NCBI RefSeq assembly: GCF_000300335.1
Contig: NZ_AMRM01000022.1
Location: 1-64,000, forward strand
Source of the DNA: Nitratireductor pacificus pht-3B
Lineage (GTDB): Bacteria; Pseudomonadota; Alphaproteobacteria; Rhizobiales; Rhizobiaceae
DNA: 64,000 nt
Reading direction: 5' to 3'
Positions 1 to 64,000 of this stretch are shown here, piece by piece (position 1 is the stretch's first letter; each line of letters starts with the position of its first letter). Position numbers and translations under genes: made by a program. The notes below the pieces were generated by a model. It was not told the DNA's origin and did not search any database. It saw only the letters and a list, made by a program, of their open reading frames with translations.

Positions 1-178
1 CCGTGCAGGGTTCCCGCCACTCATACGGTCGGCGATCGTGTTTGATCGTCCACCGTATCTGCGCCCGGCATGCGGGCCTCTGCATCCCATGCATCTGCCC
101 GAAACCAGGATCTGGACTGAATGTGGTCGTGCGCGGCTGCCGGAGCGGTTCATCGTTCCAGGGAAACGCTGCCCGGCC
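1..178. other. Left edge, no supported gene
   Basis: This edge segment follows the stop of the HlyC-type gene. On the minus strand two frames stay open to the window edge, one of them from an ATG at 153, but codon use is unremarkable and neither short product matches a family I know. A substrate gene for the acyltransferase could begin here or further left. The sequence in hand does not show it. Confidence 0.3.
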
Positions 179-643
179 CTATCTCATCGTCTTGGAGGAT
201 TGCCTGGAGCCGGGCGGTTGGCCCAGCCTGACCCTGCTGTTCTTGACGCAGCGCAGACTGCCGTCGCGATGTCGACGAATGCCACTGACGCGTTCAGTGA
301 GGAAGCCGCAGCTTTTCAGGTCATGTATCACGGCGCGGCTGTTGCCATGTGGCGCGATGAAGTCGTTTATGAACAGGCAGGGCCCGCAGTTCCATTCATG
401 GGCGTGCAGCGCCCGGCAGGTTTGGAGTATTTCCTCCTCGACGGCCCCGTCGAGCCATGCCCAGGTGACCATGCCTTGCGGTACATGATCATCCGCCAGA
501 TAGAAGCGGAACTGGCCGCGGTTGAGGGGCGGAAGGATCTCCACGGCGATGTAGGGACTCGCGGGGAACGCGCGGTGGTAGTCGGAACGCGCCAGCAGTT
601 CGAGGGCGTAGCCGATGCCGGCATAGAGGTCGATGTCAGACAT
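179..643 (-). CDS. HlyC-type toxin-activating lysine acyltransferase
   Basis: The 154-residue product matches the RTX toxin acyltransferase family, which transfers an acyl chain from acyl-ACP to internal lysines of a protoxin in the cytoplasm. Visible marks are LARSDYHRAFP with His23, the same position as the catalytic His23 of E. coli HlyC, then MVTWAWL (HlyC: VAYCSWANL), and a CGPCLFINDFIAPHG stretch with Asp94 matching HlyC Asp92. It is slightly shorter than HlyC (170). The ATG at 643 overlaps the stop of the upstream gene by 8 bases (ATGTCTGA), indicating translational coupling. No RTX protoxin or type I secretion gene is visible, so the substrate is unknown. The family call is strong; the specific role is open. 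Confidence 0.85.
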   Translation of the reverse strand: MSDIDLYAGIGYALELLARSDYHRAFPASPYIAVEILPPLNRGQFRFYLADDHVPQGMVTWAWLDGAVEEEILQTCRALHAHEWNCGPCLFINDFIAPHGNSRAVIHDLKSCGFLTERVSGIRRHRDGSLRCVKNSRVRLGQPPGSRQSSKTMR

Positions 644-1757
644 TTGCCGCCGCCTCCGGTTCCGTCGTGCGTTCGTGGCGATCGGCGCGTAGCGCGACCT
701 CCGGCAGATGCAGGCGCAGGCTGCTGGTGAGGACATCCTCGGCGCCAGGGAACGCGCGGCACCTGACGCCCGATTGTACCGGTTCGGCCGCCACGGGATC
801 CCAGGTCGCATATCCCGCCGGTTCGCCGTCATCGTTCAGGGTAATGAAGACTGAGCGCGTCTTCATGCAGTTGAGGAGATCGGCATGGCGCTTGCCGAGA
901 CTGTCCCCGCCCCCGCCTTGATCGGCCTGCATGTCGAGCAAGGCGATCGCACCGGCGTGACGGTAGGCATCACCCGGTCCGCCGGCGGCCGCAGGGAGTG
1001 GCGGCAGAGCCACGGGGAATGGCAGCACGGGAAAGCGCGCCAGAATGGCCGGCGCGGCCGGGCCGGCGCAGAACAAGGCGGTTCGGTCGTTCTGACAGGC
1101 GTCGCGCAGGAACGCGGACGCCATCAGCCGCGCGACGGGATAGTTCCATCGATAGTCGTAGCTCGGTGATTCCGCATGCAGTGCACGGGACAGCAGGTCC
1201 GCATCCCGGATCAGGTAGATGGTGTCCGATGCATGCCAGGCGGACTTCAACGCCCTGACGAGCGTGGGTCGGTGCATCGCGGCCCAGCGGATCAGTGCAG
1301 CCTCCCCCAGAAAGGCGCAGACTTCGCGCTGCACGGGCGGCATCGGGGCGCCGCGCGAGGCGGCGATCTGCGTCACATGGGCCAGTTCATGGGCGACGTC
1401 CAGCATGTCCACGGGCCGGCCGCGATAGTCACAACTGACAAAGGGAGATGTCGTCGCATCGCCATGGTGGGTGAACGGCCGGCCCGGCTCTTGCCCCTGC
1501 CGACCTGCCTCCAGGAACCGTGGCGTCTCTTCGCTTGCTTTTCTGATCGTCCCGGCAAGCTGCGGGAGAAACGCCTCCAAGGCGAGTGTCGCAATCTCCC
1601 ATGCCTCGGAAGCGGGGATCGGCGGAGCGTGCCCTGCCGAAAGATCGACGGTGTGCCGCAAGGCGCGGAGACGGTCCGCGATCTTCAGTAAGGTGACGAC
1701 TTCATCCCTGTCTAATCGACATACATGCAGCCATTCATTCAAGGCGCAAATATTCAT
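636..1757 (-). CDS. M3-peptidase-like zinc protein with possible HlyC/GNAT-like C-terminal tail
   Basis: The 373-residue protein contains HELAH at about residues 123-127, preceded by VSCDYRGRPVDMLDVA and followed by QREVCAFLGEAAL. This layout fits the active site of M3 (PepF/thimet-type) peptidases: a Y-x-G-x3-D-hhhh-AHELGH block, then an EVAST-like block supplying the third zinc ligand (Glu145 or Glu152 here). YDYRWNYPVARLMASAF near residues 197-213 resembles the C-terminal M3 helix. M3 enzymes normally have about 550-700 residues, so this is a minimal or truncated domain. The last 80 residues include VFITLNDDGEPAGYATW, which echoes the central strand of HlyC/GNAT folds; that similarity is weak. 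It is the first gene of a two-gene unit with the acyltransferase. Whether it is a protease, a chaperone or a recognition partner is unknown. Confidence 0.6.
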   Translation of the reverse strand: MNICALNEWLHVCRLDRDEVVTLLKIADRLRALRHTVDLSAGHAPPIPASEAWEIATLALEAFLPQLAGTIRKASEETPRFLEAGRQGQEPGRPFTHHGDATTSPFVSCDYRGRPVDMLDVAHELAHVTQIAASRGAPMPPVQREVCAFLGEAALIRWAAMHRPTLVRALKSAWHASDTIYLIRDADLLSRALHAESPSYDYRWNYPVARLMASAFLRDACQNDRTALFCAGPAAPAILARFPVLPFPVALPPLPAAAGGPGDAYRHAGAIALLDMQADQGGGGDSLGKRHADLLNCMKTRSVFITLNDDGEPAGYATWDPVAAEPVQSGVRCRAFPGAEDVLTSSLRLHLPEVALRADRHERTTEPEAAANV

Positions 1758-1779
1758 GTCACAAATTTCATTTCTAAAA

Positions 1780-1809
1780 TTATTATTTGAAATAATATAG
1801 GAAAATCAA
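1780..1809 (-). promoter_or_regulatory. Candidate sigma70-type promoter for the M3-like/HlyC pair
   Basis: On the minus strand TTGATT (1804-1809) and TAATAA (1780-1785) are separated by 18 bases, inside an AT-rich stretch unlike the surrounding DNA. The predicted start of transcription would give a very short leader before the ATG at 1757. This is inferred from sequence only. Confidence 0.3.
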
Positions 1810-1976
1810 TAACGTAGGAATTCATTGATGATTACTTTAGTTGGCTCTTATGTCAACGCACAAATCTTGTTTCGGCCGTTTTTCTGCCTCGAGAAAGGGA
1901 ACAATCCGGTCGTGAAATGCGCTGGAGAGGATCAGTTTCGAGGCGGTCGATTTCCCGTCCCGGAATGCGATTGTGC

Positions 1977-2004
1977 TTGCGACCCCGGCCCGCTTGCCTA
2001 TATA
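1977..2004 (+). promoter_or_regulatory. Candidate promoter of speDE
   Basis: TTGCGA (1977-1982) and TATATA (1999-2004) lie 16 bases apart, about 50 bases before the speD start. Between this site and the divergent promoter at 1780-1809 I see no gene. Confidence 0.4.
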
Positions 2005-2054
2005 CGGGCGGCGCCTGAATGGTCAGGCCACATCTGCTGGTTGGAGAGGACGCC

Positions 2055-2534
2055 ATGTCGCAAGACGCCCTTTTCCAATTGGGGATGGATTCAGTTGTAC
2101 TGAACACCGCCCAAAAGGAAGAAACAGTCGATTCGCAGCCCGTCACGGCGGTTTGCGATAACAAGGATCACTTTATCGAGAAGGACGGCGTTCTGTGCGC
2201 CGGTTCGCATCTCATCGTCGATCTGTTCGAGGCCGCGCGCCTCGATGATCTGCCCTATATCCAGGAAACGCTGGTGAACTGCGTCGATGCGGCGGGAGCC
2301 ACATTGCTGCACATTCACCTGCATCCGTTCGAGCCGAATGGCGGCGTCAGCGGCGTTGCCGTGCTCGCCGAAAGCCACATCTCCATTCACTCCTGGCCCG
2401 AGCGTGGCTATGCGGCGCTCGATATCTTCATGTGCGGGGACGCGGAGCCAGAGCGCTGCATCGAGGTGCTGCGCGATGCCTTCTCGCCCGGGCGCATGGA
2501 GGTCAAGGAGCTGCTGCGGGGGCGGAGCGCGTGA
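2055..2534 (+). CDS. speD: S-adenosylmethionine decarboxylase proenzyme
   Basis: The enzyme decarboxylates S-adenosylmethionine to provide the aminopropyl donor for spermidine synthesis. It is a pyruvoyl enzyme that cleaves itself. The motif AESHISIHSWPE places the cleavage between Glu106 and Ser107. His112 and Cys127 keep the +5 and +20 spacing of the catalytic His68 and Cys83 of the Thermotoga enzyme (Ser63). At 159 residues it has an N-terminal extension of about 40 residues over the minimal prokaryotic form. The ATG at 2055 is chosen because GGAGAGGA ends 4 bases upstream. An in-frame ATG at 2019 lacks such a site. The stop overlaps the speE start. Confidence 0.93.
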   Translation: MSQDALFQLGMDSVVLNTAQKEETVDSQPVTAVCDNKDHFIEKDGVLCAGSHLIVDLFEAARLDDLPYIQETLVNCVDAAGATLLHIHLHPFEPNGGVSGVAVLAESHISIHSWPERGYAALDIFMCGDAEPERCIEVLRDAFSPGRMEVKELLRGRSA

Positions 2535-3391
2535 GCGGCAAGAAGACCGTCTCGGAAACGCTGCATGGCGGCATCCGCGTCGATTTCGACGCGGATGAGG
2601 TGCTCTATGAAGAAGGCACCGGCCATCACCGCCTGGCGCTCATCCGCAACCGCCTGTTCGGCAAGGTCCTGCTGCTCGACGGCGCGGTGCAGGTCACCAG
2701 CGCCGACGAATTCATGTATCACGAGATGATGGCCCACGTGCCGCTGACGGCGCATGCCGACCCGCGGGACGTGCTGATCATCGGCGGCGGCGATTGCGGG
2801 CTGGCGGAGGAAGTGCTCAAGCACGACCGCGTGCAGCGGCTGACGCAGGTGGAGATCGATGCCTCGGTGGTCGATTTTTCGCGGGAGCATTTCGCCGAGT
2901 TCAACGCACCGGTCTTCGACGATCCGCGTTTCGCGGTGGAGATCGCGGATGGCGCAAGATTCGCCGCCGAGACGGACAGGCGCTTCGACGTGATTCTCGT
3001 CGATTCGACCGATCCGACGGGACCGGGCGCCGTGCTGTTCACGCCTGAATTCTACGGCAATCTGAAGCGCATCCTGCGGCCTGGCGGCATCGTCATCAGC
3101 CAGAACGGCGTGCCGTTCCTGCAACCGTCCGAGTTCAAGACCGCTATGGGAGCACTGGCGTCGGTTTTTGCCGCGACAAGCTGCTACCTGGTGGCAGTGC
3201 CCACCTATTTCGGCGGGCACATGACGCTCGGCTGGTCGTCCGACGATGCGGAGGCGCTGCACGTGCCCGAGGAGACATTGTCGGCGCGTGCCGCGGGTAT
3301 CCAGACCCGCTATTATACCCCGGCGCATCACAGGGCGGCCTTCGTGCTGCCGCGCTTCATCCAGACCCTGTTCGACGAAGCCGTGACTTAG
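2531..3391 (+). CDS. speE: Spermidine synthase family aminopropyltransferase
   Basis: The 286-residue protein transfers the aminopropyl group from decarboxylated SAM to a polyamine such as putrescine. The Rossmann-type methyltransferase fold shows VLIIGGGDCG (residues 81-90), an acidic strand end QVEID (106-110) and LVDSTDP (156-162), with YHEMMAHVPL in the substrate region. The usual glycine loop is GGGDGG; here residue 89 is Cys. The GTG start at 2531 forms a GTGA overlap with the speD stop, so the two enzymes are translationally coupled. A longer in-frame start inside speD is possible but unlikely. Which polyamine is the acceptor cannot be read from sequence. Confidence 0.9.
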   Translation: MSGKKTVSETLHGGIRVDFDADEVLYEEGTGHHRLALIRNRLFGKVLLLDGAVQVTSADEFMYHEMMAHVPLTAHADPRDVLIIGGGDCGLAEEVLKHDRVQRLTQVEIDASVVDFSREHFAEFNAPVFDDPRFAVEIADGARFAAETDRRFDVILVDSTDPTGPGAVLFTPEFYGNLKRILRPGGIVISQNGVPFLQPSEFKTAMGALASVFAATSCYLVAVPTYFGGHMTLGWSSDDAEALHVPEETLSARAAGIQTRYYTPAHHRAAFVLPRFIQTLFDEAVT

Positions 3392-3442
3392 ACCCGTTCA
3401 ACGTTTCACAGAAGTGCTGAACGGGTCTATGTCTTTGTTTTT
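3391..3442 (+). terminator. Rho-independent terminator after speE
   Basis: GACCCGTTCA (3391-3400) pairs with TGAACGGGTC (3418-3427), with a 17-base loop, followed by a T-rich stretch at 3433-3442. It starts on the last base of the speE stop codon. Confidence 0.75.
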
Positions 3443-3534
3443 CCGCGTTTATGCGGGCGTCATGTGATTCCACCTGACTGCAAAACGCTATAGGCTGCGG
3501 CCGGGCGCCCTGCCCTGCCGGTTCCATCGCTTGC

Positions 3535-4176
3535 CTATGCTCCCGCGCCAGCCTCGGCGAAGAACGGCACCTGCGCGGCAAGCTCCATGTCCTTTTCCAT
3601 GGCGCGACGGTTGGCCGGCCGTTCCTCGACGCGGGCCAGATACTCCTTGAAGATCGGCCTTTCCGGCAGGGCATGCATGAAGTTCATCGTGTAGGCAATG
3701 CCGGAGGCAAGCTGCGTATCAGCCGCGGTGAAACGATCGCCCGCGGCAAAGGGGTGCGCCGTCAGCCGTCGCTCGATATTCGCAACCATGTCCTCGAAGG
3801 TTCCGAACGGGAACTGGTTGCCGGTGTACTCGAAATTCTGAACATTGGCGCAGATGACGGGATCGAAGACGGAATCGCTATACACGAGCGAGGTCAGATA
3901 GGCGGCGCGGTCGGGATGGTCGAAAGCCGGAGCGAGGCCCGCCTCGGGAAAGCGGTCCGCCAGATAGATGGTGATCGCCGCACGCTCCGTCACCACCAGC
4001 CCGTCATGGACGATGGCCGGCACCTTCTTGCTCGGCTGGATTTGCCGGTATGCTTCCGGAACGCCTTCCTTGGCGCGGATATCGACCAATTCGATTTCAT
4101 AGGGAACGCCAAGCTCCTCCATCAGCCAGAGAATGCTGGACGAGCGAGACCAGGGGGCGTGATAGAACTTCAGCAT
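3535..4176 (-). CDS. Glutathione S-transferase family protein
   Basis: This 213-residue cytosolic protein has an N-terminal thioredoxin-like GST domain (LKFYHAPWSRSS, then QPSKKVPAIV with the cis-proline, then TERAAITIYLAD) and a helical C-terminal domain. SRSS near residues 9-12 suggests a Ser-type catalytic site. The ATG at 4176 is preferred because GAGGG lies 8 bases upstream; in-frame ATGs at 4191 and 4215 are alternatives. A palindromic operator-like element lies upstream at 4220-4269. The substrate is unknown; detoxification of electrophiles is the family default. Confidence 0.85.
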   Translation of the reverse strand: MLKFYHAPWSRSSSILWLMEELGVPYEIELVDIRAKEGVPEAYRQIQPSKKVPAIVHDGLVVTERAAITIYLADRFPEAGLAPAFDHPDRAAYLTSLVYSDSVFDPVICANVQNFEYTGNQFPFGTFEDMVANIERRLTAHPFAAGDRFTAADTQLASGIAYTMNFMHALPERPIFKEYLARVEERPANRRAMEKDMELAAQVPFFAEAGAGA

Positions 4177-4219
4177 CGTTGGAACCCTCATTGTTGATGG
4201 AACCGACAATAGCAAAGTC

Positions 4220-4269
4220 CTCCTGACACCAGACTGTCAGGAGCTTGACCCGTGCGGATGTCAGGAGCT
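4220..4269 (-). promoter_or_regulatory. Operator-like inverted repeat upstream of the GST gene
   Basis: CTCCTGACA (4220-4228) and TGTCAGGAG (4235-4243) form a perfect 9-bp inverted repeat with a 6-base spacer, 44 bases upstream of the GST start. A third half-site in direct orientation, TGTCAGGAGCT, lies at 4259-4269 and repeats 4235-4245 exactly. This spacing fits a dimeric repressor or activator site (for example HxlR, MarR or LysR type). No matching regulator gene is adjacent. Confidence 0.5.
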
Positions 4270-4300
4270 GAAAAGGCGGTCCTGCACCTATCCTGCATTA

Positions 4301-4327
4301 AAAAGGGCGGCACGAAGCCGCCCTTTT
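4301..4327 (-). terminator. Rho-independent terminator of the BMP transporter operon
   Basis: AAAAGGGCGGC (4301-4311) and GCCGCCCTTTT (4317-4327) form a perfect 11-bp stem with a 5-base loop. On the minus strand it ends in a run of T, 19 bases after the stop of the binding-protein gene. Confidence 0.8.
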
Positions 4328-4346
4328 CCTCGGTACATGCTCTGCG

Positions 4347-5423
4347 TCAGTTGGGCAGCTTGTCGTCGATGCCCTTGATGTAGAAGTTCATGCTGAGCAC
4401 CTCGCCGTCCGGCGCCACCTGGCCTTCCGCCAGCCATTCCGAGCCGTCCTGCTTGGCGACCGGGCCGGTGAACGGGTTGAAGCCCTCGTCCTTGATCTTC
4501 TTCTCGACGGCTTCGGCGGCGGCCTTCACGTCGTCGGGCATGTTGGTATAGGGCGCCATCACCACATGGCCGTCCTTCATGCCGCCCCACACGTCGATCT
4601 GCTCCCAGCTTCCGTCGATCACGGCCTGGACGCGTTCGATGTAGTACGGGCCCCAGTCGTCGACGATCGAGGTCAGCTGCGTCTCGGGCGCGAACTTGAT
4701 CATGTCCGAAGCCTGGCCGAAGCCCTTGATGCCGCGCTCGGCGGCGACCTGCAGCGGGGCGGTCGAATCGGTGTGCTGCGTGATGATGTCGACGCCCTGG
4801 TCGAGCAGCGCCTTGGCGGCGTCGGCTTCCTTGCCGGCGTCGAACCAGGTGTTGGCCCAGACGATCTTCACCTGAAAGTCGGGATTGACCGACTGCGCGC
4901 CGAGCAGGAAGGCGTTGATGCCCATCACGACCTCGGGGATCGGGAAGGAGGCGATGTAGCCGGCAACGCCCTTCTCCGACATCTTGGCGGCGATCACGCC
5001 CTGCACGTAGCGGCCTTCATGGAAGCGCGAATTGTAGGTCGCGACATTCGGATGGTCGCGCTTGAAGCCGGTGGCGTGCTCGAACTTGATGTCCGGGAAC
5101 TTGGCCGCGACCTTCTGGACGGGGTCCATGAAGCCGAAGGAGGTGGCGAAGATGATGTCGCAGCCGGAGCGAGCCATGCGTTCCAGCGCGCGCTCGGTGT
5201 CGGCGCCCTCCGGCACGCTCTCCAGATAGGCGGTCTCGACCTTGTCGCCAAAATGCTTCTCGACGTCGAGCAGGCCCTGATGGTGCTGGTAGGAATAGCC
5301 GAAGTCGCCGATCGGTCCGACATAGATCCAGCAGGCCTTGGTCTTGTCCTGAGCCGCGGCGGGTGCGGCGGCCAGTCCGAGCATGGCGGTCCCTGCGGCC
5401 AGGGCTAGGGTGAGTTTCTTCAT
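4347..5423 (-). CDS. BMP family ABC transporter substrate-binding protein
   Basis: The 358-residue periplasmic binding protein of the BMP (PnrA/Med-like) family delivers ligand to the two permeases encoded upstream. A signal peptide covers about the first 24 residues and ends AAPAAAQD, with no lipobox, so it is soluble. ACWIYVGPIGDFGYSYQ is the family N-terminal strand and ligand loop. Later marks include YNSRFHEGRYVQG, GFGQASDMIKFAP and the C-terminal FYIKGIDDKLPN. BMP proteins with this permease pair carry nucleosides or purine-type bases in characterised systems; the ligand here is inferred. It is the last gene of ATPase-permease-permease-BMP and is followed by a strong terminator. Confidence 0.9.
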   Translation of the reverse strand: MKKLTLALAAGTAMLGLAAAPAAAQDKTKACWIYVGPIGDFGYSYQHHQGLLDVEKHFGDKVETAYLESVPEGADTERALERMARSGCDIIFATSFGFMDPVQKVAAKFPDIKFEHATGFKRDHPNVATYNSRFHEGRYVQGVIAAKMSEKGVAGYIASFPIPEVVMGINAFLLGAQSVNPDFQVKIVWANTWFDAGKEADAAKALLDQGVDIITQHTDSTAPLQVAAERGIKGFGQASDMIKFAPETQLTSIVDDWGPYYIERVQAVIDGSWEQIDVWGGMKDGHVVMAPYTNMPDDVKAAAEAVEKKIKDEGFNPFTGPVAKQDGSEWLAEGQVAPDGEVLSMNFYIKGIDDKLPN

Positions 5424-5472
5424 GTTGACGTCCTCTCTTTCGTTGTCTGAGTTCCCGCGCCTTGGCGAACGT

Positions 5473-6387
5473 TCATCGTGCCGGCACGAACGGCCGCCCC
5501 AGGCACGACGGCGTGTTGACCATGGTCAGCCTCCTGTTGCGGGAGATTAGAACAAGTACGACGATGGTTGCCAGATACGGCAGCGCGGAAAGGAACTGCG
5601 AGGGGATCGATACACCGATCACCTGCGCATGCAACTGGCCGATGGAGACCGCGCCGAACAGATAGGCGCCGGCAAGCACCCGCCAGGGCCGCCAGGACGC
5701 GAAGACGACCAGGGCGAGCGCGATCCAGCCCCGCCCGGCGGTCATGTTCTCGATCCATTGCGGCGTATAGACCAGCGACAGATAGGCGCCGGCAAGCCCG
5801 GCGCAGGCGCCGCCGAAAGCCACGGCCGCATAGCGCACGGCAACGACCCTGATTCCCAGCGCGTGGGCCGAATCGTGGTTGTCGCCGACCGAGCGCAGGG
5901 TGAGGCCGGCGCGCGTGTAGAACAGGAAATAGGAGACGCCGGCCACCAGCAGGATGGAAATGTAGAACAACGGGTCCTGGGCGAACAGGAAGCGACCGAC
6001 ATAGGGCAGGTCCGAAAGGACGGGTATGGCGATGGGGCCAAGCTTCAGGCCGGGCATGCCGATGAAGGCTTCCCCGATCATGCCGGAAATGCCGAGGCCG
6101 AGCAGGGTCAGCGCCAGGCCGGTCGCCACCTGGTTGGTGACCAGCGTCAGGGTCAGGAAACCGAACAGCAGCGAGAACGCCGCGCCGACCAGAACGGCGG
6201 CGAACACGCCGAGCCAGGGCGAGCCGGTCGTGATGGCGACGCCGAAGCCGGTGACGGCGCCCATGATCATCATGCCCTCGACCCCCAGGTTGAGGACGCC
6301 CGAGCGTTCGACCACCAGTTCACCGATGGCAGCGATCAGCAGCGGCGTGGCGGCGGTTGCGATGGTGATCAGGACCGATTCAAACAT
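5473..6387 (-). CDS. BMP-type ABC transporter permease (second)
   Basis: This 304-residue inner-membrane permease of the BPD_transp_2 family has about eight to ten hydrophobic segments. It begins MFESVLITIATAATPLLIAA, with GELVVERSGVLNLGVEG near residues 27-43, a hallmark of nucleoside-type (NupQ-like) permeases. The ATG at 6387 overlaps the stop of the first permease by 8 bases (ATGTTTGA), supporting this start over a longer one at 6429. It pairs with the neighbouring permease to form a heterodimeric channel. Confidence 0.9.
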   Translation of the reverse strand: MFESVLITIATAATPLLIAAIGELVVERSGVLNLGVEGMMIMGAVTGFGVAITTGSPWLGVFAAVLVGAAFSLLFGFLTLTLVTNQVATGLALTLLGLGISGMIGEAFIGMPGLKLGPIAIPVLSDLPYVGRFLFAQDPLFYISILLVAGVSYFLFYTRAGLTLRSVGDNHDSAHALGIRVVAVRYAAVAFGGACAGLAGAYLSLVYTPQWIENMTAGRGWIALALVVFASWRPWRVLAGAYLFGAVSIGQLHAQVIGVSIPSQFLSALPYLATIVVLVLISRNRRLTMVNTPSCLGRPFVPAR

Positions 6388-7483
6388 TCTGCGCCACCTC
6401 CCGGCGTCTTGCGGTCGCGCGGCCGGCAAGCCGGATGCGGTAGTGGATCAACGTGTCGCAACCGAGCACGAAGAACAGCAGCATGCCCTGGAAGGCGCGC
6501 GCCGCCTTGTCGGACAGGCCGATGGAGATCTGCGCCGCCTCGCCGCCCAGATAGGAAAGCGCCAGGACGAAGCCGGCGGCGACGATGCCGAGCGGATTGA
6601 GGCGGCCGAGAAAGGCGACGATGATGGCGGTGAACCCGTAGCCGGGCGAGATCGACGGCTGCAGCTGGCCGATGGCGCCGGCGACTTCCGAGATGCCGGC
6701 GAGCCCCGCCAGGCCGCCCGAGATCAGGAAGGCGACCACCACCATGCGCGGCGCGCTGAAGCCGGCGAAGCGCCCTGCCCTCGGGCTCTGGCCGAGAACC
6801 CGGATCTCGAATCCTTTCAAGGTCTTGCGCAGAACGAACCAGAGGACGAGAGCGGCGACGACGGCGAAGACGATGCCCCAATGGGCGCGGCCGGCCGAGG
6901 GCAAGAGCTCGGGCAGGATGGCAAAGGCGTGGAAATCCCGCGTTTCCGGAAAATTCATGCCGCCGGGGTCGCGCCAGGGACCGCGCACCAGCCAGTCGAG
7001 AAAGAGCTGCGCCACATAGACGAGCATCAGGCTGGTCAGGATCTCGTTGGTGTTGAACCGCGCCTTGAGGAGAGCCGGCACCGCCGCGTAGGCAGCGCCG
7101 CCGGCAACGCCCATCAGCATCATGAGCGGCAGGACCGACCAGTTCTGGAAGTCCGGGAAGACGACCGGCAGGATGCCGCCGGCGATGGCGCCCGCGATGA
7201 ACTGGCCTTCCGCGCCAATGTTCCAGTTGTTCGACAGGAAGCAGACGGAAAGCCCGACGGCGATCAGGATCAGGGGGGCGGCCTTGACCGCCAGCTCGTG
7301 CAGCGACCAGGTCTCGCGCAGCGGGTCGATGAAATAGTAATACAGCGCATCCAGCGGGTTCTTGCCAAGGACAGAGAACATCACGGCGCCCGCCGCGACG
7401 GTCAGGACCAGGGCGATCAGCGGCGAGACGGCACTGAACAGGGCGGAACGCTGCGGGCGCTTGACGAGTTCGAGGCGCATCAT
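6380..7483 (-). CDS. BMP-type ABC transporter permease (first)
   Basis: The 367-residue inner-membrane permease is of the NupP-like type. It has an N-terminal transmembrane segment, then KAAPLILIAVGLSVCF and NNWNIGAEGQF (about residues 65-95), which is the counterpart of the NLGVEG block in its partner. ARFNTNEILTSLM is also typical of the family. It starts with two consecutive ATG codons, the first forming an ATGA overlap with the ATPase stop. Together the two permeases form the membrane channel of the importer. Confidence 0.9.
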   Translation of the reverse strand: MMRLELVKRPQRSALFSAVSPLIALVLTVAAGAVMFSVLGKNPLDALYYYFIDPLRETWSLHELAVKAAPLILIAVGLSVCFLSNNWNIGAEGQFIAGAIAGGILPVVFPDFQNWSVLPLMMLMGVAGGAAYAAVPALLKARFNTNEILTSLMLVYVAQLFLDWLVRGPWRDPGGMNFPETRDFHAFAILPELLPSAGRAHWGIVFAVVAALVLWFVLRKTLKGFEIRVLGQSPRAGRFAGFSAPRMVVVAFLISGGLAGLAGISEVAGAIGQLQPSISPGYGFTAIIVAFLGRLNPLGIVAAGFVLALSYLGGEAAQISIGLSDKAARAFQGMLLFFVLGCDTLIHYRIRLAGRATARRREVAQNV

Positions 7484-9084
7484 GCCTGCTCCGTGGCGTT
7501 GTCGAGGGCGTTGTCGATGGTGTGTCCGGGCGCGGCGCCGCCCATCAGCAGGCCCACTTTCTCGAAACTCGCTTCGGCGATCGGCAGGGGCGCGGAAAGC
7601 CGCCCGTCATGCATCACGGCGATGGCGTCGGAAATTTCGAACAGCTCGTCCAGGTCCTGACTGATCACCAGAACCGCCGAGCCCGAGCGCGCCAGGTCGA
7701 TCAGGGCCTGGCGGATGCGTGCCGCCGCACCGGCATCGACGCCCCATGTCGGCTGGTTGACGATCAGCACGGCGGGCTGCCGGTCGAGTTCGCGGCCGAT
7801 GATGAATTTCTGCAGATTGCCGCCAGACAGGGCGGCGGCTTCCGGATCGGTTCCACTCATGCGCACGTCCATCGTCTCGACGATGCGTTCTGCGGCGGCG
7901 GTCAGCGCGCCCTCGCGCACGGTGCCGAGCGGCCCGAGCAGGGATTTCCCGTCGGTCGCGTGCCGGGAGAGCAGGAGGTTCTCGGACAGGCGCATATGGG
8001 GTGCGGCGCCATGGCCGAGGCGCTCCTCGGGAACGAAACCCGCTCCCAGCAGGCGGCGGCCGGAGATCGACAGGCGCCCGCAATCCATGCCGCGAATGCG
8101 CACGACGCCGGCATGTTCCTGCAGGGCCTCGCCTGACAGCGCCTCGAACAGCTCGCCCTGGCCGTTACCGGCCACGCCGGCAATGCCGAGAACCTGGCCG
8201 GCGCGCACCGTCAGCCTGATCTCGCGCAGCGGCACCGCGAAGGGATTGGCGGCCGGGCGGCTCAGCCCGCTCACCTCGAGCAGCGCTTCATGGGCGCCGC
8301 CGGCATCGGCCGGGCGGCTGACGGCCTCGACGTCGTTGCCGACCATCATGCGGGCGAGCGACGCCGCAGTTTCCTGGCGCGGGTCGCAATGGGCCACCAC
8401 CCTGCCGTGCCGCAGCACGGTGGCGCGGTCACACAGACGCTTCACCTCCTCCAGCCGGTGCGAGATGTAGAGGATGGATTTCCCCTCGTCGCGCAGCGTC
8501 TCCAGCGTGTCGAACAGCTTGTCGGCCTCCTGCGGGGTCAGCACGGACGTCGGTTCGTCGAGGATGATCAGATCGGGCTTCTGCAGCAGGCAGCGGATGA
8601 TCTCGATGCGCTGCCGCTCGCCGACGGAGAGATCGCCCACATGGGCAAAGGGATCGAGCGGCAGGCCATAGGTTTTCGACAAGGCCCGCGCCCGCTCGGC
8701 GATCTGCATGATCGGCGCCTTCTCGTCGAGCGACAGCATGATGTTTTCCGCCGCCGTCAGCGCCTCGAACAGCGAGAAATGCTGGAACACCATACCGATG
8801 CCGAGGCGCCGCGCGGCGCCGGGCGTCGGGATCGTGACCTGCCGTCCCTTCCAGCCGATCGTGCCCGCCGCCGGTTCCAGAGCGCCGAACAGCATCTTGA
8901 CGAAGGTGGATTTGCCAGCGCCGTTCTCGCCCAGCAGTGCATGGATCTCGCCGCGGTCAATCGTCAGGTCGATCGCATCGCAGGCTTTCAGCGTCCCGAA
9001 AACCTTGGTCAGGCCACGGACATCGAGCAGGCCGCCGGCCTCGCCGTCGCGTTGTGTCTCCACCCCGCCTCCGATTGTCTTCAT
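7480..9084 (-). CDS. ABC transporter ATPase with two nucleotide-binding domains (nucleoside/sugar type)
   Basis: This 534-residue cytoplasmic ATPase carries two fused nucleotide-binding domains, as in RbsA/NupA proteins. The first has LLGENGAGKST (Walker A), LSVGERQRIEI and LIILDEPTSVLTPQE. The second has a degenerate Walker A (GIAGVAGNGQGE), LSGGNLQKFIIGRE and VLIVNQPTWGVD, where Asn and Gln stand at usual acidic Walker B positions. That asymmetry is normal for this subfamily. It is the first gene of the four-gene importer and overlaps the first permease by 4 bases. The 109-base gap before it is the likely promoter region. Confidence 0.92.
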   Translation of the reverse strand: MKTIGGGVETQRDGEAGGLLDVRGLTKVFGTLKACDAIDLTIDRGEIHALLGENGAGKSTFVKMLFGALEPAAGTIGWKGRQVTIPTPGAARRLGIGMVFQHFSLFEALTAAENIMLSLDEKAPIMQIAERARALSKTYGLPLDPFAHVGDLSVGERQRIEIIRCLLQKPDLIILDEPTSVLTPQEADKLFDTLETLRDEGKSILYISHRLEEVKRLCDRATVLRHGRVVAHCDPRQETAASLARMMVGNDVEAVSRPADAGGAHEALLEVSGLSRPAANPFAVPLREIRLTVRAGQVLGIAGVAGNGQGELFEALSGEALQEHAGVVRIRGMDCGRLSISGRRLLGAGFVPEERLGHGAAPHMRLSENLLLSRHATDGKSLLGPLGTVREGALTAAAERIVETMDVRMSGTDPEAAALSGGNLQKFIIGRELDRQPAVLIVNQPTWGVDAGAAARIRQALIDLARSGSAVLVISQDLDELFEISDAIAVMHDGRLSAPLPIAEASFEKVGLLMGGAAPGHTIDNALDNATEQA

Positions 9085-9193
9085 TGTTGTTTTGTTCCCG
9101 GCCAGATCATAGGCGGACAGTTTTCCCTGTCATTAGTCGTGTTTTGCTTGAAAGTGCTTCACCGTCAGCGCGCAACTGCGTGCCGGGGCAGGG

Positions 9194-9955
9194 TCAGGCG
9201 CCCCGGCGTCCTCCCCCGAGATTCGGCAGGAACTGCATCACCATGCCGATAATGAAAAGATAGAGGCCGGTGACGCCGATGCCGACCCGCACGATCTGCT
9301 CCGCCTGCATGTCCTGCCACAGGGCGGCGACACCGAAGGCGCACCAGGCGAGGAAGATCGTGAGATTGACCGGGCGCAGGCGCTTCACGCGCACCGGATG
9401 CAGGAAGTAGAGCGGCATGAATGTCAGCAGCGCCGAGACGATGACGACGGCGAAGGAGATATATTCGCCGGGCCTTGTGACGAACAGGGTGAAGACCACC
9501 ATGTTCCACACCACCGGAAAGCCCTTGAAGAAGTTCTCGCGCGTCTTCATGCCGGTGTCGGCATAATAGATGGCACTGCTGACGACGATGATCGCCGCAG
9601 AGAGGAAGGACAGGCCGGCGCCCATGAAGCCGCTCTGGTAGAGCGCGAATGCGGGGATCAGCACATAGGTGACATAGTCGATGATGTTGTCCAGCATGTC
9701 GCCCGACCAGGTCGGCAGGACATGCTTGACGTCCAGCTTGCGGGCAATCGGCCCGTCGATGCCGTCGACGAAAAGGGCGAGGCCGAGCCACCAGAACATC
9801 GCCGTCCAGCGCTCCTCGCTGGCCGCGACCAGCGACAGGAAGGCGAGGAAGGAGCCGGACGCGGTCAACAGGTGAACGGAGAAGGCACGGGCCTGCGGCG
9901 CGGTGACCTTCTTCTTGATGACCGGCTTCCTGATGATGGGCCTCCTCATCGGCAT
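9194..9955 (-). CDS. pcs: Phosphatidylcholine synthase
   Basis: This 253-residue integral membrane CDP-alcohol phosphatidyltransferase condenses CDP-diacylglycerol with choline. The catalytic motif is clear: DG at 67-68, AR at 71-72, then G85, D89 and D93 in SGDMLDNIIDY. The longer spacing between AR and the G-x3-D-x3-D block is as in rhizobial Pcs. About eight membrane segments follow, with HPVRVKRLRPVNL between the later ones. It lies 3 bases after the DUF1326 gene, so probably in one transcript with it and the DUF2182 gene. Phosphatidylcholine production is common in Hyphomicrobiales. Confidence 0.88.
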   Translation of the reverse strand: MPMRRPIIRKPVIKKKVTAPQARAFSVHLLTASGSFLAFLSLVAASEERWTAMFWWLGLALFVDGIDGPIARKLDVKHVLPTWSGDMLDNIIDYVTYVLIPAFALYQSGFMGAGLSFLSAAIIVVSSAIYYADTGMKTRENFFKGFPVVWNMVVFTLFVTRPGEYISFAVVIVSALLTFMPLYFLHPVRVKRLRPVNLTIFLAWCAFGVAALWQDMQAEQIVRVGIGVTGLYLFIIGMVMQFLPNLGGGRRGA

Positions 9956-9958
9956 CGC

Positions 9959-10573
9959 CTATGGTCCGCGCCAGTCGAGCGGGCAGATTTCCGCCGAGCG
10001 GCCCGCAAAGTTCCAGTTGCGGCCGAAGGCGCGCATGCGGCTTTTCTCCGAGCGGGCGACCGTGATCTCGGGCGCGATCCAGTACTGCGAATTGGAAATG
10101 ACCGTGTCGCCCTCGCCGTCCTTGCCGGCAATCGGCGTGATGGCGCCGTCGATGATCTTCGGGATCTGGAAGATGCGCGTCTTGCCCTCGGTCTCGTAGC
10201 TGACCGGCGCGCGTTCGATGCCGAGGAACTGGCCGACGAGGATCGACAGCAGCGCCGTCGTGCCGCCCGCCTTTCCGGAGAAGATCTTGCCGATGGCCTT
10301 CTCGGCGTAGATCGAGGCGCGCTCGTCGAGGAACAGGCCGGCCGTCCAGTTGCCGCGGCTCATATAGCCGGGTATCTCCATGATCAGGCCGAGATTGAGG
10401 CCCGAAAGATCGGTCTCGCCATAATGCCCCTTGTCGATGCGGAAACCGGCCCAGGTCTGGCAGTAGCCCTCGGTCGGCGGGTGATTGCCGAGCGACAGCA
10501 CGCATGGACAGAAAACCGTGCAATTGCACGACAGCACCAGCTCGCCCTTCAGCGCCCAGTCCTTCTTAGCCAT
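9959..10573 (-). CDS. DUF1326 domain cysteine-rich protein
   Basis: The 204-residue protein has a cysteine cluster near the N-terminus (LSCNCTVFCPCVLSLG, Cys16, 18, 22, 24, then Cys38 in GYCQTW). This is typical of DUF1326 and suggests metal or redox chemistry. There is no evident signal peptide. The family is uncharacterised but very often sits beside DUF2182 membrane proteins, as here (16-base gap upstream). It precedes pcs by 3 bases. Function is unknown; metal handling is an inference from the cysteines and the partner. Confidence 0.8.
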   Translation of the reverse strand: MAKKDWALKGELVLSCNCTVFCPCVLSLGNHPPTEGYCQTWAGFRIDKGHYGETDLSGLNLGLIMEIPGYMSRGNWTAGLFLDERASIYAEKAIGKIFSGKAGGTTALLSILVGQFLGIERAPVSYETEGKTRIFQIPKIIDGAITPIAGKDGEGDTVISNSQYWIAPEITVARSEKSRMRAFGRNWNFAGRSAEICPLDWRGP

Positions 10574-10589
10574 TCGAGACCCCTCTCCT

Positions 10590-11480
10590 TCACAGCGAGA
10601 TTACTAGAAGCGCGAGTGCCCACACAAGGAGCAGGCTCCCGGAAAGCCGTGTGAAAACACGGTTACGACCATGTTTCTCGACGATGACGAAAACACCGAG
10701 CAGCGCCATCCAGAAAATGTTCATCGTGCCGACGGCGAGCATCACCAGCATCAGGGCCCAGCAGCAGCCGAGGCACCACAGGCCCTGTTCCATGCCGAGC
10801 CGGAACACCGCCGCCGGACGCGTGCTCCATCGGCCGAACAGCGTGGCGAAGGGATTACGGCATTTGACAAGGCAGGCCTCCTTCAGGCCGCTGAACTGAT
10901 AGGCCCCGGCGATCGCCAGGACGGCCGCGCCCGCCATGCCGCCGAGCGGCGACAGGACGAGACCGCCCGGCTGCATCGCCGCCGCGAGCATGATCAGCCC
11001 GGCAAAGCCGAAGGATGCCCCCAGCCAGACGGTCGCGTAGCCGGCGACCAGCACCAGCGGATGAACCGCGCGCGCGCCCTTTGCGGCAGCCGTGTCGGCG
11101 ATTTCGCAGTAGGTGCGGATCATCGGTCCGGCGGAAGGAAGCATCATGGCGACCGCCATGAGGAACCACATCGCGCTCAGCACCCAGAAGCGCGCCGGTC
11201 CCGAGACTGCATCCGCCGGCGCGAGGCACAGCGCGAGAAACGTCTCCGCGAACTGCGGAAGGGGAATGTCGGGAAGCATCGCCAGCAGACCGCCGCCCGG
11301 TCCCGCCGCCCGCACGTCGACGGCGGCAAGCCGCACCGCCATGGCCACCAGAGCGGCCCAGGCCAGGACAATGGCGAGGCCGAGGGCGGTGAAGGACAAG
11401 GCACGGGCGCGCAGCGCCAGCCCGTGCGCCGCGCGCGCGCCGGCATCGAGATTGGGCAGATCGTCGTCGCGCACGCTCAT
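10590..11480 (-). CDS. DUF2182 predicted metal-binding membrane protein
   Basis: The 296-residue inner-membrane protein has about six to seven hydrophobic segments. WFLMAVAMMLPSAGPMIRTY near the middle is the DUF2182 signature; LKEACLVKCRNP and LWCLGCCWALM supply Cys residues that may hold metal. The ATG at 11480 (MSVRDDDLPN) is chosen; the reading frame stays open far upstream, but that part is antisense to the monooxygenase gene. It heads the DUF2182-DUF1326-pcs run and is divergent from the monooxygenase, sharing a 144-base intergenic region. Confidence 0.82.
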   Translation of the reverse strand: MSVRDDDLPNLDAGARAAHGLALRARALSFTALGLAIVLAWAALVAMAVRLAAVDVRAAGPGGGLLAMLPDIPLPQFAETFLALCLAPADAVSGPARFWVLSAMWFLMAVAMMLPSAGPMIRTYCEIADTAAAKGARAVHPLVLVAGYATVWLGASFGFAGLIMLAAAMQPGGLVLSPLGGMAGAAVLAIAGAYQFSGLKEACLVKCRNPFATLFGRWSTRPAAVFRLGMEQGLWCLGCCWALMLVMLAVGTMNIFWMALLGVFVIVEKHGRNRVFTRLSGSLLLVWALALLVISL

Positions 11481-11624
11481 CTGGAAGACCTCATGGGTGC
11501 CTATGCTTGGTGGCTGGGTGCTTTCGCCGCGTTGAACCTTGCATCGGCACACCCCATCATGACAAACGAGAATTATCGGCGAGGTTACCTCTCTTCCTTC
11601 GCCACCTTGAATGGACCGATTGTC

Positions 11625-12845
11625 ATGAGCGATAGCGACCACGGGATTCTTGTTGCCGGAACGGGTCCAGCCGGCCTGATCGCCGCCCTTGCGCTGGCGC
11701 ATCGGGGGCATCGCGTGACCCTTGCCGGTCCCGCACCGGCCGCGCGGGATCGCCGCACGGTGGCTTTGATGCAGCCGGCCCTCGATTATCTCCAGCCGCT
11801 CGGTTTCATGGACGCGCTGCGCGACGACTGCGCGCCGCTGCGCGCCATGCGGCTGGTCGACGCCACCGGCCGGCTGATCCGCAGCCCCACCGTCACCTTT
11901 CACGCCGGCGAGATCGGCCAGGACCATTTCGGCCTGAACATTCCCAATGCGCGCCTGACTGAAGTCCTCGCCGACACGGTACGCCGCACGGCGTCGATCG
12001 ACTGGCGCGAAAGCCTGGTTCAAGACTGGAACTGCGCCGCCGACGGGGTGTCGGCCGTGCTCGCCGATGGCGCGCGGGTCGAGGCCCGGCTTGCCGTTGC
12101 CGCCGACGGCCGGCAATCGCCGGCGCGCGAAGCCGCCGGCATCGCCGCACGCGCGCGCGCCCTGCCGCAGGCAGCACTGGTGCTCAACTTCGCCCATACG
12201 CGTGAGCACGGCTTCATCTCGACGGAATTCCACACCGAGACCGGCCCCTGCACGCAGGTGCCCCTGCCCGGCTCGCGCTCGAGCCTGGTCTGGGTGGTGC
12301 GGCCCGAGGAGGCGGAGGTGCTGATGGCCCTGGACGACGCGGCGCTCTCGCTGCGCGTCGAGGAGCGCCTGTCGTCGCTGCTCGGCCGGGTCACGGTCGA
12401 ACCCGGCCGGCAGGTCTTCCCGCTCAGCCAGCTCATGCCGGCGCGCTTCGGACAGAACCGCGTCGCGCTGGTCGGCGAAGCGGCGCATGTCTTCCCGCCC
12501 ATTTCGGCCCAGGGGCTCAATCTCGGGGTGCGCGACGTGGAGGATCTGGTGGCGGTCGCCGACGCGTATCGCGACGATCCGGGGAGCGATGCAGCGCTTG
12601 CCCGCTACGATGCGAAGCGGCGCCCCGACATTCTGGCGCGCAGCGGTTCGGTCAACCTGCTCAACGCATCGCTGCTGTCGGGGCTCCTGCCGGCGCAGAT
12701 CGCCCGCAGCGCCGGACTAAGCGTCATCGGCGGCTTCGCGCCGTTGCGCGCCCTGTTCATGCGCGAGGGGATGCGTCCGGGCAGCGGCTTCTCGGCACTC
12801 TTCTCGCTCAGGGGAACAGATCGGGCGGCAGGATCCCGTTCGTGA
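11625..12845 (+). CDS. UbiH/UbiF-family FAD-dependent monooxygenase
   Basis: The 406-residue flavoprotein has the FAD dinucleotide fold (VAGTGPAGLIAALALAHRG at about residues 9-27), the middle DG-type motif (LAVAADGRQSPAREAAGI) and the C-terminal FAD motif (RVALVGEAAHVFPPISAQG). In the last motif Glu replaces the more usual Asp after Gly. Members hydroxylate aromatic rings, often in ubiquinone synthesis, but this family is broad and no other ubi gene is near. The ATG at 11625 has no clear ribosome site; an in-frame ATG at 11560 is an alternative. Its 3' end overlaps the convergent AEC gene by 38 bases. Confidence 0.82.
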   Translation: MSDSDHGILVAGTGPAGLIAALALAHRGHRVTLAGPAPAARDRRTVALMQPALDYLQPLGFMDALRDDCAPLRAMRLVDATGRLIRSPTVTFHAGEIGQDHFGLNIPNARLTEVLADTVRRTASIDWRESLVQDWNCAADGVSAVLADGARVEARLAVAADGRQSPAREAAGIAARARALPQAALVLNFAHTREHGFISTEFHTETGPCTQVPLPGSRSSLVWVVRPEEAEVLMALDDAALSLRVEERLSSLLGRVTVEPGRQVFPLSQLMPARFGQNRVALVGEAAHVFPPISAQGLNLGVRDVEDLVAVADAYRDDPGSDAALARYDAKRRPDILARSGSVNLLNASLLSGLLPAQIARSAGLSVIGGFAPLRALFMREGMRPGSGFSALFSLRGTDRAAGSRS

Positions 12846-13770
12846 TCGCGTAGAGCAGCCCCGTCACGGTGGCCACGGACAGGACCGTGGTGATGAGCAC
12901 GCTGGCCGAGGCCCGCTCCATCCACACGCCGTATTGCTGGCTGATCACGAAGACGTTCGTGGCGGTCGGCAGCGAGGCGAGCAGCACGGCCGAGAACACC
13001 CAGATCTCTGAGAAATCGCCGACCCAGCTCAGGATGACATAGCAGAGCAGCGGGTGAACGATCAGCTTCAGGATGGCGATGGCGCCCAGCTCGTGCGGCA
13101 CGCGCTTCAGCGGGCGCAGCGCCAGGCTGACACCCATGGCGAACAGCGCGCAGGGGGCGGCCGCCGAGGACAGGTAGGCGAGCAGCCGCTCGATGGGGAC
13201 CGGAGGCGTCACATGCAGGGCGGCGGCGGCGACACCCGCCGCCGTTGCCAGGATGAAGGGATGCAGGACGATCTTGCGCACCACTTCGAGGGCGAGTTGC
13301 AGCGGTCCCTGTCTGCTTCCGCCCGACAGCGCCATCATCATCGGCGCCACGGCGAAGTGCGCGATGTTCTCGAAGCAGAAGATCAACGCGACGGGCACCG
13401 CCGCTTCCTCGCCGAAGGCCAGCAGGGCCAGGCCCGGCCCCATATATCCGATGTTGCCATAGGCGGCCGACAGGCCCTTGATCGTGCTTTCGGCGATGCC
13501 GCTGCGGCTGAGAAGCATCGAGGCCGCGAACATGAGCGAGAAGACGATATAGGTCGCCGCCACCGCGCCGAAAATGTAGCTCCACTCCGTCAGGCGCTCG
13601 ATCGGCGTCTTGGCGAGAAGCTGGAAGAACAGCGCCGGCAGCGCGACATAGATGACGAAGGTGTTGATCCAGCCGAGCGCCTCGACCGGCTGGGGCTTTA
13701 GCCTGGCGAGCGCGTAGCCGATGAAGATGAGGCCGAAGAACGGCAGAACAAGTCCCGCTACATTCGACAT
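12808..13770 (-). CDS. AEC family transporter
   Basis: This 320-residue membrane protein belongs to the auxin-efflux-carrier/malonate-type family, with about ten hydrophobic segments in two repeats. SAAYGNIGYMGPGLALLAFG is the conserved crossover region of the first half, and LPTATNVFVISQQYG the matching one of the second half. Bacterial members export or exchange small organic acids; the substrate cannot be told. It converges on and overlaps the monooxygenase gene. Confidence 0.85.
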   Translation of the reverse strand: MSNVAGLVLPFFGLIFIGYALARLKPQPVEALGWINTFVIYVALPALFFQLLAKTPIERLTEWSYIFGAVAATYIVFSLMFAASMLLSRSGIAESTIKGLSAAYGNIGYMGPGLALLAFGEEAAVPVALIFCFENIAHFAVAPMMMALSGGSRQGPLQLALEVVRKIVLHPFILATAAGVAAAALHVTPPVPIERLLAYLSSAAAPCALFAMGVSLALRPLKRVPHELGAIAILKLIVHPLLCYVILSWVGDFSEIWVFSAVLLASLPTATNVFVISQQYGVWMERASASVLITTVLSVATVTGLLYAITNGILPPDLFP

Positions 13771-13937
13771 CGTCCGCCCTCGCCCGCCGCCCGTATTGCC
13801 TTACCAGGCACATCGAAACGGATGCGCGCTGGCCGATTCCCGCTTCCGCGCTAGCCTGCGCCGGCGGCGCGCGTCAAGCCTGCGGGATTGAATTGTTCCG
13901 AAAGCTGCGCCACATAGGGGGTAGAGGTAGATACAGC

Positions 13938-14270
13938 ATGCAAACCATGGGTACAGCAAAGTTCAGCATCGGCCAGGTCGTCCGCCATCGCCTGTTCGAT
14001 TTCCGCGGCGTGATTTTCGACGTGGATCCGGAGTTCAACAACACCGAGGCTTGGTATCAGGCGATCCCGGAAGAGATGCGTCCGCGCAAGGACCAGCCCT
14101 TCTACCATCTGCTCGCCGAGAACGAGGAGACGGAGTATGTCGCCTATGTCTCCGAGCAGAACCTGCTGGTGGATGAATCCGGCCTGCCCGTCCGTCACCC
14201 GCAGCTCGCGGAATTCTTCATCGAAACCGCCGACGGCCATTACACGCCGCGCGAGCGCCTGCACCACTAG
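13938..14270 (+). CDS. hspQ: Heat shock protein HspQ
   Basis: This 110-residue protein of the HspQ/YccV family has the hallmark KFSIGQVVRHRLFDFRGVIF followed by VDPEFNNTEAWYQAIP. In enteric bacteria HspQ is a Lon protease specificity-enhancing factor and binds hemimethylated DNA. The full-length family fold is present. The ATG at 13938 is chosen because GAGGTAG lies 7 bases upstream; a second ATG is 3 codons on. A shared bidirectional terminator follows. Confidence 0.9.
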   Translation: MQTMGTAKFSIGQVVRHRLFDFRGVIFDVDPEFNNTEAWYQAIPEEMRPRKDQPFYHLLAENEETEYVAYVSEQNLLVDESGLPVRHPQLAEFFIETADGHYTPRERLHH

Positions 14271-14288
14271 AAAATGAGTTATTCAAAC

Positions 14289-14316
14289 AAAAACAGGGCC
14301 TTGCGGCCCTGTTTTG
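14289..14316. terminator. Bidirectional terminator between hspQ and the ialB-like gene
   Basis: AAACAGGGCC (14291-14300) and GGCCCTGTTT (14305-14314) form a perfect stem with a TTGC loop, flanked by A on the left and T on the right. It can end both converging genes. Confidence 0.8.
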
Positions 14317-14337
14317 CGTTTCTTCGGAAAGAAGGTT

Positions 14338-14964
14338 CTACTCGCCCTTCTTGGCCTTCTCCTGGGCCTCGCGAAGCTTGTCCGTGAACTCCTGATTGTT
14401 CTTGTTCACGAAGTCCTGCAGCTTCTTCTGGCGGTCCTCGATGTCGGACTGCGGCAGCGGATCGCCGTCATAGGCGGCGGTGAAGCCGGAGAGCGGCATC
14501 TTGATCGGGTTCGGCTGGTTCTGGAAGTTGACCGAGGTCAGGGTCAGCTCTGATCCCTTCTTGAAAGAGGCGACGAGCTGGTCCGTGAGCTGCGCCTCCG
14601 CGATGCAGCGGTCCGGCAGGCAGATCGCGTAGTCGATCTTCTGCGTCTGGCCGCCGTCGATCTGCATTCCGATGCCGGGGGGCACCATGCGGCCGGTCGG
14701 CACGGTGATCTGGAATACCTTGCGGTTGACCTTGCCCTTGACCTCGATCAGGCTGACGCCGGTGATCATCTGGCCGGTTTCGGCGATCAGGACGTTCTGG
14801 ACGTTGCAGATGTCGACGTCTTCCTGCTTGGTGCAGGCCTTAAACCAACCCTGCGGCGGCTGTTGCTGCTGCGCGGCGGCAATGCCGGCTCCGCTTGCGG
14901 CCACGCACGCGGCGCCGCCAAGGGCGAACAGAGTGCGGATTGCTTTCGCGTTCAGGCTTTTCAT
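14338..14964 (-). CDS. Invasion-associated locus B (IalB) family protein
   Basis: This 208-residue exported protein has a signal peptide ending near residue 31 (GIAAAQQQQPPQ). The mature part has two cysteine pairs (KACTKQEDVDICN and ICLPDRCIA), the IalB layout, and ends in a highly charged helix (about residues 165-208, rich in Lys, Glu and Gln) likely to form a coiled coil. In Bartonella IalB contributes to erythrocyte invasion, but the family is widespread in free-living rhizobia, where its role is unclear. The ATG at 14964 is preceded by AGAGGAA at good distance and is preferred over one at 14988. Confidence 0.85.
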   Translation of the reverse strand: MKSLNAKAIRTLFALGGAACVAASGAGIAAAQQQQPPQGWFKACTKQEDVDICNVQNVLIAETGQMITGVSLIEVKGKVNRKVFQITVPTGRMVPPGIGMQIDGGQTQKIDYAICLPDRCIAEAQLTDQLVASFKKGSELTLTSVNFQNQPNPIKMPLSGFTAAYDGDPLPQSDIEDRQKKLQDFVNKNNQEFTDKLREAQEKAKKGE

Positions 14965-15218
14965 ATGGCTCAGTTCCTCTAAATGCACAGCGCCAGTCGT
15001 ATTCCGGTAGTGTCACCTGTTGGTCAAATGCGGCGACAGAATGACCTTTGAGCGCGTGTTACACTGCCCTTGCGGCCAAATCCAGTCCGCGCGGGCATTT
15101 CGCTGGACTTTGTGACACGGTGCGGCAAACATCACACGCTCGTGGCCCGCCGCCGCATTCGGCTGTGCTAGGCTCGGCTTCGAATCACGGTCTTTCTTCA
15201 TCCGACACAGGTGCGGTC

Positions 15219-17054
15219 ATGATCCCCCAGAAACTGTTCCCTCGCCTCGCCCTGGCCGCAGCCCTGCCGATAGCGGGCGTTGCCGTCGCCGCGGAAGGAG
15301 ACCCGGCGCACGGCGTGGCGATGCACGGGGCGCCCGCCCTGCCCGCGGATTTCACGCATTTCCCCTATGCCAATCCGGACGCGCCGAAGGGTGGCGAGGT
15401 CACCTATTGCGTCGTCGGGTCGTTCGACAATCTCAACCCCTTCATCCTGAAGAGCATGCGCACAACGGCGCGCGGCGTGATCGACACCATTTTCGGCAAT
15501 CTCGTGTTCGAGCCGCTGATGATGCGCAGCGCCGATGAACCCTTCTCGCTCTACGGCCTGCTGGCCGAGAGCGTCATCATGGACGATGAGCGCAGCTTCG
15601 CCGAGTTCAATCTCGACCCCGACGCGAAATGGTCCGACGGCGAGCCGGTGACGCCGGAGGATGTGATCTTCACCTACGAGGCCTACACCGAGAAGGGCCG
15701 CCCGCCCTATTCGAGCCGCATGGCGAAGATCGAGAAGATCGAGAAGACCGGCGATCACAGCGTGCGGTTCACCTTCAACGATAGCGCCGACCGGGAATTT
15801 CCTCTGATCGTTGCGCTGACGCCGATCGTGCCCAAGCATGCGTTCGACATCGAGACATTCGACCAGAGCACGCTGAAGCCGGTGATCGGCAGCGGCGCCT
15901 ACCGCATCGACAAGGTGGAGCCCGGCACGCGCATCACCTTCGTGCGCAATCCGGAATACTGGGGCGAGGACGTTCCTTCCAAGCGCGGCTACGACAATTA
16001 CGACAAGATCACGATCGAGTACTTTCTGAACGTCAATTCGCTGGTGGAAGCCTTCAAGAAGGGCATCTGCTCGGTCTATTCCGAATCCGATCCGGTGCGC
16101 CGCCAGCGCGGCATCGATTTCCCCGCGGCGCGCAAGGGCGACGTGGTCAGCACCACATTCAAGAACGGCGTTCCGCCGGCCGTCACCGGCTTCTTCTTCA
16201 ACACGAGGCGAGACAAGTTCGCCGACCCGCGCGTCCGGCGCGCCCTTTCGAAGCTCTATGACTTCGGCTGGGTCAACACCAACATCCTGAACGGCGAGTT
16301 CGAGCGGACGCTCAGCTACTGGCAGGGTTCGATCCTGTCGGCGCTCGGCCGGCCGGCCGACGAGCGGGAACGCGCCCTGCTCGCGCCCTTTGCCGACACG
16401 GTGACGCCGGACGTGATGGACGGGACCTACGGCAAGGAGGAGATGGCGGGCGCGGAGATCGGCCGCGACCAGATGCGCGGCGCACTCGAAACGCTGAAGG
16501 AGGCCGGTTACAGCCTGCAGGGCAACGCATTGGTCAATCCGGCCGGCGAGGCGCTGACCTTCGAGATCGTCGTGACTTCGGAGGAAGGCGAAAGGCTGGC
16601 GGCCGTCTACCAGCGGGCGCTGCGCAAGATCGGCGTCGACGTGGCGATCCGCCTGCTCGACGATTCACAGGCGCAGCAGCGCAAGCAGCGCTACGATTTC
16701 GACGTCATCATCGCTTCCGTCGGCTTTTCGGGAACGCTCTCGCCCGGCATCGAGCAGGTGACGCGCTGGGGCTCGGAGGCGGCCAAGACCGAGGGCACGT
16801 TCAATCTTTCGGGTGCGGCCGACCCGGCCATCGACGCGATGATCGAGGCCATGCTCAACGCCCGTGGGCAGGAAGATTACGTTGCCGCAGTGCGCGCCCT
16901 CGACCGCGTGCTGATGTCCGGCGCCTATGTGGTGCCGATGCAGCACGACAGCGATGAATGGGTGGCCTACTGGAACGATCTCGGCCATCCCGAGACAACG
17001 CCGCTCTACGGCTACAAGCTGCAGACCTGGTGGCACAAGTCAGGCGGCAACTGA
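15219..17054 (+). CDS. YejA-like extracellular solute-binding protein (family 5)
   Basis: The 611-residue periplasmic binding protein has a signal peptide to about residue 24 (VAVAAEGD). HGVAMHGAPALPADFTHF followed by YANPDAPKGGEV is the N-terminal pattern of YejA, the binding protein of oligopeptide/microcin C importers. DGEPVTPEDVIFTYEAY and ITFVRNPEYWG are family 5 blocks. YejA genes usually lead a yejABEF operon, but here no permease or ATPase gene follows; a thioredoxin-fold gene starts 15 bases on. The partner transporter would have to be encoded elsewhere. Confidence 0.88.
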   Translation: MIPQKLFPRLALAAALPIAGVAVAAEGDPAHGVAMHGAPALPADFTHFPYANPDAPKGGEVTYCVVGSFDNLNPFILKSMRTTARGVIDTIFGNLVFEPLMMRSADEPFSLYGLLAESVIMDDERSFAEFNLDPDAKWSDGEPVTPEDVIFTYEAYTEKGRPPYSSRMAKIEKIEKTGDHSVRFTFNDSADREFPLIVALTPIVPKHAFDIETFDQSTLKPVIGSGAYRIDKVEPGTRITFVRNPEYWGEDVPSKRGYDNYDKITIEYFLNVNSLVEAFKKGICSVYSESDPVRRQRGIDFPAARKGDVVSTTFKNGVPPAVTGFFFNTRRDKFADPRVRRALSKLYDFGWVNTNILNGEFERTLSYWQGSILSALGRPADERERALLAPFADTVTPDVMDGTYGKEEMAGAEIGRDQMRGALETLKEAGYSLQGNALVNPAGEALTFEIVVTSEEGERLAAVYQRALRKIGVDVAIRLLDDSQAQQRKQRYDFDVIIASVGFSGTLSPGIEQVTRWGSEAAKTEGTFNLSGAADPAIDAMIEAMLNARGQEDYVAAVRALDRVLMSGAYVVPMQHDSDEWVAYWNDLGHPETTPLYGYKLQTWWHKSGGN

Positions 17055-17068
17055 GGAGAGAGCGGAGC

Positions 17069-17767
17069 ATGGCCGAAGCTGTCGCAGGGATCGCCGAACC
17101 GGTTGTCGTCGATGTCGTGTCCGACGTAGTCTGCCCCTGGTGTTATGTGGGCCGGGCGCGCCTCGGCGAGGCGATCCGGTCGCGACCCGACCTTTCCGTC
17201 ACGCTGCGCTGGCGCCCGTTCCAGCTCGATCCGACCCTGCCGCCCGAAGGCAGGGATCGCCACGCCTACATGATGGGCAAGTTCGGCAGCGCGGAGCGCA
17301 TCCTCGATATGCACCGGCAGATCAGCCAGATCGGCCAGGAACTGGGCATCTCGTTCGATTTCGACGCAATCAAGGTATCGCCCAACACGCTCGACGCGCA
17401 TCGCGTGATCCGCTGGTCGGCGACGGCCGGCCCCGGCGTGCAGGACCGGCTTGTGGGACGGCTGTTCGCTCTCTATTTCGAGGAAGGCGCGAATATCGGC
17501 GACCACGCAGTGCTGATCGATGCGGCGCGCGACGCCGGCATGGATGCGGCGCTGGTCGAAACCCTGCTCGCCACCGAGGCCGACCGGCCCGAGGTGCAGC
17601 AGGAGATCGCCACCGCGCAGAAGATGGGCGTCACCGGCGTGCCCTGCTTCCTGCTCGAGGGCCGCTACGCGGTGATGGGCGCGCAGGAGCCGGCGGCCCT
17701 GGCCGATGCCATTTCCAAGGTCGCCGAAGCCAAGGCCAACGGCACGCTCGACGCGCCGCAGCGGTGA
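17069..17767 (+). CDS. DsbA family oxidoreductase (FrnE-like)
   Basis: The 232-residue thioredoxin-fold protein has the active site CPWC (Cys22, Cys25) in VVCPWCYVGRARL and the cis-proline loop GVTGVPCFLL. RWRPFQLDPTLPPEG is characteristic of the FrnE/polyketide-isomerase branch. There is no signal peptide, so it is cytoplasmic and not a periplasmic disulfide donor. GGAGAG and GCGGAG upstream of the ATG at 17069 give a good ribosome site. It may be cotranscribed with the YejA-like gene; a functional link is not evident. Confidence 0.88.
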   Translation: MAEAVAGIAEPVVVDVVSDVVCPWCYVGRARLGEAIRSRPDLSVTLRWRPFQLDPTLPPEGRDRHAYMMGKFGSAERILDMHRQISQIGQELGISFDFDAIKVSPNTLDAHRVIRWSATAGPGVQDRLVGRLFALYFEEGANIGDHAVLIDAARDAGMDAALVETLLATEADRPEVQQEIATAQKMGVTGVPCFLLEGRYAVMGAQEPAALADAISKVAEAKANGTLDAPQR

Positions 17768-17836
17768 CGAACGGCGGGAGCGAGCCTGTCAATCGCGAAT
17801 GCTGGTGAGTTGCATAACCATCCCCACAGCGCGTCA

Positions 17837-17858
17837 TGCCCGGCCGCAGAGCCGGGCA
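17837..17858. repeat. Short palindromic repeat between convergent genes
   Basis: TGCCCGGC and GCCGGGCA form an 8-bp stem with a 6-base loop, flanked by GTCA and TCCA. GTCATGCCCGG...CCGGGCATCCA elements of this kind are dispersed in many rhizobial genomes. It could also act as a weak terminator between the DsbA-like gene and mfd. Confidence 0.5.
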
Positions 17859-17898
17859 TCCATGCCTGAACGGTCAATCATTGCATTTCGGCGCCTGA

Positions 17899-21402
<3,504 letters not shown>

Positions 21403-21415
21403 GGCGTCGTCTGCC

Positions 21416-21694
21416 TCAGTTGGCTCGCGTGGCCAGGATGCGCGCGAAGAGCGGGGTGTCATGGAGCGGCTCAACCGTGGCCTCGCCGGTCACCCATTTG
21501 AAAAGCTGCGTGTCGGGCACCTCAAGCAGCGCCTCGTACTGCGCCAGTTCGTCCTCGCTCAGCCGGTCGATCTCGGCGTCCGCGAAGCCGCCCAGCACCA
21601 GGTCCATCTCGCGCGTTCCGCGCCGCCAGGACCGCACCAGGGCGCGCCGCCGGCGCGGATCGAGATCGTGGCTCGAACGGGTTGTGCCTGTCAT
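21416..21694 (-). CDS. sdhE: FAD assembly factor SdhE
   Basis: The 92-residue protein promotes covalent flavinylation of succinate dehydrogenase. The conserved RGTREMD block (about residues 25-31), which contains the RGxxE motif, and EYEALLE-type helix (AQYEALLEVPDTQLFKW) identify the family. The sdhE-mfd order with a 13-base gap is common in alphaproteobacteria. It is divergent from recG, sharing 104 bases. Confidence 0.9.
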   Translation of the reverse strand: MTGTTRSSHDLDPRRRRALVRSWRRGTREMDLVLGGFADAEIDRLSEDELAQYEALLEVPDTQLFKWVTGEATVEPLHDTPLFARILATRAN

Positions 21695-21798
21695 GGTCTG
21701 GCCTTCGATGTCCGGGGTTGTCGCTTGTCCGCGCGGATATAGCGTGTGTACGACCGTCTGTCAGCCTTGCGTCACGCAAATGCGGCTTTAATCATGAC

Positions 21799-23910
21799 AT
21801 GATGCGCCCTTCGCTTCTCGATCCCCTGTTCGCCCCCGCCACCGCGCTCGACGGCGTCGGCGCCAAGGTGGCCGACCTCCTGTCCAACATCGTGCCGGGC
21901 GATGTCGCCGGGCGCGACCTGCGTGTCGGCGACCTCCTGTTCGTTCTGCCGCATTCGCTGATCGACCGCCGCAACCGGCCGGGGATAGCGCTGGCACCGG
22001 AGGGCGCGATCGTCACGCTGGACCTGACGGTCGGCAGGCATCATCCCGCGCCGCCCGGGCGCAAGAACCTTCCCTACCGGGTCTTCGCCTTCGACGAGAC
22101 GGGCGAAATCGCCCTGACCTTCTTCCACGCGCGGGCGCCATGGCTGGAGAACGTGCTGCCGGAAGGCGGGCGGGTTCTCGTCAGTGGGCGTATGGAATGG
22201 TTCAACGGCCGGCCCTCGATGGTCCATCCGGATTTCATCGTTCCGGCAGACGAGGCCGACAGCCTGCCGTCCCTGGAGCCGGTCTACCCGCTGACGGCGG
22301 GGTTGTCGTCGAAGGTCCTGCGCCGGGCACTCGGCCAGGCGCTCGACCGCTTGCCCACCCTGCCGGAGTGGCAGGATGACGGGTTTCTCACGCGCAGTCG
22401 CTGGCCCTCCTTCGCCGAAGCCTTGCGGCGTCTGCATGCGCCCGAGGAGCCGGAGGACGGAGAACCCGAGAACCCGTTCTGGCGGCGCATAGCCTATGAC
22501 GAGTTGCTGGCAGGTCAGCTTTCACTGGCGCTGGTGCGGGCCAGGGTCAAGCGTCTTTCGGGCCGTCCGCTGACCGGAGACGGGCAGATCGAGGCGAAGA
22601 TCCGGGCCGCCCTTCCCTACCGGCTCACGCAGAGCCAGGAACAGGCGGTGCGGGAGATCCACGACGATCTGGGCGCGCCCGAACGCATGGTGCGCCTCCT
22701 GCAGGGCGATGTGGGGGCGGGCAAGACCGTGGTGGCGCTGCTTGCCATGGCGCGGGCGGCGGAGGCCGGTGGACAGGCGGCGCTGATGGCACCGACGGAG
22801 ATCCTTGCGCGGCAGCATTTCTCGACCATCCAGCCCCTTGCCGAAGCCGCCGGCCTGTCCGCAACCGTGCTTACGGGGCGGGAAAAGGGCAAGGAGCGCG
22901 AGCGGATCCTTGCGGAGATCGCCTCGGGCGCAGTGGATTTCATCATCGGCACCCATGCGCTGTTTCAGGAAACGGTGCAGTTTCGCGACCTGGCCCTGGC
23001 GGTGGTCGATGAGCAGCACCGTTTCGGCGTGCACCAGCGGCTGGCGATCACCGCGAAGGGCAATGCGCCCGACATGCTGGTGATGACGGCGACGCCGATC
23101 CCGCGCACGCTCGTCCTGTCCGCCTTCGGCGACATGGATGTCTCGCGCCTGACGGAGAAACCGGCCGGACGGCAGCCGATCCGCACCGTGACCCTGCCGA
23201 TGGAACGGCTGGGCGAACTGGTCGAGCGCATCCGCAAGGCGCTCGCCGAGGGACAGAAGGCCTACTGGATCTGTCCGCTGGTGGAGGAGTCGGACGAAGT
23301 TCCGCTGACCTCGGCCGAGGACCGGTTCGCTGCGTTGCAGAAGGTGTTTGGCGCGGCGGTCGGCCTCGTCCACGGCCGCATGAAGGCGGCGCAGAAGGAC
23401 GAGGCGATGCGCGCCTTCAAGGCGGGCGAGACGCGCATCCTCGTCGGCACCACGGTGGTGGAAGTGGGCGTCGATGTCTCCGACGCGACAATCATCGTCA
23501 TCGAGCATGCGGAACGGTTCGGGCTGGCACAGCTTCACCAGCTGCGCGGCCGGGTCGGGCGCGGCGCCCAGGCGTCATCCTGCGTGCTGCTCTACAAGGG
23601 GCCGCTTGGCCAGACAGCGACGCGCCGGCTGGAGGTGCTGCGCGAGACCGAGGACGGGTTCGTCATCGCCGAGGAAGACCTGAAACTGCGCGGCGAAGGC
23701 GATCTGCTGGGCACCAAGCAATCGGGAACGCCCGGCTTCCGCGTGGCGCGCATCGAGATCCACGCCGATCTCCTGCAGGCCGCTCGCGACGATGCGCGCC
23801 TGATCCTCAGTCGGGATCCGGAACTGGAAACGGCGCGCGGCGAGGCTTTGCGCCTGCTGCTCTACTTGTTCGGGCGTGACGAAGCGGTGCGCTTGCTGCG
23901 CGCCGGCTGA
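21799..23910 (+). CDS. recG: ATP-dependent DNA helicase RecG
   Basis: This 703-residue helicase remodels stalled replication forks and branched DNA. It has the N-terminal wedge/OB domain (GAIVTLDLTVGRH, then RVFAFDETGEIALTFF), then superfamily 2 motor motifs: LLQGDVGAGKTVVALLAM, VVDEQHRFGVHQR, MTATPIPRTL, and RGRVGRG, ending with the TRG region. Length is typical. Two adjacent ATG codons at 21799 and 21802 can serve as start. The 3' end overlaps the convergent DUF502 gene by 49 bases. Confidence 0.95.
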   Translation: MMRPSLLDPLFAPATALDGVGAKVADLLSNIVPGDVAGRDLRVGDLLFVLPHSLIDRRNRPGIALAPEGAIVTLDLTVGRHHPAPPGRKNLPYRVFAFDETGEIALTFFHARAPWLENVLPEGGRVLVSGRMEWFNGRPSMVHPDFIVPADEADSLPSLEPVYPLTAGLSSKVLRRALGQALDRLPTLPEWQDDGFLTRSRWPSFAEALRRLHAPEEPEDGEPENPFWRRIAYDELLAGQLSLALVRARVKRLSGRPLTGDGQIEAKIRAALPYRLTQSQEQAVREIHDDLGAPERMVRLLQGDVGAGKTVVALLAMARAAEAGGQAALMAPTEILARQHFSTIQPLAEAAGLSATVLTGREKGKERERILAEIASGAVDFIIGTHALFQETVQFRDLALAVVDEQHRFGVHQRLAITAKGNAPDMLVMTATPIPRTLVLSAFGDMDVSRLTEKPAGRQPIRTVTLPMERLGELVERIRKALAEGQKAYWICPLVEESDEVPLTSAEDRFAALQKVFGAAVGLVHGRMKAAQKDEAMRAFKAGETRILVGTTVVEVGVDVSDATIIVIEHAERFGLAQLHQLRGRVGRGAQASSCVLLYKGPLGQTATRRLEVLRETEDGFVIAEEDLKLRGEGDLLGTKQSGTPGFRVARIEIHADLLQAARDDARLILSRDPELETARGEALRLLLYLFGRDEAVRLLRAG

Positions 23911-24566
23911 GGGGTTTCGCGCCGCGCCGTATCGGCGAGCGCCTTGGTCTTGGCCTGGTATTCCGGCGCGACGAGGCCGGCGGAGATCACCAGCTTGGCC
24001 CCCTCCTCGACGGTCATCTTCAATTCGATGACGTCCGCCTTGGGAACGAACAGCAGATAGCCGGACGTCGGGTTCGGCGTGGTCGGCAGGAACACGGCGA
24101 TGGTCTGCCCCGCATCGTCTTCGACCTGCGCCTGCACCTCGCCGCGCGTCTCCGTAGCGATGAAGACCAGGGCCCACAGGCCCTTGCGCGGATATTCGAC
24201 GAGGCCCACCTTCTTGAACGTGTCCGAACGCTCCGAAAGGACGGTTTCGAGGATCTGCTTCAGCCCGCGATAGACGCTGCGCACGAGCGGCATGCGACCA
24301 AGAATGTTCTCGCCGGTGGAAACGACCGTGCGGCCGATGATGTTCGCCGTCAGGGAGCCGATCAGGGTGATGACGATGAGCGCCACGATCAGGCCGAAGC
24401 CCGGAACGGGGAACGGCAGATAGTTGTCGGGATTGTAGCGCAGCGGAATATAGGGTTTCACCCAGGAATCGACCCAGCCGATCATCGACCATGCCAGATA
24501 GGCTGTGATGGCGAGCGGTGCTGTGACGATCAGGCCCGTGAAGAAGTAATTGCGCAGGCGGGTCAT
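23862..24566 (-). CDS. DUF502 family membrane protein
   Basis: The 234-residue protein has two transmembrane helices (about residues 8-28 and 56-78) and a conserved cytoplasmic or periplasmic domain. GENILGRMPLVRSVYRGLKQ and VFLPTTPNPTSGYLLFVP are DUF502 signatures. The function is unknown. The C-terminal tail (about 25 residues, basic and Ser/Thr/Pro-rich) overlaps the 3' end of recG and looks unstructured. Confidence 0.85.
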   Translation of the reverse strand: MTRLRNYFFTGLIVTAPLAITAYLAWSMIGWVDSWVKPYIPLRYNPDNYLPFPVPGFGLIVALIVITLIGSLTANIIGRTVVSTGENILGRMPLVRSVYRGLKQILETVLSERSDTFKKVGLVEYPRKGLWALVFIATETRGEVQAQVEDDAGQTIAVFLPTTPNPTSGYLLFVPKADVIELKMTVEEGAKLVISAGLVAPEYQAKTKALADTARRETPQPARSKRTASSRPNK

Positions 24567-24609
24567 GATGCGGGAACGGGCCTCGATATGGCGGAGGAAG
24601 CGGCGAATG

Positions 24610-24633
24610 CCCGGTGGAGGTTAGTCCACCGGG
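24610..24633. repeat. Inverted repeat downstream of glmS
   Basis: CCCGGTGGA and TCCACCGGG form a 9-bp stem with a 6-base loop, between glmS and the DUF502 start. On the minus strand no T-run follows, so termination is uncertain. Confidence 0.45.
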
Positions 24634-24681
24634 TTTCAGAATAGAATAGTGTTTCGGTTCGGTCTGTGGCGAATTTGCGGC

Positions 24682-26505
24682 CTATTCGACCGTGACGGAC
24701 TTCGCCAGATTGCGCGGCTGGTCGACGTCGGTGCCCATGATGACGGCCGTGTGATAGGCAAGGAGCTGGACCGGCAGCGCATAGGCGATCGGCGCCACGA
24801 ATTCGGGCACGTCCGGCATGACGATGGTCTCGAGCGTCTTCAGCGTCGCCTTGGCGGCCCCTTCCCGATCCGTGATCAGGATGATCCGGCCGCCGCGCGC
24901 CGCCACTTCCTGCATGTTGGACACGGTCTTCTCGAAGATGCGGTCATAGGGCGCGATGACGATGACGGGCATCTGCTCGTCGATCAGGGCGATCGGCCCG
25001 TGCTTCAATTCGCCCGCCGCATAGCCCTCGGCATGGATGTAGGAGATTTCCTTGAGTTTCAGCGCGCCTTCCATGGCGAGCGGATAGCTGGTGTCGCGGC
25101 CGAGATAGAGCACGTGCCGCACATGGGAGAGCTCGCGCGCCACCGCCTCGATCCGCTCGCTGAGCTTCAGCGCCTGCGCGGCATAGCGCGGGGCTTCCGA
25201 GAGCTGGCGGACGAAATCGCGCTCCTGCTCCGCCGAGATGGTGCCGCGCGCCTTGGCCGCCTTCAGCGCCAGCGAGGCCAGAACGGAGAGCTGGCAGGTG
25301 AAGGCCTTGGTGGAGGCGACGCCGATCTCCGGACCGGCAAGCGTCGGGAAGATGCCGTCACTCTCGCGGGCGATGGTCGATTCGCGGACATTGACGATGG
25401 CGCCGATCGGCACGCCGGCGCTGCGGCAGTAGCGCAGCGAGGCGAGCGTGTCCGCCGTCTCCCCGGACTGCGAGACGAACAGGGCAGCGCTGTTCTTCGG
25501 CAGCGGCATCTCGCGGTAGCGGAACTCGGACGCGATGTCGATGTCGACCGGCAGGCGGGCATAGCGCTCGAACCAGTATTTCGAGATCAGCCCGGCCAGA
25601 TAGGCGGTGCCGCAGGCCGAGATGGCCATGCGCTCGATGCCGGCGAAGTCGAACGGCAGGTCGAAATTCCCGACGGTCCCGGCGCTGAAATCCAGATAAT
25701 GCGCCAGCGTGTGCGAAATCACCTCCGGCTGCTCATGGATTTCCTTCTCCATGAAATGGCGGTGATTGCCCTTGTCGACCATCATGCTTGTGCCGATGGA
25801 TTGCTGCCGCTGGCGCGCCACAGGTGCGCCGTCCATGTCGAAGATCTCGATGCCCGAGCGACGCACCACCACCCAGTCGCCGTCCTCCAGATAGGTGATG
25901 GCATTGGTGAAGGGCGCGAGCGCGATGGCGTCGGATCCGAGATACATCTCGCCGTCGCCATGGCCGACCGCCAGCGGCGGGCCGTTGCGGGCGCCGACGA
26001 TCAGGTCCTCATCGCCACGGAACATGATGGCCAGTGCGAAGGCGCCGCGCAGCCGCTTCAGGGCGGCGAAGGCGGCATCGCCGGGCGCCTTGCCGGCGCG
26101 CAGCTCGCGGGCGATCAGATGGGCGACCACCTCGGTGTCCGTCTGCGAGGCGAAAGCGAAGCCCTCGTTCGACAGTTCCTCGCGCAATTCGGCGAAATTC
26201 TCGATGATGCCGTTGTGAACGATGGCCACGTCTTCGGCGAAATGGGGATGGGCGTTGGTCTCGTTGGGCACGCCATGGGTCGCCCAGCGCGTGTGGCCGA
26301 TGCCGATCAGGCCGCCGAGCGGTTCCTCGCCCAGACGGCGCTCCAGATTGACCAGCTTCCCCTCGGCGCGGCGGCGGGCCAGATGCCCCTGCTCGATCGT
26401 GGCGACACCCGCCGAATCATAGCCGCGATATTCAAGGCGCTTCAGCGCATCGACGATCAATGGAGCGACGGGCGTGTGCCCGACAATGCCGACGATTCCG
26501 CACAT
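24682..26505 (-). CDS. glmS: Glutamine-fructose-6-phosphate aminotransferase (isomerizing)
   Basis: This 607-residue cytoplasmic enzyme makes glucosamine-6-phosphate from fructose-6-phosphate and glutamine, the first step toward UDP-GlcNAc. The start MCGIVGIVGH exposes Cys as N-terminal nucleophile after Met removal. GHTRWATHG and the glutaminase domain fill residues 1-220; two SIS domains follow (SQSGETADTL, and the second with YAAGELKHGPIALID), ending NLAKSVTVE. It lies 182 bases downstream of glmU on the same strand. I see no glmS ribozyme-like leader, as expected outside Firmicutes. Confidence 0.96.
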   Translation of the reverse strand: MCGIVGIVGHTPVAPLIVDALKRLEYRGYDSAGVATIEQGHLARRRAEGKLVNLERRLGEEPLGGLIGIGHTRWATHGVPNETNAHPHFAEDVAIVHNGIIENFAELREELSNEGFAFASQTDTEVVAHLIARELRAGKAPGDAAFAALKRLRGAFALAIMFRGDEDLIVGARNGPPLAVGHGDGEMYLGSDAIALAPFTNAITYLEDGDWVVVRRSGIEIFDMDGAPVARQRQQSIGTSMMVDKGNHRHFMEKEIHEQPEVISHTLAHYLDFSAGTVGNFDLPFDFAGIERMAISACGTAYLAGLISKYWFERYARLPVDIDIASEFRYREMPLPKNSAALFVSQSGETADTLASLRYCRSAGVPIGAIVNVRESTIARESDGIFPTLAGPEIGVASTKAFTCQLSVLASLALKAAKARGTISAEQERDFVRQLSEAPRYAAQALKLSERIEAVARELSHVRHVLYLGRDTSYPLAMEGALKLKEISYIHAEGYAAGELKHGPIALIDEQMPVIVIAPYDRIFEKTVSNMQEVAARGGRIILITDREGAAKATLKTLETIVMPDVPEFVAPIAYALPVQLLAYHTAVIMGTDVDQPRNLAKSVTVE

Positions 26506-26687
26506 AGGATTGCCCTAGCCTCCCACCATTTTCCCAACCCGGTCTCGCCGACCTTCTAGAGCGGCCATGCGACGGGTAGAAATCAACAAGTCTTTCAGTC
26601 CATTTCAGCGTTAACGCGCCGTACGCGATGCATGGAGATGCAAGGCTATCCCCTTGAATCGACACGGCGCGGATGCGCCGACGCGTC

Positions 26688-28040
26688 CTACTTCTTCGCC
26701 TTCAGCGCGGCAAGCCGGTCGCGCAGCCGCTTGCCGAAACCCTCGCGGATCGACTGCCGCGCGCGGCCGAAAGCCAGGGCATCGGCGGGCACCGATTCGG
26801 TGATGACGCTGCCCGAGGCGACATAGGCGCCCGCGCCGATGGTGACGGGCGCGACGAGCGACGAATTCGTGCCGACGAAGGCGCCCGGCTCGACATCGGT
26901 GAAGTGTTTCAGGAAGCCGTCATAGTTGCAGGTGATCGTGCCTGCGCCGATATTCGCCCTGGCGCCGATGCGCGCGTCGCCGATATAGGACAGATGCGGC
27001 ACCTTGGCGCCCGGTTCGACGCGCGCCTTCTTGATCTCGACGAAATTGCCGATCTTGGCGCCCTGCATGATCTCGGCTCCCGGACGCAGCCGTGCGAAAG
27101 GACCGACCGACGCGCCGTCCTCAACGCGCGCCTGCTCGATGTGGCTGTTCGCATGGATGATGACGCCCTCGCCCAGCGAAACGCCCGGTCCGAAGAAGAT
27201 GTTGGGTTCCAGCACCGTATCGCGGCCGATCCGCGTATCGTGGGCGAAGAATACGGTGTCGGGCGCAATCATCGTCACCCCGTCGAGCATGACCTCACGC
27301 CTGCGGCGGCGCTGCCAGATGACCTCGGCCTCCGCCAGCTCGGCGCGGTTGTTGATGCCGAGCGCGCTTTCGAAGCCCGCCTCGATGGCGCGCACGGCCA
27401 TGCCCTGCCCGGCGGCGATCTCGACGATGTCCGTCAGATAATATTCGCCCTTGGCATTGTCGTTGCCGACCGCGTCGAGCAGCGCCAGCGCCCTTGCGCC
27501 GGCGATCGCCATGGCGCCGCCATTGCAGAAGGTGATGCGGCGCTCCTCGTCCGTGCAATCCTTCTCCTCGCGGATCGCGACCAGCGCATCGCCCTTCTCG
27601 ATCAGGCGCCCGTAACCCGTCGGCCGGTCGGTGCGAAAGCCCATCACGACCACATCCGCGCCCGTCGAAAGCCCGTCGCGCATGGCGCGAAGGGCATCGA
27701 CGGAGATCAGCGGGGTGTCGCCGAATGTGACCAGTATGTCGTCATAGCCGCGGGCAATCGCCGCGCGTGCGGCCAGAACCGCGTGGCCTGTCCCCAGTCT
27801 CTCGGACTGGATGAAGCTCTCCGCATGGGGCGCGAAAGCCCGGGCGGCTTCCGTTACCGCATCGGCCCCGTGACCGACGACGAGCGCCGTATCGCCGCTT
27901 CCGGCCTCCTCCAGCGCATGCGTCACATGCGCCAGCATTTCCAGCCCGGCGATCCTGTGCAGGACTTTTGGCACGGCGCTCTTCATGCGCGTCCCCTCGC
28001 CCGCGGCGAGAATGACGGAAAGGCAGCTGCGTTCGCTCAT
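26688..28040 (-). CDS. glmU: Bifunctional GlcNAc-1-phosphate uridyltransferase / glucosamine-1-phosphate acetyltransferase
   Basis: The 450-residue enzyme carries out the last two steps of UDP-GlcNAc synthesis. The N-terminal pyrophosphorylase domain has [18 protein letters not shown] (about residues 11-28). The C-terminal left-handed beta-helix of hexapeptide repeats (about 250 on) ends with [17 protein letters not shown]. It lies just upstream of glmS on the same strand, so two pathway enzymes are clustered. ccdA lies 85 bases upstream. Confidence 0.95.
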
Positions 28041-28125
28041 GGATGAAGACCTGTGATGAAGGCGCGTTGCGGTTCAGAATCGGCCCTGTTTAGCATTGCC
28101 GGAGCCATGCTCCAATGCCGCAGCG

Positions 28126-28884
28126 TCAACCGAGCCTGCCGAGGGCCGGAAAGGTCTCGAGCAGCCAGAACGCCATCGATTGCATGCCGCCGGTGAGAAA
28201 AAGAACGCCCGCCAGAACCAGCAGCCCGCCCATGACCTTCTCGACACGGCCGAGATGCATGCGGAAGCGCGACAGGAAACGCATGAAGCTGCCCGAAAAC
28301 AGCGCGGCGATCAGGAACGGGATGCCGAGGCCGAGCGAATAGACCGCCAGCAGGATCGCCCCGTCGGTGACCGTCTCGCGCCCGCCGGCGAGTGTCAGGA
28401 TCGGCCCCAGGACCGGACCGATGCACGGCGTCCAGCCGAAGGCGAAGGCGAGGCCCATGACATAGGCGCCGAGCTTTGTCGCCGGCTTGCCGCCGGCCTG
28501 AAAGCGCGCCTCGCGGGACAGGAAGGGAATGCGCAGGATGCCGAGGAAATTCAGCCCCATCAGGATGATCACGACGCCGGCCACGATCGCCAACTCGTTC
28601 TGCCACGCGCGCAGGACGGCGCCGATGGAGGATGCGCCGGCGCCGAGCAGGACGAAGACGGTGGTAAAGCCCAGGACGAAGGCGAACGAGGCGGAGAACA
28701 GTGCCAGACGCGTTCCGTTCAGGCCGGAGGAAGCCTGCTCCGCCTGCTTCTGGCCCTGAAACTCCTCGACGGAGACACCGGCCATGTAACAGAGATAGGG
28801 CGGCACGAGCGGCAGCACGCAAGGGGACAGAAACGACAGGGCGCCCGCCCCCAGGGCACTCAGATAACCAACATCAACCGCCAT
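28126..28884 (-). CDS. ccdA: CcdA/DsbD-type cytochrome c biogenesis membrane protein
   Basis: The 252-residue protein has six transmembrane helices and passes electrons from cytoplasmic thioredoxin across the inner membrane, typically to reduce apocytochrome c or other periplasmic thiols. FLSPCVLPLVPPYLCYMAG in helix 1 and FGWTPCIGPVLGP in helix 4 hold the paired redox cysteines. Length and topology match the short CcdA form. No cytochrome c maturation gene is adjacent. Confidence 0.9.
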   Translation of the reverse strand: MAVDVGYLSALGAGALSFLSPCVLPLVPPYLCYMAGVSVEEFQGQKQAEQASSGLNGTRLALFSASFAFVLGFTTVFVLLGAGASSIGAVLRAWQNELAIVAGVVIILMGLNFLGILRIPFLSREARFQAGGKPATKLGAYVMGLAFAFGWTPCIGPVLGPILTLAGGRETVTDGAILLAVYSLGLGIPFLIAALFSGSFMRFLSRFRMHLGRVEKVMGGLLVLAGVLFLTGGMQSMAFWLLETFPALGRLG

Positions 28885-29138
28885 ATTTCATTTCCTAAGG
28901 GTTTGATTCTAGAAACATTCCCTCTCCGGGACCTGTTCGGAGACCAAGGCGGTTCCCTATACGCAAAGGCAAATCCCGGCGCCAATCACCTTTCCGTGGC
29001 ATGTGGTCGCGACGTGCCGCGGGGCGCCGATGGCGGAGAGTTCAAAAAGCGGCGGAGCATCGGCGGTTTTGCGGTTGACCGCCGACAAGCCTCTCTCTAT
29101 GTTCCGCGCACTTTCCGCGGTCGGCAACGCCCCGCCGG

Positions 29139-29214
29139 GAGCGCGTAGCTCAGTTGGTAGAGCAACTGACTTTTAATCAGTAGGTCCAGGGTTCGAGCCC
29201 CTGCGCGCTCACCA
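29139..29214 (+). tRNA. tRNA-Lys (anticodon UUU)
   Basis: A complete cloverleaf is visible. The acceptor stem GAGCGCG (29139-29145) pairs with CGCGCTC (29204-29210), followed by A and an encoded CCA. The D-arm is GCTCAGTTGGTAGAGC. The anticodon stem ACTGA/TCAGT surrounds loop CTTTTAA with anticodon TTT at 29172-29174. The T-arm contains GGTTCGAGCC. Its 3' part is repeated at 46367-46414, so this gene is the likely integration site of the island that follows. Confidence 0.97.
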
Positions 29215-29228
29215 AAAAATATATAAAA

Positions 29229-29951
29229 TCAATTGTTTGTGTCGGGCAGTTTGTAGCAGAGCGATGAGTGCGGCCGCTCGGTATTGTAGTGGCGTCTCCA
29301 TGCCTCAATGATGACCTTGGCTTCGGCGAGGCTGTGGAAGATCTCGCCGTTGAGCAGTTCGTCACGAAGCTTTGAGTTGAAGCTCTCGCAGTAGCCGTTC
29401 TCCCACGGGCTGCCCGGCTCGATGAACGCGGTCTTTGCGCCGACAGCGGCGATCCACTCGCGCACCACTTTGGCGATGAACTCCGGGCCATTGTCGGAAC
29501 GAACATGGCCCGGCACACCGCGCAGGATGAACGGGGCCGACAGGACGTCGATGACGTCGGTCGAGTTGAGCCTGCGGAACTTCCTGCCATTGTGGGTCCG
29601 GCCCTCGACAAAGTCATAGGACCAGACATGGTTGGGGTGAGCAGGCCGAAGCCGGAGGCACGATCCGTCATTCAGCCAGAGCCGGTCTTTCTTCGGTTGC
29701 TTCTGGAGAACCTTCAGCCCCTCCCGCCGCCAGATGCGCTCGATACGTCTGGCGTTCACCTTCCAGCCCTCGGACCGCAGCATCGCCGTGATCCGATGAT
29801 AGCCACAGTGACCGTAACGTGCGGCGAGCCCGATGATGTCGGTGGTCAATGCCTCCTCATCCGATCGGCCATACGGCTGCTTGCGCTGGGTCGAGCGATG
29901 CTGGCCGAGAACCTTGCAGGCAAAGCGCTCCGAGATGGAGAACTTCGACAT
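29229..29951 (-). CDS. IS3-family transposase OrfB (C-terminally truncated)
   Basis: The integrase-core transposase shows the DDE residues in VWSYDFVEGR, HVRSDNGPEF and GSPWENGYCESFNSK. The frame extends upstream of the ATG at 29951 to about 29996 (KLLSPARRR), which is normally reached from OrfA by a -1 frameshift. The protein ends RPHSSLCYKLPDTNN, whereas relatives continue from HSSLGYRPPAP for some 15-25 more residues, so the end is replaced by foreign sequence. Activity is doubtful because the matching IS end is also missing. Confidence 0.85.
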   Translation of the reverse strand: MSKFSISERFACKVLGQHRSTQRKQPYGRSDEEALTTDIIGLAARYGHCGYHRITAMLRSEGWKVNARRIERIWRREGLKVLQKQPKKDRLWLNDGSCLRLRPAHPNHVWSYDFVEGRTHNGRKFRRLNSTDVIDVLSAPFILRGVPGHVRSDNGPEFIAKVVREWIAAVGAKTAFIEPGSPWENGYCESFNSKLRDELLNGEIFHSLAEAKVIIEAWRRHYNTERPHSSLCYKLPDTNN

Positions 29952-29986
29952 GACATGGTCGACACGGCGCCGACGGCGGGCGGGGC

Positions 29987-30271
29987 TCAGAAGTTTCCCG
30001 AAGCAGCCTCCTTGAGGATCAGCTTCTCAAGCGTCAGGTCCGACACCGCCTTGCGCAGCCGGTCGTCCTCTTTCTCGAGCTCCTTCAGGCGCTTCACCTG
30101 ATCGCCCTTCAGGCCACCAAACTCCCTGCGCCAGCGATAATACGTAACCTGCGTCACGCCGATCGAGCGAACCGCTTCGCCAACCGATCTTCCTCCTCCT
30201 TGCGACAACAGAACATCAACCTGGCGCAGCTTCGCGACGATCTCTTCAGGCTTGTACTTTTTCTGGGGCAC
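29987..30271 (-). CDS. IS3-family transposase OrfA
   Basis: This protein of about 94 residues has the helix-turn-helix of IS3 OrfA (KPEEIVAKLRQVDVLLSQG, then VTQVTYYRWRREFGG) and a leucine-zipper-like helix (VKRLKELEKEDDRLRKAV) used for dimerisation. It ends LILKEAASGNF, just after a GGGAAAC stretch where ribosomes can shift to the -1 frame to make OrfAB. A GTG at 30271 is taken as start; a TTG at 30295 extends it by 8 codons. Confidence 0.85.
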   Translation of the reverse strand: MPQKKYKPEEIVAKLRQVDVLLSQGGGRSVGEAVRSIGVTQVTYYRWRREFGGLKGDQVKRLKELEKEDDRLRKAVSDLTLEKLILKEAASGNF

Positions 30272-30390
30272 TCCAATGCCCTCTTCAAGGCTCAATAGCC
30301 TAATTCACGGAGGACCACTTTTCAGGGGGGAAGACTAGAAGGCGGTGTAAACTTGCGCTTCTGAGCCATTGTAGTTCGTGGATGAAGCGC

Positions 30391-30442
30391 CTCGTGCCTC
30401 GCGTTCGAACCCGGCCGCGCCCGGTTCGAATGCGGGCACGAG
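30391..30442. repeat. Long interrupted palindrome
   Basis: The left arm (30391-30411, beginning CTCGTGCC and ending TTCGAACC) pairs with the right arm (30423-30442, beginning GGTTCGAA and ending GGCACGAG). Twenty of 21 left-arm positions have a partner, with one bulged T and one mismatch among them, around an 11-base GC-only loop. It lies between the IS remnant and the end of tetR. It could terminate tetR transcription, although no T-run follows, or be a protein-binding or mobile-element site. It contains no T-loop fit good enough for a tRNA. Confidence 0.6.
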
Positions 30443-30499
30443 AGATACTGTCGCCAGAGTTCACTCCTGGTGGAGCTCTTATCCGTGCAACACTATGGC

Positions 30500-31210
30500 T
30501 CAGTATGGGTCGTCGGAATTGCTCGACCGCATGGCCGCAAGCCCTGCAAGGACGAGGTCGCGCTTCCTCTCCCACCATGGCCGCGCGCCGCCCTCGATGA
30601 CGGCAACCATGCCCTGAATCGCCGCAGCGTCTTCCGTGTGGTTTTTCGCTGCTTCTTTCCATGTCTCGATTATCGAGGCGGTGTGCGCCCTGCCCTCCCT
30701 GTCCGGCCGCGCCATGGCCCGCCAGCCGAGGAAACAGTCGCCCGCCATGTCGACCAGCGTATCGACGGCAAGCATCGATTCTTCGAGCGAAAACCCATGG
30801 TTCCGCAACCGGGCCACCGCCTCAGCGAAGGAGCGGATACCGGCCTGCGGCGCGAATTCCACGGAACGAAAAGCCTCAGCCAATCCCGGATGGCGCTCAT
30901 AAAGCGCCCAGACACCATCGGTAAGCGCGATCAGTTCCTCGCGCCAGCTGGCGCCTTCCGCGGCGCGCCAGTCCAGTTCGTCAATGGCAAGGTCGCTCGC
31001 CAGCGCGATGATCTCGCTGTGGCTTTTCACATGGCGGTAGAGCGAGGAGTGATCGACGCCGAGATGCGCTGCAAGCGAGGTCACCGTGACCCGGTCGACA
31101 CCGAGTTCCAGCGCACCCCGCGCAATGCGCTCGCGCGAAATGCGTGGAGGCCGCCCGCGCCGAGCGGCACGCTCCGGCGCGCGTTTTTCTGTCGAGGAAG
31201 AGTCAGTCAT
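30500..31210 (-). CDS. TetR family transcriptional regulator
   Basis: The 236-residue DNA-binding protein has an N-terminal HTH (RGALELGVDRVTVTSLAAHL, then GVDHSSLYRHVKSHSEIIALAS, about residues 31-72) of TetR type and a ligand domain with a TetR_C-like helix bundle (about 90-225). The first 20 residues are basic. It lies 231 bases downstream of the ABC pair on the same strand and could be read from the same transcript or from its own promoter. Its targets are not visible; repression of the adjacent uptake genes is one possibility. Confidence 0.85.
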   Translation of the reverse strand: MTDSSSTEKRAPERAARRGRPPRISRERIARGALELGVDRVTVTSLAAHLGVDHSSLYRHVKSHSEIIALASDLAIDELDWRAAEGASWREELIALTDGVWALYERHPGLAEAFRSVEFAPQAGIRSFAEAVARLRNHGFSLEESMLAVDTLVDMAGDCFLGWRAMARPDREGRAHTASIIETWKEAAKNHTEDAAAIQGMVAVIEGGARPWWERKRDLVLAGLAAMRSSNSDDPY

Positions 31211-31441
31211 GGTCGGAGCCTGTTATTGCGCTTCGATTTCTGCGTCCCTTCGCCCCTGCCTTGTCAGGCGCCTCCGGCGGAAAGAAGGATTTCCGTCGCG
31301 GACGATTTCGTCAATCGCCATTGTCGAAGGAGTGACATTGCTGGCGATGGTGACTGATCGCTCCCCTTGGGGTCGGGATCTTGAGATGTCTCTGTCTGCT
31401 AGCGCAGACCTGCCCCAAACCTCAACCGTCCGCCAACACCC

Positions 31442-33226
31442 TCATCCGAGTTTCCAACCGGCGGCGCGGGCGCGATGGCTCCAGAGCCGGGCATAGAGCC
31501 CCTTCCCGGACAGAAGCTCTTCATGCCGGCCGCGTTCCACGATGTGCCCGTCATCCAGAACGAGTATCTGGTCCGCCGCCTGGATCGTCGAAAGCTTGTG
31601 CGCCACGACAATGAGCGTGCGCCCTTCGACCAGCCGGGCAAGCGCCGTCTGGATTGCACGCTCGTTGGTCGGATCGATGGCAGCCGTCGCCTCATCCATC
31701 AAAACCACGGGTGCGTCCTTGAGGATCGCCCTGGCGATCGCCACACGCTGGCGTTCGCCGCCCGAAAGCGCTGCGCCACCCTCGCCAACCTCCGTGTCAT
31801 AGCCGTTCGGCAGGCGGGTGATGAAGTCGTGCGCCTGCGCCGCCCTCGCCGCTTCCTCGATTTCCGCCTCACTCGCTCCGGGTTTGCCCATGGCGATGTT
31901 CTCGCGGATACTGCCGGCGAAGAGATAGACCTGCTGGAACACCACCGTGACGAGATCGGACAGGCCTGCCTCGCCGATCCGTGTCACATCGGCCCCGCCG
32001 ATGGTGATCCGCCCTTCATTCGCATCCCAGAACCGCGAAATGAGACTGAGGACGGTGCTCTTGCCGGAACCGGACGGGCCAACAATGGCCGTCATCGAGC
32101 GTTCGGGAACCTCGAATGAGACATCCCGCAGCACCGGTTTTGCGGGATCATAGGAAAAATTCACCGCATCGAACCGCACCGCGTGGCCCTGCGGTTTCAG
32201 GTCGGCGGGTTCCGGCTGGTCCGGTGAGGAAAGGATGCGGTCCATCCGCACGAGGGAGGCATCGGCCATGCGCACGGTTTCCATGACGCCCAGAAGCGCC
32301 AGAAGCGGACCATACATGGAAAACAGCAGGATGAGCCCGGTGATGGCAGCGCCCTGCTCCATCAGTTGCGCCTCCGTCCGCAGGCCCGTTACCCAGATCA
32401 CCAGCGGCGCACCAAGCATGACGATCATACCAAACAGCGCCATGGGCAGGGTCAGTTGCAGCACCATCTGGATCGAGATGTCGCGGAAATCGTCGATGGC
32501 GCGACGGAAATCGTCCTGCCCTTGCGCCATGCGGTTAAAGGCGCGGATCACCGGAAGGCCCTGCACGAACTCGATCATCCGCGCGCCGGCCTCGGCCTGT
32601 TTGTCCTGCCGGCTGAGGCCGAGTTTCGAAAGCCGGCGCGACGTGCCGACGAAGACTGGAAGCGCAACGGCGATGGAAGCCGCCGTCGCAAGCGCGACGG
32701 CCCAGTCGCGCGTCAGCAAGACGATGAAAATCGCCGCCGGCAGCCCAAGCGCCTGTGCGATGCGCGGAAGACCGTCGGAAAAGAAGCTTTCGAGCATCTG
32801 CATGTCGCTGGTCAGAACGGTGACCGTATCGCCCCGATGACGGGCCTGATGGAACCCCAGAGGCAGATGCCGGAGTTTTTCCAGAATGCGCAGACGCAGA
32901 TGTCCCGCAACCTCATAGGAGGAGAGCCAGGAATTCCTGACCGACAGATATCCGAACATCAATTGCCCGGCGAGGGAAAGCGCCATGAGGCCGAAGGCCT
33001 GCGCGATCCAGATCCCCGTCAGAGCCTCTCCCTCGGCAAGCCCGATCACGACCCAGATCACCACACCGAAACTCAGGCCGAGCATCATGCTCTGCGCAAA
33101 ACGATAGGCCACGCCGCGCGCCACCCGGCCCTTGAGTGGCTCCGCCAGATGCCATGCGCGACGCAGGCTTTCGATATCCGAACGGTCTTCGTGCGTGGCT
33201 TCATCCCGTGATGCGGCAATGCTCAT
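31442..33226 (-). CDS. Siderophore-type ABC transporter, fused membrane and ATPase domains (YbtQ/IrtB-like)
   Basis: The 594-residue half-transporter has a type IV exporter fold: six transmembrane helices (about residues 40-330), then an ATPase with VGPSGSGKSTVLSLI, ALSGGERQRVAIARA, PVVLMDEATAAID and VVAHKLSTI. All motifs are intact. Its ATG at 33226 overlaps the stop of its partner (ATGA), so they form a coupled heterodimer. Pairs of this type beside a TonB-dependent receptor, an AraC regulator and an MFS protein are the yersiniabactin (YbtP-YbtQ) and mycobactin (IrtA-IrtB) importers, which work inward despite the exporter fold. The import direction here is inferred from context. A drug exporter is the alternative. 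Confidence 0.85.
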   Translation of the reverse strand: MSIAASRDEATHEDRSDIESLRRAWHLAEPLKGRVARGVAYRFAQSMMLGLSFGVVIWVVIGLAEGEALTGIWIAQAFGLMALSLAGQLMFGYLSVRNSWLSSYEVAGHLRLRILEKLRHLPLGFHQARHRGDTVTVLTSDMQMLESFFSDGLPRIAQALGLPAAIFIVLLTRDWAVALATAASIAVALPVFVGTSRRLSKLGLSRQDKQAEAGARMIEFVQGLPVIRAFNRMAQGQDDFRRAIDDFRDISIQMVLQLTLPMALFGMIVMLGAPLVIWVTGLRTEAQLMEQGAAITGLILLFSMYGPLLALLGVMETVRMADASLVRMDRILSSPDQPEPADLKPQGHAVRFDAVNFSYDPAKPVLRDVSFEVPERSMTAIVGPSGSGKSTVLSLISRFWDANEGRITIGGADVTRIGEAGLSDLVTVVFQQVYLFAGSIRENIAMGKPGASEAEIEEAARAAQAHDFITRLPNGYDTEVGEGGAALSGGERQRVAIARAILKDAPVVLMDEATAAIDPTNERAIQTALARLVEGRTLIVVAHKLSTIQAADQILVLDDGHIVERGRHEELLSGKGLYARLWSHRARAAGWKLG

Positions 33227-35046
33227 TGCGCGGGCTCCTGCTCCCTGTCGCGCAGCGATATGGCCTGCGCCGCCGTATAATCCGCCCAAAGCCGGGCATA
33301 GAGCCCGCCTTCGGCGATCAGCGTCTCATGTTTTCCGGTCTCGGCGACCCGGCCCTCATCCAGAACGACAATGCGATCCGCGTTCATGATCGTATGCAGA
33401 CGGTGGGCAACGACGATCAGCATTCGCCCTCTGGAGAGTTCGTTCAACGCCTCCTGAATTGCTGCCTCGCTGTCGGGATCGGCGAATGCCGTTGCTTCGT
33501 CCAGAACGATGATCGGCGCATCCTTCAAGATCGCGCGGGCAATGGCGATGCGTTGCCGCTCACCACCGGAAAGCGACGCGCCCCCCTCTCGCAGCCGCGT
33601 TTCATAGCCTTCGGGAAGCGCCGTTATGAAGTCGTGCGCACGGGCGGCACGCGCTGCCGCATGCAGTTCCTCTTCGTCCGCCTGCGCCTTTCCAAAGCGT
33701 ATGTTCTCGGCGATGGTCCCGGTGAACAGGAACGTGTCCTGGAAGACAAAGGCAATGTCTCCCATCAACTGTTCCAGCCCGATCTCGCGAATGTCCACAC
33801 CCCCCATGGTTATGCGGCCCGCGCCGACATCGTGCAGGCGCGGTATAAGTCCCGCCACCGTGGACTTGCCGGATCCGGATGGACCCACCAGCGCTGTCAG
33901 TTCACCGTCGCGCGCAGTGAAGCCGATACCGTGCAGAACATCGTGATCGGCGTAGCCAAAGCGGACATTCTCAAAGACGATGTCGCGGTTCTTGAGGGGA
34001 GTTCGTGCGCCTGTGTCGGGCTGCTCCGGCGTTTCCAGAACACTGTCTATCAGCGTCGACGCCATGGAGATATGCGCCATGTTGTGAAACAGGTTGAAGA
34101 GCTTCAGCAGAGGCTGGCTGTAGTTCGCGCCGAGGATCACGAAGAAAGCGAGCGTCGGCAGGTCGATCCATCCCATCGCCATCATGCCCATTCCGGCCGG
34201 CAGAATGATCGTGATGTTCGCCACGACCAGCGTGTAGAACAACGCGCCGAGCGGCACGAACTGACGCGCCATGCGGGTTTCGATGTCGGTGTAGTCGCGC
34301 ACGGCGCGCACCGTCTCGCTCAGGCTTTCGCCGGTCCGGTTGAATATCTTCACCACGGCCATGCCGGCCAGATACTCGACCACCGCGCCGTTCAGCCGCT
34401 CGGACAGTTTCTGGTATTGTCCAATCAGGCTGGACGAGCGCCCCATTGCGATGACCATCAGCGCAAAGGCGAGTGGCGTCAGAATAATGGAGGCAATCGC
34501 CATTCGCCAGTCCACGACGAAAAGCCAGATCGTCACCGCAATCCAGGTGGCCAGCCCCGAAATGCCTTCCGGCAGGCCGTGCGCGACCAGAGCTTCCAGC
34601 CGCTCCGGTTCATCGACGATCAGCTTTTTCGCACGGCCCGAACGCCGGCCCGCGAACCAGCCCATTGGCAGCCGCGCGAGGTGCCGTGCCAGCGCGATGC
34701 GCAGGGCGTGGATGAGGCGGAAGGCCGCGACATGCGACATGCCCATGGCGATGCCCATCAGGGCCGTGCCGGCAACCACAGCGACAAGCGAAATCAGCGC
34801 ATGGCTGACGAACAATCCGGGACCGGTCGTGCCATCGATGAGCGCCACGACAAGACGCCAGACCATCCACACAGGCACCAGTTCAAGCACCACCGCAAGC
34901 GTTGCCAGAAGCGCCGCCACGACAAGAAGATGCCGCGTTCCGTCGCCATAGCGCAGCAGCAGTTTCAGGCTGGCGAAGAAATCCGGCCGCTCTTCGGCGT
35001 TTCGTTCCGGCTCCGCGTCATTCGATCCCTCGGCAAGCGCAACCAT
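33223..35046 (-). CDS. Siderophore-type ABC transporter, fused membrane and ATPase domains (YbtP/IrtA-like)
   Basis: This 607-residue half-transporter is the partner of the gene that follows it. Transmembrane helices lie at about residues 40-310, and the ATPase domain shows VGPSGSGKSTVAGLIPRL, SLSGGERQRIAIARA, PIIVLDEATAFADPDS and VVAHRLHTI. No IrtA-like siderophore-interacting FAD domain precedes it, so it resembles YbtP more than mycobacterial IrtA. It lies 132 bases downstream of the TonB-dependent receptor on the same strand. The ligand is expected to be the ferric siderophore brought in by that receptor. Confidence 0.85.
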   Translation of the reverse strand: MVALAEGSNDAEPERNAEERPDFFASLKLLLRYGDGTRHLLVVAALLATLAVVLELVPVWMVWRLVVALIDGTTGPGLFVSHALISLVAVVAGTALMGIAMGMSHVAAFRLIHALRIALARHLARLPMGWFAGRRSGRAKKLIVDEPERLEALVAHGLPEGISGLATWIAVTIWLFVVDWRMAIASIILTPLAFALMVIAMGRSSSLIGQYQKLSERLNGAVVEYLAGMAVVKIFNRTGESLSETVRAVRDYTDIETRMARQFVPLGALFYTLVVANITIILPAGMGMMAMGWIDLPTLAFFVILGANYSQPLLKLFNLFHNMAHISMASTLIDSVLETPEQPDTGARTPLKNRDIVFENVRFGYADHDVLHGIGFTARDGELTALVGPSGSGKSTVAGLIPRLHDVGAGRITMGGVDIREIGLEQLMGDIAFVFQDTFLFTGTIAENIRFGKAQADEEELHAAARAARAHDFITALPEGYETRLREGGASLSGGERQRIAIARAILKDAPIIVLDEATAFADPDSEAAIQEALNELSRGRMLIVVAHRLHTIMNADRIVVLDEGRVAETGKHETLIAEGGLYARLWADYTAAQAISLRDREQEPAQ

Positions 35047-35178
35047 GTGCCTCTCTTTTCATGAAGAAAAAGGTCATGTTTGCTAGCGTGCTTCGACCCA
35101 ATTTGCAACAAGATGTTTCTTTTTTGGTGCTGCTGCTGGAGCGCCCGCGCCGGACGGCGCGGGCTGTGTTCGGCAGGA

Positions 35179-37401
35179 TCAGAATTTCACCGCCGCTCCG
35201 ATGCCGATCGTCGCGCCACGCGAGTAGCTCGCGCCGAAAACCTCGTTTCCCGTCACCAGGCTTTGGCCGTAAGGCTGGGCGGTCGTAACGTAGCGCTTGT
35301 TGAGCAGGTTCTCGCCGAAGATGTAAACCTCGCCATTGTCCCACTCCAGGGCTACCCGCGCGGAGATAAGGTGCACGGGGTCCAGCCTCGACAGGTTGCC
35401 GGCGTCCGAATAGCGCGATCCGACGAAATTGTATCCGAGCCGCGCCGAAAGTCCGAGATCGGCGGCGTTCGCGAAGCCCAGCGCATCGAGCGACGAGCGG
35501 TAGCTGAGCGATGCCCGCCCGGCCCATGTCGGCACGTACGGCAGCCGGTTTCCATCCTTCAGGCCCCGTTGCGATGCCGCGACGGCGGCCGAAACGTTGC
35601 CGATCTCCGTCGACGTATAGGTCAGGCCGGCGGCGATCGACCAGTTGTCGGTCACCTCATAGGAACCATCGACTTCCAGCCCATAGCTCCGAGTGTCGAG
35701 ATTGAGCGACATGGGCTGGAACGTGGTCGGATGGAATGCAAGGATCTGCTCCTTGCTGACGTCGTTGTAGAAGGCCGCCGCAGAGAAGTTCAGGCGGGAA
35801 TCCAGGAACGTGCCGCGTGCGCCGGCTTCGTAGGAAATGGACGACGACGATTCGTAGGGCGCCCGCGGTATGCCCTGCCAGTTCATCTGGTTGAACGTGC
35901 CATATCCGCCGCTCTTGTAGCCCCGCGCGATGGAGGCATAGGACATGAACTCGTCGGTCCAGTCATAGGAGACGGAGGCGCGGCCGGTCCAGAAATTGTA
36001 GTTTCTCCTGCCGCTCTCGTCGAACTGGTCGATGGCGAGTGGCTCCGTTCCGTCGCTTTCGTATCGGCTGGCATACTTCTTCTGCTCCCAGGTGTAGCGG
36101 CCGCCGAGCGAAGCCTTGAGCTTTTCCGTGATCGGGTAGGTCGCCTCGCCGAAGACCGCCTGTCCCGTGGTCACCTGGTTGAATGTGCTGCGTCCGGCCG
36201 CCGCTGGGCCATAGGCGAAGACCTTGATCGTCGAATCCACGTCCGCTTCGTCGCGGTAGTAGGTGGCGCCGGCGATCCACTGCACTGTCTCTCCCGGCGC
36301 CGAGTTCAGGCGGAATTCCTGGGTGAAACGGCTCTGCTCAATGTCCCAGTCGAAGAAATTGATCGCGGGGTTCCTGAAGAACTCGACGGGAACGCCCGAG
36401 ATCCTGTTGCCGAGAAACCCGTCGACGCCGTCATAGGTGAGATGCGACTGGTTCACATTGTAGGAGGTCTGCGAGGTGAAGGTGAAGCGCTCGAACTCAT
36501 GCTCGAACTTCGACTGGCTTGCATAATTCCTCACCGACTCGTCCGACAGGTTCTGCGACGCCAGGATGGGGAAGCCGTCCCCCTTGAGCATCGCGAAGGG
36601 CGGCGTGCCGCGCGCGCTTTCGGCGCTGGCACTCACGGTCCAGCTCGTCTGGTCGCTCGGCGTGAGCCGGAGCGTCAGCCGGCCGACGGCGCTGTGCTGC
36701 GCGCCGAGTTCCGGGCCGGCCGCATTGTCGATATACCCGTCTATGCCCTTCAGTCGGAACGCCACGCGCGCGCCCAACGTGTCCGCGATCAATGGCCCGC
36801 CCGCCGCGCCCTCGAGAATGCGGTGCCGCTCCGTGCCGATCTCGCCGCGCAGATATCCCTCGAACGTGTCGCCGGGCATGACCGGCACCAAATTGATCGC
36901 GCCGCCGGAGGTGTTGCGGCCGAAGAGCGTGCTCTGCGGCCCCTTGATGACCTCGACGCGCTCCAGGTCGAGATAGGCGCTATTGGACGAGGCCGCCGGC
37001 AGAGGCGTCCCATCAACGAAGGTGATGACCGAACTGTCGTCGGGGCTCAGGGGCTGGAGGATCGGCCCGATGCCGCGCATGATGACGTAGGACGTGGTAC
37101 GGTCGCCATAGCCCGGCATATAGACGCCCGGAACCTCGCGCAGCACCGCCGGCGCGTCATGAGCGCCCCGCTCGCTCAACTGCTCCCCGGTCTGTACGTC
37201 GACCGCGAGCGGAACGTCGCGCAATGCTTCGTCCCTGCGGCGCGCCGTCACGACGATCTGGTCCAGCAGCGTGCTGTCGTCGAAGCGAAGCTGCCGGTCG
37301 CCTTCCTGGGCGATGGCGGCAGGAGCGAGCAGGCTCCCCGCCAGCGCCGTCGTCGCCAACAGTGCCGATATGCCTGAAGAATGGTGCGGGCGTCGCTTCA
37401 T
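35179..37401 (-). CDS. TonB-dependent ferric-siderophore receptor (FyuA-like), locus A
   Basis: The 740-residue outer-membrane receptor has a signal peptide to about residue 31 (LAPAAIAQEG) and a TonB-box region LLDQIVVTARRR. The plug domain includes VIMRGIGPI, DGTPLP and LERVEVIKGPQSTLFGRN followed by SGGAINLVP. A 22-strand barrel ends in the outer-membrane signature GIGAAVKF with terminal Phe. Its plug resembles the FyuA-type siderophore receptors. Its ATG overlaps the MFS stop by 4 bases, and the ABC pair follows. The ligand is unknown. Confidence 0.88.
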   Translation of the reverse strand: MKRRPHHSSGISALLATTALAGSLLAPAAIAQEGDRQLRFDDSTLLDQIVVTARRRDEALRDVPLAVDVQTGEQLSERGAHDAPAVLREVPGVYMPGYGDRTTSYVIMRGIGPILQPLSPDDSSVITFVDGTPLPAASSNSAYLDLERVEVIKGPQSTLFGRNTSGGAINLVPVMPGDTFEGYLRGEIGTERHRILEGAAGGPLIADTLGARVAFRLKGIDGYIDNAAGPELGAQHSAVGRLTLRLTPSDQTSWTVSASAESARGTPPFAMLKGDGFPILASQNLSDESVRNYASQSKFEHEFERFTFTSQTSYNVNQSHLTYDGVDGFLGNRISGVPVEFFRNPAINFFDWDIEQSRFTQEFRLNSAPGETVQWIAGATYYRDEADVDSTIKVFAYGPAAAGRSTFNQVTTGQAVFGEATYPITEKLKASLGGRYTWEQKKYASRYESDGTEPLAIDQFDESGRRNYNFWTGRASVSYDWTDEFMSYASIARGYKSGGYGTFNQMNWQGIPRAPYESSSSISYEAGARGTFLDSRLNFSAAAFYNDVSKEQILAFHPTTFQPMSLNLDTRSYGLEVDGSYEVTDNWSIAAGLTYTSTEIGNVSAAVAASQRGLKDGNRLPYVPTWAGRASLSYRSSLDALGFANAADLGLSARLGYNFVGSRYSDAGNLSRLDPVHLISARVALEWDNGEVYIFGENLLNKRYVTTAQPYGQSLVTGNEVFGASYSRGATIGIGAAVKF

Positions 37402-38663
37402 GGTTGCATGACTCCGGATTTCTCATGATCTGTTGGTTCGCCGGTCCGGGAATGCACCCGCCAGGCGAAGGCACCGCTTGCGGCACAGAGGACGGCGGTG
37501 ATCGCAAGCACGAGGCTTGCCCCGCCGGCGGAAAGCAGCCCGCCGGCGCCGATGGCGAAGAATGTCGCGATCAGGGCATCGATGCTGGCGAAGGCCGAAG
37601 CCTGGACCGTGCTTCCCCGCCCCGAGCAGATGGGCAGGACGAGCGCGCGAAAGATGACGAAGAACATGTAGCTGAGGCCCATGGTAACGAGCGAGATCAG
37701 CACGATCCCGCCCGCCGAGCCGGCAATGTCCGAGAAGGCGAAAGCGCCCATCGCAACGGCCGCGAGCACCGCAGAGGCGCTCGCCACCTGCCAGGCGCCG
37801 AGCCGGGCCAGCGCCAGGCCGACGAACACCGAGGCAGCGATTCCGGTACCGTTCGAACCGATCGCGGCGAGCATGCCGATCTGGCCGAGGCTGAGACCCG
37901 CATCCACTTGGAGGACGGGAAGCATCCCGCCTGCCAGTCCCAGTCCCGCCCGCACGAGGAGCGAAAGGAGGAGGATCCGTCTTGCCGGCGCGCTCGTAAG
38001 AAAGCTCCACAGGCCGGAAAGCCTCGTTTCGGCCCGCTCGAACCGTCCGTGCTCCGTGCCGCCGGAGGGCAGCAACAGGGCCGGAAGGGTGAGCAGTGAT
38101 GTCATGGCGATCAGGAGCACCACGATGGCGCGCCAGCCGAGATCGCCTCCGATCATGACGGTAAGGCCAAGCACCAATCCGCCGAGGGCCAGCCCAACGC
38201 CCTGGAAGGGCGCGCTGCGCCGGCGTTCCTCCGGCGTGAAACCGCTCAGCAGATAGCCGTCCAGCGCCACCGCCGCCGTCGAGACGCAGCCGATGACGAG
38301 TGTCGCAAGCGCGGTTATCACGAGTGGCGCGCTGGCCGGGTCGAATGCGTTCAGGGCGGCGGTCAGGAGGATCGCTCCGACGAGGCTGCAGAGCGCCACC
38401 CTGCGGAAGACGCGCATGTCGCCGCGCCCCAAACGCGCAACCGCGGGCGCCCATGCGACCCGGAGCGCGAAAGGTAGATAGGCGAGAAAAACGAGGTTGG
38501 CGATTTCGGGAGGATGCCCGGCCTGGCGCAAAGCGGCGGGCAGAATGTTGTAGATAAAGAACAGAGGCACGGCCGCCGCCGCGTAGACCGCGCCGACGCC
38601 AATGCAGAACGTCAGAGGCAGTGAACCGTGCTCACGGCGAGCTGCACTTGATCCGGAGATCAT
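37398..38663 (-). CDS. MFS transporter, AmpG/RhtX/YbtX-like, locus A
   Basis: The 421-residue protein has 12 predicted transmembrane helices. Its first loop region PLFFIYNILPAALRQAGHP and FLAYLPFALRVAWAPAVARL follow the pattern of the RhtX/FptX/AmpG group, in which a short helix 1, LPxxLRxxG and WAP motifs are shared. YbtX in the yersiniabactin cluster is of this kind. The ATG at 38663 is chosen; the open frame upstream is not conserved in look. The stop is coupled to the receptor start (ATGA). It probably moves a siderophore, or assists uptake, across the inner membrane. Confidence 0.82.
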   Translation of the reverse strand: MISGSSAARREHGSLPLTFCIGVGAVYAAAAVPLFFIYNILPAALRQAGHPPEIANLVFLAYLPFALRVAWAPAVARLGRGDMRVFRRVALCSLVGAILLTAALNAFDPASAPLVITALATLVIGCVSTAAVALDGYLLSGFTPEERRRSAPFQGVGLALGGLVLGLTVMIGGDLGWRAIVVLLIAMTSLLTLPALLLPSGGTEHGRFERAETRLSGLWSFLTSAPARRILLLSLLVRAGLGLAGGMLPVLQVDAGLSLGQIGMLAAIGSNGTGIAASVFVGLALARLGAWQVASASAVLAAVAMGAFAFSDIAGSAGGIVLISLVTMGLSYMFFVIFRALVLPICSGRGSTVQASAFASIDALIATFFAIGAGGLLSAGGASLVLAITAVLCAASGAFAWRVHSRTGEPTDHEKSGVMQP

Positions 38664-38805
38664 CGGCACCGGCCATAGGCGGTCGTGAGAAGGCCGCTTC
38701 TCAGTTGCTTTGCCAGCCGTGCTCGACGACGACAGGCCGTTCTTCGCCCGTCGCCTCGGACATGCTCTGCCCCGAACATTTTGGAATGGAACACCGTGAA
38801 CCTTC

Positions 38806-38824
38806 AATCTTCAAACTGAAGATT
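38806..38824. promoter_or_regulatory. Perfect inverted repeat upstream of locus A
   Basis: AATCTTCA and TGAAGATT form 8-bp arms around a 3-base centre, about 145 bases upstream of the MFS start and 75 bases after the AraC stop. It lies in the only non-coding stretch before the locus A operon (38664-38898), so it may be a regulator site. AraC proteins usually bind direct repeats, so another regulator is possible. Confidence 0.4.
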
Positions 38825-38898
38825 TCATAGCAACAGCGCCGAGTCCCTTCCACGAGCGCGACTTTTGCCGGTCGAACTATTTCCTTTGCGCGCCGAGC

Positions 38899-39891
38899 TT
38901 ACTTGGAATCGTTAAAATCCTGTGAGGGAGAGCAGCCAAATCGCCGACGATATGCAGTTGCGAAATTGGCGGGGTTGTTGAAACCGATCCTGTAGGCGAT
39001 TTCCGAAACGCTCATGTTTCGTTCCCGCAGGAGCGCCCGCGCGACTTCCAGCCGGCGTTCACGCAGATACTCCATGATCGTCATGCCATAAAGCGCCTTG
39101 AAACTACGCCTCAGACCCGTCTCGTTCATCCCCACTATTCTGGCTATTTCCGGGACGGAAGGCGGATTCGCCAACCCCTCGTTCAACAGGGCGGTCGCAT
39201 GTTCGACGCGCTCTCTATGAGTGCGGGTAAGACTGGGAAATGGGCTGCGTTCCTGACGGGATATGGATGCAATTTCCACGAGCGCCGCAAGAGCATGACT
39301 TTCTGCGTAAAGGCGACCGAGAATCCCGTTATAGGGGTTATCCGCCATTTGCATGAGATGCGCTCTCAACATCGGTCGATCGTCAAGCTCCTGCCAGATG
39401 AAACCGGTTCGAAACGCCTCGACGATCCTGTCGTAGCCTGGCAGTTTCGCTTCCTCGGCGAGTTGCGCAATGAGGTCTGCGCCCACGTGAAATCCCGTCA
39501 TTTTGCAAACCTGACCCGCGCTCTGGATGGAGCTGGCTTCGATCTGATCGCCGGCAGCAAAGAACGTCGGCACGCCGATACGGTTTGCCACAACCCGCTT
39601 TCCATCGACGAACCCCGTGTGCTCGCCCTCCAGAAGGAGCCCGACGAAGAGATTTGGACTGTGGGACGAGATGACCTTCTCACTGTCAAGATACTCAAGA
39701 GCGCATCCTGTGAGGTCCAGTGATGGTCGCAGCGGCTCAATCCAGTAGCTGCCACGCGCATAAAGTGACGCACTCGCTGTCACACGCGTCGAGACTGGTT
39801 CGACTACCCTGGAGGTTTCGAAATGATGTGCGAGATCGTCATAGGAGATGCTTCCTGCAACGCGACGCTCAGAATGAATATTCTTGTACAC
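38899..39891 (-). CDS. AraC family regulator (PchR/YbtA-like), locus A
   Basis: The 330-residue regulator has a C-terminal double helix-turn-helix of AraC type (about residues 230-325). Its first HTH is PSVPEIARIVGMNETGLRRS, its second MSVSEIAYRIGFNNPANFAT, followed by YRRRFGCSPS. The N-terminal domain is not the sugar-binding cupin but resembles PchR-type sensors, which bind ferric siderophore and activate receptor and uptake genes. It lies directly upstream of the MFS-receptor-ABC genes on the same strand, the expected place for their activator. Confidence 0.85.
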   Translation of the reverse strand: MYKNIHSERRVAGSISYDDLAHHFETSRVVEPVSTRVTASASLYARGSYWIEPLRPSLDLTGCALEYLDSEKVISSHSPNLFVGLLLEGEHTGFVDGKRVVANRIGVPTFFAAGDQIEASSIQSAGQVCKMTGFHVGADLIAQLAEEAKLPGYDRIVEAFRTGFIWQELDDRPMLRAHLMQMADNPYNGILGRLYAESHALAALVEIASISRQERSPFPSLTRTHRERVEHATALLNEGLANPPSVPEIARIVGMNETGLRRSFKALYGMTIMEYLRERRLEVARALLRERNMSVSEIAYRIGFNNPANFATAYRRRFGCSPSQDFNDSK

Positions 39892-40441
39892 TTGGTGATG
39901 CTCGCATCGGAAATTTCATCAAGAATGCTCTTCGAGCTATCTCAAGAGCCATACCGATCGCCTTTCACGATCAAGAGATGTTTTTGGCTTGCGCATGGCC
40001 GCGCCGATCGTAGGCGACAGCGGCTGGCTCAGTTAATTTTGACTTAAAATATCATGTTTTATCGCGGCTGAGAAGCTCGGCATGTGTCGAGCCACCGTCA
40101 ACGTCGATGAAAGTTGCTTGCCTCTGGAAATTCCAAGGGAGAGGCATGATTGCCCTGCCCAAAGACGTACCGACGGATGCTATTTGGCGTTCACCGGACT
40201 TTATACCCTCCACAATGCAGCCGTGCTTGCTTCTTCGCAAAGCTGCAACCCAATGGGAAAACCCGGCGCCCTGAAGCCCTTGGCGAAGAACAGCAGCTAA
40301 GGGGCCGTGCGCAGCACTTCCCGATACGCTCTATTGTCTGCTTGCGGGCGGCAGGTTATGGTTTTCGGCAATCCCACCATGTCCTTATCGAAGCGCATAC
40401 CCGTCGGCATTGCGTGAACGTGATCCGGGAAGTTTCGTTTC
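39892..40441. other. Divergent intergenic region between the two AraC genes
   Basis: These 550 bases separate the divergent regulators of loci A and B and must hold both promoters. The stretch 40031-40065 is AT-rich and contains TTGACT (40039-40044), a possible -35 box without a clear partner. A 42-codon frame starts at 40146 behind AAGGGAGAGG, but its product matches nothing I know and it is not called. I see no tRNA, riboswitch or transposase remnant. Confidence 0.4.
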
Positions 40442-41413
40442 GTGCCGGCAGAACCGCATCGATACTCCTTGAACGACCTTATGGGCAACGCCCTGCGTTT
40501 CTCGACGCGGCTCAAGGCGTGCGCCAACGAAACCGCGCGCCAAACGCCGGCGAGCGACGCGCTCTTCGAGGGCCGTTTGCTTGGCGCCGAGGTCAGTCCG
40601 GGTCTCTATGCCACCGGCTACGACCTCACCTATCTGCAGGACCGGGCGGTCGAGTTCGAGGTGGGCGTCTCCCTGACCTGCGGCCTGCTGCTCGAGGGGG
40701 CCGCCAACCCCATGCGGGTCCCGGGGCACGACCCGGTCACACAGATACAGCATCAGCCGGTTTTGTTCGGCTTCGGCACGACGGGGGAATGCTCCGTGAA
40801 ATGGCGTTGCGGCCAGCGCTGCGCCATGGGTGGATTTTCGCTGCGGCCGACCTTCTTCGAGCGTTTCGGCGAGACCGTCGCCGAGGACGGGCTCGCCGCA
40901 CTGCAGGGCTTTTTCCGCTCGGACTTTCGCACGGACCGGCTGCGACCCTCACCGCAATTGAGCCGGATGGCCGCCGCCAGCATCAACAACGCCTTCGTGA
41001 ACGAGATGGAAGCGCTTTTTCTCGAAAGCAGCACGCTGGCGATGGTGGTGGAAGTGGGGGCACTCATCGACGGCCGGCAGCGCGCGCAGACCATACCGGC
41101 ACGCCACCGCCGCATTCTGATGCTGGCGTGCGAGAAACTCGACGCGGATCTCGTTTGCCTGCCGACGACGGTGGAACTGGCGCGTGAGGTGGGCACGAAC
41201 GTCACCACGCTCCAGCGCCTGTTCAGACAGTCCCTCGGAACGACCATTCTGGGCTATGTGCAGCGTCGGCGGCTCGAGGTTGCCCGCATGATGCTCCAGG
41301 AGCGGACAGGCTCCGTCGGCGAGATCGGGCATTCCGTCGGCTATGCCAGCGCCTCCGCCTTCTCGGCCGCATACAGAAGGCATTTCGGCCATTCCCCCAC
41401 TTCAGAGGGGTAG
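40442..41413 (+). CDS. AraC family regulator, locus B
   Basis: The 323-residue regulator has a C-terminal AraC HTH pair (about residues 235-318): TTVELAREVGTNVTTLQRLF and GSVGEIGHSVGYASASAFSA, then YRRHFGHSP. The N-terminal domain is PchR-like. The GTG at 40442 with GGGAAG upstream is taken as start; an ATG at 40481 would shorten it by 13 residues. It reads toward the receptor gene that begins about 140 bases on. Sensing of the cognate ferric siderophore and activation of locus B is the likely role. Confidence 0.82.
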   Translation: MPAEPHRYSLNDLMGNALRFSTRLKACANETARQTPASDALFEGRLLGAEVSPGLYATGYDLTYLQDRAVEFEVGVSLTCGLLLEGAANPMRVPGHDPVTQIQHQPVLFGFGTTGECSVKWRCGQRCAMGGFSLRPTFFERFGETVAEDGLAALQGFFRSDFRTDRLRPSPQLSRMAAASINNAFVNEMEALFLESSTLAMVVEVGALIDGRQRAQTIPARHRRILMLACEKLDADLVCLPTTVELAREVGTNVTTLQRLFRQSLGTTILGYVQRRRLEVARMMLQERTGSVGEIGHSVGYASASAFSAAYRRHFGHSPTSEG

Positions 41414-41554
41414 GGATCGGATGCAGGCACCGCCAATCGTTGCGTTTCGCGACAATCGGATTTCGTCTGGCGACAGTTGCCCGCGAGACACCTGGCGACA
41501 CGCGCTGTAAAAGCTGATGCACTCACTCATGTTAGGCGTTGGCGGGGCAGTTCC

Positions 41555-43747
41555 TTGACTTCCATTTCCTCTTCCATCCTGAAGCGCGGCGTGTCGTTCC
41601 TGGCGCTGCTCCTTTCGGTCTCCACCGGACCGGCTCTTGCCCAGGAAACACGAACCGACGAACGGGAACAACCCGTGGTGGGCGAGGCCGGAAGCACATT
41701 GCTCGACGCGATCACCATCACCGCGCGCAAGCGCCTCGAGCTCGACCTCGACGTTCCCGTAAGCACCAGCGTGCTTCCAGGCGAGAACCTGCCGGCGACC
41801 ACGCTCGATCCGGGTGGCGACATTTCCCGCCAGTCGCCGAACCTCAATTATGCAGACTTCGCCCGGCCCAGCGACCGCTACGGAACGCTGCGCGGCGTCG
41901 GCCCGCTCGGATCGCCGCTCAACTCTCTCGACAGCACGGTCGGCTTCGCCATCGACGGCGTGCCGACCAGCGCCTTCGGCTATGGCCAGCCGCTGTTCGA
42001 CATCGATCGCGTCGAGGTGCTGCGCGGACCGCAGGGAACCCTGTTCGGCCGCAACGCGCTCGGCGGTCTCATCAATGTCGTGCCGCGCGAAGCCGACGGG
42101 GAGCGCGAGTTCCGCATCGACACGCAGATCGGCTCCGACGGTTTCGGCCAGGCCGAGGCCGTCGCGGGGGGCTGGCTCATTCCGGACTCCGTCGCCGGGC
42201 GCGGCGCGCTCTTCTATCAGACCTTCGCTGGCGATGTGCCCAACGGCATCATCGGCGGCGAGGAAGGCGGCGTCGATCTCAAGGCTGGGCGCGGCTCGCT
42301 GCGCTTCACGCCGGATGCCACCCTGACGATCGACGTGACGGGAAGCTATTCCAGCGACGACCGCAACAAGGTGATCTGGCTCCTGAAGGAGCATCCCGAC
42401 TTTCCGGTCAGCGGCAGCGACGTAAGACCGGTCAACGACCGCGACATCGCCCAGGGCACGGTGAAGGTGACGAAGGATTTCGATACGCTGTCGCTGACAT
42501 CCGTCACCTCCTATCAGGACATCCGCATCCGCTCCTCCGACGAGTTCACGGACAGCTACATCTTCGGCCGGCTGCTGGGCGTCGATCCGGGCTTCTTCAT
42601 CGACCCGAACGACGATGTCGGGTCGGTCAGGGAACGGGAGAAGATCTTCAGCCAGGAGTTCAGGCTGAATTCGGCGGAAGGCAGCGACTGGGACTGGGTT
42701 GCGGGCGTCAGCTATCTCAGGTCCGATTTCAACACCTACCGCGTGATGAACAGCAGCATGTGGCCGACCAGCAACGGCACCACCGACAACGACGTGAACA
42801 GCCAGACCTTCGCCGTCTTCGGCGATGTGACCGTGCCGCTCGGAAACCGTTTCGAGATCTCGGGCGGGCTGCGCCTCGCCCATGACAGGCAGGACTTCAC
42901 CGGACGTTTCGTCTCGAATGGAACACCGGGCATCGAGCCCTCCTTCCATCAGGAAAACAGCTTCTCGGACACCTATCTCACCGGCCGCGCCGCGCTGTCC
43001 TATGCGTGGACGGACGGCATCAAGTCCTATGTCTCGGTCGCGCGGGGATATTCTTCCGGCGGCTTCGAGCGCACGGCGCAGAACTCCGCCTACGGCACGC
43101 CGGCGGAACCGTTCCGTCCTGCCACGGGCTGGACATACGAGATCGGGACGAAGGCGCAGCTGACCGACGCGATCAGCCTCAGCGGCGCCGTGTTCTACAA
43201 CGATGTGACGGACGGACAGCTCACCGGTTTCGATAACGCGACCGCGCAGGTCTTCTTCGCCAACCAGGACTACCGGAGCTACGGGTTCGAACTGCAGGCA
43301 AGTGCCGAGCTCGGCCATGGTTTCGAGCTCAGCGCGGGCGTGGGCTACACGAGAAGCCGTCTCGAAGGCCAGCCGACGCCCAATCTGCCGATTCCCGTCG
43401 AAGGCAACCAGGTGCCGCATGCTCCGCAATGGACCGCCAATCTCGGGCTAGGCTATCGCAAGGCGGGCGAGGACATCGGCCTGAGCGGCGATTTCTATGC
43501 CAACGCCAGCTATCAGTATGTCGGCGAGCGGTATCCGGACGTCCAGAACTCCCTGCGGATGGACGCCTATCACATCGTCAACGCGAAGATCGGCTGGGAG
43601 AACGACCGGGTGAGCGTCAACGCCTTCGTCAACAACCTCCTCGATGAACGGCCCGTCTACTACGCGACCGCATACTCGCCGGACGTGACGGCGGTCATCG
43701 CGGGGCGCGGACGGGTGTTCGGCGTCGGCGCCAGCCTGAAATGGTGA
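41555..43747 (+). CDS. TonB-dependent ferric-siderophore receptor, locus B
   Basis: This outer-membrane receptor of about 730 residues has a signal peptide ending GPALAQE, TonB-box region LLDAITITARKR and plug motifs TLRGVGPL, FAIDGVP and DRVEVLRGPQGTLFGRN. A full barrel follows, closing with VFGVGASLKW (terminal Trp). The start is uncertain: no ATG fits the signal peptide, and a TTG at 41555 just before the Thr-Ser-rich leader is chosen, with an upstream TTG at 41477 possible. It resembles the locus A receptor in plug layout but not closely in the barrel. Its stop overlaps the MFS start by 7 bases. Confidence 0.87.
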   Translation: MTSISSSILKRGVSFLALLLSVSTGPALAQETRTDEREQPVVGEAGSTLLDAITITARKRLELDLDVPVSTSVLPGENLPATTLDPGGDISRQSPNLNYADFARPSDRYGTLRGVGPLGSPLNSLDSTVGFAIDGVPTSAFGYGQPLFDIDRVEVLRGPQGTLFGRNALGGLINVVPREADGEREFRIDTQIGSDGFGQAEAVAGGWLIPDSVAGRGALFYQTFAGDVPNGIIGGEEGGVDLKAGRGSLRFTPDATLTIDVTGSYSSDDRNKVIWLLKEHPDFPVSGSDVRPVNDRDIAQGTVKVTKDFDTLSLTSVTSYQDIRIRSSDEFTDSYIFGRLLGVDPGFFIDPNDDVGSVREREKIFSQEFRLNSAEGSDWDWVAGVSYLRSDFNTYRVMNSSMWPTSNGTTDNDVNSQTFAVFGDVTVPLGNRFEISGGLRLAHDRQDFTGRFVSNGTPGIEPSFHQENSFSDTYLTGRAALSYAWTDGIKSYVSVARGYSSGGFERTAQNSAYGTPAEPFRPATGWTYEIGTKAQLTDAISLSGAVFYNDVTDGQLTGFDNATAQVFFANQDYRSYGFELQASAELGHGFELSAGVGYTRSRLEGQPTPNLPIPVEGNQVPHAPQWTANLGLGYRKAGEDIGLSGDFYANASYQYVGERYPDVQNSLRMDAYHIVNAKIGWENDRVSVNAFVNNLLDERPVYYATAYSPDVTAVIAGRGRVFGVGASLKW

Positions 43748-44958
43748 CGGGCGCCCGCCTCGTTTCCGTCTTCTGCATCAACATGGTGCAGGGGCTGCCG
43801 GCCAGCTTCTTCGCCATCGGATTGCCCGCCCTGCTTCGCGAGGCGGGTGCCGGCCTGGACATGGTGGCGCTTGCCTATCTGGTGTGGGCGCCATGGGCGC
43901 TGAAATGGTTGTGGGGTCCGTATCTGGATGGCGGCCCCTCCTTCTTCAACGCCGTGTTCGGCCGCATCGCCCATCTGCCCTTCATCATGGCCGGCGTCTT
44001 CGCGCTGCTTGCCCTCTTCCCGCCATCGGCCTCCGTCGGGCCCGTTCTCGCCATCGGCGTCGTCTGCTCCTTCGTGGGGGCGACGCTCCAGATGGTGCTC
44101 GCGCGATGGATCATGGCGGTGGAGGCGGACGACCGGCGGCGCGCGCGGCTCAATGCGGCGCAGGTCGGGGGCATGATTACGGGAGCCATGACCGGCGGGA
44201 CGCTGATCGTGGCGCTTTCCGACCTCCTGTCTTGGACCGTGGCCATAGCGGCGATCGTCGCCCTGATCGCTGCCGCGAGCCTGCCGTTCCTGCTGACCCA
44301 GCGGGAGGCGGCATCGCCTCGCATTCCGCTCGAAGGGGAAGAACGGCGAAGCGCTGCCGGAATCGCCGGGGCGCTCAGGCAGTTCTTCACCCGCCCTGGC
44401 GTCGGCCTGCTGGCGGGCCTGATGCTGATGTCGGACGTGGCGACGGGCGTCGACGTGCTGCTTGCAGCGCACCTTGTCGACAATGGCTACAGCGCCGCCC
44501 GAGCGACATTTCTGCTCAACACGCTCGCGCTGGCAATCACCGTGGCCGCAACCTTTGTCACCGCTCGCTATCTGGAACGATTTCCGGTTCATCGGGTGCT
44601 CTGCGCTCTGCTTTTCATGAAGGCGTCAATTTTCCTGCTGTTTGGAAGTGGCTTGGTTTCCAGCGCTTACGCGTCTGCGGCCCTTGCGATTGCGGCCGTC
44701 GTCCTGGCCTCGGTCATCGCCATTGCCTATTGGCAAATCTACATGCGCTTTGCGGCACCGGAGCAGGCCGCTTCCGATATCGGCATCATGACGTCGTTGC
44801 GCACACTGTTCCTCATGGCCGGCGGCATCGGTGCGGGGCAGGTAGCCGGCACGATCGGTTATGACGGCATTTTCTGGTTGGCGGCCATCATGGCTTTCGC
44901 CGCTTCGCTGTTGGCGATCATCCAGGCGCGCCAAGCCCACGGGGCGGCTGCACCATGA
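43741..44958 (+). CDS. RhtX/FptX-like MFS siderophore permease, locus B
   Basis: The 405-residue permease has 12 transmembrane helices. INMVQGLPASFFAIGLPALL near the N-terminus and LVWAPWALKWLWGPYLD are the marks of the RhtX/FptX family, single-protein inner-membrane importers for rhizobactin 1021 and pyochelin. The ATG lies inside the last codons of the receptor gene (ATGGTGA overlap), and the stop overlaps the esterase start (ATGA). This gives locus B its own inner-membrane step without an ABC transporter. Confidence 0.88.
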   Translation: MVTGARLVSVFCINMVQGLPASFFAIGLPALLREAGAGLDMVALAYLVWAPWALKWLWGPYLDGGPSFFNAVFGRIAHLPFIMAGVFALLALFPPSASVGPVLAIGVVCSFVGATLQMVLARWIMAVEADDRRRARLNAAQVGGMITGAMTGGTLIVALSDLLSWTVAIAAIVALIAAASLPFLLTQREAASPRIPLEGEERRSAAGIAGALRQFFTRPGVGLLAGLMLMSDVATGVDVLLAAHLVDNGYSAARATFLLNTLALAITVAATFVTARYLERFPVHRVLCALLFMKASIFLLFGSGLVSSAYASAALAIAAVVLASVIAIAYWQIYMRFAAPEQAASDIGIMTSLRTLFLMAGGIGAGQVAGTIGYDGIFWLAAIMAFAASLLAIIQARQAHGAAAP

Positions 44959-45875
44959 TCACCAGAATGCTGAAGCTGACCGCTCAACAACACATGCAGT
45001 CATTCGGCCGATGGAGGGTTTCACGCCGCGCGGAAAATGCCCGCGAGCCCATGCTGCGCGACGTGAAGCGCGGATACGCCCTGCCGGAAACGCACGAGTT
45101 CACCACGACGGGACCGGGCGGCGACCACCGGATCTTCGTGGCGGTGCCGCCGGGAAATCCGCCGGTATCGGGCTATCCGGTGCTGTTCGTGACGGATGCC
45201 AATGCGGTGTTCGGAGTGGCGGTCGATGCGGCGCGTCTCCAGATGCCGTGGCCGGAGGTGAGCGCGGTTACCCCTTTCATGATCGTGGGCATCGGCTATC
45301 CCGGCCGTCTGCCCTTCGATCATCGCAGGCGCTCCTGGGATCTGGCGCCGCGCCTGCGCAATCCGAGCTGGCGTTCTCCGCTGGGTCTCCCCTGGCATCG
45401 TCCGGGCGGCGCTGACGCCTTCGTGGATTTCCTGACCGGTCCCCTCATCGAGGCGTTGGGAAAGCGCTATCCGGTGGACGGAACGGCGTGCGGCATCTGC
45501 GGTCTGTCGCTGGGCGGCACGTTCGCGCTTTACGCCTATGCCACGCGACCCGACATGTTCATATTCCACGCCGCCATCAGCCCGGCCCTTTGGTTCGACG
45601 ATGGCAGGGTTATCGACGAACTGAAACGGCTGTCAGCGCAATCCCGGCCGAAAACGAGGGTTTTCATCGGTGTCGGCGGTGAGGAAATACCCGGAGAACC
45701 GGGTGTCTGCGAAATGATGTTGGACATGTCGCATGAGGCTGCACGCGAGATTGAGCGGATCGGCTCAAGAACGCTTCTCGTGGAGTATGATGGCGAGAAC
45801 CATCAGTCGACGATCATCGCCGCAATGCCGCGCGTCATGCGGGAAGCAGCAGCCGGATTGCGCTGCGTGGGATGA
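44955..45875 (+). CDS. Alpha/beta-hydrolase, siderophore esterase type, locus B
   Basis: The 306-residue hydrolase belongs to the esterase D-like group that contains IroE and BesA-type siderophore esterases. The nucleophile elbow is GLSLGGTFALYAYA (Gly-Leu-Ser-Leu-Gly-Gly, Ser nucleophile) and the catalytic His is in YDGENHQST. AISPALWFDDGRV is typical of the group. It has no signal peptide, so it acts in the cytoplasm. As the last coupled gene of receptor-permease-esterase it probably opens an ester-type siderophore after import to release iron. The exact substrate is unknown. Confidence 0.82.
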   Translation: MITRMLKLTAQQHMQSFGRWRVSRRAENAREPMLRDVKRGYALPETHEFTTTGPGGDHRIFVAVPPGNPPVSGYPVLFVTDANAVFGVAVDAARLQMPWPEVSAVTPFMIVGIGYPGRLPFDHRRRSWDLAPRLRNPSWRSPLGLPWHRPGGADAFVDFLTGPLIEALGKRYPVDGTACGICGLSLGGTFALYAYATRPDMFIFHAAISPALWFDDGRVIDELKRLSAQSRPKTRVFIGVGGEEIPGEPGVCEMMLDMSHEAAREIERIGSRTLLVEYDGENHQSTIIAAMPRVMREAAAGLRCVG

Positions 45876-46366
45876 AACAGCCACTGTGACCGCCGTCATG
45901 ATCGCCGTGTAAACCACGTGGGATGCCGCTCGGGCTATGGAACAGCGGCGCGCGCATGATGCCATCGTAATGAGCCCGGAACTCGCACCGCAATATGTCG
46001 TTCACAACCCCGGTAACTTGACAGTGGCTCCAAGTAAAAAAGCCATGCTGAGGAAGTCGAATGCCCAGCGCACCTGAAAACATGAGTTGTTCTCGCCGTG
46101 CATGCTTGACATGCACCATATTGCCGATGATGTTGACGACGAAATGGCTCCCGAAGGCTCATCGCCGATGGGATTAAAAGGGAACACGGTGCGGCCTAGC
46201 TGTATGGCGCCTATCCCGTGACTGCCCCCGCAAACTGTGAACGGCAAGCGGCCTGCATATGCCACTGGATCAACAGAATCCGGGAAGGCGCAGTACCGCG
46301 GCGAGCCGTGAGCAGGAGACCTGCCATTGTTTTCGAAACGCAACCCGGGCGGGGTGCCCCGGAAGG
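45876..46366. other. Right-border segment of the island, no assignable gene
   Basis: These 491 bases between the esterase and the tRNA-like repeat contain no convincing gene. A plus-strand frame at 45937-46077 (46 codons) and several open minus-strand frames exist, but none looks like a known family. The stretch may be debris of an excision or integration module. No integrase motif is seen. Confidence 0.4.
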
Positions 46367-46414
46367 TGACCTTTAATCTGTAGGTCCAGGGTTCGAGCCC
46401 CTGTGCGCTCACCA
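46367..46414 (+). repeat. tRNA-Lys 3' fragment, att-like direct repeat
   Basis: The 48 nt copy 29167-29214 of tRNA-Lys with three mismatches, including the T-arm, the acceptor 3' strand and CCA. The 5' half of the tRNA is absent, so it is not a functional tRNA gene. It marks the far end of the island, 17,200 bp from the original. Confidence 0.85.
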
Positions 46415-46426
46415 ACGAAATCCCTC

Positions 46427-47311
46427 TCAGTTCGATGCCGGAACCGGCCTGCGGTTGAGCAGCCAGACGAAGGCTGCGCTGGTGAGATAGGCCAGCACAC
46501 CGTAGAGCCCCGAGGGAATCGCCATCTCCGGCTCGTTCAGCATGAACTCGCTCAGCGCGACGGTGATCACCAGCGCCGCATTGTGAATGCTGATCGAAAA
46601 TGCCAGAGCGATCGCCTGCGGGCGGGCGATCCCGATCAGTTTCGGCACGGCGTATCCGAGAGCCAGGCTCAGCAGGTTGAAGATCAGGACCGTCGCGCCG
46701 ATCGCCGGACCCCATTGCAGCAGCAGGCCCCAATGGCTCACCAGGGCGAAGACGATGACCAGTATCAGGAACAGCGAGGCAAGCAGCTTGACGGGACCGT
46801 CGAGACGCTGGGCGAGCGCCGGGCGTCGGCTGCGGATCATGGCGCCGGTGATCGCCGGCACGAGGGCGATGGCGAAGATCTGCAGCACCTGCGTGATCTG
46901 CAGCCCGACCGCGCGTTCCTCGCCGACGAAATGCGCCAGCGAGAGGTTGGCGATCAGCGGCAGGCTGAGCAGGGCGAGAACGGAGGTTGCGGCCGCGAAT
47001 GTCAGGCTCAGCGCCACGTCGCCGCGCGCGAGATGCGTGTAGAGCGCCGCCGTCGTGCCGCCAGGACTGGCCGCCAGAAGCATCATCCCCACGGCGATCG
47101 AGACCGGCAGATCGGAAACGCTGAGGATGGCGAAGCAAACCGCAGGGAGGAGGAGAAGCTGACAGCACAGGCCGACGATCAGCGGCCACGGCCTCGCGAT
47201 CACCTGCAGGAAGTTCTCGACCCTTAGCGAGAGCCCCAGTCCCAGCATGATGATGACCAGCGTCGCCGGCAACCCGACATTGATCGCAAAACCCGCGTCC
47301 ATCGCCTGCAA
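46427..47311 (-). CDS. Bile acid:sodium symporter (BASS) family transporter
   Basis: The 294-residue inner-membrane protein has about ten hydrophobic segments. MLLAASPGGTTAALYTHLARG (about residues 77-97) and a second crossover region near IARPQAIALAFSISIHNAAL are the two paired motifs of the BASS fold. Bacterial relatives take up organic anions with sodium, or pantoate and similar acids; the substrate is not predictable. It ends 13 bases from the island border, and may be the first backbone gene. Confidence 0.82.
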   Translation of the reverse strand: MQAMDAGFAINVGLPATLVIIMLGLGLSLRVENFLQVIARPWPLIVGLCCQLLLLPAVCFAILSVSDLPVSIAVGMMLLAASPGGTTAALYTHLARGDVALSLTFAAATSVLALLSLPLIANLSLAHFVGEERAVGLQITQVLQIFAIALVPAITGAMIRSRRPALAQRLDGPVKLLASLFLILVIVFALVSHWGLLLQWGPAIGATVLIFNLLSLALGYAVPKLIGIARPQAIALAFSISIHNAALVITVALSEFMLNEPEMAIPSGLYGVLAYLTSAAFVWLLNRRPVPASN

Positions 47312-47529
47312 TTCCCCCGTGAATCACGCGGCGAACTATCCCGCCTTCCTCACGCATGTGCAAGGAGCCGACTAAATCATACGGACAGGCACAGACAGGA
47401 TCGTCGCCTCCAGCCTGGGCGCGGGTTTCATCCTGCAGGAGGCAAACCGGTTGCGCCGGACTTTCCGAAGCGCTTCAATGCCCCCAAACGATGCAGAGGC
47501 AGCGCCAATCGGGATTCTGGAGGACAACC

Positions 47530-47943
47530 ATGACGATGATGCGGTTCAGCATGTGCCTTGCGATCCTTCTCGGTTTGCATGCGCCGGTGCAGGCGGAGGA
47601 GAACGCCGTCATTGCCGCCTGGTATGCGGCCCTGGCGTCGAGCGACCGTGATCGGTTCGACGCGCTGTTGAGCGACAACGCGTTGGTCGTCCTCGAGGAT
47701 CTGGGCATCGAGCAGACGAAAGGCGAATTCATCGCCGCGCTCGATGAATGGGAAACGGCCGCCGAGGGCGCCGCGATCCGATATCGCCAGATCGACGGCG
47801 GTGAAGACGGGACGATCACGGTCACGGTGTGCTACGACTTTCCCGACAACCAGATGCTGACGCGCGAATCCTTCGCACTGGAGGGCGAAACGGTGGTGAA
47901 GAGCGTCCAGAACGGCGTTTCGGACGATTGCGGCGACCTCTGA
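47530..47943 (+). CDS. Small exported NTF2/SnoaL-like protein
   Basis: The 137-residue protein has a signal peptide (CLAILLGLHAPVQAEE). Its mature part begins AVIAAWYAALASSDRDRFDALL, the usual first helix of SnoaL/NTF2-like folds. Two cysteines (VTVCYDF and SDDCGDL) could form a disulfide. GGAGGAC at 47519-47525 supports the ATG at 47530. Function is unknown. It stands alone between the symporter and glpK. Confidence 0.7.
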   Translation: MTMMRFSMCLAILLGLHAPVQAEENAVIAAWYAALASSDRDRFDALLSDNALVVLEDLGIEQTKGEFIAALDEWETAAEGAAIRYRQIDGGEDGTITVTVCYDFPDNQMLTRESFALEGETVVKSVQNGVSDDCGDL

Positions 47944-48013
47944 AGGGTTCAGCCGTATAGCGGCCCGGAAACCCTGTGTAAGCGGGACAGAGTCTATCCG
48001 GGCGTTCGCGACA

Positions 48014-49501
48014 TCACGACAGCGTGCGACGCACGGCGTCGTGCCAGCCCTTCAGTCTCCTCCGGCGCTCCGCCTCATCCATCTGCGGTTTGAACCGCCT
48101 GTCGAGCGACCAGCCCTTGGCGAACTGCGCCGCCTTCGGCCATACCCCTGCCCGCGACCCCGCCAGCCAGGCGGCGCCGAGCGCCGTCGTCTCGAGAACC
48201 GTCGGCCGGTCGACGGGCGCGTCGAGCATGTCGGCCACGCATTGCATGGTCCAGTCGCTCGCCACCATGCCGCCATCGACGCGCAGCACGGTGGCATCGG
48301 CGCCGCCCTTCCAGTCCTTGCGCATGGCGTCGAGCAGATCGCGGGTCTGGTAGGCGACCGATTCCAGCGTCGCACGGGCGAACTCCGCCGGCCCCGAATT
48401 GCGTGTCAGGCCATAGACCGCGCCCCGCGCCTCGGCATCCCAATAGGGTGCGCCGAGGCCGACGAAGGCCGGCACCAGGTAAAGATGCTGCGTCGGGTCG
48501 GCCTTTGCCGCGAGCGCGCCGGAATCGGCGGCCTTGCCGATCACCTTCAGCCCGTCGCGCAGCCATTGAACGGCGGCACCCGCCACGAAGATCGAGCCTT
48601 CCAGCGCGTAGGTCGTCTTGCCGCCCAGCCGGTAGGCGATGGTGGTGAGCAGCCGGTTCTTCGAGCGCACCAGCGTCTCGCCGGTGTTGAGCACGGCGAA
48701 GCAGCCCGTGCCATAGGTGGCCTTCAGCATGCCGGGCTCGAAGCAGGCCTGGCCGATGACGGCGGCCTGCTGGTCGCCGGCGACGCCCAGAATGGGAATC
48801 TCCGCCCCGAACAGTTTTTTCTCGGTCACGCCGAAATCGTCGGCGCTGTCCTTCACCTCGGGCAGCATCGCCCTGGGGATGCCGAGAATCTCCAGAAGCG
48901 CGTCGTCCCAGACGTTCTTCTCGATATTGTAGACCAGCGTGCGCGAGGCGTTCGTGGCGTCGGTGACGTGCGAACGCCCGCCGGTCAGCCGCCAGATCAG
49001 AAAACTGTCGATGGTGCCGGCCAGCAGCTCGCCCTTCTCGGCGCGCTTGCGCGCGCCTTTAACCCGGTCGAGGATCCAGGCGATCTTGGTGCCGGAGAAA
49101 TAGGGATCGAGCAGCAGGCCGGTCTTTTGCGAAAAGGTCTTCTCAAGGCCCGCCTTCTTCAGATTCTCGCAGAGCGGCGCGGTGCGCCGGTCCTGCCAGA
49201 CGATGGCGTTGTGGATCGGCCGGCCCGTGTCGCGCTCCCAGACGATGACGGTCTCGCGCTGGTTGGTGATGCCCAGCGCGGCGATATCTCCGCCCTTCAG
49301 CCCAGCCTTGCGCAGGGCGGCGCGGACCGTGGCGATGACGCTCTTCCAGATGTCTTCCGGGTCGTGCTCGACCCAGCCGGAATCGGGATAATGCTGGGGA
49401 AATTCCTTCTGGCCGGTGGCGACGGCCCGCATCTTGCCGTCGAAGACGATGGCCCTGCTCGAGGTGGTGCCCTGGTCGATCGCCAGTATGTGGCGGTTCA
49501 T
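48014..49501 (-). CDS. glpK: Glycerol kinase
   Basis: This 495-residue cytoplasmic kinase of the FGGY family phosphorylates glycerol to sn-glycerol-3-phosphate. [17 protein letters not shown] at the N-terminus is the phosphate loop; [14 protein letters not shown] and [12 protein letters not shown] are family blocks, and [14 protein letters not shown] is part of the ATP site. GGAGGAAGC precedes the ATG at 49501. It closes the glycerol locus, about 200 bases downstream of glpV, from which it is separated by palindromic repeats. Confidence 0.95.
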
Positions 49502-49541
49502 GCTTCCTCCCGGCAAGTCCGTCTCAGTTCTCCGCGCGGCC

Positions 49542-49654
49542 GCCCCTCATCTGCCTGCCGGCACCTTCTCCCCGCTGGCGGGGAGAAGGAAGGATGGCCG
49601 CAACCTCAAAGTCTCCCTCTCCCCGCTGGCGGGAAGAGGGTAAGGGTGAGGGGC
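49542..49654. repeat. Composite palindromic repeat between glpV and glpK
   Basis: Outer arms GCCCCTCA (49542-49549) and TGAGGGGC (49647-49654) enclose two palindromes built on CTCCCCGCTGGCGGG, at 49564-49589 and 49615-49640. Such elements occur in many intergenic regions of rhizobial genomes and may fold at the RNA level, setting different expression of glpV and glpK. Confidence 0.65.
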
Positions 49655-49701
49655 GAGCGCCCTGCCCCAATCTTTATGTCAAATCCGCACGAAGCAAGGC
49701 C

Positions 49702-51432
<1,731 letters not shown>

Positions 51433-51568
51433 TTCAAACTCCTCCTCCTGTTTCCGCATGCTTTGCGCGAATGCGGTTGCGGTGACCGCCCCTGCCATTC
51501 CTCATGCAGGGATGAACCCACCTTCTCGCCGGGATGCCCTTGGCACCCCCGCGTTTTTCTGCCGTCGG

Positions 51569-51853
51569 TCAGACCCAGCGGAACACCGCGAAGGCGTAGA
51601 CCAGCGACAAGATCGTGCCGCCCCAGAGCGGCAAATCCGTCATTCCGAGCCATCCGAGATGGATGAACGCGCTGCCCAGAAGCGAGATGAACAAGCGGTC
51701 GCCGCGCGTCGTGTCGAGACCGAGTATGCCGTGGCGCGGGCCGCCGCCGGGGCTTGCCCATTCCCAGGCCGTCATGGCACAGAGCAGCGCCAGGATGACG
51801 ATGAAGAAGGTAGCCGTCTGCCAGGTCCAGGCCATCCAGGTGAGATCGAGCAT
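51569..51853 (-). CDS. glpU: DUF2160 membrane protein of the glycerol transporter
   Basis: The 94-residue protein has two to three transmembrane helices, with TAWEWASPGGGPRHGILG between helices 1 and 2 as the DUF2160 signature. Members are found almost only in glycerol ABC transporter operons, as GlpU of R. leguminosarum. The precise role is unknown; an accessory subunit is likely. It lies 15 bases after glpQ and 136 bases before glpV. Confidence 0.85.
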   Translation of the reverse strand: MLDLTWMAWTWQTATFFIVILALLCAMTAWEWASPGGGPRHGILGLDTTRGDRLFISLLGSAFIHLGWLGMTDLPLWGGTILSLVYAFAVFRWV

Positions 51854-51868
51854 CGTTGTTCCTCCCTG

Positions 51869-52669
51869 CTAGACCCGGCCAAGGGCAAAACCCTTGGCGA
51901 TGTAGTTGCGCACGAACCAGATGACGATGGCGCCCGGGATGATGGTCAGGACGCCCGCCGCCGCCAGCAGGCCAAGCTCGTAGCCGGACGTGCTCGCGGT
52001 GCGCGTCATCACGGCGGCGATCGGCTTGGCGGCGACCGAGGTCAGCGTCTTCGCCAGCAGCAGCTCGACCCATGAGAACATGAAGCAGAAGAACGCCGTG
52101 ACGCCGATGCCGCTCGCGATCAGCGGCATGAAGATCTTTACGAAGAAGCGCGGGAAGGAATAGCCGTCGATATAGGCCGTCTCGTCGATTTCCTTCGGCA
52201 CGCCGGACATAAAGCCTTCCAGGATCCAGACCGCCAGCGGGATGTTGAACAGGCAGTGCGCCAGCGCCACGGCCCAGGGCGTGTCGAACAGGCCGATGGC
52301 CGAATAGAGCTGGTAGAAGGGCAGAGCGAAGACCGCCGGCGGCGCCATGCGGTTGGTCAGGAGCCAGAAGAAAAGGTGCTTGTCGCCGAGGAAGCGGTAG
52401 CGCGAAAACGCGTAGGCCGCCGGCAAAGCGAAAGACACGGAAATCACCGTGTTTATAAGCACATAACTGATGGAGCTGATGTATCCGTTGTACCAGACCG
52501 GGTTGGTCAGGATCTCCACATAGCTGTCGGTGGTGAAGTTTTTCGGCCATGGGCTGAAGCCGCCGAGTATCTCGTTGGTCGTCTTGAACGACATGTTGAC
52601 CAGCCAGTAGATCGGCAGCAGCAGAAAGACGATGTAGAGCGTCGGCACGAGCCATTTCGTCAGTCTCAT
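51869..52669 (-). CDS. glpQ: Glycerol ABC transporter permease
   Basis: The 266-residue inner-membrane permease of the MalG type has six transmembrane helices. The coupling loop is EEA-like (PKEIDETAYIDGYSFPRFF, with Glu-x-Asp-Glu-x-Ala-x2-Asp-Gly). Its ATG overlaps the glpP stop (ATGA). It forms the channel together with GlpP. Confidence 0.92.
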   Translation of the reverse strand: MRLTKWLVPTLYIVFLLLPIYWLVNMSFKTTNEILGGFSPWPKNFTTDSYVEILTNPVWYNGYISSISYVLINTVISVSFALPAAYAFSRYRFLGDKHLFFWLLTNRMAPPAVFALPFYQLYSAIGLFDTPWAVALAHCLFNIPLAVWILEGFMSGVPKEIDETAYIDGYSFPRFFVKIFMPLIASGIGVTAFFCFMFSWVELLLAKTLTSVAAKPIAAVMTRTASTSGYELGLLAAAGVLTIIPGAIVIWFVRNYIAKGFALGRV

Positions 52670-53529
52670 TGCTCGTCCCCCCGCATCATCAGCGTGTAGA
52701 AGATCCAGCTCACCAGCAGCGTTATCAGGAAGTAGATGATGCTCATGGCAGCGGCGATGCCGAGGTTGAACTCGCCGAGCGCCGCCTTGACCAGGTCGAT
52801 CGACAGGAAGGTGGTGGCGTTGCCCGGGCCGCCGCCGGTGAGCACGAAGGGCTCCGTGTAGATCATGAAGGAATCCATGAAGCGCAGCAGCACGGCGATG
52901 GTCAGCACGCGGTTCATCTTCGGCAGCTGGATGTAGCGGAACACCGACCAGCGCGACGCGCCGTCGATCTTGGCCGCCTGGTAATAGGCTTCGGGGATCG
53001 AGCGCAGGCCGGCATAGGCGAGCAGCACCACCAGCGAGGTCCAGTGCCAGACATCCATCAGCACGACCGTGAACCAGGCTGCGAATGGCTGGCGCGTGAA
53101 ATTGTAGGGAATGCCGAGCTTGTTCAGCCCGTAGCCGAGCAGGCCGATGTCGGGCAGCGCCATGATGTTCCACATGGCGCCCACAACGTTCCACGGGATC
53201 AGCAGCGGCAGCGCCATCAGCACCAGGCAGACCGACACCCAGGGACCGGAACGCGGCATGGTCAGCGCGATGGCGACGCCGAGCGGAATCTCGATCGCCA
53301 GGATGATGAAGGTGAAGGTGAACTGGCGCAGCAGCGAGGCATGGAAGCGCGACGAGGTCAGCACGTCCTGATACCATTTGGTGCCTTCTAAGAAGAACAG
53401 ATTGTTGCCGAACGTCTCCTGCACCGAGTAGTTGACCACCGTCATCAGCGGGATGATGGCGTTGAAGGCCACCAGCAGCAGCACCGGCAGGACGAGGAAC
53501 CAGGCGCGGTTGTTCCAGGTCTTGGTCAT
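52666..53529 (-). CDS. glpP: Glycerol ABC transporter permease
   Basis: The 287-residue MalF/UgpA-type permease has six helices and the coupling loop IPEAYYQAAKIDGASRWSVF near residues 190-209. The MTGGGPGN-like element FVLTGGGPGNATTF is typical. The stop overlaps the glpQ start and its ATG overlaps the glpT stop, so ATPase and permeases are one coupled unit. Confidence 0.92.
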   Translation of the reverse strand: MTKTWNNRAWFLVLPVLLLVAFNAIIPLMTVVNYSVQETFGNNLFFLEGTKWYQDVLTSSRFHASLLRQFTFTFIILAIEIPLGVAIALTMPRSGPWVSVCLVLMALPLLIPWNVVGAMWNIMALPDIGLLGYGLNKLGIPYNFTRQPFAAWFTVVLMDVWHWTSLVVLLAYAGLRSIPEAYYQAAKIDGASRWSVFRYIQLPKMNRVLTIAVLLRFMDSFMIYTEPFVLTGGGPGNATTFLSIDLVKAALGEFNLGIAAAMSIIYFLITLLVSWIFYTLMMRGDEQ

Positions 53530-54617
53530 GGGCGCGCTCCTTCCTCCGCCGGCCCGAGCGCGACGCGCCAGGAGTTCGCATAAAGGTTGATGCCTGCGGC
53601 GTCGAACGTCACGCGCGGCTCCGCCGGCACGCCCGCGTCTTCAGGCACGATGGCGGCGATCTGCCGCCCGTCGAGCAGGGCATGGACGATCTTGCGCCGG
53701 CCGGTGTCCTCGACGCGGTCGATCTGCACGGGAATACCTTGATTGCCGATGCGCACATGTTCGGGACGCACGCCGAGTTCCGTGCGGGCTCCGGCGTCGA
53801 TCGCGGCTCCACCCGGCAGGGCGACCCGATGCGCGCCGATACGGGCGGTGGTGCCCTCCACATCGACGGGAATGACATTCATGCCCGGCGAGCCGATAAA
53901 ATAGCCGACGAAGGTGTGGTTCGGCCGCTCGAACAGCTCCTCGGGCGTGCCGATCTGGACGATCTCGCCATCGTTCATCACCACCACCTGATCGGCGAAG
54001 GTCAGCGCCTCGGTCTGGTCGTGCGTCACATAGACCATGGTGAAGGCGAAGCGGCGGTGTAGTTCCTTGAGCTGCGAGCGCAGCACCCATTTCATGTGGG
54101 GGTCGATCACCGTCAGCGGCTCATCGAACAGGATGGCGCTGACATCCGAGCGCACGAGGCCGCGGCCGAGCGCGATCTTCTGCTTGTCGTCGGCGGTCAG
54201 GCCCCTCGCCTTCTGCCCGGCACGGTCGGCAAGGCCGATCATCTCCAGGATCTCGGCGACCCGCCGCTCGATCTCGTCGGGCGCGACGCCGCGGTTGCGC
54301 AGCGGGAAGGCCAGATTGTCGCGCACGCTCATCGTGTCGTAGACCACCGGGAACTGGAACACCTGCGCGATGTTGCGCTCCTCGGTCGACAGGCCGGTGA
54401 CATCGCGCCCGTCGAACAGGATTTTCCCCTCGGTGGGCTTGAGCAGACCCGACATGATGTTGAGCAGCGTGGTCTTGCCGCAGCCGGAGGGTCCGAGCAG
54501 CGCATAGGCGCCGCCGTCGTCGAATGTGTGATGGACGCGCTTCAGCGCGAAATCGCCGTCGCCCCTTGGCGAGGCCATGTAGGCGTGGCGGATGTCGTCG
54601 AGGTTGATACGCGCCAT
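53526..54617 (-). CDS. glpT: Glycerol ABC transporter ATPase with atypical signature motif
   Basis: The 363-residue ATPase of the sugar-importer (UgpC/MalK) class has Walker A GPSGCGKTTLLN, Walker B AILFDEPLTVID, switch VYVTHDQTEALTFA and a C-terminal TOBE-type regulatory domain. The ABC signature, normally LSGGQ, is LTADDKQKIALGRG here, so one of the two composite ATP sites of the GlpS/GlpT pair is probably weak. The neighbour GlpS keeps LSGGQ. The gene lies 11 bases after glpS. Confidence 0.9.
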   Translation of the reverse strand: MARINLDDIRHAYMASPRGDGDFALKRVHHTFDDGGAYALLGPSGCGKTTLLNIMSGLLKPTEGKILFDGRDVTGLSTEERNIAQVFQFPVVYDTMSVRDNLAFPLRNRGVAPDEIERRVAEILEMIGLADRAGQKARGLTADDKQKIALGRGLVRSDVSAILFDEPLTVIDPHMKWVLRSQLKELHRRFAFTMVYVTHDQTEALTFADQVVVMNDGEIVQIGTPEELFERPNHTFVGYFIGSPGMNVIPVDVEGTTARIGAHRVALPGGAAIDAGARTELGVRPEHVRIGNQGIPVQIDRVEDTGRRKIVHALLDGRQIAAIVPEDAGVPAEPRVTFDAAGINLYANSWRVALGPAEEGARP

Positions 54618-54628
54618 CCGCTCCGCTC

Positions 54629-55711
54629 CTATGCCGCCAGGGCGCCGTTGGCGGAAATCCGCCGGCCCCCGCTGTCGAAGACGAGCATGTGCCGCGTGTC
54701 GAGGAACACGCGCACCGTCTCGCCCGCTTCGAGCCGGTGAATTCCTTCCTCGAGCATCACCCAGCGCCGACCGGCGAAATCCAGATGCACGAAGCTTTCA
54801 GAGCCGGTGATTTCGGTCACCGAAACCCGCGCCTCGACCGATACAGCGTCGGCGGTGCGCGGCTGAAAAGAAAGATGGTGTGGCTGGAAGCCGAGCGTAT
54901 ATGCATCGTCGGCCATGCCGCTCAAGCGAGCAGGCACCTGGAGGACCAGCCCACCATCAAGCGCGAATGCCGCGCCCTTCTTCTCGACGGCCACGGTGTT
55001 CAGCGGCGGGTCGGCGAAGGTTTGCGCGGTGATCAGATCGGCAGGTTCGCGAAACAATTCTATGGTCGGGCCGAACTGCGTGACGCGCCCTTCGCTGAGC
55101 GCAGCCGTGTGGCCGCCCAGAAGCAGGGCCTCGCTGGGTTCGGTCGTCGCGTAGACGAAGATCGCGCCGGACGCCGCGAAGATCTTCGGCAGCTCGGCGC
55201 GCAGTTCCTCGCGGAGCTTGTAGTCGAGATTGGCGAGAGGCTCGTCGAGCAGGACGAGACGCGCCTCCTTGACCATGGCGCGGGCGAGCGCGGTGCGCTG
55301 CTGCTGACCGCCCGACAGTTCCAGCGGCGTGCGCCGCAGATGCGGCGTCAGGTGCAGGAGCTCGGCGGCATGCTGGACTTTCCGGTCGATCGTGGCGCGG
55401 TCGACACCGGCCACCCGCAGGGGCGAGGCGATGTTCTCGTAGACGGTCATCGCCGGGTAGTTGATGAACTGCTGGTAGACCATGGCGACGCTGCGCTTCT
55501 GCACCGGCACGCCGGTGACGTCCTGCCCCTCCATCCAGACGCTGCCATCGGTCGGCCTGTCGAGGCCGGCCATCAGGCGCATCAGGCTGGTCTTTCCGGC
55601 GAGCGTCGGCCCGAGCAGAACGTTCAGCGTTCCCGGCGCGAAGGTCAGCGACACATGGCTGATATGCGCCTCGCCCGAGACGACCTTGGACACATCACGC
55701 AGTTCCAGCAC
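54629..55711 (-). CDS. glpS: Glycerol ABC transporter ATPase
   Basis: The 360-residue ATPase has Walker A GPTLAGKTSLMR, signature LSGGQQQRTALARA, Walker B LVLLDEPLANLD and a TOBE domain at the end. The switch histidine region reads VYATTEPSEALLL, where Thr replaces the usual His of THDQ. This suggests the two ATPases are each degenerate in different motifs and complement each other. The GTG at 55711, preceded by AAGGGGGA, is chosen; it overlaps the glpD end by 17 bases. Confidence 0.88.
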   Translation of the reverse strand: MLELRDVSKVVSGEAHISHVSLTFAPGTLNVLLGPTLAGKTSLMRLMAGLDRPTDGSVWMEGQDVTGVPVQKRSVAMVYQQFINYPAMTVYENIASPLRVAGVDRATIDRKVQHAAELLHLTPHLRRTPLELSGGQQQRTALARAMVKEARLVLLDEPLANLDYKLREELRAELPKIFAASGAIFVYATTEPSEALLLGGHTAALSEGRVTQFGPTIELFREPADLITAQTFADPPLNTVAVEKKGAAFALDGGLVLQVPARLSGMADDAYTLGFQPHHLSFQPRTADAVSVEARVSVTEITGSESFVHLDFAGRRWVMLEEGIHRLEAGETVRVFLDTRHMLVFDSGGRRISANGALAA

Positions 55712-57299
55712 GACGTCCCCCTTTCGTGCTTCCCGTCTCCGTCGCGTCCGCATCCGAGGCGCTGAGACCACGCATGAAGAGATCGACGGCGGCGCCCGCC
55801 TCGGCGGTCAGGTGGAGGCCGCGCTTGGTGCGCCGCCACAGGACGTCCTCGCCGGTCACGGCCCATTCCTCCCGCACCAGATAGCGCAGCTCCGCCTCAT
55901 AGAGGTCCGAGCCGAAGTGACGGCCGAGATCGGCGGGGTCTTTCGCCGCGCCAAGGAGCCGGCGCGCCCGCGTCCCGTAGAGACGCACCAGCCGCCGGGC
56001 ATGGGCGGCCTCCAGGAAAGGATAGTCTCGCCGCAGCGCTCCGACCGCGTCTGCGAACCCGTTGGCGGGAAAATCGCCGCCCGGCAGCGGCGCGGTTCCG
56101 GTCCAGGGCGATCCCTTCCTTCCAAGCGCCTCGCTGATCTTGTCCAGCGCGGCCTCGGCCAGGCGGCGGTAGGTGGTGATCTTGCCGCCGAAGACGTGCA
56201 GCATCGGTGCGCCGGCCTGGCCGTTTTCGGTCTTCAGCACATAGTCGCGCGTCGCCTCCTGCGCCTTCGACGCGCCATCGTCGAACAGCGGTCGGACACC
56301 GGAATAGGTCCAGACGATGTCGTCGCGCGCGACCGGTTCGGTGAAATACTCGCTGGCCGCGGCGCAGAGATAGGCGACCTCGTCCTCCCCAATGGCCACA
56401 TCCTGCGGGTCGCCGTCATAGTCCTGGTCGGTGGTGCCGATCAGGGTGAAATCCTCTTCGTAGGGGATGGCGAAGATGATCCTGCCGTCGGCGTTCTGGA
56501 AGAAATAGGCGCGCGGATCGTCGAACTTGCGGCGGATGACGATGTGGCTGCCCTTCACGAGGCGCACGTTCTCGACGTCGTTCTGACCGAGCACGCCGGC
56601 GATGACATGGTCGACCCAGGGCCCGGCCGCGTTCACCAGATAGCGGGCGCGCACTGTCTCCATGGTCCCGGTGGCGCGATCCTGCATGCGGATCGTCCAC
56701 AAACCGCCGTCGTCGCTGGCCGAGACGACCGTTGTGCGGGTGCGCAGATCCGCGCCGCGCTCGGCGGCGTCGCGGGCGTTCAGGACGACGAAACGCGCGT
56801 CGTTGACCCAGCAGTCGGAATATTCGAACGCACGCCGATAGGCCGCCTTCAGCGGCCGCCCGGCGGGATCGCTGCGCATGTCGAGCGTGCGTGTCTTCGG
56901 CAAAAGCCGGCGGCCGCCGATGTGATCGTAGAGAAAAAGGCCGAGCCGGATCAGCCAGGCGGGCCTGAGGCCCTTGTGCAGCGGCAGGACGAAGCGCATC
57001 GGCCAGATGATATGCGGCGCGTTGCGCCACAGCACCTCGCGCTCCATCAGCGCTTCGCGCACCAGGCGGAACTCGTAGTGCTCCAGATAGCGCAGGCCGC
57101 CATGGATGAGCTTGGTGGAGCCGGAAGACGTGCCGCTCGCCAGATCGTTCATCTCGGCAAGGCCGACCCTGTAGCCGCGCCCGACGGCATCGCGGGCGAT
57201 GCCGCAGCCATTGATGCCGCCGCCGATGACGAAGACATCGAGGAGCTCGGCCGGATCATCGTCGTGATCCCTGGCGGCATGGACGGCTGAAACGGGCAA
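55695..57299 (-). CDS. glpD: Glycerol-3-phosphate dehydrogenase (FAD-dependent, aerobic)
   Basis: The 534-residue membrane-associated flavoprotein oxidises glycerol-3-phosphate to dihydroxyacetone phosphate and passes electrons to quinone. FAD-binding VFVIGGGINGCGIARDAVGR (about residues 22-41) is followed by GTSSGSTKLIHGGLRYLEHY and, later, VRPLFDDG and HVFGGKITTYRRLAE. A TTG at 57299 is the start: GGAGG lies 5 bases upstream, and no ATG is in reach. It is the first structural gene after glpR. Confidence 0.93.
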   Translation of the reverse strand: MPVSAVHAARDHDDDPAELLDVFVIGGGINGCGIARDAVGRGYRVGLAEMNDLASGTSSGSTKLIHGGLRYLEHYEFRLVREALMEREVLWRNAPHIIWPMRFVLPLHKGLRPAWLIRLGLFLYDHIGGRRLLPKTRTLDMRSDPAGRPLKAAYRRAFEYSDCWVNDARFVVLNARDAAERGADLRTRTTVVSASDDGGLWTIRMQDRATGTMETVRARYLVNAAGPWVDHVIAGVLGQNDVENVRLVKGSHIVIRRKFDDPRAYFFQNADGRIIFAIPYEEDFTLIGTTDQDYDGDPQDVAIGEDEVAYLCAAASEYFTEPVARDDIVWTYSGVRPLFDDGASKAQEATRDYVLKTENGQAGAPMLHVFGGKITTYRRLAEAALDKISEALGRKGSPWTGTAPLPGGDFPANGFADAVGALRRDYPFLEAAHARRLVRLYGTRARRLLGAAKDPADLGRHFGSDLYEAELRYLVREEWAVTGEDVLWRRTKRGLHLTAEAGAAVDLFMRGLSASDADATETGSTKGGRRAGTA

Positions 57300-57382
57300 T
57301 CGTTCCTCCCTCGCCCCGGCCGACCGGACGCACCACGCCGGTCCGGCTACAGTCGGGCGATGAAAAGAATTATTTTGAAAGA

Positions 57383-57403
57383 ATAACGAATGTCAAACGA
57401 AAA
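57383..57403 (-). promoter_or_regulatory. GlpR-operator-like sites before glpD
   Basis: On the minus strand TTTTCGTTT (57395-57403) and TTCGTTAT (57383-57390) repeat the core TTCGTT found in the palindrome before glpR. They lie 84-104 bases upstream of the glpD start in an AT-rich stretch, a fitting place for repression of the operon. Confidence 0.5.
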
Positions 57404-57409
57404 TCCTCG

Positions 57410-58183
57410 TTAGGCGGCGGTCTCGATCAGATGCACGCCGGATTCGGCGCACAGGGCACGCACCGAGGATGCCGGGCAGGAATCGGTGATGAAGGTATGC
57501 ACCTGCGATATATGCCCGATGCGCACCGGCGCACCGCGGTCGAATTTTGTGGAATCGGAGACGAGGATGACATGGCGCGCATTGGCGATGATCGCTTGCG
57601 CCACCTTCACCTCGCGGAAGTCGAAATCGTAAAGCGCGCCGTCCTGGTCGATGGCCGATACCCCGATCACGGCGTAATCCACCTTGAACTGGCGGATGAA
57701 ATCCACCGCGGCCTCGCCGACGATGCCGCCATCCGAACCGCGCACCACGCCGCCGGCGATGATCACCTCGAAGGAAGGATAAACCCGCATCCTGTTGGCA
57801 ACGTTTATGTTATTCGTGATGACCATCAATCCTTCATGGTCCAGAAGCGCGTCGCTCACCGCCTCCGTCGTCGTGCCGATGTTGACGAAGAGCGAGGCCC
57901 TGTCGGGGATGAGCCCGGCCGCGGCGCGGCCGATCGCGCGCTTCTCCTCGGCGGCGATCTTGCGCCGCGCCTCATACTCCACGTTCTGGATGCCCGAGGG
58001 CAGCAGCGCGCCGCCATGGATGCGCGATAAGAGCCGCCGGTCGCACAACTCGTTCAGGTCGCGGCGGATGGTCTGCGGCGTGACATTGAAGTGAGCCGCG
58101 AGATCGTCGACGAGGACGCGTCCGTGCTCCTTGGCGAGCGACAGAATCTCGTTGTGGCGTGGCGCGAGGAATGCACTGTTCAT
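57410..58183 (-). CDS. glpR: DeoR-family repressor of the glycerol genes
   Basis: The 257-residue regulator has the N-terminal DeoR HTH (VLVDDLAAHFNVTPQTIRRD, about residues 23-42) and the C-terminal sugar-phosphate-responsive domain with FVNIGTTTEAV and SDSTKFDR. GlpR proteins release DNA on binding glycerol-3-phosphate. It leads the glp locus, 110 bases upstream of glpD, and has a perfect palindrome in its own promoter region, suggesting autoregulation. Confidence 0.9.
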   Translation of the reverse strand: MNSAFLAPRHNEILSLAKEHGRVLVDDLAAHFNVTPQTIRRDLNELCDRRLLSRIHGGALLPSGIQNVEYEARRKIAAEEKRAIGRAAAGLIPDRASLFVNIGTTTEAVSDALLDHEGLMVITNNINVANRMRVYPSFEVIIAGGVVRGSDGGIVGEAAVDFIRQFKVDYAVIGVSAIDQDGALYDFDFREVKVAQAIIANARHVILVSDSTKFDRGAPVRIGHISQVHTFITDSCPASSVRALCAESGVHLIETAA

Positions 58184-58192
58184 GCAAAAGCC

Positions 58193-58227
58193 TTTTCGTT
58201 TTTGTCATCATTGGGCAAAAACGAAAA
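58193..58227. promoter_or_regulatory. GlpR-type palindromic operator
   Basis: TTTTCGTTTTTG (58193-58204) and CAAAAACGAAAA (58216-58227) are perfect 12-bp inverted arms around 11 bases, starting 10 bases upstream of the glpR ATG. DeoR/GlpR operators in proteobacteria have TTTCGTTT-like half-sites. Confidence 0.7.
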
Positions 58228-58388
58228 TCCTGCAACCATTGACTGGCGGCGGCGCATGGAGCAGCCCCTCCTCCGCCGCGCGAAACTTTTCGCTGCGCGC
58301 CCACGTAGCTCCTTCACGCAGGCGTGAATGCACGACATCTTGGCTTCGCGCCGGCAAGGAGACATCATCGTCGAAGGAGAACGTGACC

Positions 58389-58814
58389 ATGCGCATCCTG
58401 CTTCCGCTATCGGCACTGGCCGCCCTGTTCGGCTTTCAGGCCGTTTTCGCTTTCGCCGGCGAGGCGGAAATCCGCGCCGCGCAAGCCACCATCCGTGCGC
58501 AACTGGAGGCGTTCCGTGCCGGGGACAATGAGCGGGCCTATTCCTATGCGGCGCCGAGCATCAAGCGGATGTTTCCCACGCTCGAGCGGTTCATGGGGAT
58601 GGTCACCGGCAGCTACCAGCCGGTCTACCGGCCGCGCGACTATGCCTTCGGCGCGGCGCGGGAACCGAACGGGACAACCGTGATGCAGCGTGTCCTGACC
58701 ACGGGAACGGACGGCAAGAACTACGAGGCGCTCTACACGCTGGAGCGCCAGGCGGACGGCACCTACCGCATCACCGGCGTGAGCCTGAGGGAAACCGCCG
58801 GCCTCAGCATATAG
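58389..58814 (+). CDS. DUF4864 exported protein
   Basis: The 141-residue protein has a signal peptide (LLPLSALAALFGFQAVFAFA) and an NTF2-like mature part: EIRAAQATIRAQLEAFRAGD, then YSYAAPSIKRMFP and YEALYTLERQADGTYRITG. These agree with DUF4864. Function is unknown. It is divergent from glpR and convergent with the Anbu gene, ending 5 bases from it. Confidence 0.78.
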   Translation: MRILLPLSALAALFGFQAVFAFAGEAEIRAAQATIRAQLEAFRAGDNERAYSYAAPSIKRMFPTLERFMGMVTGSYQPVYRPRDYAFGAAREPNGTTVMQRVLTTGTDGKNYEALYTLERQADGTYRITGVSLRETAGLSI

Positions 58815-58819
58815 CGCCG

Positions 58820-59548
58820 TCAGCGCGTGAAGTCAGGCAGGCTCTTGAAGGCGGTTTTCAACGCCGTCGACCATCCGTCTGAGATGGTCTTGAAATAGGC
58901 GTCGTCCGCATCGATGCGCTTTTCGTATCCGACTTTGAAGCTGTCGCGGCCGTAGAACAGGACATCGAGCGGCAGGCCGACCGATAGGTTGGATTTCAGC
59001 GTCGAATCGAAGGACACCAGAAGCAATTTCACTGTCTCCTCGAAACTCATCGCCGCATCATGGGCGCGCACGAGGATGGGCTTGCCGTATTTCGTTTCGC
59101 CGATCTGGAAGAACGGCGTGTCCTCGCCGGCCTCGATAAAATTGCCTTCCGGGTAGATCAGGAACAGCCGTGGCTCCATGCCGCGAATCTGGCCCCCGAG
59201 AATGAACGAGGCGCCAAAGGCGTCGGCGCTTTGGCCGACCGGCGCCGACTGGCGGATGACCTCCTTCACCGTATCGCCGACAAGGCGGGCGGCCTGATAC
59301 ATGGAGGGCGTTTCCAGCATGGACGAGGTGCGTTCGTCCGGCGCCTTGGTGCGTTCGTCGAGCAGGCTTGCCACGGCCTGGGTCGTCGCCAGATTGCCGG
59401 CCGAAAGAAGCACGAGGACGCGGTCGTCGGGCGTTTCCCAGCACCGCATCTTGCGGAAGGTCGAGATATTGTCGACGCCGGCATTGGTCCGGGTGTCCGA
59501 CATGAACACCAGACCGCTATCGATCTTCAATCCGACGCAATAGGTCAT
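58820..59548 (-). CDS. Anbu-type proteasome-like protein
   Basis: This 242-residue Ntn-hydrolase is of the Anbu family (ancestral beta subunit), a self-assembling relative of HslV and the 20S proteasome beta subunit. MTYCVGLKIDSGLVFMSDTR shows Thr2, which becomes the N-terminal nucleophile after Met removal, and Asp in SDTRTNAGVD. Anbu genes regularly occur with a transglutaminase, an alpha-E protein and a circularly permuted ATP-grasp protein, exactly as here. Substrates are unknown. It is the last gene of that operon, 35 bases after the transglutaminase gene. Confidence 0.88.
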   Translation of the reverse strand: MTYCVGLKIDSGLVFMSDTRTNAGVDNISTFRKMRCWETPDDRVLVLLSAGNLATTQAVASLLDERTKAPDERTSSMLETPSMYQAARLVGDTVKEVIRQSAPVGQSADAFGASFILGGQIRGMEPRLFLIYPEGNFIEAGEDTPFFQIGETKYGKPILVRAHDAAMSFEETVKLLLVSFDSTLKSNLSVGLPLDVLFYGRDSFKVGYEKRIDADDAYFKTISDGWSTALKTAFKSLPDFTR

Positions 59549-59583
59549 TCGGGCGGCGCCCCTCGCAGATTCGTCACAGGAGA

Positions 59584-60378
59584 TTACTGCTCGACGCTGA
59601 TCTGAACCGCAAGCGCTTCTTCCGCCTGGCCGAGCCTGATCCCCATGACCGGCATCGCGTCGCGATAGTCGCGCCCGCTGGCGACGCGCACATAGCGGTC
59701 GTCGGCGGAGATGCCGTTCGAGCAATCGAAGGCGACCCAGCCCAGCCCCTCCACATGAACCTCGGCCCAGGCATGGCTCGCCACCTGCTCGTCGCGGTCG
59801 TCGATGCGCAGATAGCCGCTGACATAGCGGCCCGGAAAGCCCATCAGCCGCGCGCCGGTCAGGAAGATGTGCGCGTGGTCCTGGCAAACCCCCTCGCCGG
59901 CCGCCAGCGCCTCCTCGGCGCTCGTCGCCGCGTCGGTGGCGCCGATCACATAGGCGACCCGCTCGCGCACCAGCGCCATCAGTCCGTGCAGCCGCTCGAC
60001 ATCCTCTCCCTCGGGCACAGCCCTGACCAGGGCTGTGACGCCGCGCCCGGCGGTGCAGAGAGGGGTCTGCTGGCGAAACAGCCAGAGCGGGGCCAGTCCC
60101 TCGTGCTTGCCGGTGACGCCGGCCGTGTCGCGCGTCTCGACGATGCCGGCCGCCTCGATCAGGATCGCCTGCCGCCCGCCTTCCATGCTCATCAGCCGGG
60201 TGTCGTTGCCGAAACCGTCGATGAAACGCGCTTCCTCCTTGGCGCCCTCGGCGGACAGGGACCATTCGACCACCGTCTGCGTGGGGCCGCTCCGGGGGAA
60301 AAGCCTCAATCTCTGCAGCGCGTAGGACACCGGTGCGTCGTAGCGGTATTCGGTACGGTGCGAAATCTTCAGGCGCAT
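59584..60378 (-). CDS. Transglutaminase-like cysteine protein
   Basis: The 264-residue protein has an N-terminal beta-sandwich domain (RLKISHRTEYRYDAPVSYAL) and a transglutaminase core. The catalytic triad is seen as Cys165 (GEGVCQDHAH), His202 (ASHAWAEV) and Asp218 (AFDCSNG). This family is probably a protease, ligase or amidase. It lies 10 bases after the alpha-E gene in the Anbu operon. Confidence 0.88.
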   Translation of the reverse strand: MRLKISHRTEYRYDAPVSYALQRLRLFPRSGPTQTVVEWSLSAEGAKEEARFIDGFGNDTRLMSMEGGRQAILIEAAGIVETRDTAGVTGKHEGLAPLWLFRQQTPLCTAGRGVTALVRAVPEGEDVERLHGLMALVRERVAYVIGATDAATSAEEALAAGEGVCQDHAHIFLTGARLMGFPGRYVSGYLRIDDRDEQVASHAWAEVHVEGLGWVAFDCSNGISADDRYVRVASGRDYRDAMPVMGIRLGQAEEALAVQISVEQ

Positions 60379-60388
60379 GGCCTCGTCC

Positions 60389-61330
60389 TCAATAGAAGCG
60401 GAAATCGGCAGCGACCTGATCCCCCAGGAGGCCGTTGTCGCGGATGAACTCCTTCAGGAACTCGTGCAGACCTTCCTCGAAGATATCCTCGACCGTGGCG
60501 GATTTCAGCTTGTCGAACTTGGCCGCGGCGAGATCGTGGCACGGATGGCGCATGCCGTAGGCTTCGGCCAGATAGTCGAGCGACTGGCAGATGCCGCCAT
60601 AGCAGAAGGCGAGCGAGCGCGGCATGCGCCGGTCCAGAATGAGGTAGTCGGCGACATTGGCCGGCTTGTAGTCGCCGTCATAGGTCCAGCGGTAGGAGCG
60701 CTGTGCCGAAACAGAGCGCAGGATCGTCTGCCATTGATGATTGTCGAGCGACGAGCCGACCCAGGCGACGGAGGGCAGGAGGACGTAGTACTTGACGTCG
60801 AGGATGCGCGACGTGTTGTCGGCGCGCTCGATCAGCGTGCCGATCTGGGCGAAATCGAAAATCTCGTTGCGCAGCATGGTGCCTTGGAACGCGCCACGGA
60901 TCAGCGCCGTCTCGCGCTTCACGGCGTCGAGCACGGCGGGCAGGTCCGGTTCGTCGATACGCCGCTTGAGCATGCGCGTCAGCGCCATCCAGGCTTCGTT
61001 GACGCTCTCCCAGGTCTCGCGCGTTAGTGATGTCCGCACCATGCGGGCGTTCATGCGCGCCGTTTCCATAGACGATATGACGCTCGAGGGATTGCCGAGA
61101 TCGCGCAGGAGGAAGTTCGAGACGGTTGCCGTATCGTAGTCGCTGTTCTCCTTCTCGAACACGTCGCGCACACCCGCGCTGGTCAGCACGGAGGCCCATT
61201 CGTCGGACGCCGCGCCCGATTGCGTCAGCGCCAGCCGCAGGCCCGTATCGACCAGGCGCGCCATGTTTTCGGCCCGCTCGATATAGCGGTGCATCCAGTA
61301 GAGGCCGTTTGCGGAGCGCCCAAGCAGCAT
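60389..61330 (-). CDS. Alpha-E domain protein
   Basis: This 313-residue, nearly all-helical protein begins LLGRSANGLYWMHRYIERAE, the alpha-E signature (SRxAxxLYWxGRYxERAE), with helical blocks such as FLLRDLGNPSSVISSMETAR and GTLIERADNTSRILDVKYY. It is thought to work with the ATP-grasp partner in a peptide or amide ligation reaction. It lies 17 bases after the ATP-grasp gene. Biochemistry is not settled. Confidence 0.87.
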   Translation of the reverse strand: MLLGRSANGLYWMHRYIERAENMARLVDTGLRLALTQSGAASDEWASVLTSAGVRDVFEKENSDYDTATVSNFLLRDLGNPSSVISSMETARMNARMVRTSLTRETWESVNEAWMALTRMLKRRIDEPDLPAVLDAVKRETALIRGAFQGTMLRNEIFDFAQIGTLIERADNTSRILDVKYYVLLPSVAWVGSSLDNHQWQTILRSVSAQRSYRWTYDGDYKPANVADYLILDRRMPRSLAFCYGGICQSLDYLAEAYGMRHPCHDLAAAKFDKLKSATVEDIFEEGLHEFLKEFIRDNGLLGDQVAADFRFY

Positions 61331-61347
61331 GTCAGGAAAGTTCCTTC

Positions 61348-62757
61348 TCAGTCATCCAGCACCCATGTGTCCTTGGTGCCGCCGCCCTGCGAAGAATTGA
61401 CCACCAGGGATCCCTTCTTCAGCGCGACGCGGGTCAGGCCGCCCGGCACGATCTGGATCCGGTCCGAGACGAGGACGAAGGGGCGCAGATCCACATGGCG
61501 GGGGGCGAGACCCTTCGATGTCAGGATCGGGCACGTGGAGAGCGCCAGCGTCGGCTGGGCGATGTAATTGCCGGGCCTGGCGATCAGTTTTTTGGCGAAG
61601 GCCGCGCGCTCCTTCTTCGAGGCGGCCGGGCCGACCAGCATGCCGTAGCCGCCGGAACCGTGCACTTCCTTCACCACCAGTTCGTCCAGATGCTCCAGCA
61701 CGTAAGCCAGCGCATTCGGTTCCGAACAGCGCCAAGTCTCGACGTTCTGCAGGATTGCCTTGCGTCCCGTGTAGAACTCGACGATCTCGGGCATGTAGGA
61801 ATAGATCGCCTTGTCGTCGGCGATGCCGGTGCCCGGCGCGTTGGCGATGGCGATGTTGCCGGCGCGGTAGACATCCATGATGCCCGGCACGCCGAGCACG
61901 GAATCGGGCTTGAATGTCAGCGGGTCGAGATAGTCGTCGTCGACGCGCCGGTACAGCACGTCGATCTTCTTGTAGCCCTGCGTCGTGCGCATCGCCACAT
62001 GGCCGTCGACCACGCGCAGGTCCGAGCCCTCGACCAGTTCGACGCCCATCTGGTCGGCGAGGAAGGCGTGTTCGAAATAGGCCGAGTTGAAGCTGCCAGG
62101 GGTCAGGACGGCGATGGTCGGGGAACCGTCGCGGCCCTGCGGGGCGACGGCGGTCAGCGATTCCCGGAGAAGCTGCGGATAGTTCTCCACCGGCCGCACC
62201 TTCACCTGCTGGAACAGTTCCGGGAAGAGCTGCATCATCGTCTCGCGGTTCTCCAGCATGTAGGAGACGCCCGAGGGGGTGCGCGCATTGTCCTCCAGGA
62301 CGAAGAAATCGTTCTCGCCGGTGCGGACGATATCGACGCCGATGATGTGCGTGTAGACGCCGCCCGGCGGGCGAACCCCGATCATCTCCGGCAGGAAGGC
62401 CGCGTTGTTGGCGACGATCTCCTTCGGGATCCGGCCGGCGCGCAGGATTTCCTGACGGTGGTAGATGTCGTCGAGAAAGGCGTTCAGCGCCTGGACGCGC
62501 TGCTCGATGCCCTGCACCAGCCGGCGCCATTCCTTGCCGGAGATGATGCGCGGAACGATGTCGAAGGGGATCAGGCGCTCGGCTGCTTCCGTATCGCCAT
62601 AGACGGCGAAGGTGATGCCCGTTCGGCGAAACACCCGCTCCGCATCACCTGCCTTTTGCAGCAGGCGTTTGGGGTCCTGCCGGTCGAACCAGCTCTGGTA
62701 ATCGTCATAGGGTGGTCTGGCCTGGCCCCCCAGGCGCATCTCGTCGAAGTGCGTCAA
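61348..62757 (-). CDS. Circularly permuted ATP-grasp type 2 protein
   Basis: This 469-residue protein of the CP-ATP-grasp family shows VYTHIIGVDIVRTGENDFFV and LEDNARTPSGVSYMLENR (nucleotide and metal-binding region), then DVLYRRVDDDYLDPLTF, ELVVKEVHGSGGYGMLVGP and a C-terminal LVVNSSQGGGTKDTW. Family logic predicts formation of an amide bond at the expense of ATP. A TTG at 62757 is taken as start because GAGAGGAG lies 5 bases upstream; the ATG at 62739 lacks a site. It is the first gene of the Anbu operon. Confidence 0.87.
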   Translation of the reverse strand: MTHFDEMRLGGQARPPYDDYQSWFDRQDPKRLLQKAGDAERVFRRTGITFAVYGDTEAAERLIPFDIVPRIISGKEWRRLVQGIEQRVQALNAFLDDIYHRQEILRAGRIPKEIVANNAAFLPEMIGVRPPGGVYTHIIGVDIVRTGENDFFVLEDNARTPSGVSYMLENRETMMQLFPELFQQVKVRPVENYPQLLRESLTAVAPQGRDGSPTIAVLTPGSFNSAYFEHAFLADQMGVELVEGSDLRVVDGHVAMRTTQGYKKIDVLYRRVDDDYLDPLTFKPDSVLGVPGIMDVYRAGNIAIANAPGTGIADDKAIYSYMPEIVEFYTGRKAILQNVETWRCSEPNALAYVLEHLDELVVKEVHGSGGYGMLVGPAASKKERAAFAKKLIARPGNYIAQPTLALSTCPILTSKGLAPRHVDLRPFVLVSDRIQIVPGGLTRVALKKGSLVVNSSQGGGTKDTWVLDD

Positions 62758-62782
62758 GAAATGCTCCTCTCGCGAGCATTTC
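62758..62782 (-). promoter_or_regulatory. Inverted repeat covering the ribosome site of the Anbu operon
   Basis: GAAATGCTC (62758-62766) and GAGCATTTC (62774-62782) are perfect arms with a 7-base spacer. They directly abut the TTG start, and the ribosome-binding GAGAGGAG lies in the loop and start-proximal arm. It may be an operator or an RNA hairpin that hides the site. Confidence 0.5.
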
Positions 62783-62878
62783 AGCCGTGTTGTCCCCGAA
62801 ACGCAAGCGGTTTCTATGGGTTAGGCAAAATCAGCCATCTGGGCGCACGGTCGGGAGGCCCCGGCGCATCGGCCCGGT

Positions 62879-62998
62879 GCGTGGTTCGACAAGCTCATCA
62901 TGAGGGAGGTGGAGCATGGCAGGAAGTCTGGTTCGGGGACGTTATAGACTGGTTTTGCACCCAGCACCATTCCTCATGGTGAGCTTGTCGAACCACGC
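62879..62998. repeat. 27-bp inverted repeat flanking a 66-base spacer
   Basis: Arms at 62879-62905 and 62972-62998 share the core GTGGTTCGACAAGCTCA with one mismatch in 27. This repeat type occurs in many proteobacterial intergenic regions. It lies between tgt and the Anbu operon and may form a long hairpin that ends tgt transcription. Confidence 0.65.
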
Positions 62999-63028
62999 AG
63001 ATCGCTGCCGCCTGTTCGAGCCTCCCAG

Positions 63029-64000
63029 TCAGAGCGGCGGAAGGTCGCCCTTCTCCCAGGCGGCGGAGATTTCCGCCGACCGCTCCGTGAAGCGACCCGC
63101 CTCGATCGCGTCGCGGATGTCCTGCATCAGCGCCTGATAATAGGCGAGGTTGTTCCAGGTGAGCAGCATGCCGCCCAGCGATTCCCCCGACTTCACCAGA
63201 TGATGCAGATAGGCGCGCGAATAGTCGCGCGACGCCGGGCAGTCGCTCTCCTCGTCGAGCGGCCGCAGGTCCTCGGCGTGGCGCGCGTTCTTCAGGTTGA
63301 TCTTGCCGCGCCGCGTATAGGCGAGACCGTGCCGCCCTGCCCTCGTCGGCATCACGCAGTCGAACATGTCGATGCCGCGCGCCACCGATTTCAGAATATC
63401 GTCGGGCGTGCCGACGCCCATCAGGTAGCGCGGCTTTTCGGCCGGCAGCTCGGGACATGTCGCCTCGAGCATCTCCAGCATGACCGCCTGCGGTTCGCCG
63501 ACGGCCAGCCCGCCGACGGCGTATCCCTTCAGGTCCATCGCTGCCAGCGCCTGCGCGGAACGCTGGCGCAGATGCGCCCTGTCGCCGCCCTGCACGATGC
63601 CGAACATCGCCTTGCCCGGCTGGTCGCCGAAGGCCGTTTTGCAGCGCTCGGCCCAGCGCAGCGACATTTCCATGGCGCGCTCGATCTCGGCTTCCTCCGC
63701 CGGCAGCGCCACGCATTCGTCGAGCTGCATCTGGATGTCAGAACCGAGCAGGCCCTGGATCTCGATCGAGCGTTCCGGCGGCATCTCGAACACCTGCCCG
63801 TCCACATGGGAGCGGAAGGTGACGCCCTTCTCGGTGATCTTGCGCAGCTCGGCGAGCGACATCACCTGGAAGCCGCCGGAATCGGTCAGGATCGGGTGCG
63901 GCCAGCCGGCGAACTGGTGCAGCCCGCCGAGGCGCGCCATGCGTTCGGCGCCCGGCCGCAGCATCAGGTGATAGGTGTTGCCGAGAATGATGTCGCTGCC
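63029..64000 (-). CDS. tgt: tRNA-guanine transglycosylase (N-terminus beyond window)
   Basis: The gene runs off the right edge; the visible 323 residues start [19 protein letters not shown]. The enzyme swaps guanine 34 in tRNAs for the queuosine precursor preQ1. [13 protein letters not shown] holds the first catalytic Asp and [11 protein letters not shown] the nucleophile Asp; FGIVQGG and [11 protein letters not shown] line the base pocket. The zinc site is degenerate: the usual CxCxxC reads SDCPAS and the later His (LHN) reads WNN, so three of four ligands are gone. The gene appears otherwise complete at its 3' end. Confidence 0.93.

What the first reader, a model, noticed from the sequence alone, without database searches (positions are those of the whole stretch)
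29167..46414. 17.2-kb tRNA-Lys island that carries only siderophore acquisition
A 48-nt part of tRNA-Lys recurs with three mismatches exactly 17,200 bp away. The DNA between the copies holds an IS remnant and two complete ferric-siderophore uptake loci, but no siderophore biosynthesis gene. Housekeeping genes flank both sides. This suggests horizontal acquisition of a xenosiderophore ('cheater') module. The parallel with the yersiniabactin high-pathogenicity island, also in a tRNA gene but with biosynthesis genes, is notable. The repeats are seen directly; the ecological role is inferred.
Basis: partly seen in the sequence, partly recalled or inferred. Interest (0 to 1): 0.78.

Follow-up and report, generated by a model that had tools for sequence, protein, structure and literature searches.

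The report
tRNA-Lys island of siderophore uptake genes
A 17-kb piece of foreign DNA sits in a lysine tRNA gene of a bacterium of the Rhizobiaceae and carries two sets of genes for taking up iron-carrying molecules but none for making them, so the cell probably uses iron carriers released by its neighbours.

Summary
An intact tRNA-Lys(UUU) (29139-29214) and a 48-nt copy of its 3' part (46367-46414, 3 mismatches, spacing 17,200) bracket 17 kb with two siderophore-uptake loci, a damaged IS3-type element and an orphan cobalamin riboswitch. Congener G004 has the empty site: ccdA, one intact tRNA-Lys and the BASS gene adjacent. None of nine congeners has the island there. In G009 a 38-kb prophage with an integrase sits in the same tRNA and leaves a 47-nt duplicate, so this tRNA is a real attachment site. 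Island genes are rare in the family and differ in GC3 and codon usage. Both receptors match FyuA best among solved structures; the ABC pair matches YbtPQ/IrtA best among bacterial ones. An orthologous Shinella plasmid locus lies beside NRPS/PKS and isochorismate-synthase genes. Searches of this genome found no NIS synthetase, isochorismate synthase or Cy-type NRPS. It looks like an uptake-only, horizontally acquired module for yersiniabactin/pyochelin-like siderophores whose integrase is lost. New detail: its ABC pair is 76-79% identical to that of Rhodovulum plasmids, but the receptors are only 23-26% identical, so pump and receptor were shuffled. The ecological role is not shown. New member of a known kind.

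The parts
29139..29214 (+). tRNA-Lys(UUU), intact; left attachment end, 3' half presumably rebuilt by the incoming element
   Evidence: ARAGORN; RF00005; 76/76 identical to the empty-site tRNA of G004
29229..30295 (-). IS3-type insertion element, OrfB 29229-29951 and OrfA 29987-30295; internally shortened remnant; OrfB ends 14 nt from the tRNA, where an integrase gene is usually found (recalled)
   Evidence: Pfam rve/rve_3/HTH_21 and HTH_Tnp_1; relatives match from 29245 to about 30338 with 50-52 bp more in between
30500..31210 (-). TetR-like regulator
   Evidence: no Pfam match at 1e-5; weak NCBIfam TetR match below cut-off; 42% identical to the TetR between ABC pair and AraC on Shinella plasmid pbSHIWSC3
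31442..33289 (-). exporter-fold ABC half-transporter (YbtPQ/IrtAB-like importer subunit)
   Evidence: Pfam ABC_membrane + ABC_tran; best bacterial match among the 60 PDB rows shown is 6p6i/8vsi chain A, 3.3e-90; 79% identical to R. sulfidophilum plasmid protein
33223..35046 (-). second exporter-fold ABC half-transporter
   Evidence: IrtA 6.5e-103 and 6p6i/8vsi chain A 4.8e-102 the best bacterial matches among the 60 PDB rows shown; 76% identical to R. sulfidophilum plasmid protein
35179..37401 (-). TonB-dependent siderophore receptor 1
   Evidence: Pfam Plug + barrel; pesticin receptor (FyuA) 4epa best PDB match 4.8e-37
37398..38807 (-). MFS transporter, distant RhtX/FptX-like
   Evidence: Pfam MFS_1 below cut-off; TIGR02718 5.4e-15, below cut-off
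38899..39891 (-). AraC-type regulator of locus 1
   Evidence: Pfam HTH_18
40442..41413 (+). AraC-type regulator of locus 2
   Evidence: Pfam HTH_18; relatives 40-46% identical beside the related receptor in three loci, L038, L058, L069
41477..43747 (+). TonB-dependent siderophore receptor 2
   Evidence: Pfam; pesticin receptor (FyuA) 4epa best PDB match 7.8e-35
43741..44958 (+). MFS transporter, RhtX/FptX-like
   Evidence: Pfam MFS_1; TIGR02718 3.7e-22, below cut-off
44955..45875 (+). siderophore esterase-like hydrolase
   Evidence: Pfam PF00756; PDB matches BES, ferric enterobactin esterase, TAFC esterase, IroE
46128..46342 (+). orphan cobalamin riboswitch, no gene downstream
   Evidence: RF00174 105.8 bits; related riboswitches on plasmids precede metal-transport operons
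46367..46414 (+). 3' tRNA-Lys fragment, 45/48 identical; right attachment end
   Evidence: flank continues as in the G004 empty site
28126..28884 (-). left flank: CcdA/DsbD-TM protein, present in 10 of 10 genus genomes
46427..47311 (-). right flank: SBF/BASS symporter; directly after the tRNA in G004; found in 2 of 10 genus genomes

Best explanation
A genomic island entered tRNA-Lys(UUU) by site-specific recombination between its own copy of the tRNA 3' end and the host gene. The host tRNA was rebuilt on the left and its displaced 3' part left on the right (shown by anatomy and empty site; the recombinase is inferred, since it is gone, perhaps displaced by the IS3-type element). The cargo is two receptor-to-cytoplasm uptake routes. 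Locus 1: AraC - MFS - TonB receptor - paired exporter-fold ABC importer (+ TetR). Locus 2: AraC - TonB receptor - MFS - esterase. Most likely each AraC protein senses the incoming ferric siderophore and switches on its receptor; the receptor brings the complex in; the ABC pair or MFS moves it or its iron across the inner membrane; in locus 2 the esterase opens the ligand to release iron (all inferred from families). The cell lacks recognisable genes to make a matching siderophore, so it uses those of neighbours, most likely yersiniabactin/pyochelin/agrochelin-type phenolate-thiazolines for locus 1 and an ester-containing one for locus 2 (inferred).
For: Empty site in G004. Prophage with a PHROG integrase match (phrog_1, 2.8e-25; no Pfam match) in the same tRNA of G009, with a 47-nt duplicate. 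0 of 9 congeners have the island at the site. ABC subunit in 3 of 199 family genomes (E <= 1e-120) and 1 of 385 class genomes (E <= 1e-150), own genome counted; receptor 2 in 7 of 199 (E <= 1e-80); receptor 1 in 1 of 385 (E <= 1e-120). GC3 0.77 against 0.84 in flanks, p about 3e-4. The pesticin receptor (FyuA) is the top solved relative of both receptors, and of the Shinella and Rhodovulum receptors, but ranks 29th of 34 for an unrelated control receptor. ABC pair: IrtA and 6p6i/8vsi (YbtPQ) best bacterial matches in the rows shown. Orthologous ABC-ABC-TetR next to NRPS/PKS with Cy motifs, isochorismate synthase and AMP-binding protein in Shinella. No NIS, isochorismate or Cy genes found in the own genome.
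Against: No integrase or mobility gene in the island. Eukaryotic ABCB exporters outscore YbtP/IrtA in the PDB search, so direction of transport is not given by sequence. Both MFS proteins score far below the RhtX/FptX cut-off. The codon difference is modest per gene. The class-wide searches scored only the best 2 or 3 candidates of each genome. The genome is a draft of 51 contigs. Hydroxamate-only and opine-type metallophore pathways were not searched.
Confidence: 0.8

Rival explanations
1. The ABC pair is an exporter (drug or peptide efflux) and only the TonB/MFS parts import siderophores.
For: Exporter fold; eukaryotic ABCB pumps are the top PDB hits. YbtPQ itself has been reported to affect drug susceptibility (PMC7876324, passages seen).
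Against: Best bacterial solved matches in the rows shown are the importers IrtA and YbtPQ. The pair stands next to a TonB receptor and an AraC-like regulator in 6 of 6 compared loci of the close group (window included), and next to a recognised MFS protein in 5 of 6; in Neorhizobium that place holds an unnamed 393-aa protein.
Confidence: 0.1
2. The strain makes the ligand itself through the PKS/NRPS cluster on contig C13, so the island is a self-uptake system.
For: G000 C13 has a 2842-aa PKS/aminotransferase/NRPS and a 940-aa NRPS with one condensation domain each.
Against: A similar pair of condensation-domain frames is found in 9 of 10 genus genomes while the island is at this site in none of the nine others; no Cy motif in 2 of 2 domains; no receptor or iron gene among the eight frames of that stretch scanned; neighbours are a GH16 glycosidase and a DegT aminotransferase.
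Confidence: 0.06
3. The island is decaying and non-functional: the integrase is lost, the IS is damaged, the riboswitch has no gene.
For: No integrase; IS shortened; orphan riboswitch; displaced tRNA copy has 3 changes.
Against: All ten transport, regulatory and esterase genes are uninterrupted frames, the ABC and receptor ones with lengths like their relatives', and gene order matches relatives.
Confidence: 0.1
4. The tRNA repeat is not an integration scar but a duplication made by other recombination.
For: No recombinase left in the island other than the IS3 transposase.
Against: The boundaries nearly coincide with a prophage's repeat in the same tRNA of G009 (tRNA positions 30-76 against 29-76), and with the empty site in G004.
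Confidence: 0.04

Closest known systems
Yersinia/E. coli high-pathogenicity island (yersiniabactin; fyuA, ybtA, ybtPQ, ybtX, irp genes)
   Same: Element in a tRNA gene; FyuA-like receptor, AraC regulator, paired exporter-fold ABC importer, MFS protein (HPI content recalled; FyuA/YbtPQ similarity)
   Different: tRNA-Lys, not tRNA-Asn (recalled); no biosynthesis genes; no integrase; a second receptor/MFS/esterase locus; unrelated host group
Pseudomonas aeruginosa pyochelin uptake (PchR, FptA, FptX, PchHI)
   Same: AraC + receptor + MFS + heterodimeric ABC pair acting in parallel at the inner membrane (PMC10846271, passages seen)
   Different: No biosynthesis genes alongside; receptors score higher with FyuA than with the pyochelin receptors; MFS only distantly FptX-like
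Shinella sp. WSC3-e plasmid pbSHIWSC3 siderophore-type cluster
   Same: ABC-ABC-TetR-AraC-TonB-MFS, ABC 57-58% and TetR 42% identical
   Different: Carries NRPS/PKS, isochorismate synthase and other biosynthesis genes
Rhodovulum sulfidophilum plasmid locus (AP014802)
   Same: AraC-MFS-TonB-ABC-ABC, no biosynthesis gene in the 30 kb shown; ABC pair 76% and 79% identical
   Different: Receptor only 23-26% identical, MFS 27%, AraC 37% over 131 residues; on a plasmid, not in a tRNA
Receptor-only 'cheating' strategy in pseudomonads (pyoverdine non-producers)
   Same: Uptake genes without synthesis (PMC11734721, passages seen)
   Different: Different siderophore chemistry and host; here whole uptake routes, not only receptors, are on one tRNA-borne island

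Membership tests
tRNA-borne genomic island | intact tRNA at one end and direct repeat of its 3' part at the other | tested here: met
tRNA-borne genomic island | empty site in a close relative | tested here: met
   G004
tRNA-borne genomic island | sporadic distribution of the cargo | tested here: met
   ABC 3 of 199 family and 1 of 385 class genomes; receptor 2 in 7 of 199; receptor 1 in 1 of 385; in the class searches only 2-3 candidates a genome were scored
tRNA-borne genomic island | deviating composition | tested here: met
   GC3 and codon score, 34 flank against 11 island genes (IS OrfB included), p 3e-4 and 2e-4
tRNA-borne genomic island | integrase gene | tested here: not met
   no recombinase domain in the island other than the IS3 transposase; G009 prophage integrase has no significant tblastn match in it (best E 0.14). 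Degenerate islands often lack it (recalled), so this lowers 'mobile island', not 'island'
High-pathogenicity island (yersiniabactin) | siderophore biosynthesis genes of irp1/irp2 type on the island | tested here: not met
   called genes over 100 aa annotated, none biosynthetic
High-pathogenicity island (yersiniabactin) | tRNA-Asn insertion with P4-type integrase (feature recalled) | tested here: not met
   tRNA-Lys, no integrase
YbtPQ/IrtAB-type siderophore ABC importer | two adjacent exporter-fold half-transporters with siderophore receptor | tested here: met
YbtPQ/IrtAB-type siderophore ABC importer | ferric-siderophore import activity | not testable with these tools
   needs uptake assay
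FyuA-type receptor | closest solved relative is FyuA (4epa), by a margin | tested here: met
   130.9 against 59.0 bits, and 123.7 against 56.6 bits; control receptor of G007 finds the enantio-pyochelin receptor first and 4epa 29th of 34
RhtX/FptX MFS siderophore transporter (TIGR02718) | score above the curated cut-off of 356.15 bits | tested here: not met
   78.8 and 55.2 bits
Siderophore esterase (IroE/Fes/TAFC-type) | PF00756 and match to solved siderophore esterases | tested here: met

The most novel reading that the evidence does not exclude
Uptake-only siderophore islands form a class of modular mobile 'receiver' elements in Alphaproteobacteria: a conserved inner-membrane ABC pair travels between orders on plasmids and tRNA islands and is re-equipped with unrelated outer-membrane receptors, so that one pump is matched to whichever neighbour's siderophore is at hand.
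Probability: 0.25. Interest if true: 0.6.

Novelty: new member of a known kind. Interest (0 to 1): 0.42.

Why it matters
It is a clean natural case, with an empty site and a second element in the same tRNA, of a bacterium gaining siderophore use without recognisable siderophore production. Orthologues of its pump sit beside a biosynthesis cluster in Shinella, which gives a testable source of the ligand. The pump/receptor mismatch with Rhodovulum points to receptor exchange as a way in which ligand range changes.

Tried and rejected
The genome-contig scan with a two-row receptor alignment gave one locus only, so the species of the window could not be named. The own-genome PF00425 hit of 273.7 bits looked like an isochorismate synthase; it is PabB, and the other is TrpE. 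The idea that the C13 PKS/NRPS makes the ligand was weakened by the spread of similar frames in the genus and the lack of Cy motifs. Folding of the riboswitch-tRNA junction gave nothing beyond shuffles (z 0.43). Terminal inverted repeats of the IS could not be fixed. Literature: eight of ten searches used; no title or abstract start listed there describes an uptake-only siderophore island in tRNA-Lys of Rhizobiaceae; that is a statement about those eight listings only. Three papers were seen in passages, none in full. Structure prediction was not used.

Caveats on counts: the 199 genomes include G000 and, as listed, two other genus members (G002, G005); absence of the island genes elsewhere in the other seven congeners was not tested, only their tRNA-Lys/ccdA region was read. 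In some searches only the best 3 and 2 first-look candidates per genome were scored, so a relative could be missed. PDB lists were cut at 60 of 147 and 60 of 175 rows. That 6p6i is YbtPQ and 4epa FyuA is recalled; the listing names 8vsi chain B as YbtQ and 4epa as pesticin receptor. In one search four Shinella proteins and two own proteins were examined; the Cy-type motif was found in 3 of 4 and 0 of 2, the ordinary C motif in 0 of 4 and 1 of 2; one of the four Shinella proteins (42405-45707) was not Pfam-scanned and its stretch 1-500 was taken by guess. Motif definitions are recalled. In the receptor tree the Rhodovulum row is a long branch, flagged as unsure. Gene calls in scripts come from a simple GC3-based caller.


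Full report
What is there. The window is the first 64 kb of contig C22 (76.7 kb) of an unnamed 4.47-Mb genome in 51 contigs, 99.98% complete. tRNA-Lys(UUU) lies at 29139-29214. Its 3' 48 nt recur at 46367-46414 with three mismatches, 17,200 bp away; a shuffled-sequence control never gives such a match. Of the three best other genome matches to this tRNA that were typed, one is tRNA-Lys(CTT), the others Thr and Trp; so the UUU gene is probably single and had to be kept intact by the insertion (inference).

Cargo. From left to right: an IS3-type element whose OrfB ends 14 nt after the tRNA, 50-52 bp shorter than three relatives over the matched span; a TetR-like regulator; two exporter-fold ABC half-transporters; TonB receptor 1; an MFS protein; an AraC regulator; then, divergently, a second AraC regulator, TonB receptor 2, an MFS protein and an esterase. 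At the right end is a complete cobalamin riboswitch with no gene behind it. No integrase and no biosynthesis gene was found; two called frames under 100 aa were not scanned.

Empty and occupied sites. In G004, of the same genus, ccdA, one tRNA-Lys and the BASS gene are contiguous (346 bp between the two protein matches) and similarity continues on both sides up to the tRNA ends. Among the nine congeners, G001, G003, G005 and G006 have tRNA-Lys between ccdA and the FGGY kinase, in the opposite orientation and with no other called gene but small overlapping frames; G002 has the same order with about 1.1 kb more; G007 has the tRNA as in the window, followed on its 3' side by five other frames, among them an unrelated TonB receptor; G008 is rearranged and has tRNA-Ser next to ccdA; G009 has a 38-kb prophage. 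None (0 of 9) has the island at this site. The G009 prophage follows an intact tRNA-Lys, has near it a protein that matches the PHROG integrase family (2.8e-25; no Pfam match), has capsid, head-tail and tail proteins, and ends with a 47-nt exact copy of tRNA positions 30-76. This shows that the tRNA is a working attachment site in the genus; its repeat begins one base from where the island's repeat begins.

Foreign origin. Island genes have lower GC3 (0.77 against 0.84) and lower codon agreement with the genome (34 flank and 11 island genes; p 3e-4 and 2e-4), and GC 62.7% against 65.4% and 64.8%. The ABC subunit is found in 3 of 199 family genomes and 1 of 385 class genomes, receptor 2 in 7 of 199, receptor 1 in 1 of 385, own genome counted, at strict thresholds. 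On plasmids the nearest ABC pairs are those of Rhodovulum sulfidophilum, another order, at 76% and 79% identity.

Which siderophores. Locus 1 has the same order AraC-MFS-TonB-ABC-ABC in G164 and in Rhodovulum. Both receptors find 4epa, the pesticin/yersiniabactin receptor FyuA, first among solved structures, far ahead of the next; so do the Shinella and Rhodovulum receptors, but not a control TonB receptor from G007, which finds the enantio-pyochelin receptor first and 4epa 29th of 34. The ABC subunits find IrtA and YbtPQ chains first among the bacterial entries shown, though eukaryotic ABCB pumps score higher. The orthologous Shinella plasmid locus, with a related TetR (42%), stands next to NRPS/PKS genes with heterocyclisation-type motifs in 3 of 4 proteins, an isochorismate synthase (TIGR00543 above cut-off) and an AMP-binding protein. 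This points to phenolate-thiazoline siderophores for locus 1 (inference). Locus 2 carries an esterase whose solved relatives include enterobactin- and triacetylfusarinine-type esterases, and its AraC-TonB-esterase-MFS set recurs in a Pararhizobium MAG.

No maker found in the genome. PF04183: none in G000, though 3 of 10 genus genomes have it. PF00425: two, PabB and TrpE. PF00668: two domains, both in a PKS/NRPS cluster on C13; a similar pair of frames occurs in 9 of 10 genus genomes. It has an ordinary C motif in one domain and no Cy motif in either. A further uptake locus (ABC-ABC-TonB-FecCD, 35-39% identical to the island's) lies on C13. Hydroxamate-only or opine-type routes were not searched.

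Receptor and pump shuffled. In trees of nine ABC rows the window pair groups with Rhodovulum (97/99 for one subunit, 86/86 for the other), while in a tree of sixteen receptors receptor 1 groups with Bartonella and G164 (100/100) and the Rhodovulum receptor, a long branch, is only 23-26% identical to the window's two. Either lineage may have swapped its receptor.

Judgement. The finding is real and its main reading stands: a tRNA-Lys island with uptake routes only. The parts are known kinds (tRNA islands, FyuA/YbtPQ-like uptake, receptor-only strategies; PMC10846271, PMC7876324 and PMC11734721 seen in passages). What is fresh is the combination, the empty-site and second-element evidence, and the pump/receptor mismatch. 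How it acts in nature is not shown.

Noticed in passing
window 46128-46342: Complete cobalamin riboswitch with no gene downstream, 24 nt before the tRNA fragment. Similar ones on plasmids lie 8-90 nt (Labrenzia: 472 nt) before annotated metal-transport operons; in R. sulfidophilum a related one lies about 1.5 kb from the siderophore locus, before a BLUF-domain gene.
   Followed up: partly
L130-L132 (G009 C3 about 0.7-39.2 kb): 38-kb prophage with capsid and head-tail connector proteins inserted in the same tRNA-Lys of a congener, with a 47-nt exact repeat.
   Followed up: partly
L121:1797-6885 (G007): An unrelated TonB receptor (best solved match the enantio-pyochelin receptor) and four small frames lie at the 3' side of the same tRNA-Lys, without a tRNA repeat.
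   Followed up: partly
L010, L012, L014, L015, L017, L018 against window 29068-29214: The tRNA-Lys is inverted relative to ccdA in six congeners (G001, G002, G003, G005, G006, G009); G000, G004 and G007 have it divergent from ccdA; G008 has none there.
   Followed up: no
L054:4371-15718 (G000 C13): PKS/aminotransferase/NRPS cluster, with similar condensation-domain frame pairs in 9 of 10 genus genomes, next to a GH16 glycosidase, a phosphopantetheinyl transferase and a DegT aminotransferase; product unknown.
   Followed up: partly
L068/L070 (Shinella plasmid pbSHIWSC3 7.9-48 kb): Large siderophore-type NRPS/PKS cluster with isochorismate synthase, an annotated SidA/IucD/PvdA-type monooxygenase and heterocyclisation motifs; product not identified here.
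   Followed up: partly
L066 (Bartonella sp. HY328 plasmid): Locus with two TonB receptors, two AraC regulators, two MFS proteins and the ABC pair, without an annotated biosynthesis gene in the 22 kb shown.
   Followed up: no
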